A stretch of DNA of 64,000 nucleotides, taken from positions 60,971 through 124,970 of the forward strand of contig NZ_KB908326.1 of assembly GCF_000382385.1 (NCBI RefSeq), in the 5' to 3' direction. Position 1 is the stretch's first letter; the number at the start of each line of letters is the position of its first letter. The DNA is from Segatella maculosa DSM 19339 = JCM 15638 (GTDB lineage: Bacteria; Bacteroidota; Bacteroidia; Bacteroidales; Bacteroidaceae). The position numbers and the translations under genes were made by a program. The notes beneath the pieces are model-generated. The model searched no databases. It was not told the DNA's origin and saw only the letters and a program-made list of their open reading frames with translations. Positions 1-64,000 of this stretch are shown here, piece after piece.

Positions 1-1
1 T

Positions 2-2287
2 GGTGAACATGAGATTGCAGAGAAATATGGCATCTCTACGCCTGCACAAGTCATTGATTTGCTGGCCTTAATGGGTGATTCTGCCGACAATTTCCCTGGT
101 TGTCCGGGGGTCGGAGAGAAGACAGCTGTGAAGCTGATCAATGAGTTTGGCTCGACAGAATCACTCATTTTGCATGTCGATCAACTGAAGGGTAAGATGC
201 GTGAAAAGGTGGAAAATGCAGTCGAAGACATTAAGATGTCGAAGTTCCTTGCCACAATTCGGACCGATGTTCCTATGGAACTCCATCTCGATGAACTGAA
301 ACTTCAATCGCCCGATGAGGAGAAACTGGGTGAAATCTTTGCTGAATTGGAATTCAAAACGCTTGCGAACAAAATCTTAAACAAAGCTGAACAAAAGCCA
401 AAATCTATTAATACACAACTCGATTTGTTTGCCGTAAATCCGACCGATGGGCAAGTTAGCTCTGAAAATGCAAGTTTTGAGAGCATTAAAACCGTAAAGC
501 ACGATTATAAACTCATTGATAATCAAGATGAAGCACGCAAACTTTGTGACTTTTTCAGGACAAAACAGATCCTTAGTTTAGACACGGAAACGACTTCACT
601 CAGCCCAATCGATGCCGAATTGGTAGGCTTATGCTTCGCCGTAGAAGCGCATCAAGCGTTTTATGTTGCCATTCCTAACGACCGTGAAGAGGCGTTGCAA
701 TATGTTAATATCTTCAAACCAATCTACGAAGACCCATCGATTTTGAAGATAGGACAGAACATTAAGTACGACTATATGGTGTTGATGAACTACGGGGTCA
801 CGCTGCAAGGCAAGATGTTCGACACGATGTTGGCTCACTATGTCGTGCAACCCGAGTTGCATCACAACATGGATTACCTTGCCGAGACGCTGCTTCACTA
901 CAAGACCATCCATATTGATGAACTCATAGGTCCGCACGGAAAGCATCAAAAGTCAATGCGCGAACTCGACCCGAAAGACGTTTATGCCTACGGAGCTGAG
1001 GACGCCGACATCACACTTCAGCTGAAAAACGTACTCGAACCCAAGCTGAAAGAGACCGGAACCGAGGACTTGTTCTGGAATATAGAGATGCCCCTTGTTC
1101 CCGTTTTGGCCGATATGGAAAGCCAAGGTGTGCGCATCGACACTGCAGCCTTGCGCGAAACGTCGATCATTTTCACTGAAAGAATGAACCTTCTTGAGCA
1201 ACATATCTATGCCAAAGCGGGTGAGACTTTCAACATATCCAGCCCAAAACAGGTGGGAGAAGTCCTCTTCGGGAAGCTCAATATCATGGAGAAACCGAAG
1301 CGAACAAAGACGGGACAGTATGTCACAAACGAGGAAGTTCTGCAGTCACTTCGCACAAAACACCCCATTGTTGCAGACATATTGGACTACAGGGGCCTGA
1401 AAAAACTGCTCGGAACTTACGTCGATGCGCTCCCAAAACTCATCAATAAGCGCACCGGACACATTCATACTTCATTCAATCAAGCCCTCACTGCCACGGG
1501 AAGATTGTCGTCCAGCGACCCCAATTTACAGAATATTCCGGTGCGAAGTGAGGACGGAAAGGAAATCAGGAAGTGCTTTATTGCAGAGCAAGATTGCCTA
1601 TTTTTCTCCGCAGACTACTCACAAATAGAACTCAGAATCATGGCACATCTTAGCGAAGATGCCAACATGATAGAAGCCTTCCGCGAGGGTTTTGACATCC
1701 ATGCTGCCACAGCTGCGAAGATAAAACACAAGAAAATGGAAGACGTTTCGGCTGCGGAAAGGAAGCAAGCCAAGCAAGCTAACTTCGGTATTATCTATGG
1801 AATTACCACCTATGGGCTGGCACAACGCATGGGAATTGACAACAAAGAAGCCCGCAAACTCATAGAGGATTACTTCGCGACCTTCCCCAAAGTGCGTGCT
1901 TTTATGGAGCAAGCTAAGGAGCAAGCTCGCCGAAAAGGCTACGCAGAAACGCTGTTCGGACGTCGCCGTTACCTGCCCGATATCCTGTCAAAGAACGGCA
2001 CCGTGCGCGGATTTGCAGAGCGGAATGCCATCAATGCACCTATCCAAGGCTCCGAAGCCGACATCATCAAGCTTGCCATGATACGCATTTGGCGTCGCTT
2101 CAAGGCTGAAAATATTCGGTCAAAGATGATTCTTCAGGTGCACGACGAACTCAACTTCTCTGTCTATCCCGATGAAAAGGAACGCGTAGAGCAGATTGTT
2201 TTGGAAGAAATGCAAGGTGCCTACACACTCAAAGTACCCCTGACCGTCGATGCAGGTTGGGGAAAGAACTGGCTCGAAGCCCACTGA
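2..2287 (+). CDS. polA: DNA polymerase I, 5'-truncated by window edge
   Basis: The reading frame is open from base 2, so the start lies outside the window and roughly 160 residues are missing compared with the usual ~920. The visible part begins in the 5'-3' exonuclease domain, in the helix-hairpin-helix segment around GDSADNFPGCPGVGEKTA. The proofreading domain follows and keeps the acidic motif LSLDTETTSL, so 3'-5' exonuclease activity is expected. The polymerase domain has motif A (DYSQIELRI), motif B (KQANFGIIYG) and motif C (QVHDELNF). It fills gaps and removes RNA primers in replication and repair. It converges on the nitroreductase gene with a 49-bp gap. Identification is secure. Confidence 0.98.
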   Translation, partial: GEHEIAEKYGISTPAQVIDLLALMGDSADNFPGCPGVGEKTAVKLINEFGSTESLILHVDQLKGKMREKVENAVEDIKMSKFLATIRTDVPMELHLDELKLQSPDEEKLGEIFAELEFKTLANKILNKAEQKPKSINTQLDLFAVNPTDGQVSSENASFESIKTVKHDYKLIDNQDEARKLCDFFRTKQILSLDTETTSLSPIDAELVGLCFAVEAHQAFYVAIPNDREEALQYVNIFKPIYEDPSILKIGQNIKYDYMVLMNYGVTLQGKMFDTMLAHYVVQPELHHNMDYLAETLLHYKTIHIDELIGPHGKHQKSMRELDPKDVYAYGAEDADITLQLKNVLEPKLKETGTEDLFWNIEMPLVPVLADMESQGVRIDTAALRETSIIFTERMNLLEQHIYAKAGETFNISSPKQVGEVLFGKLNIMEKPKRTKTGQYVTNEEVLQSLRTKHPIVADILDYRGLKKLLGTYVDALPKLINKRTGHIHTSFNQALTATGRLSSSDPNLQNIPVRSEDGKEIRKCFIAEQDCLFFSADYSQIELRIMAHLSEDANMIEAFREGFDIHAATAAKIKHKKMEDVSAAERKQAKQANFGIIYGITTYGLAQRMGIDNKEARKLIEDYFATFPKVRAFMEQAKEQARRKGYAETLFGRRRYLPDILSKNGTVRGFAERNAINAPIQGSEADIIKLAMIRIWRRFKAENIRSKMILQVHDELNFSVYPDEKERVEQIVLEEMQGAYTLKVPLTVDAGWGKNWLEAH

Positions 2288-2336
2288 TGAATGTGTAATG
2301 TAAAGTGAGTCATGTAGAAAGAGACTGAACGATACA

Positions 2337-3062
2337 TTACACTTTGTGGTAGGTTTCTTCCAAAGGCAGGCGGAAACGTTCGCCCCAAACGCCGCTCGGA
2401 ACGCGTATTCCGCAGGTAATCACCATGTTTATCTCCGTGTTATAGGGCAGTTTTAAAGCCTTTTTCACACGCCAACTGTCGAATCCTTCGAGCGGACATG
2501 TGTCATATCCGGCTTCACTCATGGCCAACATAAACGTCTGGGCCACCAAGGCACAACTCTTATGCACACTGACCCGCACGTCGCCTTCGCTCATTTGGCG
2601 CGTCATCGGTCGGAAAAGTCCGATGCATTGTGCCAGCCCTTTGCGCACAAGTCCCCACAAACCGAGGCACCGGGAATAGGTAAACGGTATCAATTTCCCA
2701 TAATACATGGCCTTATCCTTGATGCGTTTGTCCTGTCTTTCGGCCGGACTATTGCGCCTGACATTGCCTTCTTCAAAGGCAAGCACAGCTTTTGCGTGCT
2801 GCTTATACCGGTCTTGACGAGTCACAAACACTACGATTTGCTGTGCCGAATGGGCCGTTTTCTGGTCCAAACAAGCTGGTACCAATTGCTCTAACACCTG
2901 CTTATCGGTCACATGATAGGCTTCCCAAAGCTGCAGATTGGAGCTTGTCGGAGCCAAACTTGCCAATTCTATACACTTTTTCACCGTCGTTTCATCGATC
3001 GGTTTGGCCGGGTCGAAATGCCGAACGGCCCGCCTATGATTCAAAATCTCTTGTAAACTCAT
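2337..3062 (-). CDS. nitroreductase family protein
   Basis: A 241-residue protein of the FMN-dependent nitroreductase fold. The N-terminal segment SLQEILNHRRAVRHFDPAKP is the typical phosphate-binding stretch, and LAPTSSNLQLW is the usual flavin-contact loop. The C-terminal part contains CPLEGFDSWRVKKAL, common in NfsB-like members. Family members reduce nitro compounds, quinones or enones with NAD(P)H; the physiological substrate cannot be read from sequence. No signal peptide, so it is probably cytoplasmic. It lies 38 bp downstream of the PafA-like gene on the same strand and may be co-transcribed with it. Confidence 0.9.
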   Translation of the reverse strand: MSLQEILNHRRAVRHFDPAKPIDETTVKKCIELASLAPTSSNLQLWEAYHVTDKQVLEQLVPACLDQKTAHSAQQIVVFVTRQDRYKQHAKAVLAFEEGNVRRNSPAERQDKRIKDKAMYYGKLIPFTYSRCLGLWGLVRKGLAQCIGLFRPMTRQMSEGDVRVSVHKSCALVAQTFMLAMSEAGYDTCPLEGFDSWRVKKALKLPYNTEINMVITCGIRVPSGVWGERFRLPLEETYHKV

Positions 3063-3100
3063 TTCTTATTCTAATTATATCTTGTTGAAATAATGAACTC

Positions 3101-4573
3101 TCACGGCAGAATGGCATTGCCCACACAGGCATTGGGCATCTGAATATGAAGCAAACCACAAATGGTCGGGGCAATGTCCGCCATACTTGTGGGACGGAAT
3201 GTCTCCCCTTTCGTGATGCCCCACCCCATGAACACGAGTGGGATATGACTGTCGTCGGGGTTCCACAAGCCGTGGTTCGTCCCCTTATAGTTGCTGTCCG
3301 ACACGCTGTTTATCCAGCCCGGCTGAGTCACGATGAGCAGATCTCCCCCACGTTCACGACTATATCCGTTGATGATCCGGTCGCGAATGGGTTGCGGAAT
3401 AGGTTGTGTAGCTACACTTTCATAGTCGGCAACAAAGGCAATATGAGGCTTTTGTTCTAATAACCGCTTGGCCTCGGCCTTCACTTTCTGCAAATCAAGA
3501 CCTGCTTCGGCAATACTTTTGTGGTCAAGATAAACGCGCAATACGTTCTCACCCAGCACAAGATTTGCCGTTGTCCCCATTGCCTGCTGCAGTTCCTTGT
3601 TCAGTTTTTTGACCAAAGTCCAGCCTTCAAAGCCTCCCGCAGGCAGCTTATTGGCTCGCATAAAATTAGGATTATGCGCACCACCATGGTCAGCTGTGAG
3701 GAAAACAAGATAGTTCCCACGTCCCAACTGCGCATCAAGTGTGTTGAAAAAACGGTCAAGTTCGCGGTCCAACTGAATGTAGGCATCGTGGATTTCAGAG
3801 CCGCGTGTACTGTAAATGTGGCCGATAATGTCGGTAGAAGAGATGCTCACGGTCAGCATATCGGTCTCCGTTCCCAGCCCCAGCCGCTCATTCTTCAGGG
3901 CAGCCTCGGCCATATCGAAGGTCAACGTGATACCCTTCGGCGTACTTTTCACGTCAAATCCTTTCTTTTGTTGGTGCGCCTTGTTGAATTGTTCCACCCA
4001 CGCAGGCAGCTTGTTCATGTAGTATGTGCTCGTGATGAAGCGGCCTTCACTCGAGTCCCACCAGTAGGCTGCGTCGGCACAATGGCCTGCCGGCAAGATT
4101 GCGGCACGGTCTTTGAGAGCCACCCCCACCACTTTCGACTTGAAATCCGTGGCAAGTTTCAACTCATCGCCTATCGTTGAAGCCAACAATCTGCGTGGAG
4201 ACATCTTCCCTTCCTTGCTTTTACTGCCCACCGTTTCTACGCTGTCGTCACCGCAACAATAGGCTTTTTTGCCATTGATAAAGAAGCTGTTGCCGAGTAT
4301 TCCCGTCAAAGCCGGAACGCTACCTGTGTAGATACTCGAGTGACCAATGGCCGTAACGGTGGGAATATAAGGTACCATTGTGTTCTGACAGCGGTAACCT
4401 TCGCTCAAAAGACGCTTGAAACCGCCCGCACAAAACTCTCGGTTGTAATAGTAAAAATAGTCCCACCGCATTTGGTCGACCACGATTCCGACTACCAATT
4501 TGGGCCGGATCACCTGCGCATGGCCCAAAAACGGACAGACCATCAGCAGCAAAATAAGAAGTGATTTCTTCAT
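3101..4573 (-). CDS. secreted PafA-like alkaline phosphatase / nucleotide phosphodiesterase superfamily
   Basis: 490 residues with a clear signal peptide (MKKSLLILLLMVCPFLGHAQ), so it is exported to the periplasm. The first metal Asp is in GIVVDQMRWDYF and the nucleophile region is IPTVTAIGHSS, where a Thr (72 or 74) replaces the Ser of classical alkaline phosphatases. LTADHGGAHNPNF and GTNHGLWNPDDSHIPLVFMG carry the remaining zinc ligands. This layout is that of the single-domain PafA phosphatases of Bacteroidetes, which release phosphate from phosphomonoesters. A phosphodiesterase activity cannot be excluded. Together with the acid phosphatase upstream it suggests scavenging of organic phosphate. 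Confidence 0.88.
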   Translation of the reverse strand: MKKSLLILLLMVCPFLGHAQVIRPKLVVGIVVDQMRWDYFYYYNREFCAGGFKRLLSEGYRCQNTMVPYIPTVTAIGHSSIYTGSVPALTGILGNSFFINGKKAYCCGDDSVETVGSKSKEGKMSPRRLLASTIGDELKLATDFKSKVVGVALKDRAAILPAGHCADAAYWWDSSEGRFITSTYYMNKLPAWVEQFNKAHQQKKGFDVKSTPKGITLTFDMAEAALKNERLGLGTETDMLTVSISSTDIIGHIYSTRGSEIHDAYIQLDRELDRFFNTLDAQLGRGNYLVFLTADHGGAHNPNFMRANKLPAGGFEGWTLVKKLNKELQQAMGTTANLVLGENVLRVYLDHKSIAEAGLDLQKVKAEAKRLLEQKPHIAFVADYESVATQPIPQPIRDRIINGYSRERGGDLLIVTQPGWINSVSDSNYKGTNHGLWNPDDSHIPLVFMGWGITKGETFRPTSMADIAPTICGLLHIQMPNACVGNAILP

Positions 4574-4625
4574 TGTTTTTATTGATTTTAGTATTTTCTA
4601 TAATTGGCCTTAGCCTCCGTTTGCA

Positions 4626-5084
4626 TGTAGGGACACACGGCTCGTGCGTCCACTCAACACACTACATTCACAAAGCAGGCCATTCAAGAAGATTGTTCCA
4701 CCGGAGCGGACGCACGAGCCGTGCGTCCCTACATACCGATTGCAACCCTCTAAACCTTTAACTCCAGCAGGAAGCAACATCATTGAAGCCTCCGTTTGCG
4801 TGTAGGGACGCACGACTCGTGCGTCCACTCAACACGCTACATTCACCAAACAGGCCATTCAAGGGGGTTATCCCCATGGAGCGGACGCACGAGCCGTGCG
4901 TTCCTACATACCGATTACAGCCCTCTAAATCTTTAACTCCAGCAGAAAGCAACATCATTGAAGCCTCCGTTTGCGTGTAGGGACGCACGGCTCGTGCGTC
5001 CGCTCAACACGCTACATTCACCAAACAGGCCATTCAAGGGGGCTATTCCCATGGAGCGGACACACGAACCGTGCGTCCCTACAT
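4626..5084. repeat. tandem array of three REP/BIME-like modules, 175-bp period
   Basis: Three modules of 109 bp start at 4626, 4801 and 4976, exactly 175 bp apart. Each consists of a left arm (TGTAGGGACGCACGG followed by CTCGTGCGTCC) and, about 50 bp later, the reverse-complement right arm ending in GTGCGTCCCTACA. Each arm is itself a hairpin (GGACGCACG / CGTGCGTCC). The 66 bp between modules is also nearly identical between copies. The array fills the gap between the PafA-like and acid phosphatase genes (4574-5170); I see no gene in it. Short ORFs here encode stretches such as THEPCVPT and RDARLVRP, which come from the hairpins and are not proteins. Confidence 0.95.
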
Positions 5085-5108
5085 CGCAAAAAGGCCTTTC
5101 AAGCTCGC

Positions 5109-5143
5109 TCTCCCCTCCCCTCGGGAGGGGCTGGGGGTGGGTC
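5109..5143. repeat. G-rich hairpin repeat, copy 1
   Basis: C-rich then G-rich arms (CTCCCCTCCCC / GGGAGGGG) followed by CTGGGGGTGGGT. The same element recurs at 6504, 6712, 8901 and 9081. The + strand run of four G tracts fits a G-quadruplex pattern. It ends 28 bp past the 3' end of the acid phosphatase gene, on the terminator side. Confidence 0.85.
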
Positions 5144-5170
5144 TTTGGAGGCCAAGGGTGGCCCTTTTGT

Positions 5171-6442
5171 CTACTGACTCACTCTTTCGCAATACGCCCT
5201 CACGTCTTTCCAATGATAATATGGGTAAAGATCGGTCTTAATGGGCAGCTTTGCTTCGTTCTCATTGCGCAATATTTTCACCAAAATGTCGTCACTTCCC
5301 GCCTTCCGATAGAACACAAACTGCAGGTTGCAGGCCATGGGAAAGATGCGATAGTCGCTCCATCCGATTGCAGGAAGCTGCTCCAAGTCGGCCACTTGCA
5401 CCCCTGTTCCGTCCAAACCCAGCAGACATGTCAGCGGCATCACCATCGTATCGTGACCGTAACGCAGCGTTGCTCCGGGGTGATTCAGGCGCAAACAGCT
5501 GTCAGCCTCACTGACAATCTTCCGCAAAAGATAGCGCTGTGAAGTCGGTTGGCGGCCGCCGTTGAGTGGCGAAGGCCCAAAGTTTATGTACCACCATGCG
5601 TTACCTATCTGCCAAATATCATAGATTTCGTCATCGTTAAAAAGGTCATAAAGCGACATTGAATGGCGCAGTTCGGTGCTCTGAAGATTGGCCGCTTGTT
5701 TGAAAAGCAGCTCATACAGCTTCCCAAAATCCACTTGTTTCTGCCAGTAATCATCGTCGTTGAAGAGCAAACGCATCACACGTTCGGGATGGAAATGGCG
5801 GTTTCTGAAAGCCTCGAATGTGGCTTTCACCTCCTTGGGCATGCGTGTTTTGAAGAGAGCAGTGTCCGCGTAATTCATGTAATACATGTCGTGATGGCTG
5901 GCATCGTGGCTGATTTCCAACGCAGGATTCATGCGCGCGAGTTGCTGCAACGCGTTTTCCATGCTCAGAATGCAACGAATCACCGTCGTACTCTTGGCGT
6001 CAACATGGGTCTTTCCCTTGAAAATCTCGGGGAAATTCCGCATCATTCGCTCGGCAATTCCACGGTGTTGCTCGGCCCCGAGCTGCGTCAGTTCGCCGTC
6101 ACGACCGCGAGCAGCCTCACTGATACGGCGCAGTTTGGCGAGCACCTCCTGCCCTTTCGGCGTGAGTTTTCCAAGCGAGTCGGCCCTTTCAAGCCAGCGA
6201 ACGGGTCGTTGATAATCGCGGTTACCGATGAGCCAACGGCTGCCATGCCGTCCGTAATGGCTCAAATAGAACGGCACATAGCCCTTTGGTGCGGGCGTAA
6301 GTGTCTTTTGAAGCGGACCGGGATAGGCCAGATAATTACTCGCCGACAGCAGCCTGTCGGCCTTGAAGTCCTGCTTTGCCTGTTGTGCAAAGCTGCCGAG
6401 GCAGAGCGCCATCAGCGAAATAATAACGATTTTCCTTTTCAT
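5171..6442 (-). CDS. secreted histidine-type acid phosphatase (branch 2 histidine phosphatase family)
   Basis: 423 residues from the ATG at 6442. The frame stays open 61 codons further upstream, but that stretch runs through a repeat arm and lacks export features, whereas the chosen start gives a signal peptide (MKRKIVIISLMALCLGSFAQQ). The phosphohistidine motif is RHGSR in YLSHYGRHGSRW, and the proton-donor region is RYGHDTMVMPL near the C terminus. Family members hydrolyse phosphomonoesters, including inositol phosphates (phytase and MINPP types). MINPP enzymes usually have HAE at the second motif, while this one has HD, so a general acid phosphatase or AppA-like phytase is as likely. It acts outside the cytoplasm. 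Confidence 0.87.
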   Translation of the reverse strand: MKRKIVIISLMALCLGSFAQQAKQDFKADRLLSASNYLAYPGPLQKTLTPAPKGYVPFYLSHYGRHGSRWLIGNRDYQRPVRWLERADSLGKLTPKGQEVLAKLRRISEAARGRDGELTQLGAEQHRGIAERMMRNFPEIFKGKTHVDAKSTTVIRCILSMENALQQLARMNPALEISHDASHHDMYYMNYADTALFKTRMPKEVKATFEAFRNRHFHPERVMRLLFNDDDYWQKQVDFGKLYELLFKQAANLQSTELRHSMSLYDLFNDDEIYDIWQIGNAWWYINFGPSPLNGGRQPTSQRYLLRKIVSEADSCLRLNHPGATLRYGHDTMVMPLTCLLGLDGTGVQVADLEQLPAIGWSDYRIFPMACNLQFVFYRKAGSDDILVKILRNENEAKLPIKTDLYPYYHWKDVRAYCERVSQ

Positions 6443-6503
6443 ACGCTTACAAAGATAAGCAATTTTTGCCACCATAAAATAAAAATAACAAAGAAAAACA
6501 AAA

Positions 6504-6535
6504 ACCCACCCCAGCCCTCCCAAAGGGAGGGAGCC
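6504..6535. repeat. G-rich hairpin repeat, copy 2 (reverse orientation)
   Basis: ACCCACCCCAGCCCTCCCAAAGGGAGGG is the reverse complement of the element at 5109. It lies upstream of the acid phosphatase start, between that gene and the repeat module at 6584. Confidence 0.8.
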
Positions 6536-6583
6536 CAAACTTGCGGACAAATAGGCTTGCATATAAAGGAAAAAGGCTTCGAA

Positions 6584-6691
6584 TGTAGGGACGCACGGCT
6601 CGTGCGTCCGCTTAAACAATCTCATAAAACCAAGTAGTTCACATTCCTATTACATCATCTTGAGCGGACGCACGAGCCGTGCGTCCCTACA
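6584..6691. repeat. REP/BIME-like module (108 bp)
   Basis: Left arm TGTAGGGACGCACGG/CTCGTGCGTCC at 6584 and its reverse complement ending CCCTACA at 6691, with about 47 bp between. Same family and nearly the same length as the modules at 4626-5084. It is part of the 918-bp gene-free stretch 6443-7360. Confidence 0.93.
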
Positions 6692-6711
6692 TGCCGAAGC
6701 CATCCAAGCTC

Positions 6712-6750
6712 ACTCTCCCCTCCCTTTGGGAGGGGTTGGGGGTGGGTTTT
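6712..6750. repeat. G-rich hairpin repeat, copy 3
   Basis: CTCTCCCCTCCCTTTGGGAG followed by GGGTTGGGGGTGGGTTT. Forward orientation, 20 bp from the end of the preceding REP-like module, so the two families sit side by side here as they do at 5084/5109. Confidence 0.85.
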
Positions 6751-6930
6751 TGAGGGATAGAGGTGGGTTTTAAATTCCTTTACAAATGCTTTCGCATCGC
6801 TCGCGCATTTAAAACCGACGACTCCGCGGCTACAAATACGCGCCATATTCGCCAAGTTGCAAATTATTGACCATCAAATAATTGCACAATTCGAAAAGAA
6901 ACGAACTGCAATCACAGACAAAAAGCGAAG

Positions 6931-7057
6931 CAATATGGGTGGGTTTGCAAGGTGAAATGGCTGAAATAACAAGGTAAAATGACTGAGATAGCGATGCAAA
7001 ACAACTGAGATAGCGATGCAAAATAGGTGAAATGGCAATGCAAAACGGTGGAAATGG
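6931..7057. repeat. degenerate copy of the short-unit repeat family (family 2)
   Basis: Units such as GGTGAAATGGCTGAAAT, GGTAAAATGACTGAGAT and two units containing ACTGAGATAGCGATGCAAAA with a 22-bp period. They resemble the units in the palindromic arrays at 13.3, 22.9, 30.9, 43.3 and 59.7 kb, but here all lie in one orientation and the outer palindrome is absent. Part of the non-coding interval upstream of rpoN; small ORFs across it on the minus strand are repeat translations. Confidence 0.7.
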
Positions 7058-7302
7058 TATTCCAAAGAGCGCGAAACAAGAAAACAGCCTGCACTTTCTT
7101 GCAACGAAATACCCGGTTTTTTGCTTTTCCGTTTCTATTTCAGCAGTCTCCGAAGTGTTAAAAACAGGGAGAGAATATTTACAAAAAGACCTTCTTCCTC
7201 CCCTCTTTCGCGCCTTGTACACCGTCACATTGCATCGGCAAACAAGCACGTATGTATCGAAAAGAAGATGGAAACAGACTTTTAATTATTTCTCTTTTTG
7301 CT

Positions 7303-7332
7303 TTGATTTGTCTATGATAATCTCTATCTTTG
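7303..7332 (+). promoter_or_regulatory. promoter of rpoN
   Basis: TTTG at about 7303-7306 and TATCTTTG at 7325-7332 match the Bacteroidetes housekeeping promoter (TTTG, about 19 bp, TAnnTTTG). The rpoN start codon is 28 bp downstream. Confidence 0.8.
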
Positions 7333-7360
7333 CAAGTGTTGAAGGCTATCTCCATACATC

Positions 7361-8872
7361 ATGGCTCAAAAACTCATACAAACGCAGGAACAAAAGCTGG
7401 TACAACAGATGCGACTCTCGCAGCAACAGATGCTGCAAGTGCACCTGCTGGAGATGCCGTTGACCGAACTTGAGGAGAATATCAACGCTGAACTCGATGA
7501 CAATCCGGCCTTGGAAAAGGCGGAAAACGACTTGGGGCAGACCGAAAACGAGGGAGAAAACGAACTTGAAAACGGTAATGAAGCCGACGATTTCGACAGC
7601 CTCAACGAGAAAGAAGAGCGGCAGGACGCCCTCGATTCGGTCTTGGAAGGCATCGAAGGTGATGATGCCATGCCCCTACCCTACGCCAACAACCACGATA
7701 ATGCCGACTATGAGGAGACCGTTTACGGCGATACAACGTCGTTCTATGACAAACTGAAGGAGCAAATGGACATGCTCATGCTTACCGAAAAAGAGCATGC
7801 CGTGATGGAATATCTTATCGGTAGCCTTGATGACGACGGACTTCTGCGCAAGGATTTGGGTACGATTGGCGACGAACTTGCCATCTATCACAACATCGAC
7901 ATCAGCGAACCAGAACTCGAAAAGCTGTTAAAACTACTCCAAAGCATGGACCCTGCGGGCATCGGAGCACGCTCGTTGCAAGAATGTTTGCTGCTTCAAG
8001 TGGAGCGAATGCGCGAAGATGGCCGTAACGACCGCTTGTTAGATGCCATGGAGCGCGTTTTCAAAGAGTGTTTCGAGGCCTTCAAGAAGAAGCATTGGGA
8101 TAAAATCAAGTTACAACTTGGGCTGAACGACACGCAAACAGAGACACTTCAACGCGAAATTCACAAGCTGAATCCGAAGCCGGGAGCCTCACTTGGCGAG
8201 ACCGAAGGACGCAACATGCAACAGATAACGCCCGATTTTATCATCGATACCGACGACGACGGCACGGTGACCTTCACGCTCAACCAAGGCAATATCCCCG
8301 AACTAAAAGTCTCACCTGCGTTCAACGAGATGGTAAAAGCCTATCGCGGCAACAAGAAAAGCATGAGCCGACAAACCAAAGAGGCCCTACTCTACGCCAA
8401 AGAAAAGGTGGCCAAGGCACAGGGTTTCATTGAGGCCATAAAGCAACGCCGCCGCACTTTGACGCTCACCATGCAGGCCATCATCGACTGGCAAAGGCGC
8501 TTCTTCCAAGAAGGTGACGAGAGCGAGCTGCGACCTATGATACTTAAGGACATTGCCGACAAGACCGGACTCGATATTTCGACCGTAAGTAGGGTGAGTA
8601 ACGTCAAATATGCGCAGACAAAATGGGGCACTTTCCCCCTCCGTTTCTTCTTTACTGACTCCTATACCACGGGAGAAGGTGAGGAAATGTCAACGCGAAA
8701 GATAAAAATGGCCCTGAAAGCCGTCATCGAAAAAGAGGACAAAAGCAAGCCGTTAAGCGACGAAGCACTGACCAAACTGATGAAAGAAAAAGGGTTCCCG
8801 ATAGCCCGTCGCACGATAGCAAAGTACAGGGAGCAACTCAATATACCCGTGGCAAGGTTGAGAAGAGGGTGA
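7361..8872 (+). CDS. rpoN: RNA polymerase sigma-54 factor
   Basis: 503 residues. Region I is the Gln/Leu-rich N terminus (LVQQMRLSQQQMLQVHLLEMP), which contacts activators. It is followed by an acidic region II (about residues 45-115, rich in Glu, Asp and Asn), then the core-binding domain, and finally the helix-turn-helix and the RpoN box ARRTIAKYREQLNIP close to the C terminus. It directs RNA polymerase to -24/-12 promoters and needs AAA+ activators; none is encoded in this window. Length is normal for the family. It is preceded by its own TAnnTTTG promoter and followed by two G-rich repeats. Confidence 0.97.
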   Translation: MAQKLIQTQEQKLVQQMRLSQQQMLQVHLLEMPLTELEENINAELDDNPALEKAENDLGQTENEGENELENGNEADDFDSLNEKEERQDALDSVLEGIEGDDAMPLPYANNHDNADYEETVYGDTTSFYDKLKEQMDMLMLTEKEHAVMEYLIGSLDDDGLLRKDLGTIGDELAIYHNIDISEPELEKLLKLLQSMDPAGIGARSLQECLLLQVERMREDGRNDRLLDAMERVFKECFEAFKKKHWDKIKLQLGLNDTQTETLQREIHKLNPKPGASLGETEGRNMQQITPDFIIDTDDDGTVTFTLNQGNIPELKVSPAFNEMVKAYRGNKKSMSRQTKEALLYAKEKVAKAQGFIEAIKQRRRTLTLTMQAIIDWQRRFFQEGDESELRPMILKDIADKTGLDISTVSRVSNVKYAQTKWGTFPLRFFFTDSYTTGEGEEMSTRKIKMALKAVIEKEDKSKPLSDEALTKLMKEKGFPIARRTIAKYREQLNIPVARLRRG

Positions 8873-8900
8873 GCCTCCCCCACTCACCCATTGCTCCTAA

Positions 8901-8936
8901 CACCCACCCCCAGCCCCTCCCCAAGGGAGGGGAGAC
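8901..8936. repeat. G-rich hairpin repeat, copy 4 (reverse orientation)
   Basis: CACCCACCCCCAGCCCCTCC then CCAAGGGAGGGGAG, 28 bp after the rpoN stop codon. It faces copy 5 at 9081, so the rpoN/PAP2 gap (8873-9121) holds an inverted pair of these elements and no gene. Confidence 0.85.
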
Positions 8937-9080
8937 CAAATTTGCAGGCTATTTTATAGCAGACATAGCACAACGACACATGTTTAAGACATGATAAAGC
9001 AGATGAAGTAATTCATAAACAAATATATAAAGATTCATTTTCCTCCATTCTAAAGAGTAGAAAACCTTTCATGAGTTTGT

Positions 9081-9115
9081 ACTCCCCTCCCTTGGGGAGG
9101 GGTTGGGGGTAGGTT
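9081..9115. repeat. G-rich hairpin repeat, copy 5
   Basis: CTCCCCTCCCTTGGGGAGGG followed by GTTGGGGGTAGGTTT. It ends only 6 bp before the ATG of the PAP2-like gene, so on mRNA its hairpin would sit in the translation initiation region. Confidence 0.85.
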
Positions 9116-9121
9116 TAGTCT

Positions 9122-9739
9122 ATGAAAGAAAAAGACATTATATTGGCAGCACGCGTCATCAGCATGGTATTCACACCGTTCTACCTGCCCATAGTGGGCC
9201 TTGCTGCGTTGTTTCTCTTCAGCTATTTGGGTCTCATGCCATGGGGATACAAACTCACGGTGCTGGGTCTTGTCTATCTGTTCACCATACTTTTGCCCAC
9301 TTTTTTAATACGTCTTTACCGCCATTATCAAGGATGGAAGCCGTTCGACCTTATTGTTCGGGAGCGAAGAATGGTGCCTTATGTCATCTCTATCGTGTGC
9401 TATTCAGTGTGCTACTACCTTATGAGCATGGCTCATATCCCTCATTTCATGGGCAGTATCCTTGTGGCTGCCGTGTTGATACAGGTAGTTTGTGCCCTCA
9501 TCAACACGTGGTGGAAGGTCTCAGTGCATGAAGCTGCCATCGGAGGTGTGACAGGTGCGCTGCTTGCCTTTGCCATTATCTTCACCTTCGACCCCATTTG
9601 GTGGTTCTGTCTGACCCTTTTTCTCTCGGGAATTGTGGGCACCAGTCGCATGATGTTACGTCAACACTCGCTCTCACAGATAGTGATCGGGTGGTTCATC
9701 GGCTGCGTTCTCGCCTTTCTGACAATCGCCATGGTATAG
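9122..9739 (+). CDS. PAP2-like membrane protein with an altered catalytic triad
   Basis: 205 residues and about six hydrophobic segments; an integral membrane protein. The C-terminal half follows the PAP2 phosphatase pattern: a PSGH-like motif is reduced to KVSVHEAAIGG (His136), and the third motif SR-x5-H-x3-D reads SRMMLRQHSLSQ, with Ser175, Arg176 and His182 kept but Gln186 in place of the usual Asp. Known PAP2 enzymes dephosphorylate lipid phosphates such as undecaprenyl pyrophosphate. The Asp-to-Gln change and the weak PSGH motif make normal catalysis uncertain. It stands 45 bp upstream of purE on the same strand. Confidence 0.7.
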   Translation: MKEKDIILAARVISMVFTPFYLPIVGLAALFLFSYLGLMPWGYKLTVLGLVYLFTILLPTFLIRLYRHYQGWKPFDLIVRERRMVPYVISIVCYSVCYYLMSMAHIPHFMGSILVAAVLIQVVCALINTWWKVSVHEAAIGGVTGALLAFAIIFTFDPIWWFCLTLFLSGIVGTSRMMLRQHSLSQIVIGWFIGCVLAFLTIAMV

Positions 9740-9784
9740 AAAATCAATAAAAGTAAACAATAAACTCATCAAAACAATACAATT

Positions 9785-10291
9785 ATGACACCTATCATCA
9801 GTATCATTATGGGCAGCACAAGCGACATGCCTGTTATGGAAAAGGCCTGTAAATGGCTCAACGATAATGCTATTCCGTTTGAAGTGAACGCACTTTCTGC
9901 CCACCGTACGCCCGAAGCCGTAGAGACTTTCGCCCGCAATGCCAAGCAAAGAGGCATTAAAGTCATTATTGCTGCGGCCGGAATGTCGGCTGCCTTGCCC
10001 GGCGTTATCGCTGCTTCTACGCCGCTTCCTGTCATCGGTGTGCCCATCAAAGGCATGCTCGACGGACTCGATGCCATGCTTTCTATCATTCAAATGCCGC
10101 CGGGTATCCCCGTTGCAACAGTGGGAGTGAACGCCGCACAGAATGCTGCTATCCTCGCAACTCAGATGATTGCTCTCACAGATGAGGCCATTGCAGCCAA
10201 GATCGACGCTTGGAAAGCAGTCTTAGGTGATAAGATTGAACAGGCAAATGAGAAGCTGAAGGCAGTGAAATACGAGTATAAGTGTAATTAG
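9785..10291 (+). CDS. purE: N5-carboxyaminoimidazole ribonucleotide mutase
   Basis: 168 residues, normal for class I PurE. The substrate-binding segments are IIMGSTSDMPVMEKA near the N terminus, SAHRTPEAVETFA around residue 40, and IIAAAGMSAALPGV followed by PVIGVPIKG. The His in SAHRTP is the catalytic acid/base. It rearranges N5-CAIR to CAIR in purine synthesis. purK is not nearby. ispG begins 26 bp downstream on the same strand, so the two are probably co-transcribed. Confidence 0.96.
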   Translation: MTPIISIIMGSTSDMPVMEKACKWLNDNAIPFEVNALSAHRTPEAVETFARNAKQRGIKVIIAAAGMSAALPGVIAASTPLPVIGVPIKGMLDGLDAMLSIIQMPPGIPVATVGVNAAQNAAILATQMIALTDEAIAAKIDAWKAVLGDKIEQANEKLKAVKYEYKCN

Positions 10292-10317
10292 AGCGGCCGT
10301 AGCAAGCTACCAATCTT

Positions 10318-12177
10318 ATGAATATCGACTTATTTCAATACAAACGACGGGAAACAATCACCGTGCATGTGGGTGCCATTGATATGGGGAGTGAGTTCCC
10401 CATACGCGTGCAAAGCATGACAACCACCAACACCAACGACACGGAAGCATGCGTCCGACAAGCCGAAGAGATTATCGAAGCGGGCGGAGAACTGGTGCGT
10501 TTGACTACACAAGGCACGCGCGAAGCCGAAAATCTGAAGCATATCAATGCGCAACTGCGTGCTGATGGCTATCAAACACCATTGGTTGCCGACGTTCATT
10601 TCAACCCGAATGTGGCCGATGTTGCTGCACTTTACGCCGAGAAAGTACGTATTAATCCGGGCAATTACGTTGATCCTGCCCGCAAATTCATCGTGCATGA
10701 GTACACCGATGAGGCCTATGCTGCGGAGTTAAACAAGATAAATGACCGCTTTGTTCCATTCCTTAACATCTGTAAAGCCAACCATACTGCGGTGCGAATT
10801 GGCGTAAATCACGGCAGTTTAAGCGACAGAATACGCAACCGTTACGGCGATACACCCGCGGGAATCGTGGAGAGTTGCATGGAATTCTTACGCATTTGCA
10901 AACGCGAATCCTTTGATAATGTGGTCATATCTATCAAGTCATCGAACACCGTTATCATGGTTCTTGCAGTGCGATTGCTGGTAGATCGCATGGCAAAAGA
11001 GGGCATAAAGTACCCGCTACATCTGGGCGTTACCGAGGCAGGAGAGGGAGAAGATGGACGCATAAAGAGTGCTGTTGGCATCGGAGCGCTGCTGGCTGAC
11101 GGCATTGGAGACACCATTCGGGTGAGCCTAAGCGAGGAACCTGCAGCCGAAATCCCTGTTGCCCGTCATCTTGTTGAGTACATCGGGCGACGCGAAGGCC
11201 ACCTTCTTGTGCCCGGAACGCAGGCAAAAGACTTCAATTGGTTGCAGCCCGAACGCCGCTTCACCCGTGCCGTTTGTGGCATAGGTGGCAGCAATGTGCC
11301 CGTTGTCATCGCTTCTTCGCCGAGCGGAAACAAGCAGGAAGCAGACTATATCTACGTAGGTCAGGAGCTGAAAGAACGTAAGAAAGGATGCAAATACATT
11401 CTCGATTACGACCAATATATGGCACTTAACGACACAACAAACGTCTATCCTATCTTCCCAGTGACCGCAATTCCGTTCATAGGTATGGTGAAAGCCGACC
11501 TAAAATTCCTTGTTTTGCAATTCGGAGCACCAACAGATGAATATCTTACCTGCCTTAAACTGCACCCCGAAATCGTGGTCGTTTGCACGAGTAATCATCA
11601 AAACAAAACGGCAGAACAGCGGGCCTTGGTGCACGAAATGTGGGAGAACGGTGTTCATAATCCCGTCATCTTCGCCCAAATGTATCGGCACACAGCGGCC
11701 GAAAAGAGCGATTTCCAACTCGAAGCGGCAGCAGACATGGGCGCATTAATGATTGATGGACTCACCGACGGACTGTGGTTGATGAACGATGGCGACCTCT
11801 CTCAAAGCGTCATCACCGACACTTCGTTCGGCATTTTGCAGGCAGCTCGCCTCCGAACCAGCAAGACCGAATACATCAGTTGCCCCGGTTGCGGGCGCAC
11901 GCTCTATGAACTTCGCGAGACAATTGCCCGCATTCGCGAAGCTACCAAGGACATGAAAGGACTCAAAATAGGTATTATGGGCTGTATAGTCAACGGCCCC
12001 GGCGAGATGGCCGACGCCGATTATGGTTACGTAGGCGCAGGAATCAACCGCGTAAGTCTATACAGAAAACAGGTTTGTGTGGAGAAAAACATTCCACAAG
12101 AAGTGGCCGTAGAGCACTTGTTGGCCCTCATTCGGAAAGACAGAGCCCAAAATAAACAAGGAACGCCTGCCGAATAA
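10318..12177 (+). CDS. ispG: 4-hydroxy-3-methylbut-2-en-1-yl diphosphate synthase, long form
   Basis: 619 residues, much longer than the ~370-residue proteobacterial enzyme. The N-terminal TIM barrel starts with IRVQSMTTTNTNDTEACV. The insertion domain found in Bacteroidetes, Chlamydiae and plants occupies the middle. The C-terminal reductase part carries the iron-sulfur cysteines in CPGCGRTLYEL and IMGCIVNGPGEMADADYG. It converts MEcPP to HMBPP in the non-mevalonate isoprenoid pathway, using a 4Fe-4S cluster and reduced carrier. The start at 10318 is the first ATG of the frame and leads directly into the conserved region. Confidence 0.97.
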   Translation: MNIDLFQYKRRETITVHVGAIDMGSEFPIRVQSMTTTNTNDTEACVRQAEEIIEAGGELVRLTTQGTREAENLKHINAQLRADGYQTPLVADVHFNPNVADVAALYAEKVRINPGNYVDPARKFIVHEYTDEAYAAELNKINDRFVPFLNICKANHTAVRIGVNHGSLSDRIRNRYGDTPAGIVESCMEFLRICKRESFDNVVISIKSSNTVIMVLAVRLLVDRMAKEGIKYPLHLGVTEAGEGEDGRIKSAVGIGALLADGIGDTIRVSLSEEPAAEIPVARHLVEYIGRREGHLLVPGTQAKDFNWLQPERRFTRAVCGIGGSNVPVVIASSPSGNKQEADYIYVGQELKERKKGCKYILDYDQYMALNDTTNVYPIFPVTAIPFIGMVKADLKFLVLQFGAPTDEYLTCLKLHPEIVVVCTSNHQNKTAEQRALVHEMWENGVHNPVIFAQMYRHTAAEKSDFQLEAAADMGALMIDGLTDGLWLMNDGDLSQSVITDTSFGILQAARLRTSKTEYISCPGCGRTLYELRETIARIREATKDMKGLKIGIMGCIVNGPGEMADADYGYVGAGINRVSLYRKQVCVEKNIPQEVAVEHLLALIRKDRAQNKQGTPAE

Positions 12178-12223
12178 AAGGCCTAAACCCATCATTTTTA
12201 TTGTTCATCAAAACGAAACAAAC

Positions 12224-13180
12224 ATGTACACAGCTGACGTTTCTCGCTATACACACGACATTTACCGTCGTTGCGGCACGAGTGGTATCTTGCTACCGAA
12301 GCTTTCTTTGGGCTTTTGGCACAACTTCGGAGCCATTGATTCCTATGAAAGAAGCCGCCAAATTGCCCATTATGCCTTCGATCATGGCATCATTCATTTC
12401 GATTTGGCCAACAACTATGGACCTCCAAATGGCTCAGCCGAAGAGACAATGGGACGTTTGATGGACGACAGTTTCAGGCCTTATCGCGACGAACTCTTCA
12501 TCGCTACGAAGGCAGGATACGACATGTGGCCCGGTCCATACGGTAATTGGGGCTCGCGAAAGCACCTCATGGCGAGCCTTGAACAAAGTCTTCAGCGAAT
12601 GCATCTCGACTATGTAGACCTCTTTTACAGCCACCGTTTCGACCCGAACACGCCCATGGAAGAGACGTTGCAGGCCATGGTAGACATCGTTAAACAGGGA
12701 AAAGCGCGTTATTTAGGCATCAGTCGTTGGCCATTGAAAGCGTTTGAATTTGCAAACCAATTCTTGTCGCAACGCGATGTACCCCTGCTGATCTATCAAG
12801 GAAGGCTCAATATGCTTGACAAGGAGGTCATCGACAACGGTATTCTCGACTATTGCAAACATAAAAACATTGGTTTTATCGGCTTTTCTCCATTGGCTCA
12901 AGGTCTACTCACTGACCGTTACCTGCATGGAAACATACCTACTGACAGCAGAATGGCCAAGGAAAAGTTCTTAAAGCACGACGCATTGACACCAGAATTG
13001 CTGCATCAATTGCACGAATGGAACAAGGAAGCCACTGAAAACGGACTTTCCTTGGCCGAAAGAGCCCTTGATTGGGTGCTTGAACAAGAAGGAGTGACAA
13101 GCGTCATCGTAGGTGCCAGTTCGGTAGAACAGCTTGAAAAGAATATGAAAGCAGCTTATAACCGTCAAAATAAGGATTAG
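12224..13180 (+). CDS. aldo/keto reductase, YghZ/glyceraldehyde-3-phosphate reductase-like
   Basis: 318 residues with the aldo/keto reductase barrel. The catalytic Tyr is in HFDLANNYGPPNGSAEE, the Lys in IATKAGYDMWPGPYG, and the conserved His in YVDLFYSHRFDPNTPMEE. The glycine/Ser NADPH-binding end is GVTSVIVGASSVEQL. The insert MWPGPYGNWGSRK is typical of the AKR14 (YghZ) branch, which reduces L-glyceraldehyde 3-phosphate and methylglyoxal; substrate use here is inferred from family only. It starts 46 bp after ispG on the same strand and may be the last gene of that transcript. Confidence 0.9.
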   Translation: MYTADVSRYTHDIYRRCGTSGILLPKLSLGFWHNFGAIDSYERSRQIAHYAFDHGIIHFDLANNYGPPNGSAEETMGRLMDDSFRPYRDELFIATKAGYDMWPGPYGNWGSRKHLMASLEQSLQRMHLDYVDLFYSHRFDPNTPMEETLQAMVDIVKQGKARYLGISRWPLKAFEFANQFLSQRDVPLLIYQGRLNMLDKEVIDNGILDYCKHKNIGFIGFSPLAQGLLTDRYLHGNIPTDSRMAKEKFLKHDALTPELLHQLHEWNKEATENGLSLAERALDWVLEQEGVTSVIVGASSVEQLEKNMKAAYNRQNKD

Positions 13181-13208
13181 TTTGCGTTTCAATGATTGTT
13201 ACTCGGTA

Positions 13209-13302
13209 TGTAGGGACGCACGGTTCGTGCGTCCGCTCAAGGGGAATAATAAATAAATACATAAGATTAATAGAACGGACGCGCGGCTCGTGCGTCCCTA
13301 CA
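13209..13302. repeat. REP/BIME-like module (94 bp)
   Basis: TGTAGGGACGCACGG/TTCGTGCGTCC at the left and an inverted right arm ending GTGCGTCCCTACA. The interior is AT-rich. This is the short (94-bp) version also seen at 22732 and 24127. It lies just after the aldo/keto reductase gene within the gene-free interval 13181-13530. Confidence 0.92.
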
Positions 13303-13343
13303 TGCAGTCAATTGGAAATCAACGACTTGCATCTTACTTTTTA

Positions 13344-13427
13344 ATATTACCCATTTTGCGCGCTAAAATGGGTCATATTAGCGTGTAATATGGCTGAAAT
13401 TACACGGCAAAATGGCTGAGATTAAAT
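13344..13427. repeat. family 2 palindromic short-unit array
   Basis: Contains CCCATTTTGCGCGCTAAAAT followed by GGGT, a hairpin of its own, then units ATATGGCTGAAATTACACG and GCAAAATGGCTGAGATTA. It belongs to the family at 22.9, 30.9, 43.3 and 59.7 kb. It lies 42 bp from a REP/BIME-like module, the usual arrangement in this window. Confidence 0.85.
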
Positions 13428-13530
13428 CACAAGATGAATGAAACAAAAAAGCGGGATAAATTTGGTTACAATCCAATAGGAACCCATAAACCACTCCATC
13501 TCCATTCATTAGAATGGAAAAAACGGGTGT

Positions 13531-16194
13531 TCAGGCTTTCCCGTTCAATATTTTTTTGATGTCGTTGAGCTTGTTAAGGGCCTCAACGGGCGTGAGATTG
13601 TTCACATCGAGGCCGAGGATTTCGTCGCGAATCTGCTCCAATACAGGGTCATCAAGACGGAAAAAGCTCAGTTCCATGCCCTCTCTGTGTTCTGCTATCT
13701 TGGCTGTATTAGGCTTTCCTGCACGTCCTACGCCGGCATTATCGGCCTCCAATTCCTTCAATATCACGTTGGCTCGCTTCACTATCGAGCGTGGCATGCC
13801 CGCAATCTCAGCCACATGAATGCCGAAACTATGTTCGCTGCCACCTTTCATCAGCTTGCGCAGGAAGATAATCTTGCCATCTACCTCTTTCACGCTCACG
13901 TTGTAATTTTTAATGCGATGGAAATTCTTTTCCATCTCATTGAGTTCGTGATAGTGTGTGGCAAAAAGTGTGCGTGCACGTGCCTTAGGTTGTTCGTGAA
14001 GATACTCCACAATAGCCCACGCAATGCTGATACCATCGTAGGTACTTGTGCCTCTTCCCAACTCATCGAACAGCACAAGACTCTTTGAAGACACGTTGTT
14101 AAGAATGTTAGAAGCCTCAGTCATCTCGACCATAAACGTGGATTCGCCCAACGAAATGTTGTCGCTGGCTCCTACGCGCGTGAATATTTTGTCCACAAGT
14201 CCGATGTTTGCCCGCTCAGCAGGGACGAAACAACCCACTTGGGCCAGCAAAACAATAAGGGCTGTTTGGCGAAGTAACGCCGATTTTCCAGCCATATTAG
14301 GCCCTGTTATCATCATCACTTGCTGCTTTTCCGTGTCAAGATAGACGTCATTGGGCACATAACGCTCGCCCAAAGGCAGCTGGGTTTCAATCACAGGATG
14401 GCGACCTTGACGGATATCTATCACCTCGCTGTCGTCTATGACAGGTCGGATATAACCGTTATCTTCAGACGTTTTGGCGAAACTCAGCAGACAATCGATG
14501 CGTGCCAACAGGTTTGCATTGATTTGAATCTGCGGAATGAAGTCTTGCATGGCCAATATCAGCTCACTGAACAGGCGTGCTTCTAACGCAAGAATCTTCT
14601 CGTCGGCGCCAAGTATCTTGTCTTCGTATTCTTTAAGCTCTTGTGTGATGTACCGTTCGGCCTGCGCCAGCGTCTGTTTACGTACCCATGTGTTGGGAAC
14701 CTTGCTTTTAAAGGTGTTACGTACCTCAAGATAATAGCCGAAAACATTGTTATAACCCACTTTTAAGCTTGTTATTCCCGTCTTTTCTGCCTCTCTTTCC
14801 TGAATATTCAGCACGTAATCCTTACTGTTTTTGCTTAAAGCACGCAGCTCATCCAGCTCTTCATTACAGCCATCGGCTATGACATCGCCCTTCGCAATCA
14901 GCTGTGGAGGGTCGGGTTGTATCTCTTTTTCGATGCGATTCTTGATGCTTTCGCAGAGGTTCAGCTGCTCTCCTATGCGCTTCAAAGCCTCATTTTCGGC
15001 ATAAAGACAAGCCTCTTTGATGGGCCTAACAGCGTCAAGTGCATTCCTTAACTGAACCACTTCGCGCGGCGAAACACGTCCAACTGCCACCTTAGATATA
15101 ATGCGTTCGAGGTCTCCCACACGGTGAAGTTGCTCGTTAATAAGCTGCCTGAACTCCGGTTTTTGGAAGAAATAGTCGACGATATCCAGCCGTTCTGTGA
15201 TGGGAAATACGTCTTTTAAGGGGAAAACAAGCCAGCGCCTGAGCATTCGACCGCCCATAGCTGTGACCGTTTTATCAATGACATTGAGCAGTGAACTGCC
15301 TTCTTCTTGCATCGGAGATACCAGTTCTAACGAACGAATTGTAAAGCGATCGAGGCGCACATACTTCTCTTCTTCGATGCGAGATAGCGAAGTGATGTGG
15401 TTAATATGTGTGTGTTGGGTCAGTTCAAGATACTGCAATACGGCTCCACTTGCAATGATTCCGTTCTTCAAATGGTCTACACCAAAGCCTTTGAGCGACT
15501 TTGTTCCGAAATGTTTCAGCAGTTTTTGGCGTGCACTTTGGTCGGAAAAAACCCAGTCATCCATCTCAAACACGCAGTATTTTGTACCAAAAAAGCGTTC
15601 AAAATCCTTTTTATGCTCGCGGTTGTAGAGCACTTCTTTGGGCTGAAAGTTGCCCAACATCTTCTCAACATAGTCGTATGAGCCTTCTCCGGTGAGGAAT
15701 TCTCCCGTCGAAATGTCCAAGAAACTCACGCCGCAAGAAGCCTTTCCGAAGTGCACGGCAGCCAGAAAATTGTTCTCTTTGTAGTTCAATACGGTGTCAG
15801 TCATGGCTACTCCGGGCGTCACAAGCTCTGTAATGCCACGCTTAACCATCTTATCCATCTCCGTAAGACCCTTCTTTCCCTTGATTTGTTCACGCTTTTT
15901 TTTCGGGTCTTCCAGCTGATCACAGATGGCAACACGCTTGCCGGCACGAATCAGTTTAGGCAGATAAGTGTCCAAGGCATGGTGAGGAAATCCCGCCATC
16001 TCCACTGAATTCTCAGCAGAATTATTACGTTTGGTCAGCGTGATGCCCAAGATGCCCGCCGAAACTACGGCATCTTCACCATAAGTTTCATAGAAATCGC
16101 CACAACGAAACAGCATCAATGCACCGGGATGCTTGGCTTTCATCGAGAAAAACTGCTTCATCATGGGCGTCAGGCCCTTATCGTTTGCTGCCAT
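13531..16194 (-). CDS. mutS: DNA mismatch repair protein MutS
   Basis: 887 residues, complete. The mismatch-recognition domain starts with [28 protein letters not shown], which includes the Phe/Glu mismatch-binding pair (FYE). The ATPase domain has Walker [14 protein letters not shown] near residue 625, the Walker B region [16 protein letters not shown] and the signature [14 protein letters not shown]. The C terminus carries the [21 protein letters not shown] tail used in dimer contacts. It recognises base mismatches and recruits MutL, which is not in the window. It converges on the aldo/keto reductase gene across a repeat-filled gap. Confidence 0.98.
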
Positions 16195-16311
16195 AATCTA
16201 TCGCGTAATGATTGAATTCCATTGAATGTACAAAATTACTGAAATTCAATTGAAAGGGAATATAATTTAGGAAGCGTTAACGATTGATGGTCTTTTGAAG
16301 ATTGAAGTCAT

Positions 16312-16629
16312 TCAACCAACGACCATTGCAAACCTTAAACCTAACGCATTGGCTATTTGTAGGAAGGTAGATAGTTGCATATCGCTGTTACCTCGCTCGA
16401 TTTGCGAGATATATTCCCGTTTTTTTCCTATCTTTTCTGCCAATTGTTGCTGTGTAAGTTTTTGTGCTTTACGTTGCTCTCTCAGCAGTTCGGCATAGTA
16501 ATAAGTATTGGCACGCGCTTCAAAATCCTTTCGTTTAGGTGTTCCTTCCACGCCATATTTCTTATTAAAATGCGCACTTGAAGTTCGCAACTTAGCCAAT
16601 TTGTCTCTATTTAATGTTATCATTATCAT
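16312..16629 (-). CDS. HigA-type antitoxin, XRE helix-turn-helix
   Basis: 105 residues. The C-terminal half is an XRE-type helix-turn-helix: LREQRKAQKLTQQQLAEKIG, then KKREYISQIERGNSDMQLST, the standard five-helix pattern. The N-terminal part is variable and may hold the toxin contact. Its ATG overlaps the stop of the upstream toxin gene by 4 bp, so the two are translationally coupled in toxin-first order, as in HigBA. It should neutralise the toxin and repress the operon, probably through the 9-bp inverted repeat at 17011-17032. Confidence 0.88.
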   Translation of the reverse strand: MIMITLNRDKLAKLRTSSAHFNKKYGVEGTPKRKDFEARANTYYYAELLREQRKAQKLTQQQLAEKIGKKREYISQIERGNSDMQLSTFLQIANALGLRFAMVVG

Positions 16630-16973
16630 TCCTCCATATAGTTTTTAATTATTTTTTCAGCTTTCTTTATTTCGCTTTTATATTGCTTTTTATCTTTCTT
16701 TTGAAAAGAATTCAAATACAAAACACATGAACATTGATTAAAACTTTCAGCATCTATTGCAAAGAGAATAGTACGATATTCATTACTTCCCATTGATATT
16801 CGTGCCTCATAGAAGTCACTTCCTTCCAGCTTCTTAACGAACTTACTATTTACAACAGGCTGTGTTCTTATTATATGTGACACATAATCAAACTTTTCTT
16901 GAAGCTTTTTATCCAACTTCTTATAGTAAGTTTCGTACGATTCAGAGTAGAATATTTCCCTTAATTGTTCCAT
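16626..16973 (-). CDS. HigB/RelE-family toxin
   Basis: 115 residues, basic and Lys-rich. The body fits the RelE/HigB (phage Gp49-like) fold: KKLDKKLQEKFDYVSHII as N-terminal helices, then FYEARISMGSNEYRTILFAI as the central sheet and VLYLNSFQKKDKKQYKSEI with the basic residues expected at the active site. Members cleave mRNA on the ribosome. The gene is first in a two-gene operon with a 4-bp overlap with the antitoxin. Its AT content is higher than that of neighbouring core genes, consistent with acquisition, although TA modules are often AT-rich. Confidence 0.87.
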   Translation of the reverse strand: MEQLREIFYSESYETYYKKLDKKLQEKFDYVSHIIRTQPVVNSKFVKKLEGSDFYEARISMGSNEYRTILFAIDAESFNQCSCVLYLNSFQKKDKKQYKSEIKKAEKIIKNYMEE

Positions 16974-16975
16974 TG

Positions 16976-17032
16976 CAAAAGTAAATAATTCATTTTATAT
17001 CTCAAAACAATATGGAATATATTTATTCCATA
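16976..17032 (-). promoter_or_regulatory. higBA promoter and candidate operator
   Basis: On the minus strand TACTTTTG (16976-16983) fits the TAnnTTTG -7 element and ends 3 nt before the toxin ATG, implying a very short leader or none. Upstream, TATGGAATA (17011-17019) and TATTCCATA (17024-17032) form a perfect 9-bp inverted repeat with a 4-bp spacer, in the position expected for autoregulation by the XRE antitoxin. Confidence 0.6.
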
Positions 17033-17239
17033 ATTATACTATTCTTTTATTTGTTTATCATTTAAAATTAGACAACAGGATGTGAGATTACAAAGTTACG
17101 GAAACTTAATCAAAACGATATAGGAATTATAAAGCATTAACTATAGCTTTATATGTATTTTTAGAAAGATACGCCCGACGCTTTATTCTTTTTATACTTT
17201 AATATTTTAAAAGAAAGAAAATAAAAGAGTAAGAATAAT

Positions 17240-17575
17240 GAGTGTGGATATGTCGATAAAAAGTCAAGGAATAATTTGCTTGTTTCATTATCAACATCAA
17301 ATAAGCGGTTATCAACGCTATTATTGATAATTTTTCAATGAATATCAATGGCATATATAGCTTTTCCACTTAAACGACGGAATAGGTATGATTTGATAAG
17401 TTGATAAATATTTCAATGCTGAAAACGTGGAAAAGCAAAAGGAAACTGCTGTATAAGAGAGTTGATATCCACGAGATTTATGGGGTAGGGGGGAAGGTTG
17501 TGAATAACAATCAAGTTATAAACAAGATTATCTATGCTTTTTCAGCAGGCTTATCAACACTTATTGTGGATAAAT
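17240..17575. other. oriC: candidate chromosomal replication origin (DnaA-box cluster)
   Basis: Within the AT-rich gene-free block 16974-17644 there is a dense cluster of DnaA-box-like 9-mers. On the minus strand there is a perfect TTATCCACA (17565-17573) and a TTATTCACA (17499-17507). TTATCAACA occurs at 17288-17296 and 17551-17559, TTATCAACG at 17309-17317. TGTGGATAT and TGTCGATAA abut at 17243-17259. The flank at about 17160-17235 is very AT-rich, suitable for unwinding. All CDS to the right up to 33.5 kb run away from this point, and mutS/higBA run away to the left. dnaA is not here; in many Bacteroidetes it is not adjacent to the origin. Confidence 0.65.
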
Positions 17576-17600
17576 ATTTGTGATTATGAAAATAAATATA

Positions 17601-17608
17601 TATTTTTG
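17601..17608 (+). promoter_or_regulatory. -7 element of the DUF4254-GT9 transcript
   Basis: TATTTTTG matches TAnnTTTG, 36 bp before the DUF4254 start and immediately right of the DnaA-box cluster. Confidence 0.6.
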
Positions 17609-17644
17609 CAGTATTAACCTAAGTGTAAAATAGATAGTAATTAT

Positions 17645-18247
17645 ATGTCTTTCACACAACATTGCAACAAGATATTCAATCAAGCCATTGGTGATTATCA
17701 CGTAAAAGACGACATCAATGCCCCTATTTGTAACCCTTTTAAAGAGGGAACCATTGAAAATCGCCTCTATCTGAAGTGTTGGATAGATACCGTTCAGTGG
17801 CATTTTGAAGACATAATCCGCGATCCCGGGATTGTTCCTGCAGAGGCTTTGACTCTCAAAAGACGCATCGATAAGAGCAATCAAGACCGAACTGACTTGG
17901 TAGAACAGATTGATTCGTATTTCAGAGACTTATATAAAGAGGTGAAAGTTCAGCCAAATGCACGCATCAATACGGAGAGTCCGGCTTGGGCAGTGGACCG
18001 TTTGAGCATTCTTGCCTTGAAGATTTATCACATGAAAGAGCAGGCTGATCGTACTGATGCCACAGCCGAACACATTGAAAAGTGCAAGGCTAAGCTGGCT
18101 GTTCTCATGGAGCAGCAGGTTGATTTAAGTACGGCCATCGACCAACTGCTTGAGGATATTGCGGCAGGCAGGAAATATATGAAGGTATATCGACAGATGA
18201 AGATGTATAACGATGCCGATACGAACCCTGTGTTATATAAGAAATAG
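17645..18247 (+). CDS. DUF4254 family protein
   Basis: 200 residues, cytoplasmic, largely helical. It matches the DUF4254 pattern: an N-terminal block FTQHCNKIFNQAIGDYHVKD, a central IENRLYLKCWIDTVQWHFED and RIDKSNQDRTDLVEQIDSYF, then NTESPAWAVDRLSILALKIY. Function is unknown. It is commonly found directly upstream of a GT9 heptosyltransferase-like gene in Bacteroidetes, as here (77-bp gap), which suggests a link to lipopolysaccharide or surface glycan assembly; that link is inference from context. Confidence 0.85.
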   Translation: MSFTQHCNKIFNQAIGDYHVKDDINAPICNPFKEGTIENRLYLKCWIDTVQWHFEDIIRDPGIVPAEALTLKRRIDKSNQDRTDLVEQIDSYFRDLYKEVKVQPNARINTESPAWAVDRLSILALKIYHMKEQADRTDATAEHIEKCKAKLAVLMEQQVDLSTAIDQLLEDIAAGRKYMKVYRQMKMYNDADTNPVLYKK

Positions 18248-18324
18248 GAGGTAGAAACATAGCCGAAACATTGATATGTTAATCCAATCACCCTGCAACA
18301 TGTAGGAAGTAGGGGTCTGATACG

Positions 18325-19362
18325 ATGAAACATCTTCTCATTATCCGCTTTTCTGCCATGGGCGATGTAGCCATGATGCTTCCCGTTGTGGCTTCGTTGG
18401 CACGCCAATATCCCGATCTTCGTGTTACAGTGTTGAGCAAACCGTTTGCTCGTCCATTCTTTGAAGGACTCGATAACGTTCGTTTCATGGCTGCCGACAT
18501 TAAAAACGAATATCAAGGTTTTAATGGTTTGAATGCACTTTATCGCAGATTGTTGGCAAAAAACTTCACCGATATAGCCGATTTTCATGATGTGTTGCGC
18601 ACGAAATACCTGCGGTTGCGTTTCTTCCTCGGTGGTTTTCGCGTGGCACATATAGATAAACACCGCAAAGGAAAGCGACTGTTGTGTCGGAAAAAGGATA
18701 AAGTAAAAGTACAGCAGCCCACATCTTTTGAAAACTATGCAGCAGTATTGGCCCGTTTGGGCTATCCCGTAAAGTTGGATTTTCAGTCGGTTTTCCCTAC
18801 CGAAGGGGGAAATCTGCGTCGGCTTCCGACTGTAATAGGCGAGAAAAAGGAGTTCCAGCGGTGGATAGGTATTGCCCCGTTTGCTGCCCATAAGGGTAAG
18901 ATTTATCCCTTGGAAAAGATGGAAAAGGTTGTTGAAAAGTTCATTCAGCTTTACCCTTCCTGTCGTATTTTCCTTTTTGGTGGTGGCGGGAAAGAGCGAG
19001 AAGTGCTTGATGCGTGGGCCAAGAATTATGCCAATTGCATGAATGCTTCGGCACTTTTGAACGGAATAGGCGACGAATTGATACTCATGAGCCATTTAGA
19101 TGTGATGTTAAGCATGGATAGTGGCAACATGCACTTGGCCTCGTTGGTAGGTACAAGAGTGGTAAGTGTCTGGGGAGCCACGCATCCTTTCGCCGGCTTC
19201 ATGGGCTGGAACCAACGCAAAACAGATGCCGTTCAGTTGGATATGCCCTGCCGTCCCTGTTCCGTTTATGGCAATAAGCCTTGTTTCCGAGGCGATTATG
19301 CTTGCATGAACGATATCGATTACGAACAAATTGTGGCACATGTGCAACGTATTTTCAATTAA
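18325..19362 (+). CDS. glycosyltransferase family 9 (heptosyltransferase-like)
   Basis: 345 residues. The N terminus KHLLIIRFSAMGDVAMMLPV is the diagnostic GT9 start, with Asp of GDV near the active site. The C-terminal nucleotide-sugar domain has IGIAPFAAHKGKIYPLEKM and the conserved SHLDVMLSMDSGNMHLASLVG, with the acidic and His positions that bind ADP-heptose in WaaC/WaaF. It probably adds a sugar to the lipopolysaccharide core on the inner face of the membrane; the donor sugar is not certain. It follows the DUF4254 gene in the same direction. Confidence 0.9.
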   Translation: MKHLLIIRFSAMGDVAMMLPVVASLARQYPDLRVTVLSKPFARPFFEGLDNVRFMAADIKNEYQGFNGLNALYRRLLAKNFTDIADFHDVLRTKYLRLRFFLGGFRVAHIDKHRKGKRLLCRKKDKVKVQQPTSFENYAAVLARLGYPVKLDFQSVFPTEGGNLRRLPTVIGEKKEFQRWIGIAPFAAHKGKIYPLEKMEKVVEKFIQLYPSCRIFLFGGGGKEREVLDAWAKNYANCMNASALLNGIGDELILMSHLDVMLSMDSGNMHLASLVGTRVVSVWGATHPFAGFMGWNQRKTDAVQLDMPCRPCSVYGNKPCFRGDYACMNDIDYEQIVAHVQRIFN

Positions 19363-19581
19363 AAAGACATCTATTATTGGCGACATGCATTGGAAAATCA
19401 TGGCTGTTATAACGGAATAAAAATGGAAAAAACGCGTGATTTATTGCACAATGTGGGGGTATTTGTGCAAGGTAAGGTGCTTTTTTGTATAAAATATTTG
19501 CGGAATTGAAAATAAATTTGTTCCTTTGCACGCAGTTTTTCATTAAGAAATTAATTTATAATCATTTTAAAATTAACTATT

Positions 19582-19818
19582 ATGGCAGAAATTGAAAGCA
19601 AGGTTAAAGCTATTATCGTAGACAAACTCGGTGTTGACGAGGCTGAAGTTAAGCCCGAAGCAAGCTTCACAAACGATCTTGGTGCAGACTCTTTGGATAC
19701 CGTAGAGCTGATTATGGAGTTCGAAAAAGAGTTTGGTATCTCTATTCCTGACGACAAAGCAGAGACCATTCAGACTGTAGGTGATGCTATTAAGTACATC
19801 GAAGAGAACGCAAAGTAA
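19582..19818 (+). CDS. acpP: acyl carrier protein
   Basis: 78 residues, highly acidic. The phosphopantetheine attachment site is Ser37 in [18 protein letters not shown]. It carries acyl chains in type II fatty acid synthesis. It is followed after 117 bp by fabF and then rnc, the standard bacterial order. A 16-bp inverted repeat lies in the gap before fabF. Confidence 0.98.
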
Positions 19819-19850
19819 TAGCATAGCTTAGATTATTTTGCAAATCATAA

Positions 19851-19914
19851 GATTAGGGATTAGTGATTAAGGATTGGGTTACAACCTGTTGTGCCCGGTC
19901 ACTAATCCCTAATC
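19851..19914 (+). terminator. long inverted repeat between acpP and fabF (possible attenuator)
   Basis: GATTAGGGATTAGTGA (19851-19866) and its exact complement TCACTAATCCCTAATC (19899-19914) form 16-bp arms. The loop contains a smaller stem around ACAAC/GTTGT. CCTAATCAATTTTTT follows, so the structure could act as a partial terminator that makes acpP mRNA more abundant than fabF mRNA. The TTAGGGA iterations may also mark a dispersed repeat. Confidence 0.55.
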
Positions 19915-19935
19915 CCTAATCAATTTTTTATATAT

Positions 19936-21198
19936 ATGGAATTAAAAAGAGTAGTAGTAACAGGTTTGGGAGCTGTTACACCGGTTGGTAACACGCCAGA
20001 AGAGACTTGGAAAAACCTGCTTGAAGGCAAGAGTGGAGCTGCACCAATCACCCATTTCGATACAACATTGTTCAAAACCAAGTTTGCCTGCGAGGTAAAA
20101 GACTTGAATTTGAATGACTATATCGACCGTAAAGAGGCCCGAAAGATGGACCGTTATTGCCAATTGGCAATGGTAAGTGCCGCTCAAGGCATCAAAGATG
20201 CCGGTCTCGATTTGGAGAAAGAAGACCTGAACCGTATCGGTGTGGTCTACGGAGTGGGCATCGGTGGCATTCAAACTTTCCAAGATGAGGTGACATATTA
20301 CGGACAACACGTTACTGATGGACCTAAATTCAATCCCTTTTTCATACCGAAAATGATTGCAGATATAGCTGCTGGGCAGATAAGTATACAGTATGGGTTC
20401 CACGGTCCCAACTATACTACGACCAGTGCTTGCGCATCTTCGAGCAATGCTTTAGCTGATGCGTTCAACCTTATCCGCTTGGGAAAGGCCGATATTATTG
20501 TAAGTGGCGGTGCAGAAGCAGCCATCTGCGAATGCGGAGTGGGCGGTTTTAATGCCATGCATGCCCTATCTACGCGCAATGAAGACCCCGAACATGCGAG
20601 CCGTCCCTTTAGTGCAAGCCGCGATGGTTTCGTGATGGGAGAGGGAGCGGGCTGTTTAATACTCGAAGAAATGGACCATGCAAAGGCACGAGGTGCAAGG
20701 ATTTACGCCGAAATGGTAGGCGAAGGAGCAAGTGCCGACGCCCATCATATCACCGCTTCTCACCCGGAAGGCCTCGGTGCAAAGCTTGTTATGATGAACG
20801 CACTCAAGGATGCTGGCTTGCAACCTGAGGACATTGACTACATCAACGTGCATGGAACGTCTACTCCAGTGGGTGATATTTCAGAGGCAAAAGCCATAAA
20901 AGACGTCTTTGGAGCCCATGCCTATGAACTCAATATCAGCTCAACAAAGAGCATGACCGGCCACCTTTTGGGTGCTGCAGGAGCTGTTGAAGCGATGGTT
21001 TGTGTGCTGAGTGTGAAGCATAATATAGTGCCTCCGACCATCAATCACGCAGAAGGTGACGACGATGAACAACTGGATTACAAATTAAACTTCACTTTCA
21101 ACAAGGCTCAAAAGCGTGAAGTGCGTGCGGCATTGAGCAACACTTTCGGCTTTGGAGGACATAACTGCTGCGTTGTTTTCAAGAAATATGCTGAATAA
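19936..21198 (+). CDS. fabF: beta-ketoacyl-ACP synthase II
   Basis: 420 residues with the thiolase fold. The Cys-His-His triad is complete: Cys166 in TTTSACASSSNALAD, His306 in YINVHGTSTPVGD and His343 in KSMTGHLLGAAGAVEAM. The C terminus FGFGGHNCCVVF is typical. It condenses malonyl-ACP with acyl-ACP during chain elongation. It lies in the acpP-fabF-rnc cluster; its stop codon overlaps the start of rnc by 11 bp. Confidence 0.98.
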   Translation: MELKRVVVTGLGAVTPVGNTPEETWKNLLEGKSGAAPITHFDTTLFKTKFACEVKDLNLNDYIDRKEARKMDRYCQLAMVSAAQGIKDAGLDLEKEDLNRIGVVYGVGIGGIQTFQDEVTYYGQHVTDGPKFNPFFIPKMIADIAAGQISIQYGFHGPNYTTTSACASSSNALADAFNLIRLGKADIIVSGGAEAAICECGVGGFNAMHALSTRNEDPEHASRPFSASRDGFVMGEGAGCLILEEMDHAKARGARIYAEMVGEGASADAHHITASHPEGLGAKLVMMNALKDAGLQPEDIDYINVHGTSTPVGDISEAKAIKDVFGAHAYELNISSTKSMTGHLLGAAGAVEAMVCVLSVKHNIVPPTINHAEGDDDEQLDYKLNFTFNKAQKREVRAALSNTFGFGGHNCCVVFKKYAE

Positions 21199-22267
21199 TA
21201 TCATTGATAGAATAAAGCTTCCTTTCCGAAAAGAGAAGGAGCTTTATTCGTCTTTACGTTCCATTCTCGGCTTTTTTCCACACGATATCAGCTACTATAA
21301 GTTGGCATTAATGCATAAAAGTGTGATGCGACGCAATGCAAAAGGGAAGCCAGTTAACAACGAACGACTTGAGTTTTTGGGTGATGCTATCCTTGATGCC
21401 ATTGTAGGTGACATCGTTTACCAGCACTTTCCGGGTAAGAGAGAGGGCTTTCTTACCAACACACGCTCCAAACTTGTGCAGCGAGAAACGCTGAATAAGC
21501 TGGCCAAAGAGCTTGGAATTAGCCGATTAATCCTTAGCAATGGGCGTAGCTCTTCACATAATAATTACATAGGAGGCAATGCTTTTGAGGCACTTGTTGG
21601 GGCCATTTATCTCGACAAGGGCTATGATGCTTGCATGCGTTTTATGAAGAACCGAATCCTTGCACAGATGATCAACATCGACAAAGTGGCCTATAAAGAG
21701 GTGAATTTCAAGAGCAAACTCATCGAATGGAGTCAGAAAAACCGCGTCCGTCTCGACTTTAATATCCTTGAACAAGGCAAAGACAAGAACGGAAGTCCGA
21801 TGTTCAACTATCGTGTTGTCATTGAAGGTGTAGACGGATGTAGCGGTGTTGGCTACAGTAAAAAGGAGAGCCAGCAACTCGCCAGCAAGCTTACTTTAGA
21901 GCGATTGCGCAAAGAACCGAAGTTTATCGACGCCGTATTCGCTGCCAAAGCCGACCGTACAAAGATGGAAGAAGAGCCGGTTGAGAACGTGCCGAGCACG
22001 GATGAGGCCGACAATTTCATCATTCCTCAAAGCAAAGATGACAAACTTCCGGAGGAAAAACACGAAAACGTGTTCCGTGAAACCGTTTATGAGGACAGGC
22101 CAAGTCGCAACCGTCGTCGTTCACCCATGTATAAAACCGAGAAAGAATCGGCAGAACAAAAACCCGAAAAGGATAAAGACGAGTTCGATTTGAGCGATAT
22201 CAGTGCGCGAAAGCAGAGCGATGAAGAAATCATTGCTGCTGCCGAAGCTGCCGCTTTCAAAGAATAA
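21188..22267 (+). CDS. rnc: ribonuclease III with long acidic C-terminal tail
   Basis: 359 residues from the ATG at 21188, which overlaps the 3' end of fabF by 11 bp; an ATG at 21152 would extend the overlap and adds nothing conserved. The catalytic domain has the signature NERLEFLGDAILDAIVGD and GNAFEALVGAIYLDKG with the metal-binding Glu and Asp. The dsRNA-binding domain follows (FKSKLIEWSQKNRVRL to SKKESQQLASKLTLERL). After about residue 245 there is a low-complexity tail of over 100 residues rich in Glu, Lys, Asp and Arg that is absent from standard 220-250-residue enzymes. It processes rRNA and other double-stranded RNA. A strong terminator follows at 22333. Confidence 0.93.
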   Translation: MLNNIIDRIKLPFRKEKELYSSLRSILGFFPHDISYYKLALMHKSVMRRNAKGKPVNNERLEFLGDAILDAIVGDIVYQHFPGKREGFLTNTRSKLVQRETLNKLAKELGISRLILSNGRSSSHNNYIGGNAFEALVGAIYLDKGYDACMRFMKNRILAQMINIDKVAYKEVNFKSKLIEWSQKNRVRLDFNILEQGKDKNGSPMFNYRVVIEGVDGCSGVGYSKKESQQLASKLTLERLRKEPKFIDAVFAAKADRTKMEEEPVENVPSTDEADNFIIPQSKDDKLPEEKHENVFRETVYEDRPSRNRRRSPMYKTEKESAEQKPEKDKDEFDLSDISARKQSDEEIIAAAEAAAFKE

Positions 22268-22332
22268 GCATATTCAAACGGGCTGTTTTATTCCGTTTCC
22301 GAATGAAATAAAATAGCGATACCAATAGAAGA

Positions 22333-22370
22333 AGCCATAAAATATAGCCGTATTTTATGGCTTTTTCTAT
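22333..22370 (+). terminator. intrinsic terminator after rnc
   Basis: AGCCATAAAATA (22333-22344) pairs perfectly with TATTTTATGGCT (22351-22362), followed by TTTT. A second weaker stem (GCTGTTTTATT / AATAAAATAGC) precedes it. The rest of 22371-22730 is AT-rich and I see no gene in it. Confidence 0.85.
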
Positions 22371-22731
22371 TTTTTTTTGTGAAGAAAATGAAGGTAAAAT
22401 AAGGTGTAAATCAGTTTATTTTCCCATTAAAATGGGGTGGGGTGGAAATCAAAAATGAGTATATGGAACCATAATCTTGATTTTATGATTTTCTTTTACA
22501 AACGCTTTCGCATAACTTGCGTATTTGAAATGGAAGCACAGATGATAGGAATAGAAACCGTATTTTACGCTTTTATAAACCATTAAAAATCAAATGATTA
22601 AATAAAACAATGCAATCTGCGAGGCAAAACTCGCTGTTTTGCAGATCGATTGTATGGACTTTGCAAGCTGAAATCACTCGTTTTGTGTAGTTATTTCAAT
22701 CATTTTCCTGCATAACATGCCATGATAGGCA

Positions 22732-22825
22732 TGTAGGGACGCACGGCTCGTGCGTCCGTTCCATCAATATTGAAAGGTATATCCACGTGGTTTAATGAGC
22801 GGACGCACGGCCCGTGCGTCCCTAC
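22732..22825. repeat. REP/BIME-like module (94 bp) plus an unpaired arm at 22882-22914
   Basis: Left arm TGTAGGGACGCACGG at 22732 and inverted right arm ending CGTGCGTCCCTACA at 22825. A third arm, again in the right orientation (GCAGACGCACGG... ending CCTACA), follows at 22882-22914 without a partner. Between them, CACCCGTTTACTTGTCTATT resembles the spacer of the arrays at 31 and 43.5 kb. Confidence 0.92.
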
Positions 22826-22931
22826 ATGCATACGAGCATTTAACTTGCTCACCCGTTTACTTGTCTATTGTTAACTGAAGCGGGGAGCAGACGCACGGGC
22901 CGTGCGTCCCTACATGCATCATATTGAAAAC

Positions 22932-23014
22932 CAATATCAGCCATATTATCGCACAATGTCAGCCATATTGCGCGGTAAAGTGGGTGATATTGCGCGACGA
23001 TATGGCTGATATTG
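22932..23014. repeat. family 2 palindromic short-unit array
   Basis: CAATATCAGCCATAT (22932-22946) and ATATGGCTGATATTG (23000-23014) are perfect 15-bp outer arms. Inside are smaller units AATGTCAGCCATATTGCGCGG and GATATTGCGCGACGATATGG. It starts 18 bp from the unpaired REP arm. The rest up to the dehydrogenase gene at 23254 is AT-rich without a recognisable gene. Confidence 0.88.
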
Positions 23015-23208
23015 TCAACTGCGATGAGGAAAACGGAAAAGTAAAACGATGGAAAATGGCTTGTAAAAAACGGAAGATAGAGTCCGGAGGTCGATTATCC
23101 TTACTTTTTATTTCTATTTCATGGTACTCCGAAGTGTTAAAATTAGCGTACATTTTTTTACAAAACAAATTTCCATTCATTTATGGCAGGATTTTAAAAT
23201 AAATGATA

Positions 23209-23216
23209 TATATTTG
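23209..23216 (+). promoter_or_regulatory. -7 element of the KduD-like gene
   Basis: TATATTTG fits TAnnTTTG and lies 37 bp before the ATG at 23254. It overlaps an in-frame upstream ATG at 23203, which argues for the later start. Confidence 0.65.
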
Positions 23217-23253
23217 CAGAAATATTACGAATAACTCGAAACAAAAACAAATC

Positions 23254-24057
23254 ATGGACACATTTTCAAAAAAATTCTCTTTAGAAGGTAAGGTAGCTTT
23301 GGTCACAGGTGGTGCTTATGGCATCGGATTTGCCATTGCTGAGGCCTACGCAAAGGCTGGGGCTAAGGTGGCATTCAACTGTCGTAGTGAGCAACATCTT
23401 GCGCAAGCGTTGGCCGACTACAAGGCCAAAGGCATCGATGCCCGCGGATATATTGCCGATGTCACCGACGAATCGCAGGTTAAAACGCTCGTCAATACGA
23501 TTGAAAAGGAGCTCGGAACGATTGATATTCTCGTCAACAACGCCGGAATCATCAAGCGTATTCCGATGGAAGAGATGAGTGTGGAGGACTTCAGACAGGT
23601 GATTGACATCGACCTCAACGCTCCTTTTATCGTCTCAAAAGCCGTCATTCCGGGTATGAAACGAAAGGGACACGGAAAGATTATCAACATTTGTTCGATG
23701 ATGAGTGAGCTGGGTCGTGAGACAGTCAGCGCGTATGCGGCAGCCAAAGGCGGCCTGAAAATGCTCACACGCAATATATGTTCGGAGTTCGGCGAGCACA
23801 ATATACAGTGCAACGGCATTGGTCCGGGCTACATAGCTACGCCACAAACCGCTCCACTTCGCGAGAAACAACCCGACGGAAGCCGCCATCCTTTCGACCG
23901 ATTCATCATCAGTAAGACCCCGGCTGCACGTTGGGGAACGCCTGAAGACCTGATGGGACCGGCCGTTTTCTTGGCTTCTGACGCCAGCGACTTTGTGAAT
24001 GGTCACATTCTCTATGTGGACGGCGGCATCTTGGCCTACATCGGCAAGCAACCGTAA
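23254..24057 (+). CDS. SDR dehydrogenase, gluconate 5-dehydrogenase / KduD-like
   Basis: 267 residues from the ATG at 23254. NAD(P) is bound by VALVTGGAYGIGFAIAEAYA, NNAGI follows, and the catalytic Ser-Tyr-Lys set is in INICSMMSELGRETVSAYAAAKGG. The C terminus DFVNGHILYVDGG is standard. Bacteroidetes proteins of this type are named gluconate 5-dehydrogenase or 2-deoxy-D-gluconate/KduD dehydrogenase; KduD reduces 2,5-diketo-3-deoxygluconate in breakdown of unsaturated uronates. That would fit the lyase/GH88 locus at 44-59 kb, but kduI is not beside it and substrate is not proved. It is a single-gene unit. Confidence 0.8.
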   Translation: MDTFSKKFSLEGKVALVTGGAYGIGFAIAEAYAKAGAKVAFNCRSEQHLAQALADYKAKGIDARGYIADVTDESQVKTLVNTIEKELGTIDILVNNAGIIKRIPMEEMSVEDFRQVIDIDLNAPFIVSKAVIPGMKRKGHGKIINICSMMSELGRETVSAYAAAKGGLKMLTRNICSEFGEHNIQCNGIGPGYIATPQTAPLREKQPDGSRHPFDRFIISKTPAARWGTPEDLMGPAVFLASDASDFVNGHILYVDGGILAYIGKQP

Positions 24058-24126
24058 GGCCACGAGGAGCAAGGAGTGCCGAAATCAGGCCATAATCAGG
24101 CCAATGTGATAAATCGTTTGACCGCA

Positions 24127-24220
24127 TGTAGGGACGCACGGCTCGTGCGTCCACTCAAACAATCATACATATACACCTGCAATTCACCCTAAACGGACGC
24201 ACGAACCGTGCGTCCCTACA
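24127..24220. repeat. REP/BIME-like module (94 bp)
   Basis: TGTAGGGACGCACGG/CTCGTGCGTCC and its inverted partner ending GTGCGTCCCTACA, 94 bp in all. It fills the first part of the gap 24058-24511 between the KduD-like gene and metK. Confidence 0.93.
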
Positions 24221-24226
24221 TCTCCT

Positions 24227-24259
24227 TCTCGGCCCTATTGCGATGCAATAGGGCCGAGA
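24227..24259. repeat. perfect 15-bp palindrome with 3-nt loop
   Basis: TCTCGGCCCTATTGC, GAT, GCAATAGGGCCGAGA. It begins 6 bp after the REP-like module. A T-run does not follow, so it is not a simple terminator. The inner CCTATTGC/GCAATAGG resembles the hairpins of family 2, of which it may be a minimal copy. Confidence 0.8.
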
Positions 24260-24341
24260 TGATTATGAAGGAAAGGGAGCGGGAGGAACAGTTACATGCA
24301 AACGGGAACCGAAATTAAGCTATTAACTTTCGTATTATTAT

Positions 24342-24372
24342 TTTGCAATATGGAAAATAGTTTGTAACTTTG
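24342..24372 (+). promoter_or_regulatory. metK promoter
   Basis: TTTG (24342-24345), 19 bp, TAACTTTG (24365-24372): an exact match to the Bacteroidetes promoter. The start site should be near 24376-24380, giving a leader of about 135 nt that contains the riboswitch. Confidence 0.85.
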
Positions 24373-24400
24373 CGGCAAGTTAATAGATTATGTATAACAA

Positions 24401-24452
24401 TTGTGGAAAAATTTGGCTGCTTGCAACCACATAAAAAAATGCTAAAACTGCA
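24401..24452 (+). promoter_or_regulatory. SAM-II-like riboswitch in the metK leader
   Basis: P1 is TGTGG (24402-24406) with CCACA (24427-24431). The loop holds ATTTGGCTGCTTGCAA, and the strand after the stem is TAAAAAAATGCTAAAACTGC. From memory this follows the SAM-II pattern: GTGG, an ATTTG segment, CTTGCA then CCAC, an A-rich linker and GCTAAA that folds back as a pseudoknot. It sits in the leader of metK, whose product makes SAM. A second CCAC-GCTAAAAAG string at 24489-24500, and TTCCAC complementary to GTGGAA, could form the alternative fold close to the start codon. Confidence 0.7.
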
Positions 24453-24511
24453 AAATCCTCTCTGATTTTACGGTTACTTGGTGTTGTTCCACGCTAAAAA
24501 GTAATAGAAAA

Positions 24512-25768
24512 ATGAGTTATTTATTCTCTTCAGAGTCAGTGTCCGAGGGACATCCTGACAAGGTTTCCGACCAAATTTCGGACGCATTGCTCGACCAGTT
24601 TCTGGCTTATGACGCGCAATCTCACTGCGCCATCGAGACGTTTTGCACCACGGGACAAGTGGTTATCATGGGCGAAGTGCGCTCAAAAGAGTATATCGAC
24701 TTGCAAACCATCGCCCGAAACACCATCAAAAAGATTGGTTATACCAAGGCAGAGTATCAGTTTGACGGCAATTCATGTGGCATTTTGACGGCCATTCATG
24801 AGCAGAGCGATGACATTAATCGTGGTGTGAGCCGACAAAATGAAGACGAACAAGGAGCAGGAGACCAAGGAATGATGTTTGGTTATGCCACTATCGAGAC
24901 CGAGGACTACATGCCTGTGTCGCTTTATCTGTCACATTTGCTGATGCGTACGCTGGCCGAAATCCGTCACGAGGGCAAATTGATGCCTTATCTACGCCCC
25001 GACGCCAAGAGTCAAGTGACGATTGAATATAACGACGCTGGTATTCCGCAACGAATCGACACGATTGTCGTGAGTACACAGCATGATGCGTTCCTCAATG
25101 ACGATGAAGCTATGCTCAATAAAATCAAAGAAGACGTCATCAACATTCTTATTCCGCGCGTGAAAAGCCGTTTAGGCGAGAAAGTATTAGCCTTGTTCAA
25201 TGACAATATCAAGTATCTCGTCAACCCGACGGGCAAGTTTGTCATCGGAGGTCCGCATGGTGACACCGGACTTACAGGCCGTAAGATTATAGTTGACACA
25301 TATGGCGGCAAAGGAGCACACGGTGGAGGAGCCTTTTCAGGTAAAGATCCGTCGAAGGTTGACCGCTCTGCGGCCTATGCTGCACGCTATATCGCCAAGA
25401 ATATGGTAGCGGCAGGCGTCGCAGACGAGATGCTTGTGCAGTTGGCTTACGCTATTGGCGTGGCTAAACCGGTCAGTGTGTATGTCGATACCTATGGTCG
25501 GAGCAACGTAAAGATGAGCGATGGCGAGATTGCAAGGCAAATTGAACGACTGTTCGACCTCCGTCCGCACGCTATTGAGCGTATGTTGAAGCTGAGACAG
25601 CCGATGTATTTGGAAACGGCAGCCTATGGACACATGGGAAGACGTAATGAAGTGGTGAAAAAGACCTTTACCAGCAGGTATCATGAGCCGAAAACCATCG
25701 ACGTGGAGCTGTTCACGTGGGAGAAACTCGACCGTGTGGCCGACATTAAACAGGCATTTAATCTGTAA
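24512..25768 (+). CDS. metK: S-adenosylmethionine synthetase
   Basis: 418 residues. The N-terminal ATP/methionine segment [20 protein letters not shown], the central [12 protein letters not shown] and the phosphate-binding [19 protein letters not shown] are all present. It makes SAM from ATP and methionine in the cytoplasm. Preceded by an exact promoter and a SAM-II-like leader, so feedback control by SAM is likely. An intrinsic terminator follows at 25784. Confidence 0.98.
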
Positions 25769-25783
25769 ATTCATGTACCGAAA

Positions 25784-25815
25784 GAGACGGAAAGCACGTG
25801 TTTCCGTCCCTTTTT
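25784..25815 (+). terminator. intrinsic terminator after metK
   Basis: GACGGAAA and TTTCCGTC pair around AGCACGTG-type loop bases, followed by CCTTTTT. The upstream GTG at 25798, in frame with the next gene, lies inside this hairpin, supporting the ATG at 25828 as that gene's start. Confidence 0.85.
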
Positions 25816-25827
25816 CATCATAATAGA

Positions 25828-26847
25828 ATGATACAACAAGGAGATTCCATCGCACAAGCAGCACTGTCGGAAGGTGTTCCCGAGGCCGAAGCACTCGTAC
25901 ATCGGCAACCTACGCCGGCCGAAGTGCTGAGTTGGCTGCCCAAGAACGCCACGCCGGCCCAACAAGATTCGGCCATTCAGGCCCATATCAAGCCGAGCGA
26001 GATTCATTGGAGCAGCCGTCCCGACACGCTACATCTGCCGGGTCAGCCCGTAGGGAAGAGCTGGCGGGACGTGAGTCTCCCGAAATACTACAAAGAATCA
26101 TTCTTTTCGCGTTCTCCTTTGTTCCATCCTGAGCTACCGGGTGGGCGAATGGGCGTTGCAGGAGACCCCATTCCGTATTCCGTTGCAGCGGACAATGTGA
26201 TAACGGGGCTTCTTTTGGCTTGCTTTGTCATTGGTATAGTGGCCTTCAGAAAGTCGCGTGGCTTCATCGGACGGCAGGCAAAGCACTTCTTCTACGTGCA
26301 ACACGGCGAGACAACGGCCGTTACTGAGACGGCAAGCGAGCTTCGTTTCCAGTTTTTCTTGATGCTTCAGACGTGTCTTCAGCTAGCGTTGCTGTTCTTT
26401 TTTCACACACGTGCCACCCTTAGCGACACGTTTATTGTCGATCAATACCAAGTAATCGGGTGGTTTTCTGGTGCGTTTCTGATTTATTTCCTATTGAAGA
26501 TAGTGATTTACACGGTGACCAATCTGACCTTTTTCGACCGTAAGCGGAACGAACAATGGCTCAAGTCGATTCTCTTTATCGTGTCGATAGAGGGCTTGTT
26601 GCTATTCCCTGCGAGCACATTGGTGGCCTATTTCGGTCTCCAAGTAGACCATGCTATGGTTTATACCTTTGTGGTTATCGTCCTACTTAAAATCATGTTG
26701 TTCTGCAAGAGCTATCTTATCTTTTTCAAACAAAACGGAAGTTATGTGCAGAATATTTTGTACTTTTGCACCCTTGAAGTCATGCCTGTGCTCGCTTTAT
26801 GGGGAACCTTGGCAACAATTAACGCATATTTGAAAATCAATTTTTAG
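25828..26847 (+). CDS. DUF4271 integral membrane protein
   Basis: 339 residues from the ATG at 25828. The N-terminal third is soluble and Pro-rich (RQPTPAEVLSWLPKNATPAQ). The rest has about six hydrophobic segments, including NVITGLLLACFVIGIVAF and SILFIVSIEGLLLFPAS, with the conserved YFLLKIVIYTVTNLTFFD. This matches DUF4271, a Bacteroidetes-specific family with no known function. It lies immediately before hemD (6-bp gap), the usual arrangement in the phylum, so co-expression with hemD, rnpA and yidD is expected. Confidence 0.85.
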   Translation: MIQQGDSIAQAALSEGVPEAEALVHRQPTPAEVLSWLPKNATPAQQDSAIQAHIKPSEIHWSSRPDTLHLPGQPVGKSWRDVSLPKYYKESFFSRSPLFHPELPGGRMGVAGDPIPYSVAADNVITGLLLACFVIGIVAFRKSRGFIGRQAKHFFYVQHGETTAVTETASELRFQFFLMLQTCLQLALLFFFHTRATLSDTFIVDQYQVIGWFSGAFLIYFLLKIVIYTVTNLTFFDRKRNEQWLKSILFIVSIEGLLLFPASTLVAYFGLQVDHAMVYTFVVIVLLKIMLFCKSYLIFFKQNGSYVQNILYFCTLEVMPVLALWGTLATINAYLKINF

Positions 26848-26853
26848 GATATA

Positions 26854-27600
26854 ATGATAAAGAAGATTTTGATTTCTCAACCAAAACCAGCCAGTGACAA
26901 GTCACCTTACTATGACATTGCGCGGGAATATGGCACGGAAATGGTGTTCAGACCATTCTTTAAGGTTGAAGGAATCTCCTCTAAAGAATTCAGACAGCAG
27001 AAGATTAGCCTGCTTGATCACACGGCAGTGGTGTTCACTTCGCGTCATGCTATCGACAATTATTTCAAATTAGCCAAGGAATTACGCATCACTATACCCG
27101 AAGATATGAAGTATTTCTGCCTCATAGAGACTGTTGCTCTCTACATACAGAAGTATGTTCAGTATCGCAAACGCAAGGTCTTTTTCGGCACAAATGGTAA
27201 GATTGACGGGCTGATACCCCTGATGTTGAAGCACAAGAACGAGAAATATCTCGTGCCATTGAGCAGTGTTCACAACGATGACATCAAGAACATGCTCGAC
27301 AATAAGAAGCTGAAACACAGCGAATGTGTGATGTATAGCACGGTAAGTAATGACTTCTCGGCCGCAGAAAAGGCCGCTTTCGACTACGATATGATGGTGT
27401 TCTTCAGCCCGACGGGCGTTAAAGCACTCAAAAAGAACTTCCCTGATTTCGAACAAGGCGACATCAAGATTGCTGCATTCGGGCCTGCGACGGCCAAAGA
27501 GGTGGAAGCGCAAGGCTTGCACATCGACCTTGTGGCGCCAAGTAAGGAATATCCCTCGATGACGGCGGCCTTGAAGGCTTATTTGGAAGCGCAAGAATAA
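26854..27600 (+). CDS. hemD: uroporphyrinogen-III synthase
   Basis: 248 residues, two-domain HemD fold. KKILISQPKPASDKSPYYDI at the N terminus, VVFTSRHAIDNYFKLA in the first half, and MVFFSPTGVKALKKNFPDF plus IAAFGPATAKEVEAQGLHI in the second match the family. It closes hydroxymethylbilane to uroporphyrinogen III in tetrapyrrole synthesis. The family is poorly conserved, but the position in the DUF4271-hemD-rnpA-yidD cluster supports the call. Confidence 0.9.
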   Translation: MIKKILISQPKPASDKSPYYDIAREYGTEMVFRPFFKVEGISSKEFRQQKISLLDHTAVVFTSRHAIDNYFKLAKELRITIPEDMKYFCLIETVALYIQKYVQYRKRKVFFGTNGKIDGLIPLMLKHKNEKYLVPLSSVHNDDIKNMLDNKKLKHSECVMYSTVSNDFSAAEKAAFDYDMMVFFSPTGVKALKKNFPDFEQGDIKIAAFGPATAKEVEAQGLHIDLVAPSKEYPSMTAALKAYLEAQE

Positions 27601-27618
27601 AAGCCTAACAGGTGGGAT

Positions 27619-28020
27619 ATGGTCACGATTCACTCGGAAAGACTGCCCAAAGAGGAGCGCGTCAGTAGCAAAAAGACCATTGACAAGCTCTTTAATGGTG
27701 GAAAAAGCCACTCCATGTCAGCCTTTCCGTTACGCGTGGTCTATATGCTAATGACGGAAGATGGCCCACAACGGCTTCCCAAGACGCAATTACTGGTCAG
27801 TGTGCCTAAGAAATGCTTCAAACAAGCCGTTAAACGCAATCGCGTAAAGCGTCAGATAAGGGAGGCATATCGCCGAAATCGCCGGTTCGTGGCCGACAAA
27901 ATGGAAGACGGAAAAAGCATGGTAATGGCCTTCATCTGGCTTGATGACAAGCTCCAATCGTCGGAAATCGTCACCCGAAAGGTTGTCAATCTGTTACAAC
28001 GCATAGGTGAAAAGCTATGA
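27619..28020 (+). CDS. rnpA: ribonuclease P protein component
   Basis: 133 residues, strongly basic. The start [20 protein letters not shown] and the RNR signature [17 protein letters not shown] are diagnostic. It binds the catalytic RNA and helps cleave the 5' leader of pre-tRNAs. Its stop overlaps the start of yidD by 4 bp. The rpmH gene that often precedes rnpA in other phyla is absent, as is common in Bacteroidetes. Confidence 0.95.
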
Positions 28021-28268
28021 ACATAGCTAAAATGATATGGCAAGGTGCAATGAAACTCCTCGTATGGATGTTGCTGTTGCCCGTTTGGTTCTACCAACAT
28101 GTTATCTCACCCCTCACACCTCCGTCGTGCAGGTTCACGCCAACGTGCTCCGAATACGCCCGACAAGCACTGCTGAAGCACGGCCCTTTCAAGGGATTGG
28201 CATTGGCCGTGTGGCGCATTCTGAGGTGCAATCCATGGGGCGGAAGCGGTTATGACCCCGTGCCATAA
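28017..28268 (+). CDS. yidD: membrane protein insertion efficiency factor
   Basis: 83 residues. The conserved core [20 protein letters not shown] with [11 protein letters not shown] and the C-terminal [14 protein letters not shown] define YidD. It is a small membrane-associated protein that aids YidC-dependent insertion. The 4-bp overlap with rnpA gives translational coupling; yidC itself is not in the window. Confidence 0.95.
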
Positions 28269-28356
28269 GCACTGTGAGCGGCCCCCGACACGCATATAAA
28301 TAAACAATGTGGGAGGGATTGGAAAGCAACTTCCCGCGTTTTTAATTGGAAAAAAC

Positions 28357-29658
28357 ATGATAAAGAATTTCGTTGAAGAGCTGAAATGGCGTGGTATGCT
28401 GGCACAAATCATGCCGGGAACGGAAGAGTATCTGCAAAGCCACATGGTTTCGGCTTACTTGGGTACCGACCCAACGGCCGATTCCCTGCACATCGGCCAC
28501 CTTTGCGGCATCATGATGCTGCGCCATTTGCAGCGTTGCGGACACAAACCTTACCTGCTTGTGGGTGGTGCAACAGGCATGATAGGCGACCCTTCGGGTA
28601 AAAGTCAGGAGCGAAACCTGCTGGATTCCGATACATTATACCACAATCAAGAGGCCATCAAGAGGCAGGTTGCAAAGTTTCTTGACTTCGATGGCAGCGA
28701 ATCCAACAAGGCCGAGCTGGTCAATAACTACGATTGGATGAAGGAGTTCACCTTTCTTGACTTTGCAAGAGAGGTGGGCAAGCACATCACCGTCAACTAC
28801 ATGATGGCCAAAGACAGCGTACAAAAGCGCTTGAACGGCGAGGCTCACGACGGACTTTCGTTCACCGAGTTCACTTATCAGCTGCTTCAGGGCTACGATT
28901 TCCTTTATCTCTATCAGCATCATGGCGTGCGTTTGCAGCTCGGAGGCAATGACCAATGGGGCAATATGACCACGGGAACCGAACTGATTCGCCGCACTTT
29001 GAGCAATGAAGCCGAGGCTTTCTGTCTCACCTGTCCGTTGATTACGAAGGCAGATGGGCGGAAATTCGGCAAAACGGAGAGTGGAAACGTGTGGCTCGAC
29101 CGCAATCGAACGACGCCATATGCCTTCTATCAGTTCTGGCTCAACGTCAGTGACGACGATGCCCAACGCTATATCAAGATCTTTACCGACCTTGATAAGG
29201 AGACCATTGAGGCGCTTGTGGCCGATCATCTGCAGGACCCGGGCCGCCGAACACTCCAAAAACGACTCGCAGAAGAGGTCACAACGATGGTTCATTCAAA
29301 GGAAGACCTCGACATGGCCATTGCCGCCAGCAACATACTCTTTGGGAAAGCCACCAAAGAAAGCTTGGAACGGCTCGACGAAGTAACGCTCAACGATGTC
29401 TTCAACGACGTACCTCACTACACCATTGACCACTCCTTGCTGGGTTCACCGGCTGTAGACGTGTTCAATCAGGAGGGAATGGACATCTTCCCCAGCAAGA
29501 GTGAGATGCGAAAACTGGTCAAAGGGGGTGGCGTGAGCCTCAATAAAGAGAAGCTCGATGCCTTCGATCGCCCCGTAACGGCTGCCGACCTCATCGACGA
29601 AAAATATCTCCTTGTGCAGCGAGGTAAGAAGAATTACTATCTTATCACGGTCAAATAA
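28357..29658 (+). CDS. tyrS: tyrosyl-tRNA synthetase
   Basis: 433 residues from the ATG at 28357; the in-frame ATG 48 bp upstream is not followed by conserved sequence. HIGH-type motif [20 protein letters not shown] near residue 45 and KMSKS-type [13 protein letters not shown] near residue 235 are both intact. The C-terminal S4-like RNA-binding domain ends in [13 protein letters not shown]. It charges tRNA-Tyr. A strong terminator follows. Confidence 0.97.
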
Positions 29659-29685
29659 GATTTCATTTGTATGACGATAAAAAAG

Positions 29686-29718
29686 TCTGCAGGGCACATT
29701 ACCTTGCAGATTTTTTTA
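29686..29718 (+). terminator. intrinsic terminator after tyrS
   Basis: TCTGCAGGG and CCTTGCAGA (one G-T pair) enclose a 7-nt loop and are followed by seven T. The T-run abuts the -7 element TATCTTTG (29719-29726) of the next gene. Confidence 0.88.
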
Positions 29719-29726
29719 TATCTTTG
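29719..29726 (+). promoter_or_regulatory. -7 element of the DUF4919 gene
   Basis: TATCTTTG, 24 bp before the ATG at 29751, directly after the tyrS terminator. Confidence 0.65.
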
Positions 29727-29750
29727 TCCCATAAACCTGAATTTCACGAC

Positions 29751-30449
29751 ATGAAACGGCCATTTATCACTTCGTTGTTCCTCATTCTCGCCCTCACAAG
29801 CATGGCGCAGGCGTCCAAAAACTATATCACGCCCGACTGGAAACATATCGAACAGCTTTGCACTTCGCGTCCCGACAGCATACGATTGCTGGTAGAAAGG
29901 GTCGCAACCCCAACGCCCGAGCAGCCCCCGACCATGGCGGAATGCGTGCTGGCCTACTGCGGTCAGAGCTATATCAGCCTTGGAAAGGAAACCGTCAACG
30001 AGCAGGAAATGAACAAAGCCCTGCAGAATAAAGAAACAGCCAAAGCCATTCAGCTGGCTGATAAAGTGCTTGCTGTGAATCCGCTCAACCTCTCTGCCCT
30101 GCTTGTCAAAGCCCAATTGTGCCGCGATGGCTGGCCTTTTGCAACAGATACGCCTGTTCCCAAGAACACAGGTTACGGCGCTTTGCTCGTTTTCCAGCGG
30201 CTTCTTGAGGCTATTGCCGCCACGGGTGACGGCTCACATGCGCATCCTTTCGTGGTCACATCAGTGCCCGATGAATATCATTTACTGCGCGAATACCTTG
30301 GAATACAACGTGTCAAGGGGCAAGCATTGGTGGGACATTGCGACATTCTCACGCTTGGTGGGGTGAGCGAACGCTATGATAAGTCCACCATTCACTTCGA
30401 TATCACGCGCGAGATGGAGCTTCTGACGTTGCTTTTCAAGGGAAAGTAA
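29751..30449 (+). CDS. exported DUF4919 family protein
   Basis: 232 residues from the ATG at 29751, which gives a signal peptide (MKRPFITSLFLILALTSMAQA); the longer frame begins upstream of the promoter. The mature protein starts YITPDWKHIEQLC and contains a TPR-like helical pair around KETAKAIQLADKVLAVNPLN. LGGVSERYDKSTIHFDITRE near the end is the conserved DUF4919 tail. Function is unknown. It stands alone between tyrS and tRNA-Gln. Confidence 0.8.
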   Translation: MKRPFITSLFLILALTSMAQASKNYITPDWKHIEQLCTSRPDSIRLLVERVATPTPEQPPTMAECVLAYCGQSYISLGKETVNEQEMNKALQNKETAKAIQLADKVLAVNPLNLSALLVKAQLCRDGWPFATDTPVPKNTGYGALLVFQRLLEAIAATGDGSHAHPFVVTSVPDEYHLLREYLGIQRVKGQALVGHCDILTLGGVSERYDKSTIHFDITREMELLTLLFKGK

Positions 30450-30481
30450 CGGGCAAGGAGCCGCAAAAAGTCGGCCGAAAA

Positions 30482-30513
30482 TTTGGTGATAGGCAAAAAA
30501 ACCACTACCTTTG
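30482..30513 (+). promoter_or_regulatory. tRNA-Gln promoter
   Basis: TTTG (30482-30485), 20 bp, TACCTTTG (30506-30513), 9 bp before the tRNA. Confidence 0.8.
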
Positions 30514-30522
30514 CGCGCAGAT

Positions 30523-30593
30523 TGTCCTATGGTGTAATGGTAGCACTACAGTTTTTGGTTCTGTCAGTGGTGGTTCGAGTCCGCCTGGGACAA
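30523..30593 (+). tRNA. tRNA-Gln (anticodon TTG)
   Basis: Acceptor TGTCCTA pairs with TGGGACA, followed by discriminator A; CCA is not encoded. D arm GTGTAATGGTAGCAC, anticodon stem ACAG/CTGT with a T-T top pair, loop with TTG, and T arm GGTTCGAGTCC. Followed at once by a terminator. Confidence 0.95.
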
Positions 30594-30595
30594 CA

Positions 30596-30637
30596 AAAAG
30601 CGTCGGAAGATTGAGTTTTCAATCGTCCGACGCTTTT
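30596..30637 (+). terminator. intrinsic terminator after tRNA-Gln
   Basis: AAAAGCGTCGGA and TCCGACGCTTTT are perfect 12-bp arms, and an inner GATTGA/TCAATC pair extends the stem. The following 30638-30860 has no gene I can recognise. Confidence 0.92.
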
Positions 30638-30862
30638 CGTTTTCCCCCGCTGTTTGGCCTATATTGATGGCCCATTCAAGCATTCATGAGGAGGAATTGA
30701 CGTTTGATGTTGGCCCACTTGATAAATGATGAGGACAAACAAGAAGGAGGTAAGAGATAAACCGCATCGTGGCTTCGTTGTTTATGCAGCAAATGTGCTA
30801 CTTGCTTCCCTGCCATCATATACCGATTTGCCTTGAATGGCAAACAAATATGTATGGTTAAT

Positions 30863-30894
30863 GGAGCGGACGCACGCTCCGTACGTCCCTACAT
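30863..30894. repeat. single REP arm
   Basis: GGAGCGGACGCACGCTCCGT then ACGTCCCTACA: a right-orientation arm with no partner nearby and several changes in the stem, so probably a decayed module. Confidence 0.8.
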
Positions 30895-30930
30895 ACGTTC
30901 AGGCTGATAATCAATGGCTTACACCTTGTG

Positions 30931-31019
30931 TTTCAATCTCAGCCATATCGCGTGGTAAAATGGCTGAGATTGCGCGGTAAAATGACCCATATTAGCGTGC
31001 AAAATGGCTGAGATTGAAA
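30931..31019. repeat. family 2 palindromic short-unit array
   Basis: Outer arms TTTCAATCTCAGCCAT and ATGGCTGAGATTGAAA are perfect 16-bp inverted repeats. Inside are GCGTGGTAAAATGGCTGAGAT, TGCGCGGTAAAATGACCCAT and ATTAGCGTGCAAAATGG. Almost the same array occurs at 43328. Confidence 0.9.
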
Positions 31020-31040
31020 CGCAACATAGTTGACAGTGGA

Positions 31041-31457
31041 CGAGTAAACAAATTGGCAAGTTGATTGTTCCGCGCAGAACGGACGCACGAGCCGTGCATC
31101 TCTACATACCCACATTGCCCATATTGATGTGTAAAATGATGGATAGGGCGAGCTGCTCGAATGCATGTAGGGACGCACGGCTCGTGCGTCCGCCCACGTT
31201 TTAGTTAACAGTGAACGAGTAAACAAATTGACAAGTTGATTGTTCCGCGCCAAACGGACGCACGAACCGTGCGTCCCTACATACCCACCTTGTCCATATT
31301 GATGTGTAAAATGATGGATAGGGCGAGCTGCTCGAATGCATGTAGGGACGCACGGCTCGTGCGTCCGCCCATGTTTTAGTTGATAATGAACGAGTAAACA
31401 AATTGGCGAGTTGATTGTTCCGCGCAGAACGGACGCACGGGCCGTGTATCTCTGCAT
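31041..31457. repeat. second tandem array of REP/BIME-like modules, 175-bp period
   Basis: The string CGAGTAAACAAATTG begins at 31041, 31216 and 31391, exactly 175 bp apart. Each unit carries a right arm (GGACGCACGA...), the spacer CCATATTGATGTGTAAAATG / GGATAGGGCGAGCTGCTCGA, then a left arm starting TGTAGGGACGCACGG (31166 and 31341). The third unit is partial. Spacer sequence is unrelated to that of the array at 4626, but the period is the same. ORFs on the minus strand here are repeat translations. Region 31458-31571 has no gene. Confidence 0.93.
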
Positions 31458-31604
31458 GTTCCTCTCAACCATTTTGCGCATTTCCATCTTTGGAACATAA
31501 TGCTTATTCCTTTTCTTTCGATTGCAAAGTGGCCCGTTCTCCTTTGCAACTCGGTTGCGAAAAAAAACTTATACCTTTGCCTTTAGAAATCAAAATAAAG
31601 AAAT

Positions 31605-33506
31605 ATGGCACACGAAGCACATAGCCATGAACATGGCGGAGGCGAAATGAACTGGAAACTTATCGTCGTTTCGGCAGTATTCTTAGTGATAGGACTGCTT
31701 CTTGACAATGTTGAGACGTTCGGGTTCATTAATCCTTACCTCGTTCTCCTTATCTATATAGTGGCCTTTATGCCTGTGGGACTGCCCGTGATGCGCGAAG
31801 CTTGGGAGCAAATCGAGCACGAACGCGACTTCTTCAGCGAGTTTATGCTCATGTCGGTGGCTGCCATTGGCGCCTTTTTCTTGGGAGAATACCCCGAAGC
31901 CGTAGCCGTTATGTTGCTCTATTGCGTGGGCGAAGGCCTGCAAGACAGGGCGGTCGACCGTGCACGCGACAGTATCAAGCGGCTCATAGCCTTTCGTCCT
32001 GACTTCGCAAGGCTGGCAGATGGGCGCGAAGAACGGCCTGAAGCGGTGGCCATTGGCAGCGTTATCGAAGTGCGACCCGGTGAGCGTGTGCCCCTCGACG
32101 GCCGCCTTTTAGATGCTCCGGCCGCCTTTAATACGGCCGCTTTGACGGGCGAATCGGTGCCCCGAATGATAGAAACGGGTCACGAAGTTATGGCAGGAAT
32201 GATTGCAACCGACAGCATTGTGCGACTCGAAGTGGTGCGCGAAGCAAGCGAAAGTGCCATCAGTCGCATTCTGAAAATGGTGGAAGAGGCGGCCGAGCGC
32301 AAGTCATCTACCGAGGCATTTATCCACCGTTTCGCCCATGTCTACACGCCTGTGGTGATAACCTTGGCCGTGTTAGTGGTCGTTGTGCCGTGGTTGGCCT
32401 CGCTGTTTTCGGCAACAGACTATGCGTTTTCCATGTGGTTGCAGCGCGCTTTGGTCTTTTTGGTCATCAGTTGTCCGTGTGCTTTGGTCATCAGTGTGCC
32501 CTTGGGCTACTTCGGGGGCATTGGTGTTGCAAGCCGAAAAGGCATTCTTTTCAAAGGAAGTAATGGGCTTGATGCCGTCACAATGCTTGATACGGTGGTG
32601 TTCGACAAGACAGGTACGCTCACAACGGGGGCGTTTCGGGTGGAGCAAACCGTGGGTCTTTCGCCCGAAGACTTGGCTTTTGTGGCCGCCGTTGAGGCCA
32701 AAAGCAGTCACCCGATAGCCCGTGCTGTCGTCGAATTCATGCAGGGAAAGCCGCTTGCAACAGTCGATTCGGCCCATATAGTGAACGTTCCCGGCTACGG
32801 AATGACCTGCGGAACGTGGGCCATTGGGACGCTTCGGCTGATGAAAAAACAGGGAATTGCCTACGATGAGGCCTTGAATGAGGTGGCAGAAACAATCGTT
32901 GCCGTGGCCCATGACGGCCGTTTCGTGGGCTATATTCTGCTGGCCGACACGCCGAAAGCGGGCATTTTTACGCTCCCTCAACGCCTGAAAGCCCAGGGAA
33001 TCAAGTTGATGCAGGTGCTTAGTGGCGACAAACAGGCCCTCATCGACAAGCTGATAGCGGGCTTTCATGGGCATGGTTTCGTGAAAGGTTATGGAGATTT
33101 GCTTCCCGAAGACAAGGTTTCGCATCTTGAAGCATTGAAGAAAGAGGGAAAACGGGTTGCTTTCGTGGGCGACGGCATCAATGATGCGCCTGTATTGGCC
33201 TTGAGTGACGTGGGTTTTGCCATGGGAAACATGGGCGCAGACATGGCAGTTGAGACCGCAGATGTCATCATTCAGACCGACGAACCGGCTAAGGTTGTCG
33301 AGGCAATTGCCATTGGTAGGCGCACACGTCGCATCGTTTTGCAGAACATTGTCTTTGCCATTGGCGTGAAAGTGTTGGTGATGGTGCTCGGAGTCTTAGG
33401 CGTGGCGACCCTTTGGGAGGCTGTCTTTGCCGACAGCGGTGTGGCTTTATTGGCGGTGATGAACAGCATAAGGCCGCTCCATCGGCCCCGATTTGAAGAG
33501 AAATAG
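31605..33506 (+). CDS. heavy-metal P1B-type ATPase, Zn/Cd-type
   Basis: 633 residues. Actuator motif ALTGESVPR, transmembrane metal motif SCPCALVISVPLGYFGGIGV, phosphorylation site FDKTGTLTTG, nucleotide-binding SSHPIARAV and hinge GDGINDAPVLA are all intact. The CPC motif with a following Ser/Val-rich helix points to the ZntA/CadA group exporting Zn, Cd or Pb. The usual N-terminal HMA domain is missing; instead the N terminus is a short His-rich segment MAHEAHSHEHGGG. TACCTTTG at 31572-31579 is a probable -7 element. No metal-responsive regulator is adjacent. Confidence 0.93.
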   Translation: MAHEAHSHEHGGGEMNWKLIVVSAVFLVIGLLLDNVETFGFINPYLVLLIYIVAFMPVGLPVMREAWEQIEHERDFFSEFMLMSVAAIGAFFLGEYPEAVAVMLLYCVGEGLQDRAVDRARDSIKRLIAFRPDFARLADGREERPEAVAIGSVIEVRPGERVPLDGRLLDAPAAFNTAALTGESVPRMIETGHEVMAGMIATDSIVRLEVVREASESAISRILKMVEEAAERKSSTEAFIHRFAHVYTPVVITLAVLVVVVPWLASLFSATDYAFSMWLQRALVFLVISCPCALVISVPLGYFGGIGVASRKGILFKGSNGLDAVTMLDTVVFDKTGTLTTGAFRVEQTVGLSPEDLAFVAAVEAKSSHPIARAVVEFMQGKPLATVDSAHIVNVPGYGMTCGTWAIGTLRLMKKQGIAYDEALNEVAETIVAVAHDGRFVGYILLADTPKAGIFTLPQRLKAQGIKLMQVLSGDKQALIDKLIAGFHGHGFVKGYGDLLPEDKVSHLEALKKEGKRVAFVGDGINDAPVLALSDVGFAMGNMGADMAVETADVIIQTDEPAKVVEAIAIGRRTRRIVLQNIVFAIGVKVLVMVLGVLGVATLWEAVFADSGVALLAVMNSIRPLHRPRFEEK

Positions 33507-33644
33507 CACCGCTTCCCAGCCCTATACCCAAGGAGAGGGAAGCAGAACGCTTTGAAAACAGAACATGAGAATGTTATGATTGGACAATAAACCGGCCCCC
33601 TTTGCCTTGGAAGGGCAGCCGGGTTAGAAACTTTTCTTCTCCTT

Positions 33645-35027
<1,383 letters not shown>

Positions 35028-35078
35028 TTATGGACAAACGAAAGCTTTTTCACAGATTTTTTTAATAAATTTGCGGAT

Positions 35079-35615
35079 ATGAAAATAGGAGTTTTTTGTT
35101 CTGCGAACAACGGAATTGATGCCGAATACTTCAAGAAAACCGAGGATTTGGGGGCTTGGATGGCCCGCAACGGGCATGATGTTGTGTACGGAGGTTGCAA
35201 TTGCGGGCTGATGGAAACCATCGGAAAGGCCGTCCATGAGGGTGGGAGAAAGGCCATAGGTGTCATTCCCCGCGTGGTTGAAAAGGGCGGACGCGTTAGC
35301 AATTCGGTTGATGTGAACATCGCATGTGACAACCTGAGCGACCGCAAAGACCTGATATTGGCTCAGAGCGACGTGCTGATTGCATTGCCAGGTGGCATCG
35401 GTACGCTCGATGAAGTGTTCACTGTGGCAGCCAGCCGCACGATAGGTTATCACGCAAAAACAGTGATTCTCTACAACATGAACGGCTTTTTCGACTCGCT
35501 TATTGGCCTGCTTGACGACCTACAACAGCGTGGAATGATTCGCGGAAAGTGGTCAGATTATATCCAAGTTGCAACTGATTTGGAGGGCATTCAGCGCCTG
35601 ATTGGGCGTTTATAA
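35079..35615 (+). CDS. LOG-family nucleotide phosphoribohydrolase-like protein (TIGR00730)
   Basis: 178 residues from the ATG at 35079, which begins the conserved KIGVFCSANN; the frame extends 52 codons upstream without conserved sequence. It has GGCNCGLMETIGKAV, the double-basic SDRKDLILAQSDVLIALPGG and the signature PGGIGTLDEVF. In plants and some bacteria LOG proteins release free cytokinins from their nucleotides; in most bacteria they probably act on AMP-like nucleotides and the role is unknown. Single gene. Confidence 0.9.
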   Translation: MKIGVFCSANNGIDAEYFKKTEDLGAWMARNGHDVVYGGCNCGLMETIGKAVHEGGRKAIGVIPRVVEKGGRVSNSVDVNIACDNLSDRKDLILAQSDVLIALPGGIGTLDEVFTVAASRTIGYHAKTVILYNMNGFFDSLIGLLDDLQQRGMIRGKWSDYIQVATDLEGIQRLIGRL

Positions 35616-35725
35616 GGGTAAGTCTCCATTGTTTTCAGCTTCAAATGAGAGGCGGTTTTCATTATGATTGGCCAGCATGACGAGCCGTTATGCGATTATT
35701 TTTTTTCGATTTCATAACCTTTTTC

Positions 35726-35757
35726 TTTGTATAAATCAAGAAAAAAACGTATTTTTG
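35726..35757 (+). promoter_or_regulatory. promoter of the small secreted protein gene
   Basis: TTTG (35726-35729), 20 bp, TATTTTTG (35750-35757), with the ATG 32 bp downstream. Confidence 0.7.
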
Positions 35758-35789
35758 TGCTATAATTTAACTTTAATATATCAGAAATT

Positions 35790-36353
35790 ATGAAGAAATT
35801 CTTTATGATGCTCCTTGTGAGTACTTGCCTTACAACCGCATCCTATGCGCAAGTAAAAGTAGAAGAACCCGAATTTGCAGAAGAAACTCTGCTGCTTACT
35901 TCTAACACACAAGGCGTAAAACTCAGTCGGGAAAATGGAACTGTAAAGACCAAGGCCGGCGCAAGCCTTTATCTTACAGGTATAGGAAAAGTAAAATCAC
36001 GCCTTACCCTGCAAGGTACAAAATCAACCAGCCAAGTAAAAGGTTCAACAGAGACGCGTCTTATCGTTAAAGCAATCAATAATGAAACTGATCCGAACTC
36101 GTTTATCAACATATTTAAGTTTGAAATAAAAGGAAAAGAGCGGAGATACCAACTCGCGGAAGCGGGAACACTCTCTAAAACCGAGACAAACAATCTCTCA
36201 AGTGTAGACTATAAGGCCAAGAAATATGGTAAAAGTTCTTATCTTCTTGTGCTTGAAGGACTCACACCAGGCGAATACGGTATTGTTATCGGTGACCCCA
36301 ATCATGAAAATACAAAGAATTCGATGAAAGTTACTACATTTACTGTTGAATAA
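35790..36353 (+). CDS. small secreted protein of unknown function
   Basis: 187 residues with signal peptide MKKFFMMLLVSTCLTTASYAQ. The mature part is mainly predicted beta: repeated Thr/Ser-rich strands, with the central block RLIVKAINNETDPNSFINIF followed by KFEIKGKERRYQLAEAGT and an end YGIVIGDPNHENTKNSM. I have a general memory of similar secreted proteins in Bacteroidetes but cannot name a family. Own promoter and terminator, so a single-gene unit. Its composition is more AT-rich than the neighbouring core genes. Confidence 0.8.
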   Translation: MKKFFMMLLVSTCLTTASYAQVKVEEPEFAEETLLLTSNTQGVKLSRENGTVKTKAGASLYLTGIGKVKSRLTLQGTKSTSQVKGSTETRLIVKAINNETDPNSFINIFKFEIKGKERRYQLAEAGTLSKTETNNLSSVDYKAKKYGKSSYLLVLEGLTPGEYGIVIGDPNHENTKNSMKVTTFTVE

Positions 36354-36375
36354 TCAAAAAGATAATGATATAACC

Positions 36376-36406
36376 ATGCGCCTCCTTTGACGGGAGGCGC
36401 ATTTTC
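36376..36406 (+). terminator. intrinsic terminator
   Basis: ATGCGCCTCC and GGAGGCGCAT are perfect 10-bp arms with a 7-nt loop, followed by TTTC. Confidence 0.9.
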
Positions 36407-36512
36407 TTTGTGTGCAAGTTGGTTGAAAGCATACACATAAAGAGGTGAAAAACCTCTGTCGGCAAGGCTGTTTTTTCGCTTTTTCTTGCCAAAGTAGCCG
36501 GGCAAATGGCTA

Positions 36513-36536
36513 TTTATCTATCGCCCGATAGATAAA
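36513..36536. promoter_or_regulatory. 24-bp palindrome upstream of the superoxide dismutase promoter
   Basis: TTTATCTATCG, CC, CGATAGATAAA: perfect 11-bp arms with a 2-bp spacer. It ends 18 bp before the nearest -7 element (36555) and 28 bp before the second (36565), so a bound dimer would overlap or abut the -33 region. A transcription factor operator is likely; I do not recognise the motif. Confidence 0.65.
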
Positions 36537-36554
36537 ATCGATTGCAGGAAAGGA

Positions 36555-36572
36555 TAACTTTGCCTATCTTTG
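36555..36572 (+). promoter_or_regulatory. two overlapping -7 elements before the superoxide dismutase gene
   Basis: TAACTTTG (36555-36562) and TATCTTTG (36565-36572) both fit TAnnTTTG. The leader to the ATG at 36648 would be about 70 nt. Confidence 0.65.
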
Positions 36573-36647
36573 CAATGTCAATCAAGTCACACAAGGCTGC
36601 AAACGATTGACAGAACAAAGAATATTCACATTAAAAACGAAAACATT

Positions 36648-37232
36648 ATGAAAATAGAAATGCCAACGTTGCCTTATGCAACCAATGCTTTGGAGCCGGT
36701 TATCAGTGAACAGACCATCAATTTCCACTACGGAAAGCACCTGCAGAACTATGTGAACACGCTGACTTCGCTGGTGAAAGACACCGAATGGGCCGACAAG
36801 AGCGTGGAAGACATCGTGAAAGGAGCACCCGATGGGCCGCTTTTCAACAATGCCGGACAGGTTTTGAACCATGCGCTCTACTTCTCTCAGTTCCGTTCGC
36901 CACGCCAAAACAATCAGCCTGAAGGCCGTTTGCTGGAAGCCATCAACACTTCGTTCGGCAGTTTCGAGAACTTCAAGGCACAATTCACGCAGGCTGCGAC
37001 GACACTCTTCGGCTCTGGCTGGGCATGGCTCGCACAACAGGAAGACGGAAAGCTTGTCATTACGAAAGAAGCTAACGGAGGAAACCCTGTTCGCCAAGGC
37101 TTGAAGCCCATCTACGGACTTGATGTTTGGGAGCACGCTTACTATTTGGACTTCCAAAACCGCCGTGCCGACCATATTGCGGCAAGTTGGGACATCGCCG
37201 ATTGGGACGTCGTTGCCGGAAGGTTGCACTAA
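36648..37232 (+). CDS. sodB: superoxide dismutase, Fe/Mn family
   Basis: 194 residues from the ATG at 36648, which starts the conserved IEMPTLPYATNALEPVIS. Metal ligands are in FHYGKHLQNYVNT (His), LNHALYF (His) and LDVWEHAYYLDFQNRRADHI (Asp, His). It removes superoxide. The metal (Fe, Mn or either) cannot be fixed with certainty from sequence alone. The palindrome at 36513 suggests regulated expression, and a terminator follows at 37284. Confidence 0.95.
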   Translation: MKIEMPTLPYATNALEPVISEQTINFHYGKHLQNYVNTLTSLVKDTEWADKSVEDIVKGAPDGPLFNNAGQVLNHALYFSQFRSPRQNNQPEGRLLEAINTSFGSFENFKAQFTQAATTLFGSGWAWLAQQEDGKLVITKEANGGNPVRQGLKPIYGLDVWEHAYYLDFQNRRADHIAASWDIADWDVVAGRLH

Positions 37233-37283
37233 GACTAGCCGCCATAAAGGTAAGAAAAACAAACTACACAGGATAACATACAC

Positions 37284-37321
37284 GACAAAGGAAGCTAGCT
37301 ATAAGGCCTGCTTCCTTTGTC
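37284..37321 (+). terminator. intrinsic terminator after sodB
   Basis: GACAAAGGAAGC and GCTTCCTTTGTC are perfect 12-bp arms with a 14-nt loop; a T-rich stretch is part of the second arm and continues after it. Confidence 0.8.
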
Positions 37322-37486
37322 TTTGTATCCCCATAGAGGTCTCATCTAACCGATAGGTCGCATGATTTCTGTCGGAATTTGATGGATATTGGGAAAAAAT
37401 CCGTAAGTTTGCAGGGAGAAGAATACGGGCGGTAAGCAGAGAACAATGCAGCCCCGACCTCTTCAAACAAGCAAAAACAGAATGCA

Positions 37487-37873
37487 ATGACAAGGATTGA
37501 GCATTTGGCAATGTATGTTGAAGACCTCGAAAAAGCAAGGGATTTCTTCGTCAACTACTTCGGTGCAGCCTGCAATGACGGCTACCATAACCCGAAAACC
37601 GACTTTCGTTCCTACTTCATTTCATTCGAAGGCGGGACAAGATTGGAGCTCATGAACAAGCCAACCATTGAGATTAATCACCGAAAGCGGGAAGTTACGG
37701 GCTATATCCACGTGGCCTTGAGCGTGGGAAGCAGGAAGAAAGTGGACGAACTGACTGCCCGACTGCGCACAGATGGCTATGAAATCGTTTCCGGACCACG
37801 CATCACGGGCGACGGCTACTATGAAAGTTGCATCGAAGGTTTCGAAGGTAACCTGATAGAAATAACGGAATAG
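37487..37873 (+). CDS. VOC (glyoxalase/bleomycin-resistance fold) protein
   Basis: 128 residues. Two beta-alpha-beta-beta-beta units of the vicinal oxygen chelate fold: TRIEHLAMYVEDLEKARDFF with the first metal His, GGTRLELMNKP with a Glu, YIHVALSVGSRKKVDEL with the second His, and FEGNLIEITE at the end with the last Glu. A metal-dependent lyase, isomerase or binding role is possible; substrate unknown. It heads a run of four + strand genes to 40.7 kb. Confidence 0.87.
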   Translation: MTRIEHLAMYVEDLEKARDFFVNYFGAACNDGYHNPKTDFRSYFISFEGGTRLELMNKPTIEINHRKREVTGYIHVALSVGSRKKVDELTARLRTDGYEIVSGPRITGDGYYESCIEGFEGNLIEITE

Positions 37874-37908
37874 CCTCGTAAAGGTACTTGCATATCGACC
37901 GTGAAACC

Positions 37909-38349
37909 ATGTTCAGAGACTTGCTGACACACATCTTCAGATTATTTTTCGTGCACATTGGTGCCTGTTTGCGCTGGCTGTATCACGAAATCAAGGGGAG
38001 AGAGCGTTACAGCTACCATGCTTTCATCACTGATTCTCCATTGCTCGACGGTGTCAAAAAGCCTTATCAAGAGGCTTTTGAAGACTGGAAACGGCAGCAG
38101 AACGAAAGAAATACTCGGGCTACAACGCTGCTTAATGCCCGCCAACAACGGATTTTCAATACACTGAAAGCCGAAGGTTACGGTCGGGAAGAGGCCATCG
38201 AGGCCATGATTTCGGCCGGAGACATCACGCTGACAGACACGGATGTCTTCCCTCGGAACCCCGAATACTTCACCAACCGCAGCCTCAATGCCCTCATCGG
38301 CCTACTGTTCTGCCTGATAATCGTCGTGTTTTACTGTTATATCTGTTAA
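37909..38349 (+). CDS. small membrane protein of unknown function
   Basis: 146 residues from the ATG at 37909. A hydrophobic N-terminal segment (LLTHIFRLFFVHIGACLRWL) and a strongly hydrophobic C terminus (ALIGLLFCLIIVVFYCYIC) flank a charged helical middle containing KKPYQEAFEDWKRQQNERNT. No known family recognised. It starts 35 bp after the VOC gene and ends 9 bp before the short-chain dehydrogenase, so it likely belongs to the same operon. Confidence 0.7.
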   Translation: MFRDLLTHIFRLFFVHIGACLRWLYHEIKGRERYSYHAFITDSPLLDGVKKPYQEAFEDWKRQQNERNTRATTLLNARQQRIFNTLKAEGYGREEAIEAMISAGDITLTDTDVFPRNPEYFTNRSLNALIGLLFCLIIVVFYCYIC

Positions 38350-38358
38350 GAAAAAGCC

Positions 38359-39183
38359 ATGTCTCTACTGTCTTCTATCCTTTATCCTGCGCCCCGTTTG
38401 CATGAAAGCCGACTGAAAAACCGGTTCAACGGCCGGTGGGTGGTCGTCACGGGAGCCTCACATGGCATCGGTGAAGCCTTGGTTCGAAGGCTGATGCACT
38501 GTGGGGCTAATCTCTATTTGCTGGCAAGAAGCGAGCCCGAATTGCAGGAGCTGTGTCGCGAAGCACGTGCGATGGGTTGCCGTGCAAGCTACCGTTGCGT
38601 CGATTTACGCGACAGATTGGCATTGAATTCTGTGTGCGGTGACTTGGCAAAAACGCTGCCATCGGTGGACTTTCTCTTCTGTAATGCGGGCAAATCCATC
38701 TGCCGCAGCCTTGTAGATGCAACCGACCGGCTGCACGATTTCGACCGGACAATGGACCTGAACTACCGTTCCATGGTGGCATTATCGCTCACTTTACTGC
38801 CTGCTTTGCGCCGAACTGGCGGCCAACTTGTCTACACTTCGTCGGTCAGTAGCCTTTATCCTCCGGCCCCAAAGTGGTCAGCTTACCATGCTTCCAAGTG
38901 CGCTTCTAACGTTTGGTGCCGCACAGCTGCGTGCGAATGGCATTCACTTGGCATCGGTGTCCACGTGGCCTATCTGCCTTTGGTGCGCACGCCAATGTCG
39001 CAAGTCAACCCAAACTACCACGCACTTCCGGCTTATTCGGCCCACGATGCCGCCGGAATCCTGTTGCGATTGGCCTTGAGTAATCGCTTTGCCTACAAGC
39101 CGTGGTGGGCCTGGGTGACTGCTCCTGTGGCCTCGTTCCTTGCACCTTTCGTTCGATTCTTTTATCAAAAAGCCGCCCGATGA
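38359..39183 (+). CDS. short-chain dehydrogenase/reductase
   Basis: 274 residues. NAD(P) site VVVTGASHGIGEALVRRL, NAG motif FLFCNAGKS, catalytic Ser in LVYTSSVSSLYPPAPKWSAY with the Tyr-x3-Lys of SAYHASK. The C terminus (KPWWAWVTAPVASFLAPFVR) is hydrophobic and may attach to the membrane, as in reductases of long-chain ketones or sphingoid bases. It overlaps the acyl-AMP ligase gene by 4 bp, which suggests action on the same lipid or acyl substrate; that is inference. Confidence 0.87.
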   Translation: MSLLSSILYPAPRLHESRLKNRFNGRWVVVTGASHGIGEALVRRLMHCGANLYLLARSEPELQELCREARAMGCRASYRCVDLRDRLALNSVCGDLAKTLPSVDFLFCNAGKSICRSLVDATDRLHDFDRTMDLNYRSMVALSLTLLPALRRTGGQLVYTSSVSSLYPPAPKWSAYHASKCASNVWCRTAACEWHSLGIGVHVAYLPLVRTPMSQVNPNYHALPAYSAHDAAGILLRLALSNRFAYKPWWAWVTAPVASFLAPFVRFFYQKAAR

Positions 39184-40673
39184 ACCTGTCTTTGCTCCGT
39201 TCCCTTGTGCGTTTGCATCTCATTACGCCGCGCGGCATCATGCGATTGCTGGATTGTCTGCTGCGCGAAGGCATCACGTTGATGGCCGTTCTCCGCTTTT
39301 CGGCTCGCTATCATGCGGCAGATTGCGCCTTGATTGCCGACGGTGAGCGCATCGATTACAAGGAGTTTTACCACCGAGCACGGTTGTTAGCCGGTATATT
39401 GTACGCTGATTACGGTTTGAAAAGCGGCGACCGTGTGGCCTTGCTGTGCCGCAATCACATGGCTTCGGCCTTGCTCCTGCCGGCCCTTTCACGCTTGGGC
39501 GTTCACGTGAAACTGCTGAACACCGACCTTGGAAGCCGACAATTGGCCCACCTGATGGCCCGTCCTTTCGCACTTTTCATCTATGATGAGGCCGAAAATA
39601 CAGCCATGTCGGTGCCCGATTCCTGTCCGAAAACATCGTGCGAAACGCTGATGAAGCGCATGAGAGTACAGCCGTCGACAGTCCGCATTCCCCTTCCTTA
39701 TATAAAAAGAGGTGGAGTCATCAGCGTGTTGACGGGCGGTTCGAGCGGCAACTACAAGGAGGCTGCCCGCCAAACCGGCATTTTTGCGTTCCTTTCTCCA
39801 TTCTTTTCGCTGCTTCAAGACGTCCATATTGACCGCTATCAGAGCGTGCTTTTGGTCCTTCCCTTCTATCATGGTTTCGGCTTGGCCACGTTGATTATCT
39901 CGCTTGTCATGGGCAAACGGATTTGTCTTTTGCGTCATTTCGATACGAATGTGCTTGATACGATAGCAAAAGAGCACATAGAGGTGATGCCAATCGTGCC
40001 GGCTATGCTCGCAAGATTGTGGCAATCGGAACATGCCGAGGCCCGGATGAAATCGCTGAAATGCCTCATCAGCGGGGGTGACAGGCTGGAAAAGCTGTTG
40101 GTTGAGAGGACTTCGGCGAGCTTGGGTGATGTGCTTTACAACCTTTACGGCACATCGGAAGCGGGCTTTTTCATGCTGGCTATGCCGCAAGAATTGCTTC
40201 GTGGTGATGAAGTTTCCATCGGAAGACCTATCCGCGGCATGCAATGTGCCGTCAGAGATGCCGACGATGAAGGCGTAGGAACGCTGTGGGTGAAGTGCAA
40301 ATGGGCCATGAACGGTCGGCAAAATCGCTGGCAATCGACGGGCGACCGCGTGTTTCAAGCACCCGACGGCCGTTATTTTCATCGCGGAAGAGCCGACAAA
40401 ATGGTGGTTTGTGGGGGCGAAAACGTCTATCCGGAGCATGTGGAAGCGTGTTTGAAAGCCCACCCTTCGATTGCCGAAGCACTGGTCTTTGCCGTTCCCG
40501 ACGCCCGTTTCGGCTCGGTACTTCACGCTCGGATAGAACCTCAAAAAGGGGCCGTGCTCACCGAAGACGCGTTGAAACAATGGCTGAAGCCACAGATTTC
40601 GCGGGCCGAAATGCCCCATCGCTTCATCTTTTCCCCCATAAAAATACTGTCAACGGGCAAGAAAAGCCGATGA
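39180..40673 (+). CDS. AMP-binding acyl-CoA synthetase-like ligase
   Basis: 497 residues from the ATG at 39180 (the frame extends upstream inside the dehydrogenase gene). ANL superfamily: phosphate loop VLTGGSSGNYKEAARQTG, A5 motif LYNLYGTSEAGF, A7-type STGDRVFQAPDGRY and A8 region HRGRADKMVVCGGENVYPEH, with the terminal Lys in ILSTGKKSR. It should activate a carboxylic acid as an acyl-adenylate and pass it to CoA or a carrier. The hydrophobic N-terminal part suggests a fatty acid. No carrier protein is adjacent. Confidence 0.88.
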   Translation: MNLSLLRSLVRLHLITPRGIMRLLDCLLREGITLMAVLRFSARYHAADCALIADGERIDYKEFYHRARLLAGILYADYGLKSGDRVALLCRNHMASALLLPALSRLGVHVKLLNTDLGSRQLAHLMARPFALFIYDEAENTAMSVPDSCPKTSCETLMKRMRVQPSTVRIPLPYIKRGGVISVLTGGSSGNYKEAARQTGIFAFLSPFFSLLQDVHIDRYQSVLLVLPFYHGFGLATLIISLVMGKRICLLRHFDTNVLDTIAKEHIEVMPIVPAMLARLWQSEHAEARMKSLKCLISGGDRLEKLLVERTSASLGDVLYNLYGTSEAGFFMLAMPQELLRGDEVSIGRPIRGMQCAVRDADDEGVGTLWVKCKWAMNGRQNRWQSTGDRVFQAPDGRYFHRGRADKMVVCGGENVYPEHVEACLKAHPSIAEALVFAVPDARFGSVLHARIEPQKGAVLTEDALKQWLKPQISRAEMPHRFIFSPIKILSTGKKSR

Positions 40674-40791
40674 AAAACGCCTGCCCTGAGCCGGCCGGAT
40701 TTCTTATTTTTGCTGTCTTCTCAGTTTGTTTGAGCAACAAACTCCTTGTCCTTATCGCTCAATTTCGGCCATTTTATGCCTAAACGTCCTT

Positions 40792-42165
40792 TTACCGTTT
40801 TACGCTTTTACCTTTTAACCTTTTCATAAGCCACCAAAATGCGGGGATAAGGAACAAATCTGCCATCACCCAAGCCACGGGATCGGCATAGCAAACGCCC
40901 GTCCAAGTCAACGCCGGCACCAACCAAAGGCTCACACCGCAGCGGGCTAACATCTCCATCACGCCGCTCATCATGCTCAAATTGCTGTAGCCGAGCCCTT
41001 GAATGCTGTAGCGTAGAATGACAAGAATGCCCAACGAAGGATAGAACCAGTTGGCGATGCGCATCAAAAGAGCGGCATTTGCAATCACTTCCTGCTCGCC
41101 GTTATTGACGAAAAGCATCATCATTTCGTCGGCAAATGGGTAGATGACGGCCACGGTCAGCACGAAATAGACGAGCATAACGAGCATGGCATCCTTCACA
41201 CCTGACTTGATTCGGTCGATACGACCAGCCCCGATGTTCTGTCCGCAATAGGTCGCCATGGCCACACCTATGTTCTCCAGCACGCAAGTAAAGAGGTATT
41301 TGATGCGCAAAGCAGCTGTGAATGAGGCCACATATACTGTACCAAGCGCGTTATTTGCACTCTGTAACATGATGATTCCAATGCCTGTTATCGAGAATTG
41401 TAGGCCCATTGGCACGCCATTATTCAAGAGAATGCTTATCCTTTTGTTGTCGAATTGTCGTTCATCTCCCTGTGGAACGAGCATCGGCATGTGGCGTCTG
41501 ATGAACCGATAGCACAGCCATGAGGCGAAAGCCTGACTGAGTAGCGTGGCTATTCCGGCCCCTTCGACACCCATTCCCAGCAGCAGAATGAGCACCACGT
41601 CAAGCAAAATGTTCACCAACGACGATACAATCAGGAAATAAAAAGGCTGCTTTGAATTGCCCAAAGCCCTGATTTGACCGGCATAAAGATTATAAGTTAT
41701 GGTGAAAGGAATGGCGCAAAACTGAAGGAAAAGGAACACATAAGCATCGTGAAAAATGTCATTCGGCGTGTTAACAAGCTGGAGAATCTTCTCGCAAAGC
41801 AGGCATGAAAGCAGCGTAATGACCACGGAAAACACCATGGCAATGCGCAAAGCATTGCTCACATAGCACCGCATTTTGTGGTAATCTCCAGCACCGAAGG
41901 CCTGAGCCACAGGAATTGCGAAGCCCGCACAGGCCCCGTTGCAGAAGCCCATGATGAGAAACATGATGCTACTTGAAGCACCTACGGCGGCCAAAGCGTT
42001 CACTCCAATCCACCGACCCACGATGGCTGCGTCGATAATCAGGTACATCTGTTGCAGCAGATAGCCCAAAATCAAGGGCACGGCAAACTTCAATATGGCG
42101 CGAGCAGGGGCACCTTCGGTCATATTTTCAATGTGGAGCGAGGATTGTTGCGTGTGAGAAGACAT
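40792..42165 (-). CDS. MATE family efflux transporter
   Basis: 457 residues from the ATG at 42165 (MSSHTQQSSLHIENMTEGAP); another in-frame ATG lies 14 codons in, and the frame also extends upstream. Twelve hydrophobic segments, with the MATE start MTEGAPARAILKFAVPLILG and the repeat-2 equivalent NGVPMGLQFSITGIGIIML. It exports cationic compounds using Na+ or H+. Substrate unknown. It is divergent from the ABC ATPase gene, and 188 bp separate them. Confidence 0.92.
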   Translation of the reverse strand: MSSHTQQSSLHIENMTEGAPARAILKFAVPLILGYLLQQMYLIIDAAIVGRWIGVNALAAVGASSSIMFLIMGFCNGACAGFAIPVAQAFGAGDYHKMRCYVSNALRIAMVFSVVITLLSCLLCEKILQLVNTPNDIFHDAYVFLFLQFCAIPFTITYNLYAGQIRALGNSKQPFYFLIVSSLVNILLDVVLILLLGMGVEGAGIATLLSQAFASWLCYRFIRRHMPMLVPQGDERQFDNKRISILLNNGVPMGLQFSITGIGIIMLQSANNALGTVYVASFTAALRIKYLFTCVLENIGVAMATYCGQNIGAGRIDRIKSGVKDAMLVMLVYFVLTVAVIYPFADEMMMLFVNNGEQEVIANAALLMRIANWFYPSLGILVILRYSIQGLGYSNLSMMSGVMEMLARCGVSLWLVPALTWTGVCYADPVAWVMADLFLIPAFWWLMKRLKGKSVKR

Positions 42166-42341
42166 ATGAGGGAATGTTGAATGCGAATTGTTGAATGTGG
42201 AATTGAATGAGTAACTCGTGTAGAATGAAGCATGTTCAATGAGCATTCAAATCATAAAGTTCAAAGTTCAAACGCCAAAGTTCAATGCTAAAAGCTTACG
42301 CTTTTCCTTTGCAAAATTATAAAAGATTATAGATAAAAGTG

Positions 42342-42349
42342 TATCTTTG
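42342..42349 (+). promoter_or_regulatory. -7 element very close to the ABC ATPase start
   Basis: TATCTTTG ends 4 bp before the ATG at 42354. With the start site expected a few bases after this element, the mRNA would be leaderless or nearly so. Confidence 0.55.
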
Positions 42350-42353
42350 CGGC

Positions 42354-43115
42354 ATGGAAACCGTCGTTTTGGAACATTTAACCATCGGATACACGGGAAA
42401 ACAGGTGGCAAGCGACTTGCAAGCGGCCCTTCAGGCGGGCGAGTTCACATGCCTGTTGGGCCCGAATGGCGTGGGAAAATCGACGCTCTTGCGCACGCTT
42501 TCGGGCTTTCTCCGCCCGCTCGAAGGCTGCGTTCGCCTCAATGGAAGGGACATTTCGAATCTCACGCCCCATGAACGTGCCGGGCAAATTGGCGTGGTGC
42601 TCACCACGAAACCCGATGCCGGACACATCACGGTGGCCGAGCTTGTGGGCATGGGACGCTATCCTTACACCGGGTTCTTCGGCACCTTGCGCAACCGCGA
42701 CCGCCGGATTGTCGACGAAGCCTTGGCATTGGTGGGCATAGAAACGTTGAAAACGCGGTTGATAGGCACGCTGAGCGACGGCGAACGGCAGAAGACCATG
42801 ATCGCAAAAGCACTGGCCCAGCAAACGCCGGTGATATTCCTTGACGAGCCGACGGCCTTTCTCGACTTCCCCAGTAAGGTGGAAACGATGCAGCTGTTGC
42901 GCCGTTTGGCCCACGAACTCCATAAGACAATCCTCCTTTCCACGCACGATATCGAACAGGCTTTGCAGGTTTCCGACCGCCTTTGGCTCATGGATAGCGG
43001 TGCACTCCACGTGGGATCGCCGCGCCAACTGGCTGCCGACGGTTCGCTATCGCGTTTCATTCAGCGCGGCAACATACGCTTCGATGCCGACAACCTGCGT
43101 GTGTTCATCACATAG
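42354..43115 (+). CDS. FecE/BtuD-type ABC transporter ATP-binding protein, without adjacent permease
   Basis: 253 residues. Walker A LLGPNGVGKSTLLRTLSG, Q-loop in GVVLTTKPDAGHIT, the degenerate signature LSDGERQKTMIAKALAQ, Walker B VIFLDEPTAFLD and the switch His in LLSTHDIEQAL. The profile is that of ATPases of iron-siderophore, heme or cobalamin importers. No permease or binding protein gene lies next to it in the window, so its partner must be elsewhere. Divergent neighbour is the MATE gene. Confidence 0.9.
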   Translation: METVVLEHLTIGYTGKQVASDLQAALQAGEFTCLLGPNGVGKSTLLRTLSGFLRPLEGCVRLNGRDISNLTPHERAGQIGVVLTTKPDAGHITVAELVGMGRYPYTGFFGTLRNRDRRIVDEALALVGIETLKTRLIGTLSDGERQKTMIAKALAQQTPVIFLDEPTAFLDFPSKVETMQLLRRLAHELHKTILLSTHDIEQALQVSDRLWLMDSGALHVGSPRQLAADGSLSRFIQRGNIRFDADNLRVFIT

Positions 43116-43327
43116 AAACGCCTCGCTGAAGGCTGTGAGACGCTCAATGGCGATATGCCCCCTTATATCTTCACGGACAAAAGAGCAGCACACTCAAGTA
43201 AGTTCGATACGTTGATGCCGATGAAATCTTATATCTCTACGGATAAAAACACTGCCCTGAAAAGCAACCCTAAAGATCTTATTTTCCGCCTCCGCCCACC
43301 CCGTTTTTCCGTTTCAGCCGTTTCGGT

Positions 43328-43416
43328 TTTCAATCTCAGTCATTTCGCCGTGCAATCTCAGCCATTTTGTGCGGTGAAATGGGCCATATTGCACGACAAA
43401 ATGGCTGAGATTGAAA
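43328..43416. repeat. family 2 palindromic short-unit array
   Basis: Outer arms TTTCAATCTCAGTCAT and ATGGCTGAGATTGAAA differ at one base. Inner units GCAATCTCAGCCATTTTGTG and GCACGACAAAATGGCTGAGA repeat the motif. Closely related to the array at 30931. It lies in the gene-free stretch 43116-43892. Confidence 0.9.
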
Positions 43417-43452
43417 CGCAAGGTCCAAGTCGTTGATTATCAATATGAAGCA

Positions 43453-43568
43453 TGTAGGGACGCACGGTCCGTGCGTCCGCCCACGTTTTAGTTAACAGTG
43501 AACGAGTAAACAAATTGGCAAGTTGATTGTTCCGCGCAGAACGGACGTACGAACCGTGCGTCCCTATA
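43453..43568. repeat. REP/BIME-like module (116 bp)
   Basis: TGTAGGGACGCACGG left arm, spacer TTTTAGTTAACAGTGAACGA / GTAAACAAATTGGCAAGTTG, right arm ending GTGCGTCCCTATA. Length and spacer match the modules of the array at 31041 rather than those at 4626, so this module and that array share ancestry. Confidence 0.92.
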
Positions 43569-43610
43569 TGCCTTCTTGTCTGCAAATTATTTTTAATACA
43601 GCAAATCCTA

Positions 43611-43688
43611 AAGGTCAATGTTCAAAGTTCAAAGTTCAAAGTCAGTAAATCCTAAAGTTCAAAGTTCAAAATTCAAAGTTCAAAGTCA
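43611..43688. repeat. TTCAAAG heptad repeats
   Basis: About eight direct copies of (A)AAGTTC or TTCAAAG around two copies of AATCCTAAAG. Similar heptads occur at 42255-42285 and, as a perfect palindrome, at 59572-59613. The interval 43689-43892 to the SusC gene holds a possible -7 element TAATTTTG at 43842-43849 and no other gene. Confidence 0.75.
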
Positions 43689-43892
43689 ACGTCCCTACAT
43701 CGTTACGCATGTATGTTTCATGGCAAAGCAATGGGCATTGGTTTCCGACATACGGTGCATTTCCGGACACAATCATGTGTTTTTTGTACGATATTAGAAT
43801 GTTTTTGTATTATTCTGCCATGAACAACGGGCCGATTTCCCTAATTTTGTCATTCAAAGTTGAACAATTATACAACCTTTTCAGATTAAGAC

Positions 43893-46800
43893 ATGAATCG
43901 TTTAAGGAAAAACATTACGAAAAAACGCATATTGTCGCTCCTCATGATGTTCACATCGGTGGCGATTTGTGCACAAACTAAACTCTCAGGTGTAGTGAAA
44001 GACAACACTGGCGAAGCGATGCCGGGAGTCAGTGTGGTGATAAAAGGCACGAATATCGGTACGGTTACCGACCTGAGCGGAGCCTTTAGCCTGCAGACTG
44101 ACCGCAAAGAAGCCGTGCTTTCTTTCTCATTCTTGGGCTTTGTTACGCAGGAATTGAAGGCCCAACCGGGCAAGTTGATGACCGTGACCCTGCTGGAAGA
44201 CAACAAAAGTCTCGAGGAAGTGGTGGTCATCGGCTATCAGGAAGTGAGGAAACGTGACCTGACCGGGTCTGTTTCCAAGGCCGATGTGGGGGCGCTTATC
44301 AGCACACCTGTGTCGTCATTCGACCAGACATTGGGAGGCCGTTTGGCTGGAGTTAACGTGTCGTCTAACGAAGGTATGCCCGGAGGAACAATGAACATCG
44401 TTATCCGAGGCAACAATTCGCTGACGCAAGAGAACTCACCTTTGTATGTCATCGACGGCTTTCCGGTAGAGGATGCGAGTATTGCAGGGTCTATCAATCC
44501 GTCGGATATCGCTTCGATTGACGTGCTGAAAGACGCTTCGGCCACGGCAATTTACGGTGCACGTGGGGCAAACGGCGTTATCATCATCACCACAAAGAAC
44601 GGCCAAATCGGCCAACCTAAGGTGAATTATGACGGAAGTATGGGTTGGCAAACGGTGACCCGGAAGATTCCAATGATGAATGCTTACGACTTTGTTTCGC
44701 TGCAAAAGGAGATGTATTCAAAGACTGTTGACGACACCTACCTGTCTCTTCACGACGGAAAGCAGTGGACTTTGGACGATTATCGGAACATTCCGCAATA
44801 CGATTGGCAGGACATGATCTTCAGAACTGCCCCATTACAGAACCATAATGTGAGTCTCACGGGGGGCAACGAGGGCGTGCGCTACACGGCATCCGTGTCG
44901 TATTACGACCAAGACGGCGTGGTGTTGAACTCCAACTACAACCGTTTACAGGGCCGATTGGGCACGACTATCAACCATAAGAAGTGGAGAGTGAACCTCA
45001 ACCTCAACTATTCTCAGGCCCGACGCATGGGACAATCGCCCTCGGCCTCGTCTCATTCGGGCATGAACAACCTCTTCTACAGCGTGTGGGGCTACCGTCC
45101 TGTGACGCAACCCGGCCTGCCTTTGCAGTCGTTGGTGGAGAATGCGACAGACGACGACGTCAACAATACGACCGATTATCGCTTCAATCCCATCATGTCG
45201 TTGAACAACGAATACAACAAACAAACGACAACTTACTTGCAATTCAATGGTTTTGTGGAATACAAACTGACGAAAGAACTGCGCTTGAAAGTGTCGGGTG
45301 GCTACACAGATACACGCTTTGACAACGACATGTTCAACAATTCAAAGACCCGATATGGCGGCCGTACGTCGATTGAGAAGGTGAATGCGCAGGTCATTCG
45401 CACCAAGCGTGCCACATGGTTGAATGAGAATACGCTGACATGGCAGACCAATTTCAACAAGCGTCACTATCTGAATGCGCTGTTGGGTTTCTCACTTCAG
45501 AACTCAGACTATGAATATTATCGCTTCAAGACCATTCGCATACCGAACGAAAGCCTTGGAATGGCCGGCATGAGCGATGGAACACCGACGGTGACCCGGT
45601 CGGATAAGGCCTCTTGGGCCATGATGTCTTACTTCGGTCGCGCCAATTACAACTACAAATCAAAATACTATGCCACCGCAACAATGCGTGCCGATGGTAG
45701 CTCAAAGTTCAGAGGAAAGAACCGTTTTGGCTACTTTCCCTCTGGATCTTTGGCGTGGAACGTCACTGAAGAGAAGTTTATGAAGCCCTTACGCAGTACG
45801 ATGAACAGCGGAAAATTACGCTTGAGTTGGGGTCTGACGGGTAATAATCGCGTGGGAGAATACGACACCTATGGGCTTTACCAGCTGCTCAAGGACCGCG
45901 AAGGCGACCTCGTTTCGCTCGGAAGTGTCCCAAGTGGCGTCTTTCCTTTCAACAACGACAACACCAATGTGGGCATGGTTCCGACCTCAATCCCCAACAA
46001 AGACTTGAGATGGGAGACCACAGAGCAATGGAACTTGGGCTTCGATCTTGGCTTCTTCAACGACCGTATCGGGCTGACGGTAGACCTTTACAGCAAGACA
46101 ACACGCGATTTACTGTTGGTATCGAGCCTTCCTTTGTCTTCAGGTTTCGTCAGTGCGACGAAGAATGTGGGCAAGGTTCGCAATCAAGGTTTGGAAATCA
46201 CGTTGAATACCACCAACATCAAGACCAAGAATTTTGAGTGGACAACGAACTTCAACATTGCTTTCAACCGCAATAAAGTGCTGGCATTGGCAGACAATCA
46301 GACGGCACTGCTCACCGCAGCACAGTTCGATCAGAACTTCAACACGCAGAGTAGCTACATCGCAAAGGTAGGACATTCGATGGGAACCATGTATGGTTAC
46401 ATCTATGAAGGGACTTATAAGTATGAGGATTTCAATAAGTCGGGCGACAGTTATACGCTGAAATCGAACGTTCCTCACTTTGCTTCAGAGGCCAATACAC
46501 AGCCCGGTATGCCGAAATATCGCGATGTGAACGGCGATGGTGTCATCGATTCGAATGACTGTACGACAATCGGTAACGGACTTCCCAAGCATATCGGCGG
46601 CTTTACCAACAACTTCTACTATGGTGATTTCGACCTCAGCGTGTTCTTCCAGTGGTCATATGGCAACGATATATTGAATGCCAACCGGCTGATGTTCGAG
46701 AGTTCGTGGAACAAAGCCCGTGAACTGAACCAGTATGCCAGCTACGCTGAGCGCTGGACGGTGGACAATCCGACGAGCAATATTCCAAGGGCTACGTCCT

Positions 46801-47084
46801 CAAGTTCCAACCGTGTGTTCTCTTCGCGCATCATCGAAGACGGTTCGTTCCTGCGTTTGAAGACCGTGACCTTGGGCTACAGTGTTCCGAAGAAGATGCT
46901 TTCGCGCTTCAAAATCGACCGGTTGAGAATCTATTTCGCCGCACAGAACCTGTTTACCCTGTCCAACTACAGCGGTTATGACCCCGAAGTATCCATCAAG
47001 GACAGTGCCCTGACGCCGGGATTGGACTTCTCTGCCTATCCGCGTGCACGTAGTTTCAGCTTCGGCATCAACCTTGGTTTCTAA
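43893..47084 (+). CDS. SusC/RagA-type TonB-dependent outer-membrane transporter
   Basis: 1063 residues. Signal peptide to about residue 28 (LLMMFTSVAICAQ), then a carboxypeptidase-regulatory-like domain (LSGVVKDNTGEAMPGVSVVI), the TonB-box region VVVIGYQEVRKRDLTGSVSK, the plug (YVIDGFPVEDASIAGSINPS to SATAIYGARGANGVIII) and a 22-strand barrel ending RARSFSFGINLGF. It imports oligosaccharides with energy from TonB. It is the first gene of the glycosaminoglycan locus and is paired with SusD 21 bp downstream. Confidence 0.95.
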   Translation: MNRLRKNITKKRILSLLMMFTSVAICAQTKLSGVVKDNTGEAMPGVSVVIKGTNIGTVTDLSGAFSLQTDRKEAVLSFSFLGFVTQELKAQPGKLMTVTLLEDNKSLEEVVVIGYQEVRKRDLTGSVSKADVGALISTPVSSFDQTLGGRLAGVNVSSNEGMPGGTMNIVIRGNNSLTQENSPLYVIDGFPVEDASIAGSINPSDIASIDVLKDASATAIYGARGANGVIIITTKNGQIGQPKVNYDGSMGWQTVTRKIPMMNAYDFVSLQKEMYSKTVDDTYLSLHDGKQWTLDDYRNIPQYDWQDMIFRTAPLQNHNVSLTGGNEGVRYTASVSYYDQDGVVLNSNYNRLQGRLGTTINHKKWRVNLNLNYSQARRMGQSPSASSHSGMNNLFYSVWGYRPVTQPGLPLQSLVENATDDDVNNTTDYRFNPIMSLNNEYNKQTTTYLQFNGFVEYKLTKELRLKVSGGYTDTRFDNDMFNNSKTRYGGRTSIEKVNAQVIRTKRATWLNENTLTWQTNFNKRHYLNALLGFSLQNSDYEYYRFKTIRIPNESLGMAGMSDGTPTVTRSDKASWAMMSYFGRANYNYKSKYYATATMRADGSSKFRGKNRFGYFPSGSLAWNVTEEKFMKPLRSTMNSGKLRLSWGLTGNNRVGEYDTYGLYQLLKDREGDLVSLGSVPSGVFPFNNDNTNVGMVPTSIPNKDLRWETTEQWNLGFDLGFFNDRIGLTVDLYSKTTRDLLLVSSLPLSSGFVSATKNVGKVRNQGLEITLNTTNIKTKNFEWTTNFNIAFNRNKVLALADNQTALLTAAQFDQNFNTQSSYIAKVGHSMGTMYGYIYEGTYKYEDFNKSGDSYTLKSNVPHFASEANTQPGMPKYRDVNGDGVIDSNDCTTIGNGLPKHIGGFTNNFYYGDFDLSVFFQWSYGNDILNANRLMFESSWNKARELNQYASYAERWTVDNPTSNIPRATSSSSNRVFSSRIIEDGSFLRLKTVTLGYSVPKKMLSRFKIDRLRIYFAAQNLFTLSNYSGYDPEVSIKDSALTPGLDFSAYPRARSFSFGINLGF

Positions 47085-47105
47085 TCATATATATAAGTAT
47101 CTGCA

Positions 47106-48839
47106 ATGAAATTATCTAAATTATCGATCATTATACTGTCGGCAGCCCTGATATTGACTGCAAGCTGCAACTTTCTGGATAAAGAACCGACGCGAACAAC
47201 GTCGGGAAGCTACTTCAAAAACGAGGCCGAAACGGAGTCATTCCTTAAAGGTGTGTATGCTATTCTGACTCAAACCTCTTTCTATGGCAACGACTATTTC
47301 TTCCTTGCCGGCGGAGATGACTTGGAAGCCTACGGCGGTCCGGGTCGTTCTCCGGTTACAAGAGGCTTGATTTGCAACAATGCCAACAGCAGTGACCCTG
47401 CGGTTACGGCCTTTTGGTATACGCTTTATGCCGGCATCAACCGTGCAAATATCTTCTTAGAGAGTGTTTATGGGGTTTCGGGACTGCCCGAATCGGCCAA
47501 GAAAAGAATGGCCGCAGAGGCTCGGTTCCTGCGTGCTTTCTATTATTTTAACCTCGTTCAGTGCTGGGGAGACGTTCCTTTCAAGACTTCTTCCACGCAA
47601 TCCGTAGATGGTTTGCAGATTGCACGTACGCCCAAGGAGCAAATTTACGACTTTATCTGCAAGGAGATGGAAGAAAGTGCCGACCATCTCAAGACGGCAT
47701 CTGAGAACGGTTATCTGCCGGGAAGCGTCACCAAGTCGGTGGCATGGGGCATCTTGGCAAGGGTGTATATGTTCCGTGCCGGCGAATGTTTCCGCGATGG
47801 CGTGGCACCCGACCCAACCTTGCGCAAAACCTATTTCACAAAGGCCGGCACCTTTGCCCAGAAAGTAATGCATGAAGGGCACACGCTTGCGCCAAACTAT
47901 TGGGATTACTTCATCGACCAATGTTCCGACAAGTACAACACGACAGGAAAGGAGAGCATTTGGGAGGCAGAATTCACGGGAAACTACAGCACCGACACCC
48001 GAACGGAGGGACGTGTGGGGAATATCATCGGCATTCAGGCTCCCGATTTGTCGAGTAAAGCCGAACTTACCGGCAAGGCTGACCCCGGATTTGGCTATTG
48101 TTTCTTTTGGAGTACGCCGAAACTGTATGAGCTCTATGAAGCAAACGGAGACAAGAACCGCATGAATTGGAACATAGCTCCCTTTACTTACACGCAATCC
48201 AAGTCGGGAAAAGGCGTTGACGGCCGTATGTTCGAGAAAGGAAAGCGTGATGAAGTGAAGGCACAATACTGGAACAAGTCGTTCAGTTACGGCGATCAGC
48301 CTTCCAATGCGAAGTTCGGCGACCGCGAAAAGACCACCGAGACCACGGATTACAGTAGGGCATGCGGCAAATGGCGGCGCGAATACGAACCGGACAAGAA
48401 GAATAAGAACTTCACATTGGTCAACTTCCCGATTCTTCGCTATGCCGATGTGTTGCTGATGGTGGCAGAATGCGAGAATGAAGTCAACGGTGGGCCCACG
48501 ACATTGGCCTATCAATGCATCAACGCTGTTAGACAGCGGGCTGGTATAGCCGTTCTTGCAGGCCTTAATCAGGAAGATTTCCGCACAGCTGTTAAGAATG
48601 AGCGCGCCATGGAGCTGTGTTTCGAGATGACACGACGTTTCGACCTGATTCGTTGGGGAGAATTCAAGGCCAATATGAATGCGTTGGTCGCCAGAGCCAA
48701 GAATGGAAGCAACTGGACCTTGGGCCCTTCCAACGTCTACACGTATTTCCAAGTGTCGGATACCTATAATTATTTCCCGATTCCATCAAACGAAATGTCC
48801 GTCAACAAGGCGATTAAGGACAATAACCCAGGATGGTAG
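47106..48839 (+). CDS. SusD/RagB-type surface lipoprotein
   Basis: 577 residues. Lipoprotein signal with the lipidated Cys21 in LTASCNFLDKEPT. The N-terminal TPR-like helices include AEARFLRAFYYFNLVQCWGD and the C-terminal part has NAVRQRAGI and ERAMELCFEMTRRFDLIRWG, both SusD hallmarks. It is the lid and glycan-binding partner of the SusC pore on the cell surface. Its ligand is inferred from the enzymes downstream to be chondroitin or hyaluronan fragments. Confidence 0.95.
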   Translation: MKLSKLSIIILSAALILTASCNFLDKEPTRTTSGSYFKNEAETESFLKGVYAILTQTSFYGNDYFFLAGGDDLEAYGGPGRSPVTRGLICNNANSSDPAVTAFWYTLYAGINRANIFLESVYGVSGLPESAKKRMAAEARFLRAFYYFNLVQCWGDVPFKTSSTQSVDGLQIARTPKEQIYDFICKEMEESADHLKTASENGYLPGSVTKSVAWGILARVYMFRAGECFRDGVAPDPTLRKTYFTKAGTFAQKVMHEGHTLAPNYWDYFIDQCSDKYNTTGKESIWEAEFTGNYSTDTRTEGRVGNIIGIQAPDLSSKAELTGKADPGFGYCFFWSTPKLYELYEANGDKNRMNWNIAPFTYTQSKSGKGVDGRMFEKGKRDEVKAQYWNKSFSYGDQPSNAKFGDREKTTETTDYSRACGKWRREYEPDKKNKNFTLVNFPILRYADVLLMVAECENEVNGGPTTLAYQCINAVRQRAGIAVLAGLNQEDFRTAVKNERAMELCFEMTRRFDLIRWGEFKANMNALVARAKNGSNWTLGPSNVYTYFQVSDTYNYFPIPSNEMSVNKAIKDNNPGW

Positions 48840-48896
48840 GGAGCGAAAGCGCCTATTTCTCAGTATTCAATTTGTTATCCAATAAATTCAAACGAT

Positions 48897-49928
48897 ATGA
48901 AACGATATATATATTTATTGATTCCATTGTTGACCTTTGCCCTTGTCAGTTGTGAAGATGAGCTGGAAGAGAAGGCAGCCTTGGACGTAACGGTTTCGTC
49001 CACGGGCAATGTTACATGGGAAGGCAATACAGTTGTCGTCAAGAAAGGCACGCCGTTGACTTTCGATTTCACGGGAAATCCCGACTTCATTACTTTCTTT
49101 AGTGGGGAATCCGGCCGTAAATTCATCTATCGGAAGCGCGATCAAGTGGCATTAAAAGACATTGTGTCGTCTAAACTGAGCTTTTCCGTCTGGTATCAAT
49201 ATGGTAATGCCGCCACTTCGGTCAATCTGTTGAAGCTGTATCTCTCGGAAACGTTCCCGGGACTCGCTAAAAATAAATTTGAAGCAGACTCCGTTCTGGT
49301 CGAAGGCTTTGCATGGAACGACCTCGTTGACCCTTCCAAGATGCCAACAGCACCCAGTAATGCAGCCAATGCAACGCATTTCGAAGTAGACTTCACGCCT
49401 TATCTCGGCAAACGCATGACAATTGCGGCCTGTTATAAGCCGGTTTCCAACGCAGCTGCACAGCCACGCGTGAATATCGTAGGCATGAAAATCGTCAACA
49501 CCATGAAAGACGGGACGACTTCGACCCTCTTTGCCGGCGATTTCAACTTTACGCCCGTCAACATGATGTGTCATCACCGCTTGAATGACCAACGTTCGAT
49601 GACAGTTAACCGTGAATACGGCTCAGTTACCAACAGTACGAGTGGTATATGGAACCTTTCGGGGGCCACAAAAGGTGATTTCTTCATTCATAGTTCCAAT
49701 AGTGGGGCCAAATTGAAATACAGTTGGCTCGTCTCGAACATGATTTTAGCCAATGCCTGCTCGCCGGATTACGGGCAACCCATCAAGAATGTGACGGAGG
49801 GGACGTCCTCTTATACCTATATATATAAGACTGCAGGTACCTATAAGGCCACTTTCGTGGCAACAAACAGCAACTATAAGGCCGAGTCGCAGGTGTTGCG
49901 CGAATTGAACATCAAGGTGGTTGAATGA
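48897..49928 (+). CDS. DUF5017 surface lipoprotein (putative glycan-binding protein)
   Basis: 343 residues, lipoprotein with Cys19 in FALVSCEDELEEK. It opens with a DUF5017-type domain: VTWEGNTVVVKKGTPLTFDF then FITFFSGESGRKFIYRKRDQ. The C terminus (TYIYKTAGTYKATFVATNSN) looks like a PKD/Ig-like strand set. Proteins in this position after SusD usually bind the target glycan on the surface. Binding here is inferred from position. Confidence 0.87.
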   Translation: MKRYIYLLIPLLTFALVSCEDELEEKAALDVTVSSTGNVTWEGNTVVVKKGTPLTFDFTGNPDFITFFSGESGRKFIYRKRDQVALKDIVSSKLSFSVWYQYGNAATSVNLLKLYLSETFPGLAKNKFEADSVLVEGFAWNDLVDPSKMPTAPSNAANATHFEVDFTPYLGKRMTIAACYKPVSNAAAQPRVNIVGMKIVNTMKDGTTSTLFAGDFNFTPVNMMCHHRLNDQRSMTVNREYGSVTNSTSGIWNLSGATKGDFFIHSSNSGAKLKYSWLVSNMILANACSPDYGQPIKNVTEGTSSYTYIYKTAGTYKATFVATNSNYKAESQVLRELNIKVVE

Positions 49929-49932
49929 CGAT

Positions 49933-52900
49933 ATGAAGCAAGTAGAATTGGTGCGAATGGCAATAGCGGCATGTTGTCTGGCGTTTTCGTCAGCAATACA
50001 TGCCCAATTGTACCATGATTCCCGCATGTTCTCGTTTGAAAATGCCAAGGAACTGCAATATATTAAGGTGGAGAAATCCGCTGTTACGCTTTCCGACAAG
50101 CATTTCAAGAATGGAAAGAAGTCGCTGGAGTGGAGCTTTCAGGCTGGAGGGGTGCTGAAAATCGACAAAGACTTACAATTTGAGCCTCGCAAAACTGATG
50201 GTTTGGACAACTATCTCTCTGCTTTTATCGTTTGGGTCTACAATGAAGCCCCGCTATCTGGGAAATCTCTGGTCTTTCAGTTCTGCAAACAAGGGAAAGT
50301 ATGCACGTCCTTTCCCATGAACCTCAACTTCAAAGGCTGGCGAGGAGCGTGGGTTTGCTACGAACGTGACATGAAAGGAAACGCAGAACCCGGCATGGAC
50401 GAAATCAAAATCAAGGGCCCCGATACGAAGGGCAGGCTGTATATCGACCATTTGATAACGGCTATCAAGGTAGATCCACGCTATCAAACCGCAGATGAGC
50501 AGCTTCCGTTTGTCAATCCCAAGACGACGAACGACTGGTTGCAGGTGTTGAAGCATTCAAAACTGCAGCCCGACATCGCCTTGACCCCTGTGACGGAACA
50601 GCAAAGCAAGGCTATGCAGCAGATGGAAAAGCGGTTCCGCAGTCTCGTTTATACGCCTGCGAAACTCTATCCCAAGCAGATGGAAACCCTTCGGGACAAG
50701 TTTGATGTCTATAAAATAAGGGAAAAGAAAGGCAATATCACGGGAATGCCCATTTGGTTTGTGCGCCATGCGGAGGCCTACGAGCGAATGATGCCCGGCT
50801 GGGACAAGGAAATTCTGACGCGTACCGGCTTTGAAATGAACGATTATTTCAAGCTTATGCAGCAGATTGCCGTGGCTTATAACAATGCCACAGCAGAAGA
50901 AGACAAGAAAGAACTGCAAGGAATGTTCCTCTTGATGTATGAACATATTACCGACCAAGGCGTGACTTGGGGTTCATGTTGGGGCAATATCCATCATTAC
51001 GGCTACAGTCTTCGCAGCATGTACATTGCATATTTCCTGATGAAAGACGTACTGAAGGCCGCTGGAAAGTTGCCCGAAGCCGTAGCCACCATGACATGGT
51101 ACTCGCAATTGAAGCAGCTTTATGCCAAACCCACGGTCAACGGCATGGATATGGACACATTTAACACGGCTTCCATCGGCTGTATGGCAAGCATTCTGCT
51201 GATGGAAGACTCGCCGGAGAAGCTGCAATACGTCCGTTCCTGCTCTCGTTGGTTGGATTGGGGCTGCCGTCCTGCTCCGGGTTTAATGGATTCTTTCAAG
51301 ATAGATGGGTCTGCTTATCATCATTGTAACAACTATCCTGCCTACGCCATTGGTGGATTGAACGGTGCCACACAGATGATTTACATCTTGAGCGGAACCG
51401 AGTTTGCAGTCGGAAAGCTGGCACATCAGACGGTGAAGAACGCGCTTTTGGCTATGCGTTTCTACTGTAATAAACTGCATTTTCCGCTTTCCATGTCAGG
51501 CCGTCACCCTGATGGGAAAGGCCATCTCACCCCAATGCATTACGCTTATATGGCTTTATCGGGGACACCCGACGGCAATAAGCCTGTCGATGTGGACATG
51601 GCGGCGAGCTTCATGCGCTTGGTTGAGCACACGACATTGCTCAAAGAAAAACAGCTTTGCAGGCAGTTTGCAGCGCAAGGTATCCGACCAGAGGCGGCTC
51701 CTCAGGGCAATCTGTCCTTGGGTTACGCCTGTGCTTCAATACAACGTAGAGGAAATTGGTCGGCAGTGGTCCGTGGTATGAGTCGTTACCTGTGGAGTAG
51801 TGAACACTATACGAACGAGAATCAGTTCGGTCGTTATCTGGGTTATGGTAGTTTGTTCCTGATGACTGCACCTCAAAACCAGGACGTTACCCCAACGACA
51901 AGCGGCTGGCAGGAGGCCGGTTTCAACTGGAATCGCATTCCGGGTGTCACAAGTTTGCATCTGCCTTTGGCCGATTTGAGGGCAAAGATACGCAATGTCG
52001 ATTTGCATTCGGGCGTGGAGGAGATGCTTTTCTCTGACGAAGCCTTCGCAGGCGGGCTCTCACAGCAAGGCAGCAATGGGAACTTCGGCATGAAGCTGCA
52101 TGAACACGACAAATACGATGGCTCTTTCAGGGCCCGTAAGTCCTATCATTTCTTCAACGATGTCATTGTCTGCCTCGGAAGCGACATAGAAAACAACGAC
52201 AAACAACACGATACCGAGACCACGATCTTCCAGTTGGCAGCCCCTGATGCGCAGGTGCAGGCTTATTGGAAGGCCTATCAAGGCGACGGAAAAACATGGT
52301 TAGACCATTTAGGAACGGGATATTACAGTCCCAACTCCGCCACTTTTACGGGCCTTGTCAGCCAGCAGTCGCGCGACAATGACACTGATAAGCCCAACGA
52401 AGGCATGTGGGCTTCGCTCTATATCAGCCATGGGAAGGCTCCTCGGAACGGCAGTTACGAGTATGCCGTGCTCCCTAATACGACTCCGGAACGGCTGAAA
52501 GCCTTCGAAACAACGCCCACATATACTGTCATTCAACGGAATAGAGATGCCCATATCGTGCGTTCTGATGCCACGAAGTCGCTCTCCTACGTTCTCTTCG
52601 AGACCCCGAAAGGACTCCTTCCCGGCGGTCCGTTGCTGCAAACCGACACCACTTGCCTTGCCATGATACGTCAGGTAGGCAAGGAAAAGATGGTACTGAC
52701 GGTCGCACAACCCGACCTTTCACTGTATCAAGGGCCCGCTGACGACATCTATAAAGATGGAAAACGCGTAGAAAGAAGCATTTACAGCCGCCCTTGGATC
52801 AAGAACCCAAGCCGCGAAATACCTGTAACCGTGACGCTGTTGGGCAAATGGAATTTTCAACAAGACGATAATATAAGACTGATTGACCGGACGAACAAGA

Positions 52901-52965
52901 CCACCATCATTGAAGTGAGGTGTAAAGATGGACTGAGTTACGATATCGAACTAAACAAACTATAA
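49933..52965 (+). CDS. PL8 family chondroitin/hyaluronan lyase (chondroitinase ABC-like)
   Basis: 1010 residues from the ATG at 49933, with a signal peptide (LVRMAIAACCLAFSSAIHAQ). The N-terminal beta-sandwich (FSFENAKELQYIKVEKSAVT) is followed by an alpha-toroid and C-terminal beta-sheets. All four residues used by Proteus chondroitinase ABC I align: His464 and Tyr471 in DGSAYHHCNNYPAYAIGG, Arg524 in SMSGRHPDGKG and Glu624 in LWSSEHYTNENQFGRYLG. GWQEAGFNWNRIPGVTSLHL is also conserved. It cleaves uronate-containing chains by beta-elimination, giving unsaturated disaccharides. Range (chondroitin, dermatan, hyaluronan) is not determined by sequence. It starts 4 bp after the DUF5017 gene. Confidence 0.93.
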   Translation: MKQVELVRMAIAACCLAFSSAIHAQLYHDSRMFSFENAKELQYIKVEKSAVTLSDKHFKNGKKSLEWSFQAGGVLKIDKDLQFEPRKTDGLDNYLSAFIVWVYNEAPLSGKSLVFQFCKQGKVCTSFPMNLNFKGWRGAWVCYERDMKGNAEPGMDEIKIKGPDTKGRLYIDHLITAIKVDPRYQTADEQLPFVNPKTTNDWLQVLKHSKLQPDIALTPVTEQQSKAMQQMEKRFRSLVYTPAKLYPKQMETLRDKFDVYKIREKKGNITGMPIWFVRHAEAYERMMPGWDKEILTRTGFEMNDYFKLMQQIAVAYNNATAEEDKKELQGMFLLMYEHITDQGVTWGSCWGNIHHYGYSLRSMYIAYFLMKDVLKAAGKLPEAVATMTWYSQLKQLYAKPTVNGMDMDTFNTASIGCMASILLMEDSPEKLQYVRSCSRWLDWGCRPAPGLMDSFKIDGSAYHHCNNYPAYAIGGLNGATQMIYILSGTEFAVGKLAHQTVKNALLAMRFYCNKLHFPLSMSGRHPDGKGHLTPMHYAYMALSGTPDGNKPVDVDMAASFMRLVEHTTLLKEKQLCRQFAAQGIRPEAAPQGNLSLGYACASIQRRGNWSAVVRGMSRYLWSSEHYTNENQFGRYLGYGSLFLMTAPQNQDVTPTTSGWQEAGFNWNRIPGVTSLHLPLADLRAKIRNVDLHSGVEEMLFSDEAFAGGLSQQGSNGNFGMKLHEHDKYDGSFRARKSYHFFNDVIVCLGSDIENNDKQHDTETTIFQLAAPDAQVQAYWKAYQGDGKTWLDHLGTGYYSPNSATFTGLVSQQSRDNDTDKPNEGMWASLYISHGKAPRNGSYEYAVLPNTTPERLKAFETTPTYTVIQRNRDAHIVRSDATKSLSYVLFETPKGLLPGGPLLQTDTTCLAMIRQVGKEKMVLTVAQPDLSLYQGPADDIYKDGKRVERSIYSRPWIKNPSREIPVTVTLLGKWNFQQDDNIRLIDRTNKTTIIEVRCKDGLSYDIELNKL

Positions 52966-52966
52966 C

Positions 52967-54160
52967 ATGAAAATAAGAAAATTGCTGCTTGCAGCAGGAG
53001 TTTTTCTGCTGACTCCGGCCCTTTGCATGGCCAATCAAGGGAATGTATGTAACACCATGAGCGAAGATATCGTCTTTGCATCACGGCAATATTCGTTGAT
53101 GCTCGACCAAATTGGCCGAAAAGGTGCCGTCCGTATCCCCAAAACCATTGACAAGATGAGCCGCATGGTGTATATTCCGACCGATGATTGGTGCTCGGGT
53201 TTCTTCGCAGGAAGCCTGTACTACCTCTATCGGTTGACCAATGACAAGTCGTGGTTGCAACAATCCAAGCGCTTCACCGAGGTGTTAGACTCCATACAAT
53301 ACCTGAAGTGGCACCACGATGTCGGCTTTATGATAGGTTCAAGTTACTTGAACAACTATCGGTTACAGCCCACCAAGGCATACAAGAAAGTTATCATTCA
53401 GACCGCAAAGTCGCTTTGCACCCGCTTTCGGAAGGGGGCCGGAGTCATTCAGTCATGGAATACTGACAAGGGATGGCAGTCGAAACGCGGCTGGACATGC
53501 CCCGTCATCATCGACAATATGATGAACCTTGAGCTGCTGTTCGAGGCAACCCGCCTGAGCGGAGACTCCACTTTCTGGAATGTAGCCATTGCCCATGCCG
53601 ATGCAACGTTGAAGAATCAGTTCCGTCCGGACGGCAGTTGCTATCATGTAGTCGATTATAATCCGACGACAGGTGAGGTGCTTCACCGGCAAACGGCACA
53701 GGGATATGCTGACAACAGTGCTTGGGCAAGGGGACAGGCATGGGCTGTTTACGGCTATACTACCTGCTATCGGTACACACGCAACAAGAAATACTTAGAC
53801 AGGGCCGTTGCTTCTTTGAACTTTATCATGCACAACAAGAACCTTCCCGACGACCTTGTGCCCTATTGGGACTTTGATGCACCGAACATACCCAACGAAC
53901 CTCGCGACGCTTCGAGTGCTGCCTGCGTGGCCTCCGCCCTGTATGAAATGAACGAATATCTGCCGGATAGCGGCTATGCGACGCTCGCTGACAGGATCAT
54001 GCAGTCGCTTTCGACACCCGAATACCGTGCACCATTAGGCAAGAACGGCTGTTTCTTGCTGATGCACTCTGTGGGAAGCATTCCACATAACAATGAGATT
54101 GATGTCCCATTGAACTATGCCGACTACTATTTTCTGGAAGCCTTAACGAGAAGAAAATGA
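52967..54160 (+). CDS. GH88 unsaturated glucuronyl hydrolase
   Basis: 397 residues with a signal peptide (LLLAAGVFLLTPALCMANQG). (alpha/alpha)6 barrel. Catalytic Asp candidates are Asp118 in KWHHDVGFMIGSSYLNNYRL and Asp183 in PVIIDNMMNLELLFEATRLS; NSAWARGQAWAVYGYTTCYR and WDFDAPNIPNEPRDASSAAC are typical GH88 sequence. It hydrates and splits the 4,5-unsaturated uronate from lyase products, the step that follows PL8. Begins 1 bp after the PL8 stop and overlaps the sulfatase gene by 4 bp. Confidence 0.94.
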   Translation: MKIRKLLLAAGVFLLTPALCMANQGNVCNTMSEDIVFASRQYSLMLDQIGRKGAVRIPKTIDKMSRMVYIPTDDWCSGFFAGSLYYLYRLTNDKSWLQQSKRFTEVLDSIQYLKWHHDVGFMIGSSYLNNYRLQPTKAYKKVIIQTAKSLCTRFRKGAGVIQSWNTDKGWQSKRGWTCPVIIDNMMNLELLFEATRLSGDSTFWNVAIAHADATLKNQFRPDGSCYHVVDYNPTTGEVLHRQTAQGYADNSAWARGQAWAVYGYTTCYRYTRNKKYLDRAVASLNFIMHNKNLPDDLVPYWDFDAPNIPNEPRDASSAACVASALYEMNEYLPDSGYATLADRIMQSLSTPEYRAPLGKNGCFLLMHSVGSIPHNNEIDVPLNYADYYFLEALTRRK

Positions 54161-55695
54161 AAAACGGAAAGTTGTTCTTAGGCGCCTTGGCCTTGAGTCC
54201 GCAGATGATGTATGCTGCGGGCGGTCAAACCGCACGTCCGAATGTCGTCTATGTGTTCCCCGATCAGTTCCGTAACTGCGCATTGGGGATATGGCAGCGT
54301 CCCGGTTACGCTGAACATGTGAAGTTCAAAGGCGACCCTACGTATACGCCTCGCCTGAATCAGTTTGCCCATGAGGCCGTCGTTCTGACCTCGGCCATGA
54401 GTAATTTCCCGCTAAGCAGCCCACATCGCGGCAGTCTGCTCACCGGTATGTATCCTAATCGCAGCGGCGTTCCCGTCAATTGCAACTCTACTCGCCCCTT
54501 CAGTTATATCCGTCAGGAGACGATATGCATGGGCGACGTGTTCAAAGCGGCCGGTTACGACTGCGGATACATTGGAAAGCTGCACGCCGACCGCCCCGAA
54601 AGGAACGATCCTGACCGTCCCGGCCACTATGTGGAGGACATTATGCCCGTTTGGGACGCCTATACTCCGGCCGAACGGCGGCACGGTTTCAACTTCTGGT
54701 ACGCTTATGGCACCTACGATGTACATAAGAATCCGCATTATTGGGACACAAACGGCAAGAAACATGAGCCGCATGAGTGGTCTCCCTTGCACGAAGCGAA
54801 GGTCGCCGCAGACTATATCAAGAACAAAAATGGGGTCAGAGACGCCAAACGTCCATTCTTTTTGATGGTCGCCATGAACCCTCCTCACAGCCCATATCGG
54901 TCAGAAGCCGACTGTATGCCCGAGGACTACGCCCGCTATAAGGACCGTCCTATCGACAGTCTGCTGGTGCGTGACAATGCCGACCGAACCATGTTAAAGA
55001 CCCGTTCGGCTGCTTTCTACTTCGCATCTGTCACAGGTGTGGACAGAGCTTTCGGCAAAATATTGGACGCTTTGAAGGAAGCAGGCCTCGAAAAGAACAC
55101 GATTGTGGTCTTTGCTTCTGACCATGGAGAGACCATGTGTAGCCAAGGTACGGAGGATCCTAAGAACTCTCCCTATGCCGAATCAATGAACATACCTTTC
55201 ATGGCACGCTATCCCGGAAGGCTCACTCCACGGGTTGACTCGCTATTGCTGTCGTCTCCGGATATCATGCCGACCCTTCTCGGACTGGCAGGCTTGGGAA
55301 ACAAGGTTCCCCACAGCGTGCAGGGACGCGACTATTCGGCTTTGTTCATCAACGGGAAAGCCGCAGTGAAGCGGCCTGATGCCGCACTCTACATTCAGAA
55401 TATGGACGGAACAAAGAACGCAGAAGGCATCGTCAGCGATTATTTCCCTTCCGCCCGAGGCATCAAGACTGGCCGTTACACACTGGCGTTCTATATCAAT
55501 AGGAAACACAAACGCGTGAAAACACTCTTCTTCGACGACTGGAACGACCCTTATCAGTTGCATAATATCACCCCGACCGACCGACCGATAGACTATGAAA
55601 AGCTTTGCTTGAGATTGGGAGAGTTGCTGCATGAGATCGACGACCCATGGTACAAGCAAGGCATATTAAACGAAATCTTAAAATATAAGAAATGA
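54157..55695 (+). CDS. Ser-type arylsulfatase-family sulfatase (S1)
   Basis: 512 residues with signal peptide (KLFLGALALSPQMMYAAGG). The formylglycine motif is Ser-type: Ser87-Ser-Pro-His-Arg91 in NFPLSSPHRGSLLTGMYPNR, so Ser87 must be converted by an anaerobic maturase (anSME), which is not in this window. Other metal residues are in PNVVYVFPDQFRNCA and VVFASDHGETMCSQG. Position between GH88 and a second lyase implies removal of 4-O or 6-O sulfate from chondroitin-derived sugars; which one cannot be read here. Overlaps both neighbours by 4 bp. Confidence 0.92.
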   Translation: MKNGKLFLGALALSPQMMYAAGGQTARPNVVYVFPDQFRNCALGIWQRPGYAEHVKFKGDPTYTPRLNQFAHEAVVLTSAMSNFPLSSPHRGSLLTGMYPNRSGVPVNCNSTRPFSYIRQETICMGDVFKAAGYDCGYIGKLHADRPERNDPDRPGHYVEDIMPVWDAYTPAERRHGFNFWYAYGTYDVHKNPHYWDTNGKKHEPHEWSPLHEAKVAADYIKNKNGVRDAKRPFFLMVAMNPPHSPYRSEADCMPEDYARYKDRPIDSLLVRDNADRTMLKTRSAAFYFASVTGVDRAFGKILDALKEAGLEKNTIVVFASDHGETMCSQGTEDPKNSPYAESMNIPFMARYPGRLTPRVDSLLLSSPDIMPTLLGLAGLGNKVPHSVQGRDYSALFINGKAAVKRPDAALYIQNMDGTKNAEGIVSDYFPSARGIKTGRYTLAFYINRKHKRVKTLFFDDWNDPYQLHNITPTDRPIDYEKLCLRLGELLHEIDDPWYKQGILNEILKYKK

Positions 55696-58082
55696 AACAC
55701 AACAAGAAACTATGGCTCATGGGCTGCTTGATGGCTACTTTGCCTGTTTGTGCGCAAGGGCCTTACACCACGGCATGGAATGAATTTGCCACGAATTCCA
55801 AGGATAACGTGTTGTTGGATTTCTCGTATGCGGGCTATAATCACGGCCTTTCACTTCCGCCCGAAAGCTATCCGGGCTACACCGTCTATAATGTCATGGA
55901 CTATGGAGCCGTTCCCAACGATGGAAAATCGGACAGACAGGCTTTGGAAAAGGTTATCAAGAAAATCGGATATAACGTGAAAGCCCACGCCATCATCTAC
56001 TTTCCGGAAGGAGAATTCATTCTTCATTCCGAAGAAGATGACGTCATAGACGCTGCTACCAACAAGAAAAAGTCGGTCCGTATCAATCTGGCTGCGAACG
56101 ATGTCATACTGAAAGGCGCCGGACGTGACAAGACTTTCCTCACCATGACAGCCCCAATGCTGCCGGCAGATGAGAAGATTCTCTATAGCTCTCCGTCGAT
56201 GTTGGGTCTCTTGAACTATGGGACAAAGACCCCGAAAAGCTATGCTACGGTCGTTGGGACCGCTGCCAAGAACACGTTCAAGGTCAAAGTAGACGACACC
56301 AGCAAGCTGACTGTAGGCCAATGGGTGCGTCTCTACATGAAACCGAATAAAGATCCTTTGGTTATCAAGGAGGAACTCCAAGGCAGAACGCCCGAAACAA
56401 CAATGACCAACCTCACGCAAAGCGGCGTGACGGTCGTTGATTACCATCAAATCAAAGCCATTTCGGGCAATGAAGTGACCTTTGAAGAACCCATTATGCA
56501 TGCCGTCAAGCCGAGCGACGGCTGGGAACTCACCGAATATCGCCATTATGAAGGGCTGGGAGTAGAAGATGTGACGTTCAGAGGCAAAGCCAATCCGCAC
56601 TTCAAGCACCATGGTTCTTGGAACGATGACGGAGGTTACAACATTCTCGACTTCATTCGGCTCGTCAATTCATGGCTGCGGCGTGTCTCTTTCGAGAGTG
56701 TCAGCGGCTGTGCCACCTTTCAAGACTGTGCAAACGTCGTGTGCTACGATGTGGAAATTACTGGAAACAGAGGCCATTCTGCTGTCCGCATGGCGAGTTC
56801 GTCACGCGGATTGATAGCCAATGTCTATGACCACAGCGACGGTTACATGACGAGTGACAAGAACTTCAAGGATCATCGCGTGGGACTGGGCCAGTTTCAT
56901 GCCTGCGGTGTATCGAAACCGAGCATCGGAAACGTCATTTGGAACTGTCAATGGGGCAGCGATGCCTGTTTCGAAAGCCATGCGACACAGCCGAGGGCAA
57001 CGCTCTTCGACTGTTGCAAAGGTGGTTTCATGCAATTGCATATGGGTGGTTCGCTGTCACAGTTGCCCAATCATTTGGACGACCTCACGATATGGAACTT
57101 CGAATGCACGACGACCAACCCCCAAGATTTCCCATTCTCGTGGTGGGAAACCGTACGTTCCATCTGGTATAAGTCGTTACCACCCACCGTTGTGGGCTTC
57201 CATGGAGCGCATATCCCGTTTGTCACCGATCAGATGAAGCGAAACGAGGCCCAAGGGCAGGCCGTCAACCCTCGCTCGCTCTATGTGGCACAGTTGGAGA
57301 AACGCTTGGGTCGCATTCCTGATTGGATAAAGTCGTGGATGGCGAACGTGCAAACGGCCAAGACAACATGGGACTTCACGGTGATGTCGACAGAAGACAA
57401 GACCTTGTTTGAGCAGGATACCAATTGGAACAAGGGGCAGGATGCCGGCCGCAACTATTATATCAACCAGCAAGCCTTGGGCGTTTCGAGCGGTTCCAAG
57501 AAGATTTTGCCCAAGGATATCAAGAAATATACGACCCCGATTTCAGTAAACGGCAAGGAACCGGAATGTACGAAGCGATTGCGTTTCGGCGTATATGTGA
57601 ACGATGTCTGCAAGATTCTTGGCCCCGGAAAGCTCATGCTCTGTTGCGACGAGGGCTATCGTGTGCTCCGATTGAACGCGAATGCCATTGCTATTCTTAT
57701 CCCTGATTGCAAAAAGGACCAGCAAATCATTGTTCATAGCAAGTCGGCTTCGAGCCAAGATGCACGCTATCTCAAGGCCGTTTCCAATCTGGATATCGTG
57801 AAAGGTTTCGCAGCTCCCGATGATCCTTCACTCGTTCAGGAGAGCATCGGCAAGGTAAAAGCCGACGGAGATGTGCTGTTGACGACCGTCAACGGCAACT
57901 TTCTCTATGACATTATCGTGAAAGATGCGTCGGGAAACGTCGTAACCACCGGGCTCACGGAGCTGATTTGCGAACACCGAATACCGAAAATCGACGCGAT
58001 ATATAACCTGCAAGGCCAACAAGTTGGCACAACCTATAAAGGAATTGTTATTAAAAATGGAAAGAGAATCATTCAGCAATAG
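55692..58082 (+). CDS. beta-helix protein, DUF4955-type, probable PL29-like lyase
   Basis: 796 residues with signal peptide (LWLMGCLMATLPVCAQG). The N terminus YTVYNVMDYGAVPNDGKSDR is the pectate-lyase superfamily start of a right-handed beta-helix. The rest (about 300-700) shows the repetitive helix pattern, including RMASSSRGLIANVYDHSDGY and WNCQWGSDACFESHATQPRA. I believe it is homologous to BT3328 of B. thetaiotaomicron, founder of PL29, a chondroitin/hyaluronan lyase in the equivalent locus; that match is from memory of size, fold and gene context, not an alignment. If so, the locus has two lyases of different folds. Confidence 0.72.
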   Translation: MKHNKKLWLMGCLMATLPVCAQGPYTTAWNEFATNSKDNVLLDFSYAGYNHGLSLPPESYPGYTVYNVMDYGAVPNDGKSDRQALEKVIKKIGYNVKAHAIIYFPEGEFILHSEEDDVIDAATNKKKSVRINLAANDVILKGAGRDKTFLTMTAPMLPADEKILYSSPSMLGLLNYGTKTPKSYATVVGTAAKNTFKVKVDDTSKLTVGQWVRLYMKPNKDPLVIKEELQGRTPETTMTNLTQSGVTVVDYHQIKAISGNEVTFEEPIMHAVKPSDGWELTEYRHYEGLGVEDVTFRGKANPHFKHHGSWNDDGGYNILDFIRLVNSWLRRVSFESVSGCATFQDCANVVCYDVEITGNRGHSAVRMASSSRGLIANVYDHSDGYMTSDKNFKDHRVGLGQFHACGVSKPSIGNVIWNCQWGSDACFESHATQPRATLFDCCKGGFMQLHMGGSLSQLPNHLDDLTIWNFECTTTNPQDFPFSWWETVRSIWYKSLPPTVVGFHGAHIPFVTDQMKRNEAQGQAVNPRSLYVAQLEKRLGRIPDWIKSWMANVQTAKTTWDFTVMSTEDKTLFEQDTNWNKGQDAGRNYYINQQALGVSSGSKKILPKDIKKYTTPISVNGKEPECTKRLRFGVYVNDVCKILGPGKLMLCCDEGYRVLRLNANAIAILIPDCKKDQQIIVHSKSASSQDARYLKAVSNLDIVKGFAAPDDPSLVQESIGKVKADGDVLLTTVNGNFLYDIIVKDASGNVVTTGLTELICEHRIPKIDAIYNLQGQQVGTTYKGIVIKNGKRIIQQ

Positions 58083-59304
58083 TCGCTCAAAGCGGGCAGG
58101 AAGTTGGCTCGTTTGCGCCATGTTCGCACTCCCGATGGCTGTCCATGCACAGTCAATCGACCTTGTTGTCAGCAATCCCACGCCCGTTCAGCGTGTGCAA
58201 GTGGTTGAAGTCGATGCCAAAAAGGTCTATCAACGCCTGGGACGTGCCTACGGTTCGCCCCTCATCGTGCGCAATGTTTTCAAGCAACAAGTGGTCTATC
58301 AGCTCACCGCCGACAGTCTTTTGCTCGTCGAAGCGGCCGTTTCTCCACAGCGAAAAGCCGTGTTTCACATCACTTGCGGCATGCCCCGCGCCTTCCAATC
58401 GGCCGTAGACGGGCGGCTATATCCGTGGCGTGTGGACGATTTCGCATGGGAAAACGATCGCTGTGCCTACCGTGCTTACGGTCCGGCCTTGCAGCAAACG
58501 GGCGAGAAAGCCTTTGGTTTCGACGTTTGGTTGAAGTCGGTTCCCGGGCTCGTCGTGGCCGAACGCTATGCCAAAGTGTATGAAGCCAATCAGGAAGAAA
58601 AGCGACTTCGCAGCCTTGGAAAGCAGCAAGAGGCTGACAGTATCAGCCTCAATAACTCGCTACATCGCGACCATGGCAATGGACTCGACTGCTATAAAGT
58701 GGGTCCAACGCTGGGTTGTGGAGCCCCGGCGCTGATGATTGGCGACAGCATTGTCATGCCCTACTGCTTCAAGGAATACCATGTGCGCGACAATGGGCCC
58801 CTGCGTTTCAGTGCAGAATTCATCTATCTGCCCGTGAATGTGAATGGAGAAACCGACTTGATTGAGCACCGTTTGATCACACTCGACAAGGGATCGAGCT
58901 TCAATCGCATCACCGTTTGGTATGAAAACCTGCGCCATCGGCAGAAGTTCTGTGCCGGATTTGTCGTCCACGACGCCGGTAAAGAGACGGTCCGGCTGGG
59001 CAATGACTACGTGCAATACGCCGATCCGACCGACAATCCCGATGGACATAACCTCCAAATCTACGTGGGTGTGCTCTTTCCTAACGTGAAATCGCGACCG
59101 CGCATGCTGCAAAATACGCGCTTGTGTAAAGGCGTTTCGGGGCATGCCGTGTGCGAAACGACCATCAATCCGCATGAGAAAATCACCTATTATTTCGGTG
59201 CTGGCTGGCCGGGATCGGGCATCAGAGACCAAAAAGCATGGCAACATGAAATCGAATATTTCTGCTCTACCCTGAAAGAACCCTTGAAAATAAACCTCAA
59301 ATAA
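58057..59304 (+). CDS. secreted DUF4861 family protein
   Basis: 415 residues from the ATG at 58057, which overlaps the preceding gene by 26 bp. A signal peptide follows a basic N terminus (SWLVCAMFALPMAVHAQ). The mature part is beta-rich with QRVQVVEVDAKKVYQRLGRA, a central NGLDCYKVGPTLGCGAPALM and the end HEKITYYFGAGWPGSGI, matching DUF4861. The function of the family is not established to my knowledge; members are linked to uronate-containing glycan loci. It is the last gene of the locus, followed by a terminator at 59469. Confidence 0.8.
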   Translation: MERESFSNSRSKRAGSWLVCAMFALPMAVHAQSIDLVVSNPTPVQRVQVVEVDAKKVYQRLGRAYGSPLIVRNVFKQQVVYQLTADSLLLVEAAVSPQRKAVFHITCGMPRAFQSAVDGRLYPWRVDDFAWENDRCAYRAYGPALQQTGEKAFGFDVWLKSVPGLVVAERYAKVYEANQEEKRLRSLGKQQEADSISLNNSLHRDHGNGLDCYKVGPTLGCGAPALMIGDSIVMPYCFKEYHVRDNGPLRFSAEFIYLPVNVNGETDLIEHRLITLDKGSSFNRITVWYENLRHRQKFCAGFVVHDAGKETVRLGNDYVQYADPTDNPDGHNLQIYVGVLFPNVKSRPRMLQNTRLCKGVSGHAVCETTINPHEKITYYFGAGWPGSGIRDQKAWQHEIEYFCSTLKEPLKINLK

Positions 59305-59468
59305 AATATATTACGGCAAAGCACGTTAGAATAACGTAGGCTTTGTGCTTGGAAACAAACTTCAAATAAGACATATCGGTGTTCGAATCACGCTTCTTTT
59401 GCAAGCGCATCAGGCGGATTTGAACACGCCCTTAGCCTCCTGACATGCAGAAGCGTTGCTGTATCATC

Positions 59469-59507
59469 CCTCCTTTTATGCAGTAACAACATGGAAGGAG
59501 GCTTTTT
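59469..59507 (+). terminator. probable terminator of the glycosaminoglycan locus
   Basis: CCTCCTT (59469-59475) pairs with AAGGAGG (59495-59501), followed by CTTTTT. The sequence 59305-59468 between the stop codon and the hairpin has no gene I recognise. Confidence 0.75.
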
Positions 59508-59571
59508 CATGCCTGTAAATTCCCTCATTTTACGCATCAATCCGACTATAATAAGGTCGTCGGGATATTGA

Positions 59572-59613
59572 CTTTGAACATTGAATTTTGAATTAAAAAT
59601 TCAATGTTCAAAG
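59572..59613. repeat. perfect 18-bp palindrome of TTCAAAG/TTCAATG heptads
   Basis: CTTTGAACATTGAATTTT and AAAATTCAATGTTCAAAG are exact 18-bp arms around GAATTA. Same heptads as the direct repeats at 43611, here folded back on themselves. Confidence 0.85.
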
Positions 59614-59688
59614 GGACATACATCTTGTCTACCCGTCTACTCGCTAACTGCCAACCGAGTTGATAATCAACGGCTTATATCTTGCGTT

Positions 59689-59776
59689 CCAATTTCAGCC
59701 ATTTTGTGCGCCAATCTCACTCATATTACCTTGCAATATGGGCCATATTAGCGCATAAAATGGCTGAGATTGAAAA
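59689..59776. repeat. family 2 palindromic short-unit array
   Basis: CCAATTTCAGCCATTTTG at the left and AAAATGGCTGAGATTGAAA at the right, with GCCAATCTCACTCATATTAC and GCAATATGGGCCATATTAG between. It ends 24 bp from the 3' end of the CPBP protease gene. Confidence 0.87.
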
Positions 59777-59800
59777 ACGATTTAGGCGAGGCTGTGGGCT

Positions 59801-60613
59801 CTACCGCCTGAGGCGCTGGTTCAATTGCACAATGGCGGGCACGAGAATACACAGTGAGAAGAAGATGTAAAGAGCGATAACAACAGGCTTCCCGTTTGCA
59901 AGCTGACTCAAGGTTGCATTTTCAAAGCCCGGCATAAGATTGGCCATGACATAGACAATGGTGTTGTTGACCCAATGAAGCACTACACCCGGCACGATAC
60001 TTCCTGTGCGGTAGAACATCCAACCCAGCAGGAAACCCAACAGGAATGCATGCAGAAACTGGGCCGAATTACCGTGGACAAGTCCGAAAACGGCTGCGGA
60101 AATCGCAATAGCAATCCAAGGTTTGCTCCCGAAAAGCTTGAGAAGCGTGCGCAGAATAGCACCACGGAACACGATTTCTTCAGCAAGCGGTCCCAATATT
60201 CCTATGGCCACATAGCCTAAAGGCTCGTGCATCATTCGTGTGAAAAGCACTTCAAGCTGCTCGGGCATATCCACTTTGAACAATTCTTCAAGTCCGGAAG
60301 CCGGAATGATAATGCCGATTGCCGCAAGAACTACCCACATCAGCGTAGTCCAAGGGCGTGAAACAAGATAGGCACGTGACCTCGATACCCAGCCCAACTT
60401 GATGAAAAGGGCGATGACAATGAGGCTGCCGATGATGGAAGATGCGATGTTGAGCGTTACGTTTTGGGTGAGAATGTTTCCAAAATTCAGCTGGGGATCG
60501 GGATTGAAGTGCATATAACCGACCACAAGAATCAGGGGAATGGCAAGCTGAATGATGACGAATGTGACGAGATACAGCAGTGTATCAAGTATTGTTTTGC
60601 CTGTTTTGTTCAT
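59801..60613 (-). CDS. CPBP family intramembrane metalloprotease
   Basis: 270 residues with about eight hydrophobic segments. The CAAX-protease-like motifs are all present: EEIVFRGAILRTLL (Glu-Glu-x3-Arg), FGLVHGNSAQFLHAFLLGFL and VLHWVNNTIVYV. Members cleave membrane peptides or process bacteriocin-like substrates; the target here is unknown. Its ATG overlaps the ribF stop by one base (TAATG), so the two genes form a coupled operon. Confidence 0.9.
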   Translation of the reverse strand: MNKTGKTILDTLLYLVTFVIIQLAIPLILVVGYMHFNPDPQLNFGNILTQNVTLNIASSIIGSLIVIALFIKLGWVSRSRAYLVSRPWTTLMWVVLAAIGIIIPASGLEELFKVDMPEQLEVLFTRMMHEPLGYVAIGILGPLAEEIVFRGAILRTLLKLFGSKPWIAIAISAAVFGLVHGNSAQFLHAFLLGFLLGWMFYRTGSIVPGVVLHWVNNTIVYVMANLMPGFENATLSQLANGKPVVIALYIFFSLCILVPAIVQLNQRLRR

Positions 60614-61554
60614 TATTCTGTTTCGTTTTTGAGTTGTTCTTTTATTTGTGAACGGTCTTTCCGAAGCTGCTCTACCAGTTCAAACGCGTTGTTGAACCGC
60701 CTCTCTTCGCGGATACGATGGACGAAAGACACGTGAATTTGCTTGTTGTAAAGGTCGCCATCGAAGTCGAAAAGGTGCACTTCCTGTGTCAATTTCTGGC
60801 CTTCGAACGTGGGACGTGTGCCGATATTCATCATACCATGGTGCACTTCGGCATCGTTTTCAACCTTTATGGTCACGGCATATACGCCCGGTTCGGGCGT
60901 GAGTTGGCCGCTTTCAGACGTGTCGATGTTGGCTGTCGGGAAGCCCATCTTGTGACCTTGCCCGTAGCCATGCACCACTTTGCCGACAAAGGTGTAAGGA
61001 TAGCCGAGGCATTGGCGGGCCATTTCCACCTCGCCGGCCTGTAGGAAAGACCGAATGACCGATGAACTGACGTTGACACCATGCAGAAGAAAGGCCTCGG
61101 AATGAACGACGTCGATGCCTAATTCGCGGCCGTATCGCGCGTAATCGTCGAACTTTTCCTCGCGGTTATGGCCGAAACGGTTGTCGTAACCGATGAAGAG
61201 CTGCTTCACTTTCAGCCGGTCGCGGAGCACTTGTTGCATGAATTCAAAGGCCGAAAGACGTGCCATTGCCTCGTCGAAATGTAGCACCGCAGTGTTGTCG
61301 ATGCCTGTTTTCGAGAGCAACAGCAGCTTATCTTCGAGTGTAGTCAGCAGTTGTGGCACGTAGTTGCTGTGCAAAACCTGTCGCGGATGACGGTCAAACG
61401 TGATCACGGTTGAGGCAAATCTGCCGGCTTCTGCAGCTTCTTTGACCTGCTTGATGAGGAACTGATGGCCCCGATGTACGCCATCGAAGAAGCCGATGGT
61501 GCCTACGCAGGGCGCAATGGCGTTGTTTTCCTCACTTAAAAATATTGTGTTCAT
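60613..61554 (-). CDS. ribF: bifunctional riboflavin kinase / FMN adenylyltransferase
   Basis: 313 residues from the ATG at 61554; the longer frame begins with a TTG inside the upstream region. The adenylyltransferase domain has VGTIGFFDGVHRGHQFLIKQ and the ISSTxR-like SSSVIRSFLQAGE. The C-terminal kinase domain shows YGQGHKMGFPTANID and MNIGTRPTFEG. It makes FMN and then FAD. No FMN riboswitch is visible upstream. First gene of the pair with the CPBP protease. Confidence 0.97.
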   Translation of the reverse strand: MNTIFLSEENNAIAPCVGTIGFFDGVHRGHQFLIKQVKEAAEAGRFASTVITFDRHPRQVLHSNYVPQLLTTLEDKLLLLSKTGIDNTAVLHFDEAMARLSAFEFMQQVLRDRLKVKQLFIGYDNRFGHNREEKFDDYARYGRELGIDVVHSEAFLLHGVNVSSSVIRSFLQAGEVEMARQCLGYPYTFVGKVVHGYGQGHKMGFPTANIDTSESGQLTPEPGVYAVTIKVENDAEVHHGMMNIGTRPTFEGQKLTQEVHLFDFDGDLYNKQIHVSFVHRIREERRFNNAFELVEQLRKDRSQIKEQLKNETE

Positions 61555-61673
61555 AACCTTGGATTCCTTTGAGCGTGGGGCAACAGTGGGCATGTGGGCC
61601 CCTGACTGCAATGGGCTTATGCCGCAATTTTATGCAAAGATAGTCTTTTTTTCCTGATTTCTTTCGCCATTTA

Positions 61674-61705
61674 TTTGGTTTTCTCCTCAAAACCCACTAT
61701 CTTTG
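61674..61705 (+). promoter_or_regulatory. promoter of the CAT-anticodon tRNA
   Basis: TTTG (61674-61677), 20 bp, TATCTTTG (61698-61705), 21 bp before the tRNA. Confidence 0.75.
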
Positions 61706-61726
61706 CACGCGAATCATCAGTTTCCC

Positions 61727-61800
61727 GGACTTGTAGCTCAGTTGGTTAGAGCAACAGACTCATAATCTGGAGGTCCCAGGTTCAAGCCCTGGCTGGTCCA
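61727..61800 (+). tRNA. tRNA with CAT anticodon (elongator Met, or Ile2 with lysidine)
   Basis: 74 nt. Acceptor GGACTTG with CTGGTCC (one T-T mismatch), D arm GCTCAGTTGGTTAGAGC, anticodon stem CAGA/TCTG with loop CTCATAA, T arm CCAGGTTCAAGCCCTGG, discriminator A; CCA is not encoded. It lacks the C1-A72 mismatch of an initiator. Whether it is Met or the lysidine-modified Ile2 cannot be decided by eye. Confidence 0.93.
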
Positions 61801-61811
61801 CATTGAAAATC

Positions 61812-61845
61812 AAGGAGTTACGCCATTAGCGCAACTCCTTTTTCT
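61812..61845 (+). terminator. intrinsic terminator after the tRNA
   Basis: AAGGAGTT and AACTCCTT enclose CGC/GCG, followed by TTTCTTTT. Confidence 0.88.
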
Positions 61846-61850
61846 TTTGC

Positions 61851-61872
61851 TTGCGAACACGTTGCGAACACG
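61851..61872. repeat. tandem 11-bp repeat next to the tRNA, possible recombinase site
   Basis: TTGCGAACACG occurs twice head to tail (61851-61861 and 61862-61872). It lies between the tRNA terminator and a zone of degraded mobile DNA, where site-specific recombinases of integrative elements commonly act. No integrase gene is in the window. 61873-62090 is AT-rich without a recognisable gene. Confidence 0.5.
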
Positions 61873-62089
61873 GGATATCACAGAATACATGCAAATTACA
61901 AATAATACTACTAATAATGATTTCATAAATACATTCTATTACCCCTTCATTAATCTCATGGTATAATTTTCCCAATGAATCAATGAGGGGAATGTTAATA
62001 AATATTTGCTACTCGGTAAAATCATCTATGGTGTGGGTTATTATTAATCCCACATCAATATAAATAGTTTTTCCAGGTGTTGCACCAAA

Positions 62090-62742
62090 TTCACTGCTGC
62101 TACCCAAATGGCCAGGTGGTAGTAGAACTGCATCTTTTCGTAGTCGTCATTCGGCTTGAAGTTACCGATCGCCGCTCTTGTGCGTGCCATTGCCCTTGCT
62201 TGTGCTGCCTCCGGTGTACCGTCGTTGCAGCAGAATTGTCGTGCAAACGAGAGGAAAGTGAGCTTGCTCTATCATTTCCAAGTGCAGCCGACAATGTCCT
62301 TTGGACAAACCTGACTATTCACATAGTCATCATTAGCCTTACCATTGTAAGGTATGTCAAAGGTACGAAATTTTCCTTGATAGCCTGCAACTGCTCACCA
62401 TATTTTTTCTTGTAGTCCACCGTCACACCGTCAGCTTCATTGCCAGCGTATGGTATTTTACGTGGGTCTGCACCGTAGCTTGCCAAGTCGCCAAGCTTGC
62501 TGACGATTCTTTGTGAGCCGATGTAGATATGCTTGGTGTACTTACCACCTTGCCCTGCCACCAAGTATGGGCTGACATAGAGTGAGAAGCGAGCCGTACC
62601 AGTGTTACCACCAGAGAACTCTGAGTTTACGTATATAGCTTCATTCTCGCCACTGGTCTTCACTGTGCACTCACCATCGGCATCATACCAATAGTTGCTC
62701 ACAAATCCGTTCTCATCGGCGGCCACCAAGCTGGGCCTATAG
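62090..62742 (-). pseudogene. Rhs-family protein fragment, frameshifted
   Basis: On the minus strand the frame at 62742-62340 reads FVSNYWYDADGECTVKTSGE, then IYVNSEFSGG and LASYGADPRKIPYAGNE, the pre-core region of Bacteroidetes Rhs proteins. Around 62345 the frame changes after IKENF; a further disrupted stretch leads to a third frame reading FCCNDGTPEAAQARAM and NFKPNDDYEKMQFYYH. There a lost base turns the expected HPDHLGSSS into a garbled end. At least three disruptions, with no N or C terminus, make it a dead fragment. Intact members are large secreted or surface toxins with variable C termini. Confidence 0.8.
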
Positions 62743-62743
62743 G

Positions 62744-62935
62744 AGATACAGAAAGAGAATTGAGTCGGTGTTCTCCCAATTGAATGATCATCTGATGATG
62801 ATACGCAACTATGCAAAGCAACCACAAGGATTCTTCACAAGGATAGCTGCAAAGATAGCAGCCTTCACCATGCTACAGTATCTCAATTTTCTCAATCATA
62901 AGCCTATAGGTCAAGTCAAATACACTTTAATCTAA
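62744..62935 (+). pseudogene. IS982-family transposase C-terminal remnant
   Basis: The + strand frame reads YRKRIESVFSQLND, then MMIRNYAKQPQGFFTRIAAK and MLQYLNFLNHKPIGQVKYTL before a stop at 62933. This is the usual C-terminal end of IS982-type transposases. About 60 of some 300 residues remain, and the fragment joins directly to the Rhs fragment at about 62742, so the element probably inserted there and then decayed. Confidence 0.78.
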
Positions 62936-63285
62936 TTCAACCAGCAGGTTCAAGGAGTCCTTTGGGGAGAAAAAACGAAAGGATCGATGTAATCTATTGC
63001 CGGATTTTTCATGAGGCAATAAAAAATCCATGGAATCTTAATATGTTAAATTCCCCAAAATAGAAACTGGGTCCAAAAACGACCATATATAGTGATTATT
63101 TTGTGTTGTACAGAGAATTTTTAGCGGACAGCGATATTTTTGCGGATTTTATGAAGTTTTAACGCTTCTTTTAACGCTTCAAGGAGGGGGTTTTTCAAAA
63201 TTATTGATATCATTGTACCCAAGATGCAACTGCTGGTTGATTCTATAATGTTTCGTCTGACTCAAGATTTTAACAAAATGAACAC
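62936..63285. other. unassigned AT-rich spacer between IS remnants
   Basis: 350 bp without a complete gene. On the minus strand 63240-63170 reads HYRINQQLHLGYNDINNFEK before stops, which may be the tail of another transposase, but I cannot assign it. GGGGAGAAAA and CCCCAAAATAG near 62970 and 63050 may mark an element end. Confidence 0.4.
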
Positions 63286-64000
63286 TAGTGTCCGGTTAAA
63301 ATTTCCAGACTATCATTTATTTCGTTAATATTCAATGAGATACATCGATTTAAAAATTTTCCGATTTGATTTCTTATCTTTGTACTGTTTCATATATAAG
63401 ATAGCACAGGATATGAATGTCGGAAACACTGTACTCTCGCAACTGATGTCTCTCATCCCTGATTACGAGCTCAGGAAATGTGTTGACAGATATCGAGGGG
63501 ATTTTCATGCAAGACGTTTCACTTGCCGTGATCAGTTTCTTGTCATGAGATATGCTCAATTTACTAGCAGTGCAAGTTTTCGAAGTATAGAAGCTCAACT
63601 TACCGCATTCAACTCCAAATTGTACCATGCGGGATTGAAAATCATGCCAATGTCTACTCTTGCTGATATGAACGAAAAGAAAAACTGGCGTATTTATCAA
63701 GACATGCAATGATACTTGTCGATAGAGCTCAGGCCCTTTATAAGGATAATTATTACCGTCTGAACATCGACAACATGGTCTATGCTTTTGACAGTAGTAC
63801 CATTAATCTTTGTCTGCAGCTTTGTCCTTGGGCAAAGTTCCATCATGATAAAGGGGCGTTCAAAATGCATACCTTGGTTGATGTTAAGAACAGTATACCT
63901 AACTTTGTTCTCCTTACTCCCGGCAACGTACATGATAGCCAAGCTATGGATATGCTGCCAATCGAAACAGGCGCCTATTACCTTATGGATAAAGGATATG
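63286..64000 (+). mobile_element. IS4-family insertion sequence, cut by the window edge
   Basis: A probable left end TAGTGTCCGGTTAAAATTTC begins at about 63286 and is followed by a promoter-like TATCTTTG (63375-63382) and the transposase frame. The right end is outside the window, so length and target duplication cannot be given. Confidence 0.7.
63413..64000 (+). pseudogene. IS4-family transposase (DUF4372 N terminus), frameshifted and partial
   Basis: The ATG at 63413 opens MNVGNTVLSQLMSLIPDYEL then GDFHARRFTCRDQFLVMRYA, the DUF4372 N-terminal region. The frame stops at 63710 after WRIYQDMQ. The expected continuation (MILVDRAQALYKDNYY, then VYAFDSSTINL with the first DDE Asp, and YYLMDKGY with the second) is present in another frame, so one base is missing near 63703. 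The 3' end is beyond the window. Either the copy is inactive or the frameshift is a sequencing error. Confidence 0.8.

What the first reader, a model, noticed from the sequence alone, without database searches (positions are those of the whole stretch)
4626..43568. A REP/BIME-like family of paired hairpins, each preceded by GTAG, recurs in at least seven intergenic regions
Seen: modules at 4626 (x3), 6584, 13209, 22732, 24127, 31166 (x2) and 43453, plus unpaired arms at 22882, 30863 and 31081. Each arm is a hairpin GGACGCACG / CGTGCGTCC flanked by TGTAG on one side, and arms occur in inverted pairs. Known: REP sequences mobilised by RAYT (TnpA-REP) proteins are hairpins with a conserved GTAG or GGAG foot, and inverted pairs form BIMEs. 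Inference: this is a RAYT-dependent repeat family in a Bacteroidetes genome. No RAYT gene is in the window, and I do not know of a description of this family.
Basis: partly seen in the sequence, partly recalled or inferred. Interest (0 to 1): 0.8.

Follow-up and report, generated by a model that had tools for sequence, protein, structure and literature searches.

The report
Orphan REP hairpins lacking their transposase
This bacterial genome carries about four hundred copies of a short DNA hairpin, which in the stretch examined lie between recognised genes and mostly in mirror-image pairs; related bacteria carry the same hairpin around and inside a transposase gene that likely spread it, yet no such gene was detected in this genome.

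Summary
The window holds 23 hairpin arms, GTAG-GGACGCACG-NNN-CGTGCGTCC: ten outward-facing inverted pairs and three single arms, in seven regions between recognised genes. TGTAG is intact in 21 of 23 arms found by stem alone. The assembly holds about 400 arms (403 hits at up to 2 mismatches, reversed-pattern control 0). Of 398 genomes of the genus searched, own included, 13 hold any; the next richest has 24. In G164 a RAYT-type gene (L084) lies between two 98%-identical 86-nt inverted pairs of this hairpin and carries one arm in frame. In G053 a related gene (L091) lies between pairs whose stem is changed on both sides. In 80 RAYT-like loci, hairpins with a GTAG-like foot lie inside 53 and within 500 nt of 45. 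This is a REP/BIME family, a known kind. It is close to RAYT subclass 2.4, but two printed features of that subclass are not met. The twist: the genome with the most copies shows no RAYT by four searches, one with a profile that includes the cognate RAYTs. Loss after amplification is likeliest, with precedent in E. coli. New member of a known kind, moderate interest.

The parts
4626..4733 (.). inverted pair of arms (GTAG outward), first of three in a 175-nt tandem array
4801..4908 (.). inverted pair, second of three
4976..5083 (.). inverted pair, third of three; the orthologous gap in G016 is about 75 bp and has no arm
6584..6691 (.). inverted pair
   Evidence: folds -41.3 kcal/mol as DNA against shuffle mean -11.35
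13209..13302 (.). inverted pair between an aldo-keto reductase gene (+) and mutS (-), convergent
22732..22826 (.). inverted pair between RNase III and short-chain dehydrogenase genes
22889..22914 (-). single unpaired arm
24127..24220 (.). inverted pair between the dehydrogenase gene and the SAM-II riboswitch of metK
30868..30893 (-). single arm; counterpart in G016 (L109 at 4489)
31081..31106 (-). single arm with AGATGCACG stem; the same variant is in G016 (L109 at 4276)
31166..31281 (.). inverted pair in a 175-nt tandem array that is 350 nt shorter in G016
31341..31456 (.). inverted pair in the same array
43453..43568 (.). inverted pair between an ABC ATPase gene and a TonB-dependent receptor gene

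Best explanation
The repeats are REP/BIME elements: hairpins with a 5' GTAG foot, in the window mostly in outward-facing inverted pairs, whose stem also flanks and lies inside a RAYT-type transposase gene of a congener, and such a transposase likely copied the pairs around this genome before its gene was likely lost. The predicted mechanism is that of characterised TnpA-REP proteins: the Y1 HUH enzyme would bind the folded strand, use GTAG to choose a CT-type cleavage site near the hairpin, and move or copy the pair. Shown here: the arms, the feet, the pairs, pairs with related linkers at distant loci, RAYT-type genes beside the same or a both-sides-changed stem in two congeners, and no detectable RAYT gene in this assembly. 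Inferred: mobilisation by that RAYT, and loss of the gene.
For: Copy number and chance control. Foot intact in 21 of 23 arms found by stem alone. L084 (177 aa, MPNHLH, WQ, Y163) lies between 86-nt inverted pairs 98% identical to each other, with one in-frame arm. L091 lies between outward pairs with stem GGACGCTC/GAGCGTCC. The L084 model's best PDB fold match is 4er8, a RAYT bound to a REP hairpin (E 1.1e-6; TM 0.55/0.59), also the only PDB sequence hit of profile A3 at E<=0.01 (E 1.6e-4). In 80 RAYT-like loci of genome contigs (the 80 kept of 377 confirmed), hairpins with foot G[TG][AG]G lie inside 53 and within 500 nt of 45, at 1.80 per kb near the gene against 0.098 per kb further out. With GTAG only, 29 of 80 have hairpins both inside and beside; the first 8 stem bases agree within one in 23 of 29 (mean 5.0, maximum 12 in 2000 permutations). 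In sampled own loci, 40 of 52 distinct outward neighbours under 130 nt share a recognisable linker with another, in 7 clusters. Arms differ at 4.9% against 17.6% for the rest in 9 tandem copy pairs. G016, the best-matching congener, has 2 arms and lacks the pairs at the orthologous phosphatase gap.
Against: No RAYT in this genome: Pfam Y1_Tnp 0 hits (though Pfam also misses L084 and L091); profile A1 (four non-cognate RAYTs) best E 0.035, at a place whose other frame reads as an ordinary protein start; profile A3 (with L084 and L091) best E 2.66, four weak hits, at or beside arm places and over the arm-encoded part of the model, only 150 of 689 candidates scored; L091 protein best E 0.09 over 46 residues, with no frame over 68 aa there. 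Of the other 12 carriers, G053 and G164 hold a close RAYT; G273 (with a fragment), G132 and G016 have more distant hits; the remaining seven have none at E<=10. G164 is only 83% complete with 5% contamination. Exact insertion boundaries were not resolved, because G016 flanks are too diverged. The two loops of a pair match no more than by chance (8 of 47, permuted mean 12.4), so the long-hairpin form shows no sign of selection. Lacking a Y1 gene is not rare: 48 of 120 genomes of the genus gave no Pfam Y1 hit.
Confidence: 0.85

Rival explanations
1. The RAYT still acts on these arms: either the gene sits in an assembly gap or in sister strains, or an enzyme supplied in trans moves them. The population is then active, not orphaned.
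For: The assembly has 60 contigs, so a gap is possible; all of the roughly 100 places listed (of 605) match with 0 mismatches, which suits recent activity; L084 has 1033 homologues at E<=1e-5, so horizontal supply is plausible.
Against: Completeness is 99.88%; four searches find nothing convincing.
Confidence: 0.2
2. The pair is a MITE: a short element with about 30-nt terminal inverted repeats, moved by a cut-and-paste (DDE) transposase.
For: Outward pairs with near-identical ends and variable linkers resemble MITE ends.
Against: Three of 23 arms are unpaired; linkers are of many kinds, with arm-to-arm distances from 41 to 129 nt under a cut of 130; the foot stands on one side of the stem only; the same arms flank a RAYT-type gene. 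Target-site duplications were not tested, nor was a search made for DDE transposases between arms.
Confidence: 0.04
3. The arms are fixed transcription terminators or mRNA 3'-end stabilisers, not mobile DNA.
For: No window arm overlaps a family-supported gene; as RNA one arm folds to -16.6 kcal/mol against shuffle mean -8.98; arms change more slowly than linkers.
Against: 385 of 398 genomes of the genus searched have none; the same arm lies in frame inside a transposase gene; none of the terminator-like sites listed for window 4401-44000 (26 and 28 in two overlapping scans, about as many as in shuffles) falls on an arm. A side role in RNA is not excluded.
Confidence: 0.04

Closest known systems
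GTAG-tagged REPs with HH dimers (Di Nocera et al. 2013, PMC3733652; abstract, sections 5, 12 and 16 and passages read)
   Same: GTAG foot, stem within 6-13 bp, short loop, outward-facing dimers and tandem clusters; RAYT flanked by the same repeats
   Different: The main text names Bacteroidetes once, for CGTC repeats; 'GTAGGGAC' and 'Prevotella' do not occur in it. Its figures and additional files were not seen
TnpA-REP subclass 2.4 and its REPs (Quentin et al. 2018, PMC6006769; section 23 and passages read)
   Same: Bacteroidetes and Cyanobacteria; REPs inside the transposase gene without breaking the frame, generally between HUH and Y motifs
   Different: L084/L091 end the Y motif in YIxxN(I/V), not YIxNNP; the stem base here is GGA/TCC, not three G-C pairs, and the arms are not double-footed; 52 of the 120 listed homologues also carry an arm-like peptide near the N-terminus by my expressions; this genome lacks the gene
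E. coli REPs in strains without RAYT (PMC8049555, Figure 2 legend and passages; PMC6006769 passage)
   Same: REPs persist in genomes without the transposase
   Different: Other stem (recalled), other phylum; there RAYT-bearing strains have more copies, here the RAYT-less genome has by far the most of the genomes sampled
S. maltophilia REPtron Sm (PMC8266576, passages read)
   Same: Perfect stem interrupted by 3 nt, directly after GTAG (8 bp there, 9 bp here)
   Different: Other RAYT group; cleavage at CT is shown there, untested here

Membership tests
GTAG REP/BIME | short palindrome, stem 6-13 bp, short loop | tested here: met
   9-bp stem, 3-nt loop; one arm as DNA -11.5 kcal/mol, z -4.80
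GTAG REP/BIME | conserved GTAG on one side of the stem | tested here: met
   TGTAG in 21 of 23 arms found without using the foot; the other side has at most 2 of 5 matches in all 23
GTAG REP/BIME | many copies, extragenic | tested here: met
   403 hits at <=2 mismatches genome-wide; extragenic status checked only for the 23 window arms, 0 of 23 in family-supported genes, 8 in unsearched mechanical frames
GTAG REP/BIME | inverted pairs and tandem clusters | tested here: met
   10 outward pairs and 3 singles in the window, two 175-nt arrays; 18 and 58 outward pairs with exact outer 14 nt in the genome
GTAG REP/BIME | cognate RAYT flanked by the same repeat | tested here: met
   met in congener G164 and, with a both-sides stem change, in G053; not met in the window's own genome
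RAYT (TnpA-REP), for L084/L091 | Y1 HUH fold with catalytic HxH and Tyr | tested here: met
   NHxH and Y163 invariant in the 24 rows of A3; best fold match of the L084 model is 4er8; Pfam Y1_Tnp itself does not match either at E<=1e-3
RAYT subclass 2.4 | in-frame REP between HUH and Y motifs | tested here: met
   L084 in-frame arm at residues 105-113; 53 of 80 loci with an inside hairpin, mostly at 0.5-0.6 of the matched length
RAYT subclass 2.4 | motifs NH[IFV]H, WQ, YIxNNP (as printed in PMC6006769) | tested here: not met
   L084 reads NHLH, WQ, YIKSNI; L091 NHVH, WQ, YIRHNV: WQ met, end of the Y motif not; filed as close to 2.4, not as a member
RAYT subclass 2.4 | its REPs: three G-C pairs at the stem base, or a foot on both sides | tested here: not met
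   stem base GGA/TCC; both-sided feet 0 of 129 sampled own arms, though single double-footed places occur (G000:C4:49934)
GTAG REP/BIME | strand-specific cleavage by the cognate enzyme | not testable with these tools
   no biochemistry; a CT follows the stem at +2/+3 in 13 of 23 window arms (counted)

The most novel reading that the evidence does not exclude
A REP population of about 400 arms has outlived its transposase and is now kept by the host for the hairpins themselves: arms still change 3.6 times more slowly than their linkers in tandem copies although no RAYT is left to copy them.
Probability: 0.22. Interest if true: 0.65.

Novelty: new member of a known kind. Interest (0 to 1): 0.42.

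Why it matters
The REP/RAYT work I read rests largely on Proteobacteria. This gives a Bacteroidales genus (Prevotella by inference) in which the same hairpin can be followed with a RAYT-type gene (G164), as a both-sides-changed variant with its own RAYT-type gene (G053), as one to three stray copies (ten congeners), and as a population of about 400 with no detectable RAYT. It makes the question of what keeps REP populations after loss of the transposase testable by comparing strains.

Tried and rejected
Pfam PF01797 as the RAYT test: rejected as too weak, since it misses L084 and L091 themselves. The profile A1 hit in this genome (G000:C1:340337) was read in the three forward frames: another frame there reads as an ordinary protein start, not a RAYT. 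The L091 hit (G000:C21:37914) lies where no frame exceeds 68 aa. RAYT genes of G053 (L062) and G065 (L063) beside GTAGGGACATAAT hairpins, and others with further stems, were set aside as non-cognate. A first loop-pairing permutation was biased by sorting the arms and was replaced. In the arm-versus-linker test copy pairs whose non-arm part differed by 35% or more were dropped; their number was not printed. Empty-site mapping at 24127 failed because gene order differs in G016; at 13209 the neighbouring gene differs. Rfam at gathering score: nothing over the arms. Paper searches for the arm or for REPs with Bacteroidetes or Prevotella showed no description of this family; one search was too broad to be informative (28,237 papers, 12 listed), of 49 papers holding GGACGCACG only the 10 listed were seen, none with the 19- or 21-base arm, and no supplementary files could be read, so absence from print is not claimed.
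Full report
What is there. Twenty-three hairpin arms lie in seven regions between recognised genes. They were found by stem alone (GGACGCACG-NNN-CGTGCGTCC, up to 4 mismatches of 18); ten shuffles of the window give none. TGTAG stands directly before the stem in 21 of 23, and the opposite side never matches more than 2 of 5 letters, so each arm has a direction. Ten outward-facing pairs use 20 arms; three arms (22889, 30868, 31081) are single. No arm overlaps the 14 window genes listed, which were given to family searches; 8 arms overlap mechanical open frames that were not searched (4958-5542 +, 5663-6637 +, 30939-31487 -), and the start of the 5171-6442 gene is my choice. In the sampled own loci (window plus 65 loci, many overlapping; 129 distinct arms) the conserved unit is ATGTAG + stem + loop + stem + GCTC; that foot statistic is biased, because most of those loci were pulled with a pattern that includes the foot, so the window figure is the fair one.

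How many. In the assembly that holds the window (3.31 Mb, 60 contigs, 99.88% complete) the 26-base pattern gives 605 hits at up to 3 mismatches and 403 at up to 2; the reversed pattern gives 0 in this genome in both. At 3 mismatches some palindromes are counted on both strands, so about 400 is the better figure. Outward pairs with exact outer 14 nt number 18 with longer and 58 with shorter spacing. Among 398 genomes of the genus (drawn from a larger group, own included), 13 have any hit at up to 2 mismatches: own 403, G053 24, G164 10, the other ten 1-3 each. The genus is not named by any search; Prevotella is my inference.

The transposase. No RAYT gene was detected in this genome. Pfam Y1_Tnp gives 0 hits. 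A profile of four non-cognate RAYTs gives E 0.035 at a place that is not a RAYT. A profile of 24 sequences including L084 and L091 gives only four weak hits, at or beside arm places, at E 2.66 and worse (150 of 689 candidates scored, because the arms flood the first look). The L091 protein, which lacks the arm-encoded peptide of this stem, gives E 0.09 with 2 of 2 candidates scored, in a place without a frame over 68 aa. Pfam alone would not have been enough: it misses L084 and L091. In G164 (83% complete, 5% contamination) a 177-aa gene with MPNHLH, WQ and a Y motif lies between two 86-nt outward pairs, 98% identical to each other, with stem GGACGCACG/CGTGCGTCC, and holds a further arm in frame, read as RTHEPCVPT. 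In G053 a 166-aa relative (52% identical) lies between outward pairs with stem GGACGCTC/GAGCGTCC, a change on both sides of the stem. AlphaFold2 on the L084 alignment gives mean pLDDT 80; the arm-encoded residues 105-113 fall in a low-confidence loop (blocks 101-110 mean 54, 111-120 mean 72) between the strand that bears the HUH motif and the next helix. The best PDB fold match is 4er8, a RAYT bound to a REP hairpin (E 1.1e-6).

The kind in general. Hairpins with a GTAG-like foot (G[TG][AG]G) lie inside the gene in 53 of 80 and within 500 nt in 45 of 80, several loci being cut by contig ends; density is 1.80 per kb near the gene and 0.098 per kb further out. With GTAG feet only, 29 of 80 have hairpins both inside and beside, and in 23 of these 29 the first 8 stem bases agree within one; 2000 permutations give mean 5.0 and maximum 12. 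Loci with stems like the present one include MAGs of Coprobacter (L125) and Muribaculaceae (L126) and Porphyromonas uenonis (L127). Among the 120 protein homologues listed (of 1033), 44 carry a recognisable arm peptide both near the N-terminus and inside; in 42 both are of one type, one has both N-terminal types, and one is discordant; 32 show neither (the expressions are mine). [quoted passage not shown] Two printed features of that subclass are not met: the Y motif YIxNNP, and REPs with three G-C pairs at the stem base or a double foot. I therefore call this close to 2.4 rather than a member.

Movement and age. Pairs appear to have spread as units: of 52 distinct outward neighbours (under 130 nt) in sampled own loci, 40 share a recognisable linker with at least one other, in 7 clusters (14, 10, 5, 4, 3, 2, 2); some clusters are tandem copies at one place, but the cluster of ten is drawn from seven source loci. 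G016, the best match (orthologues 76-85% identical), has 2 arms in all. Its gap between the orthologues of the phosphatase genes is about 75 bp without an arm, where the window has about 600 bp with three pairs. Both G016 arms lie in a segment 92-97% identical to window 30618-34930 (its part 31804-33658 missing in G016), well above the other regions aligned, which suggests recent transfer of that segment; there the window has 6 arms and G016 has 2, and the window is 350 nt longer, two 175-nt units. Whether the units were gained here or lost there is open. Exact insertion boundaries could not be fixed. In 9 tandem copy pairs the arms differ at 23 of 468 sites and the remainder at 178 of 1014 (Fisher p 1.6e-12). 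Pairs with 35% or more difference outside the arms were dropped, the first arm of each copy was used to find the copies, and gene conversion among 400 arms would give the same signal, so selection is not proven. The two loops of a pair match no more than by chance (8 of 47, permuted mean 12.4), so the single arm, not the long hairpin, looks like the conserved unit.

Mechanism. Characterised TnpA-REP enzymes bind the folded GTAG strand and cleave near it, commonly at CT, with GTAG as a likely guide (PMC8266576, passages). In the window a CT follows the stem at +2/+3 in 13 of 23 arms (counted); whether it is cut is untested. REPs in RAYT-less genomes are known from E. coli (PMC8049555 and PMC6006769 passages). 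The most likely account is amplification by a RAYT like L084, then loss of the gene; a gap, a strain difference or supply in trans remain open. Terminator-like sites do not fall on the arms.

Verdict. The unusual part is that, of the 398 genomes sampled, the one with by far the most arms has no detectable RAYT.

Noticed in passing
window 6929-7074, 13313-13463, 22925-23039, 30905-31033, 43302-43416, 59661-59775: A second repeat family: imperfect 22-nt units around AAAATGGCTGAGATTG in both orientations, several right beside the hairpin arms; related stretches occur in G016.
   Followed up: partly
window 5112, 6515, 6717, 8914, 9084: A C-rich palindromic repeat (CCCTCCC...GGGAGGG, in some copies followed by TTGGGGGTGGGT), five matches of one expression; similar stretches in G016.
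   Followed up: no
window 30618-34930: Aligned parts are 92-97% identical to G016 while other aligned regions are 76-85%; probably a recently exchanged segment. G016 lacks 31804-33658, most of a metal P-type ATPase gene.
   Followed up: partly
window 24397-24455: SAM-II riboswitch (65.5 bits) upstream of metK, with a hairpin pair just upstream of it.
   Followed up: no
L062 1467-1991 and L063 3266-3790: RAYT genes of G053 and G065 beside inverted pairs GTAGGGACATAATTCATTATGTCC: a second RAYT/REP pairing in the genus.
   Followed up: partly
P0057, P0073, P0105: RAYT homologues with several translated arm-like peptides in a row, as if arms kept inserting in frame.
   Followed up: no
window 43599-43688: Tandem repeat with period 44 built on AAAGTTC.
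   Followed up: no
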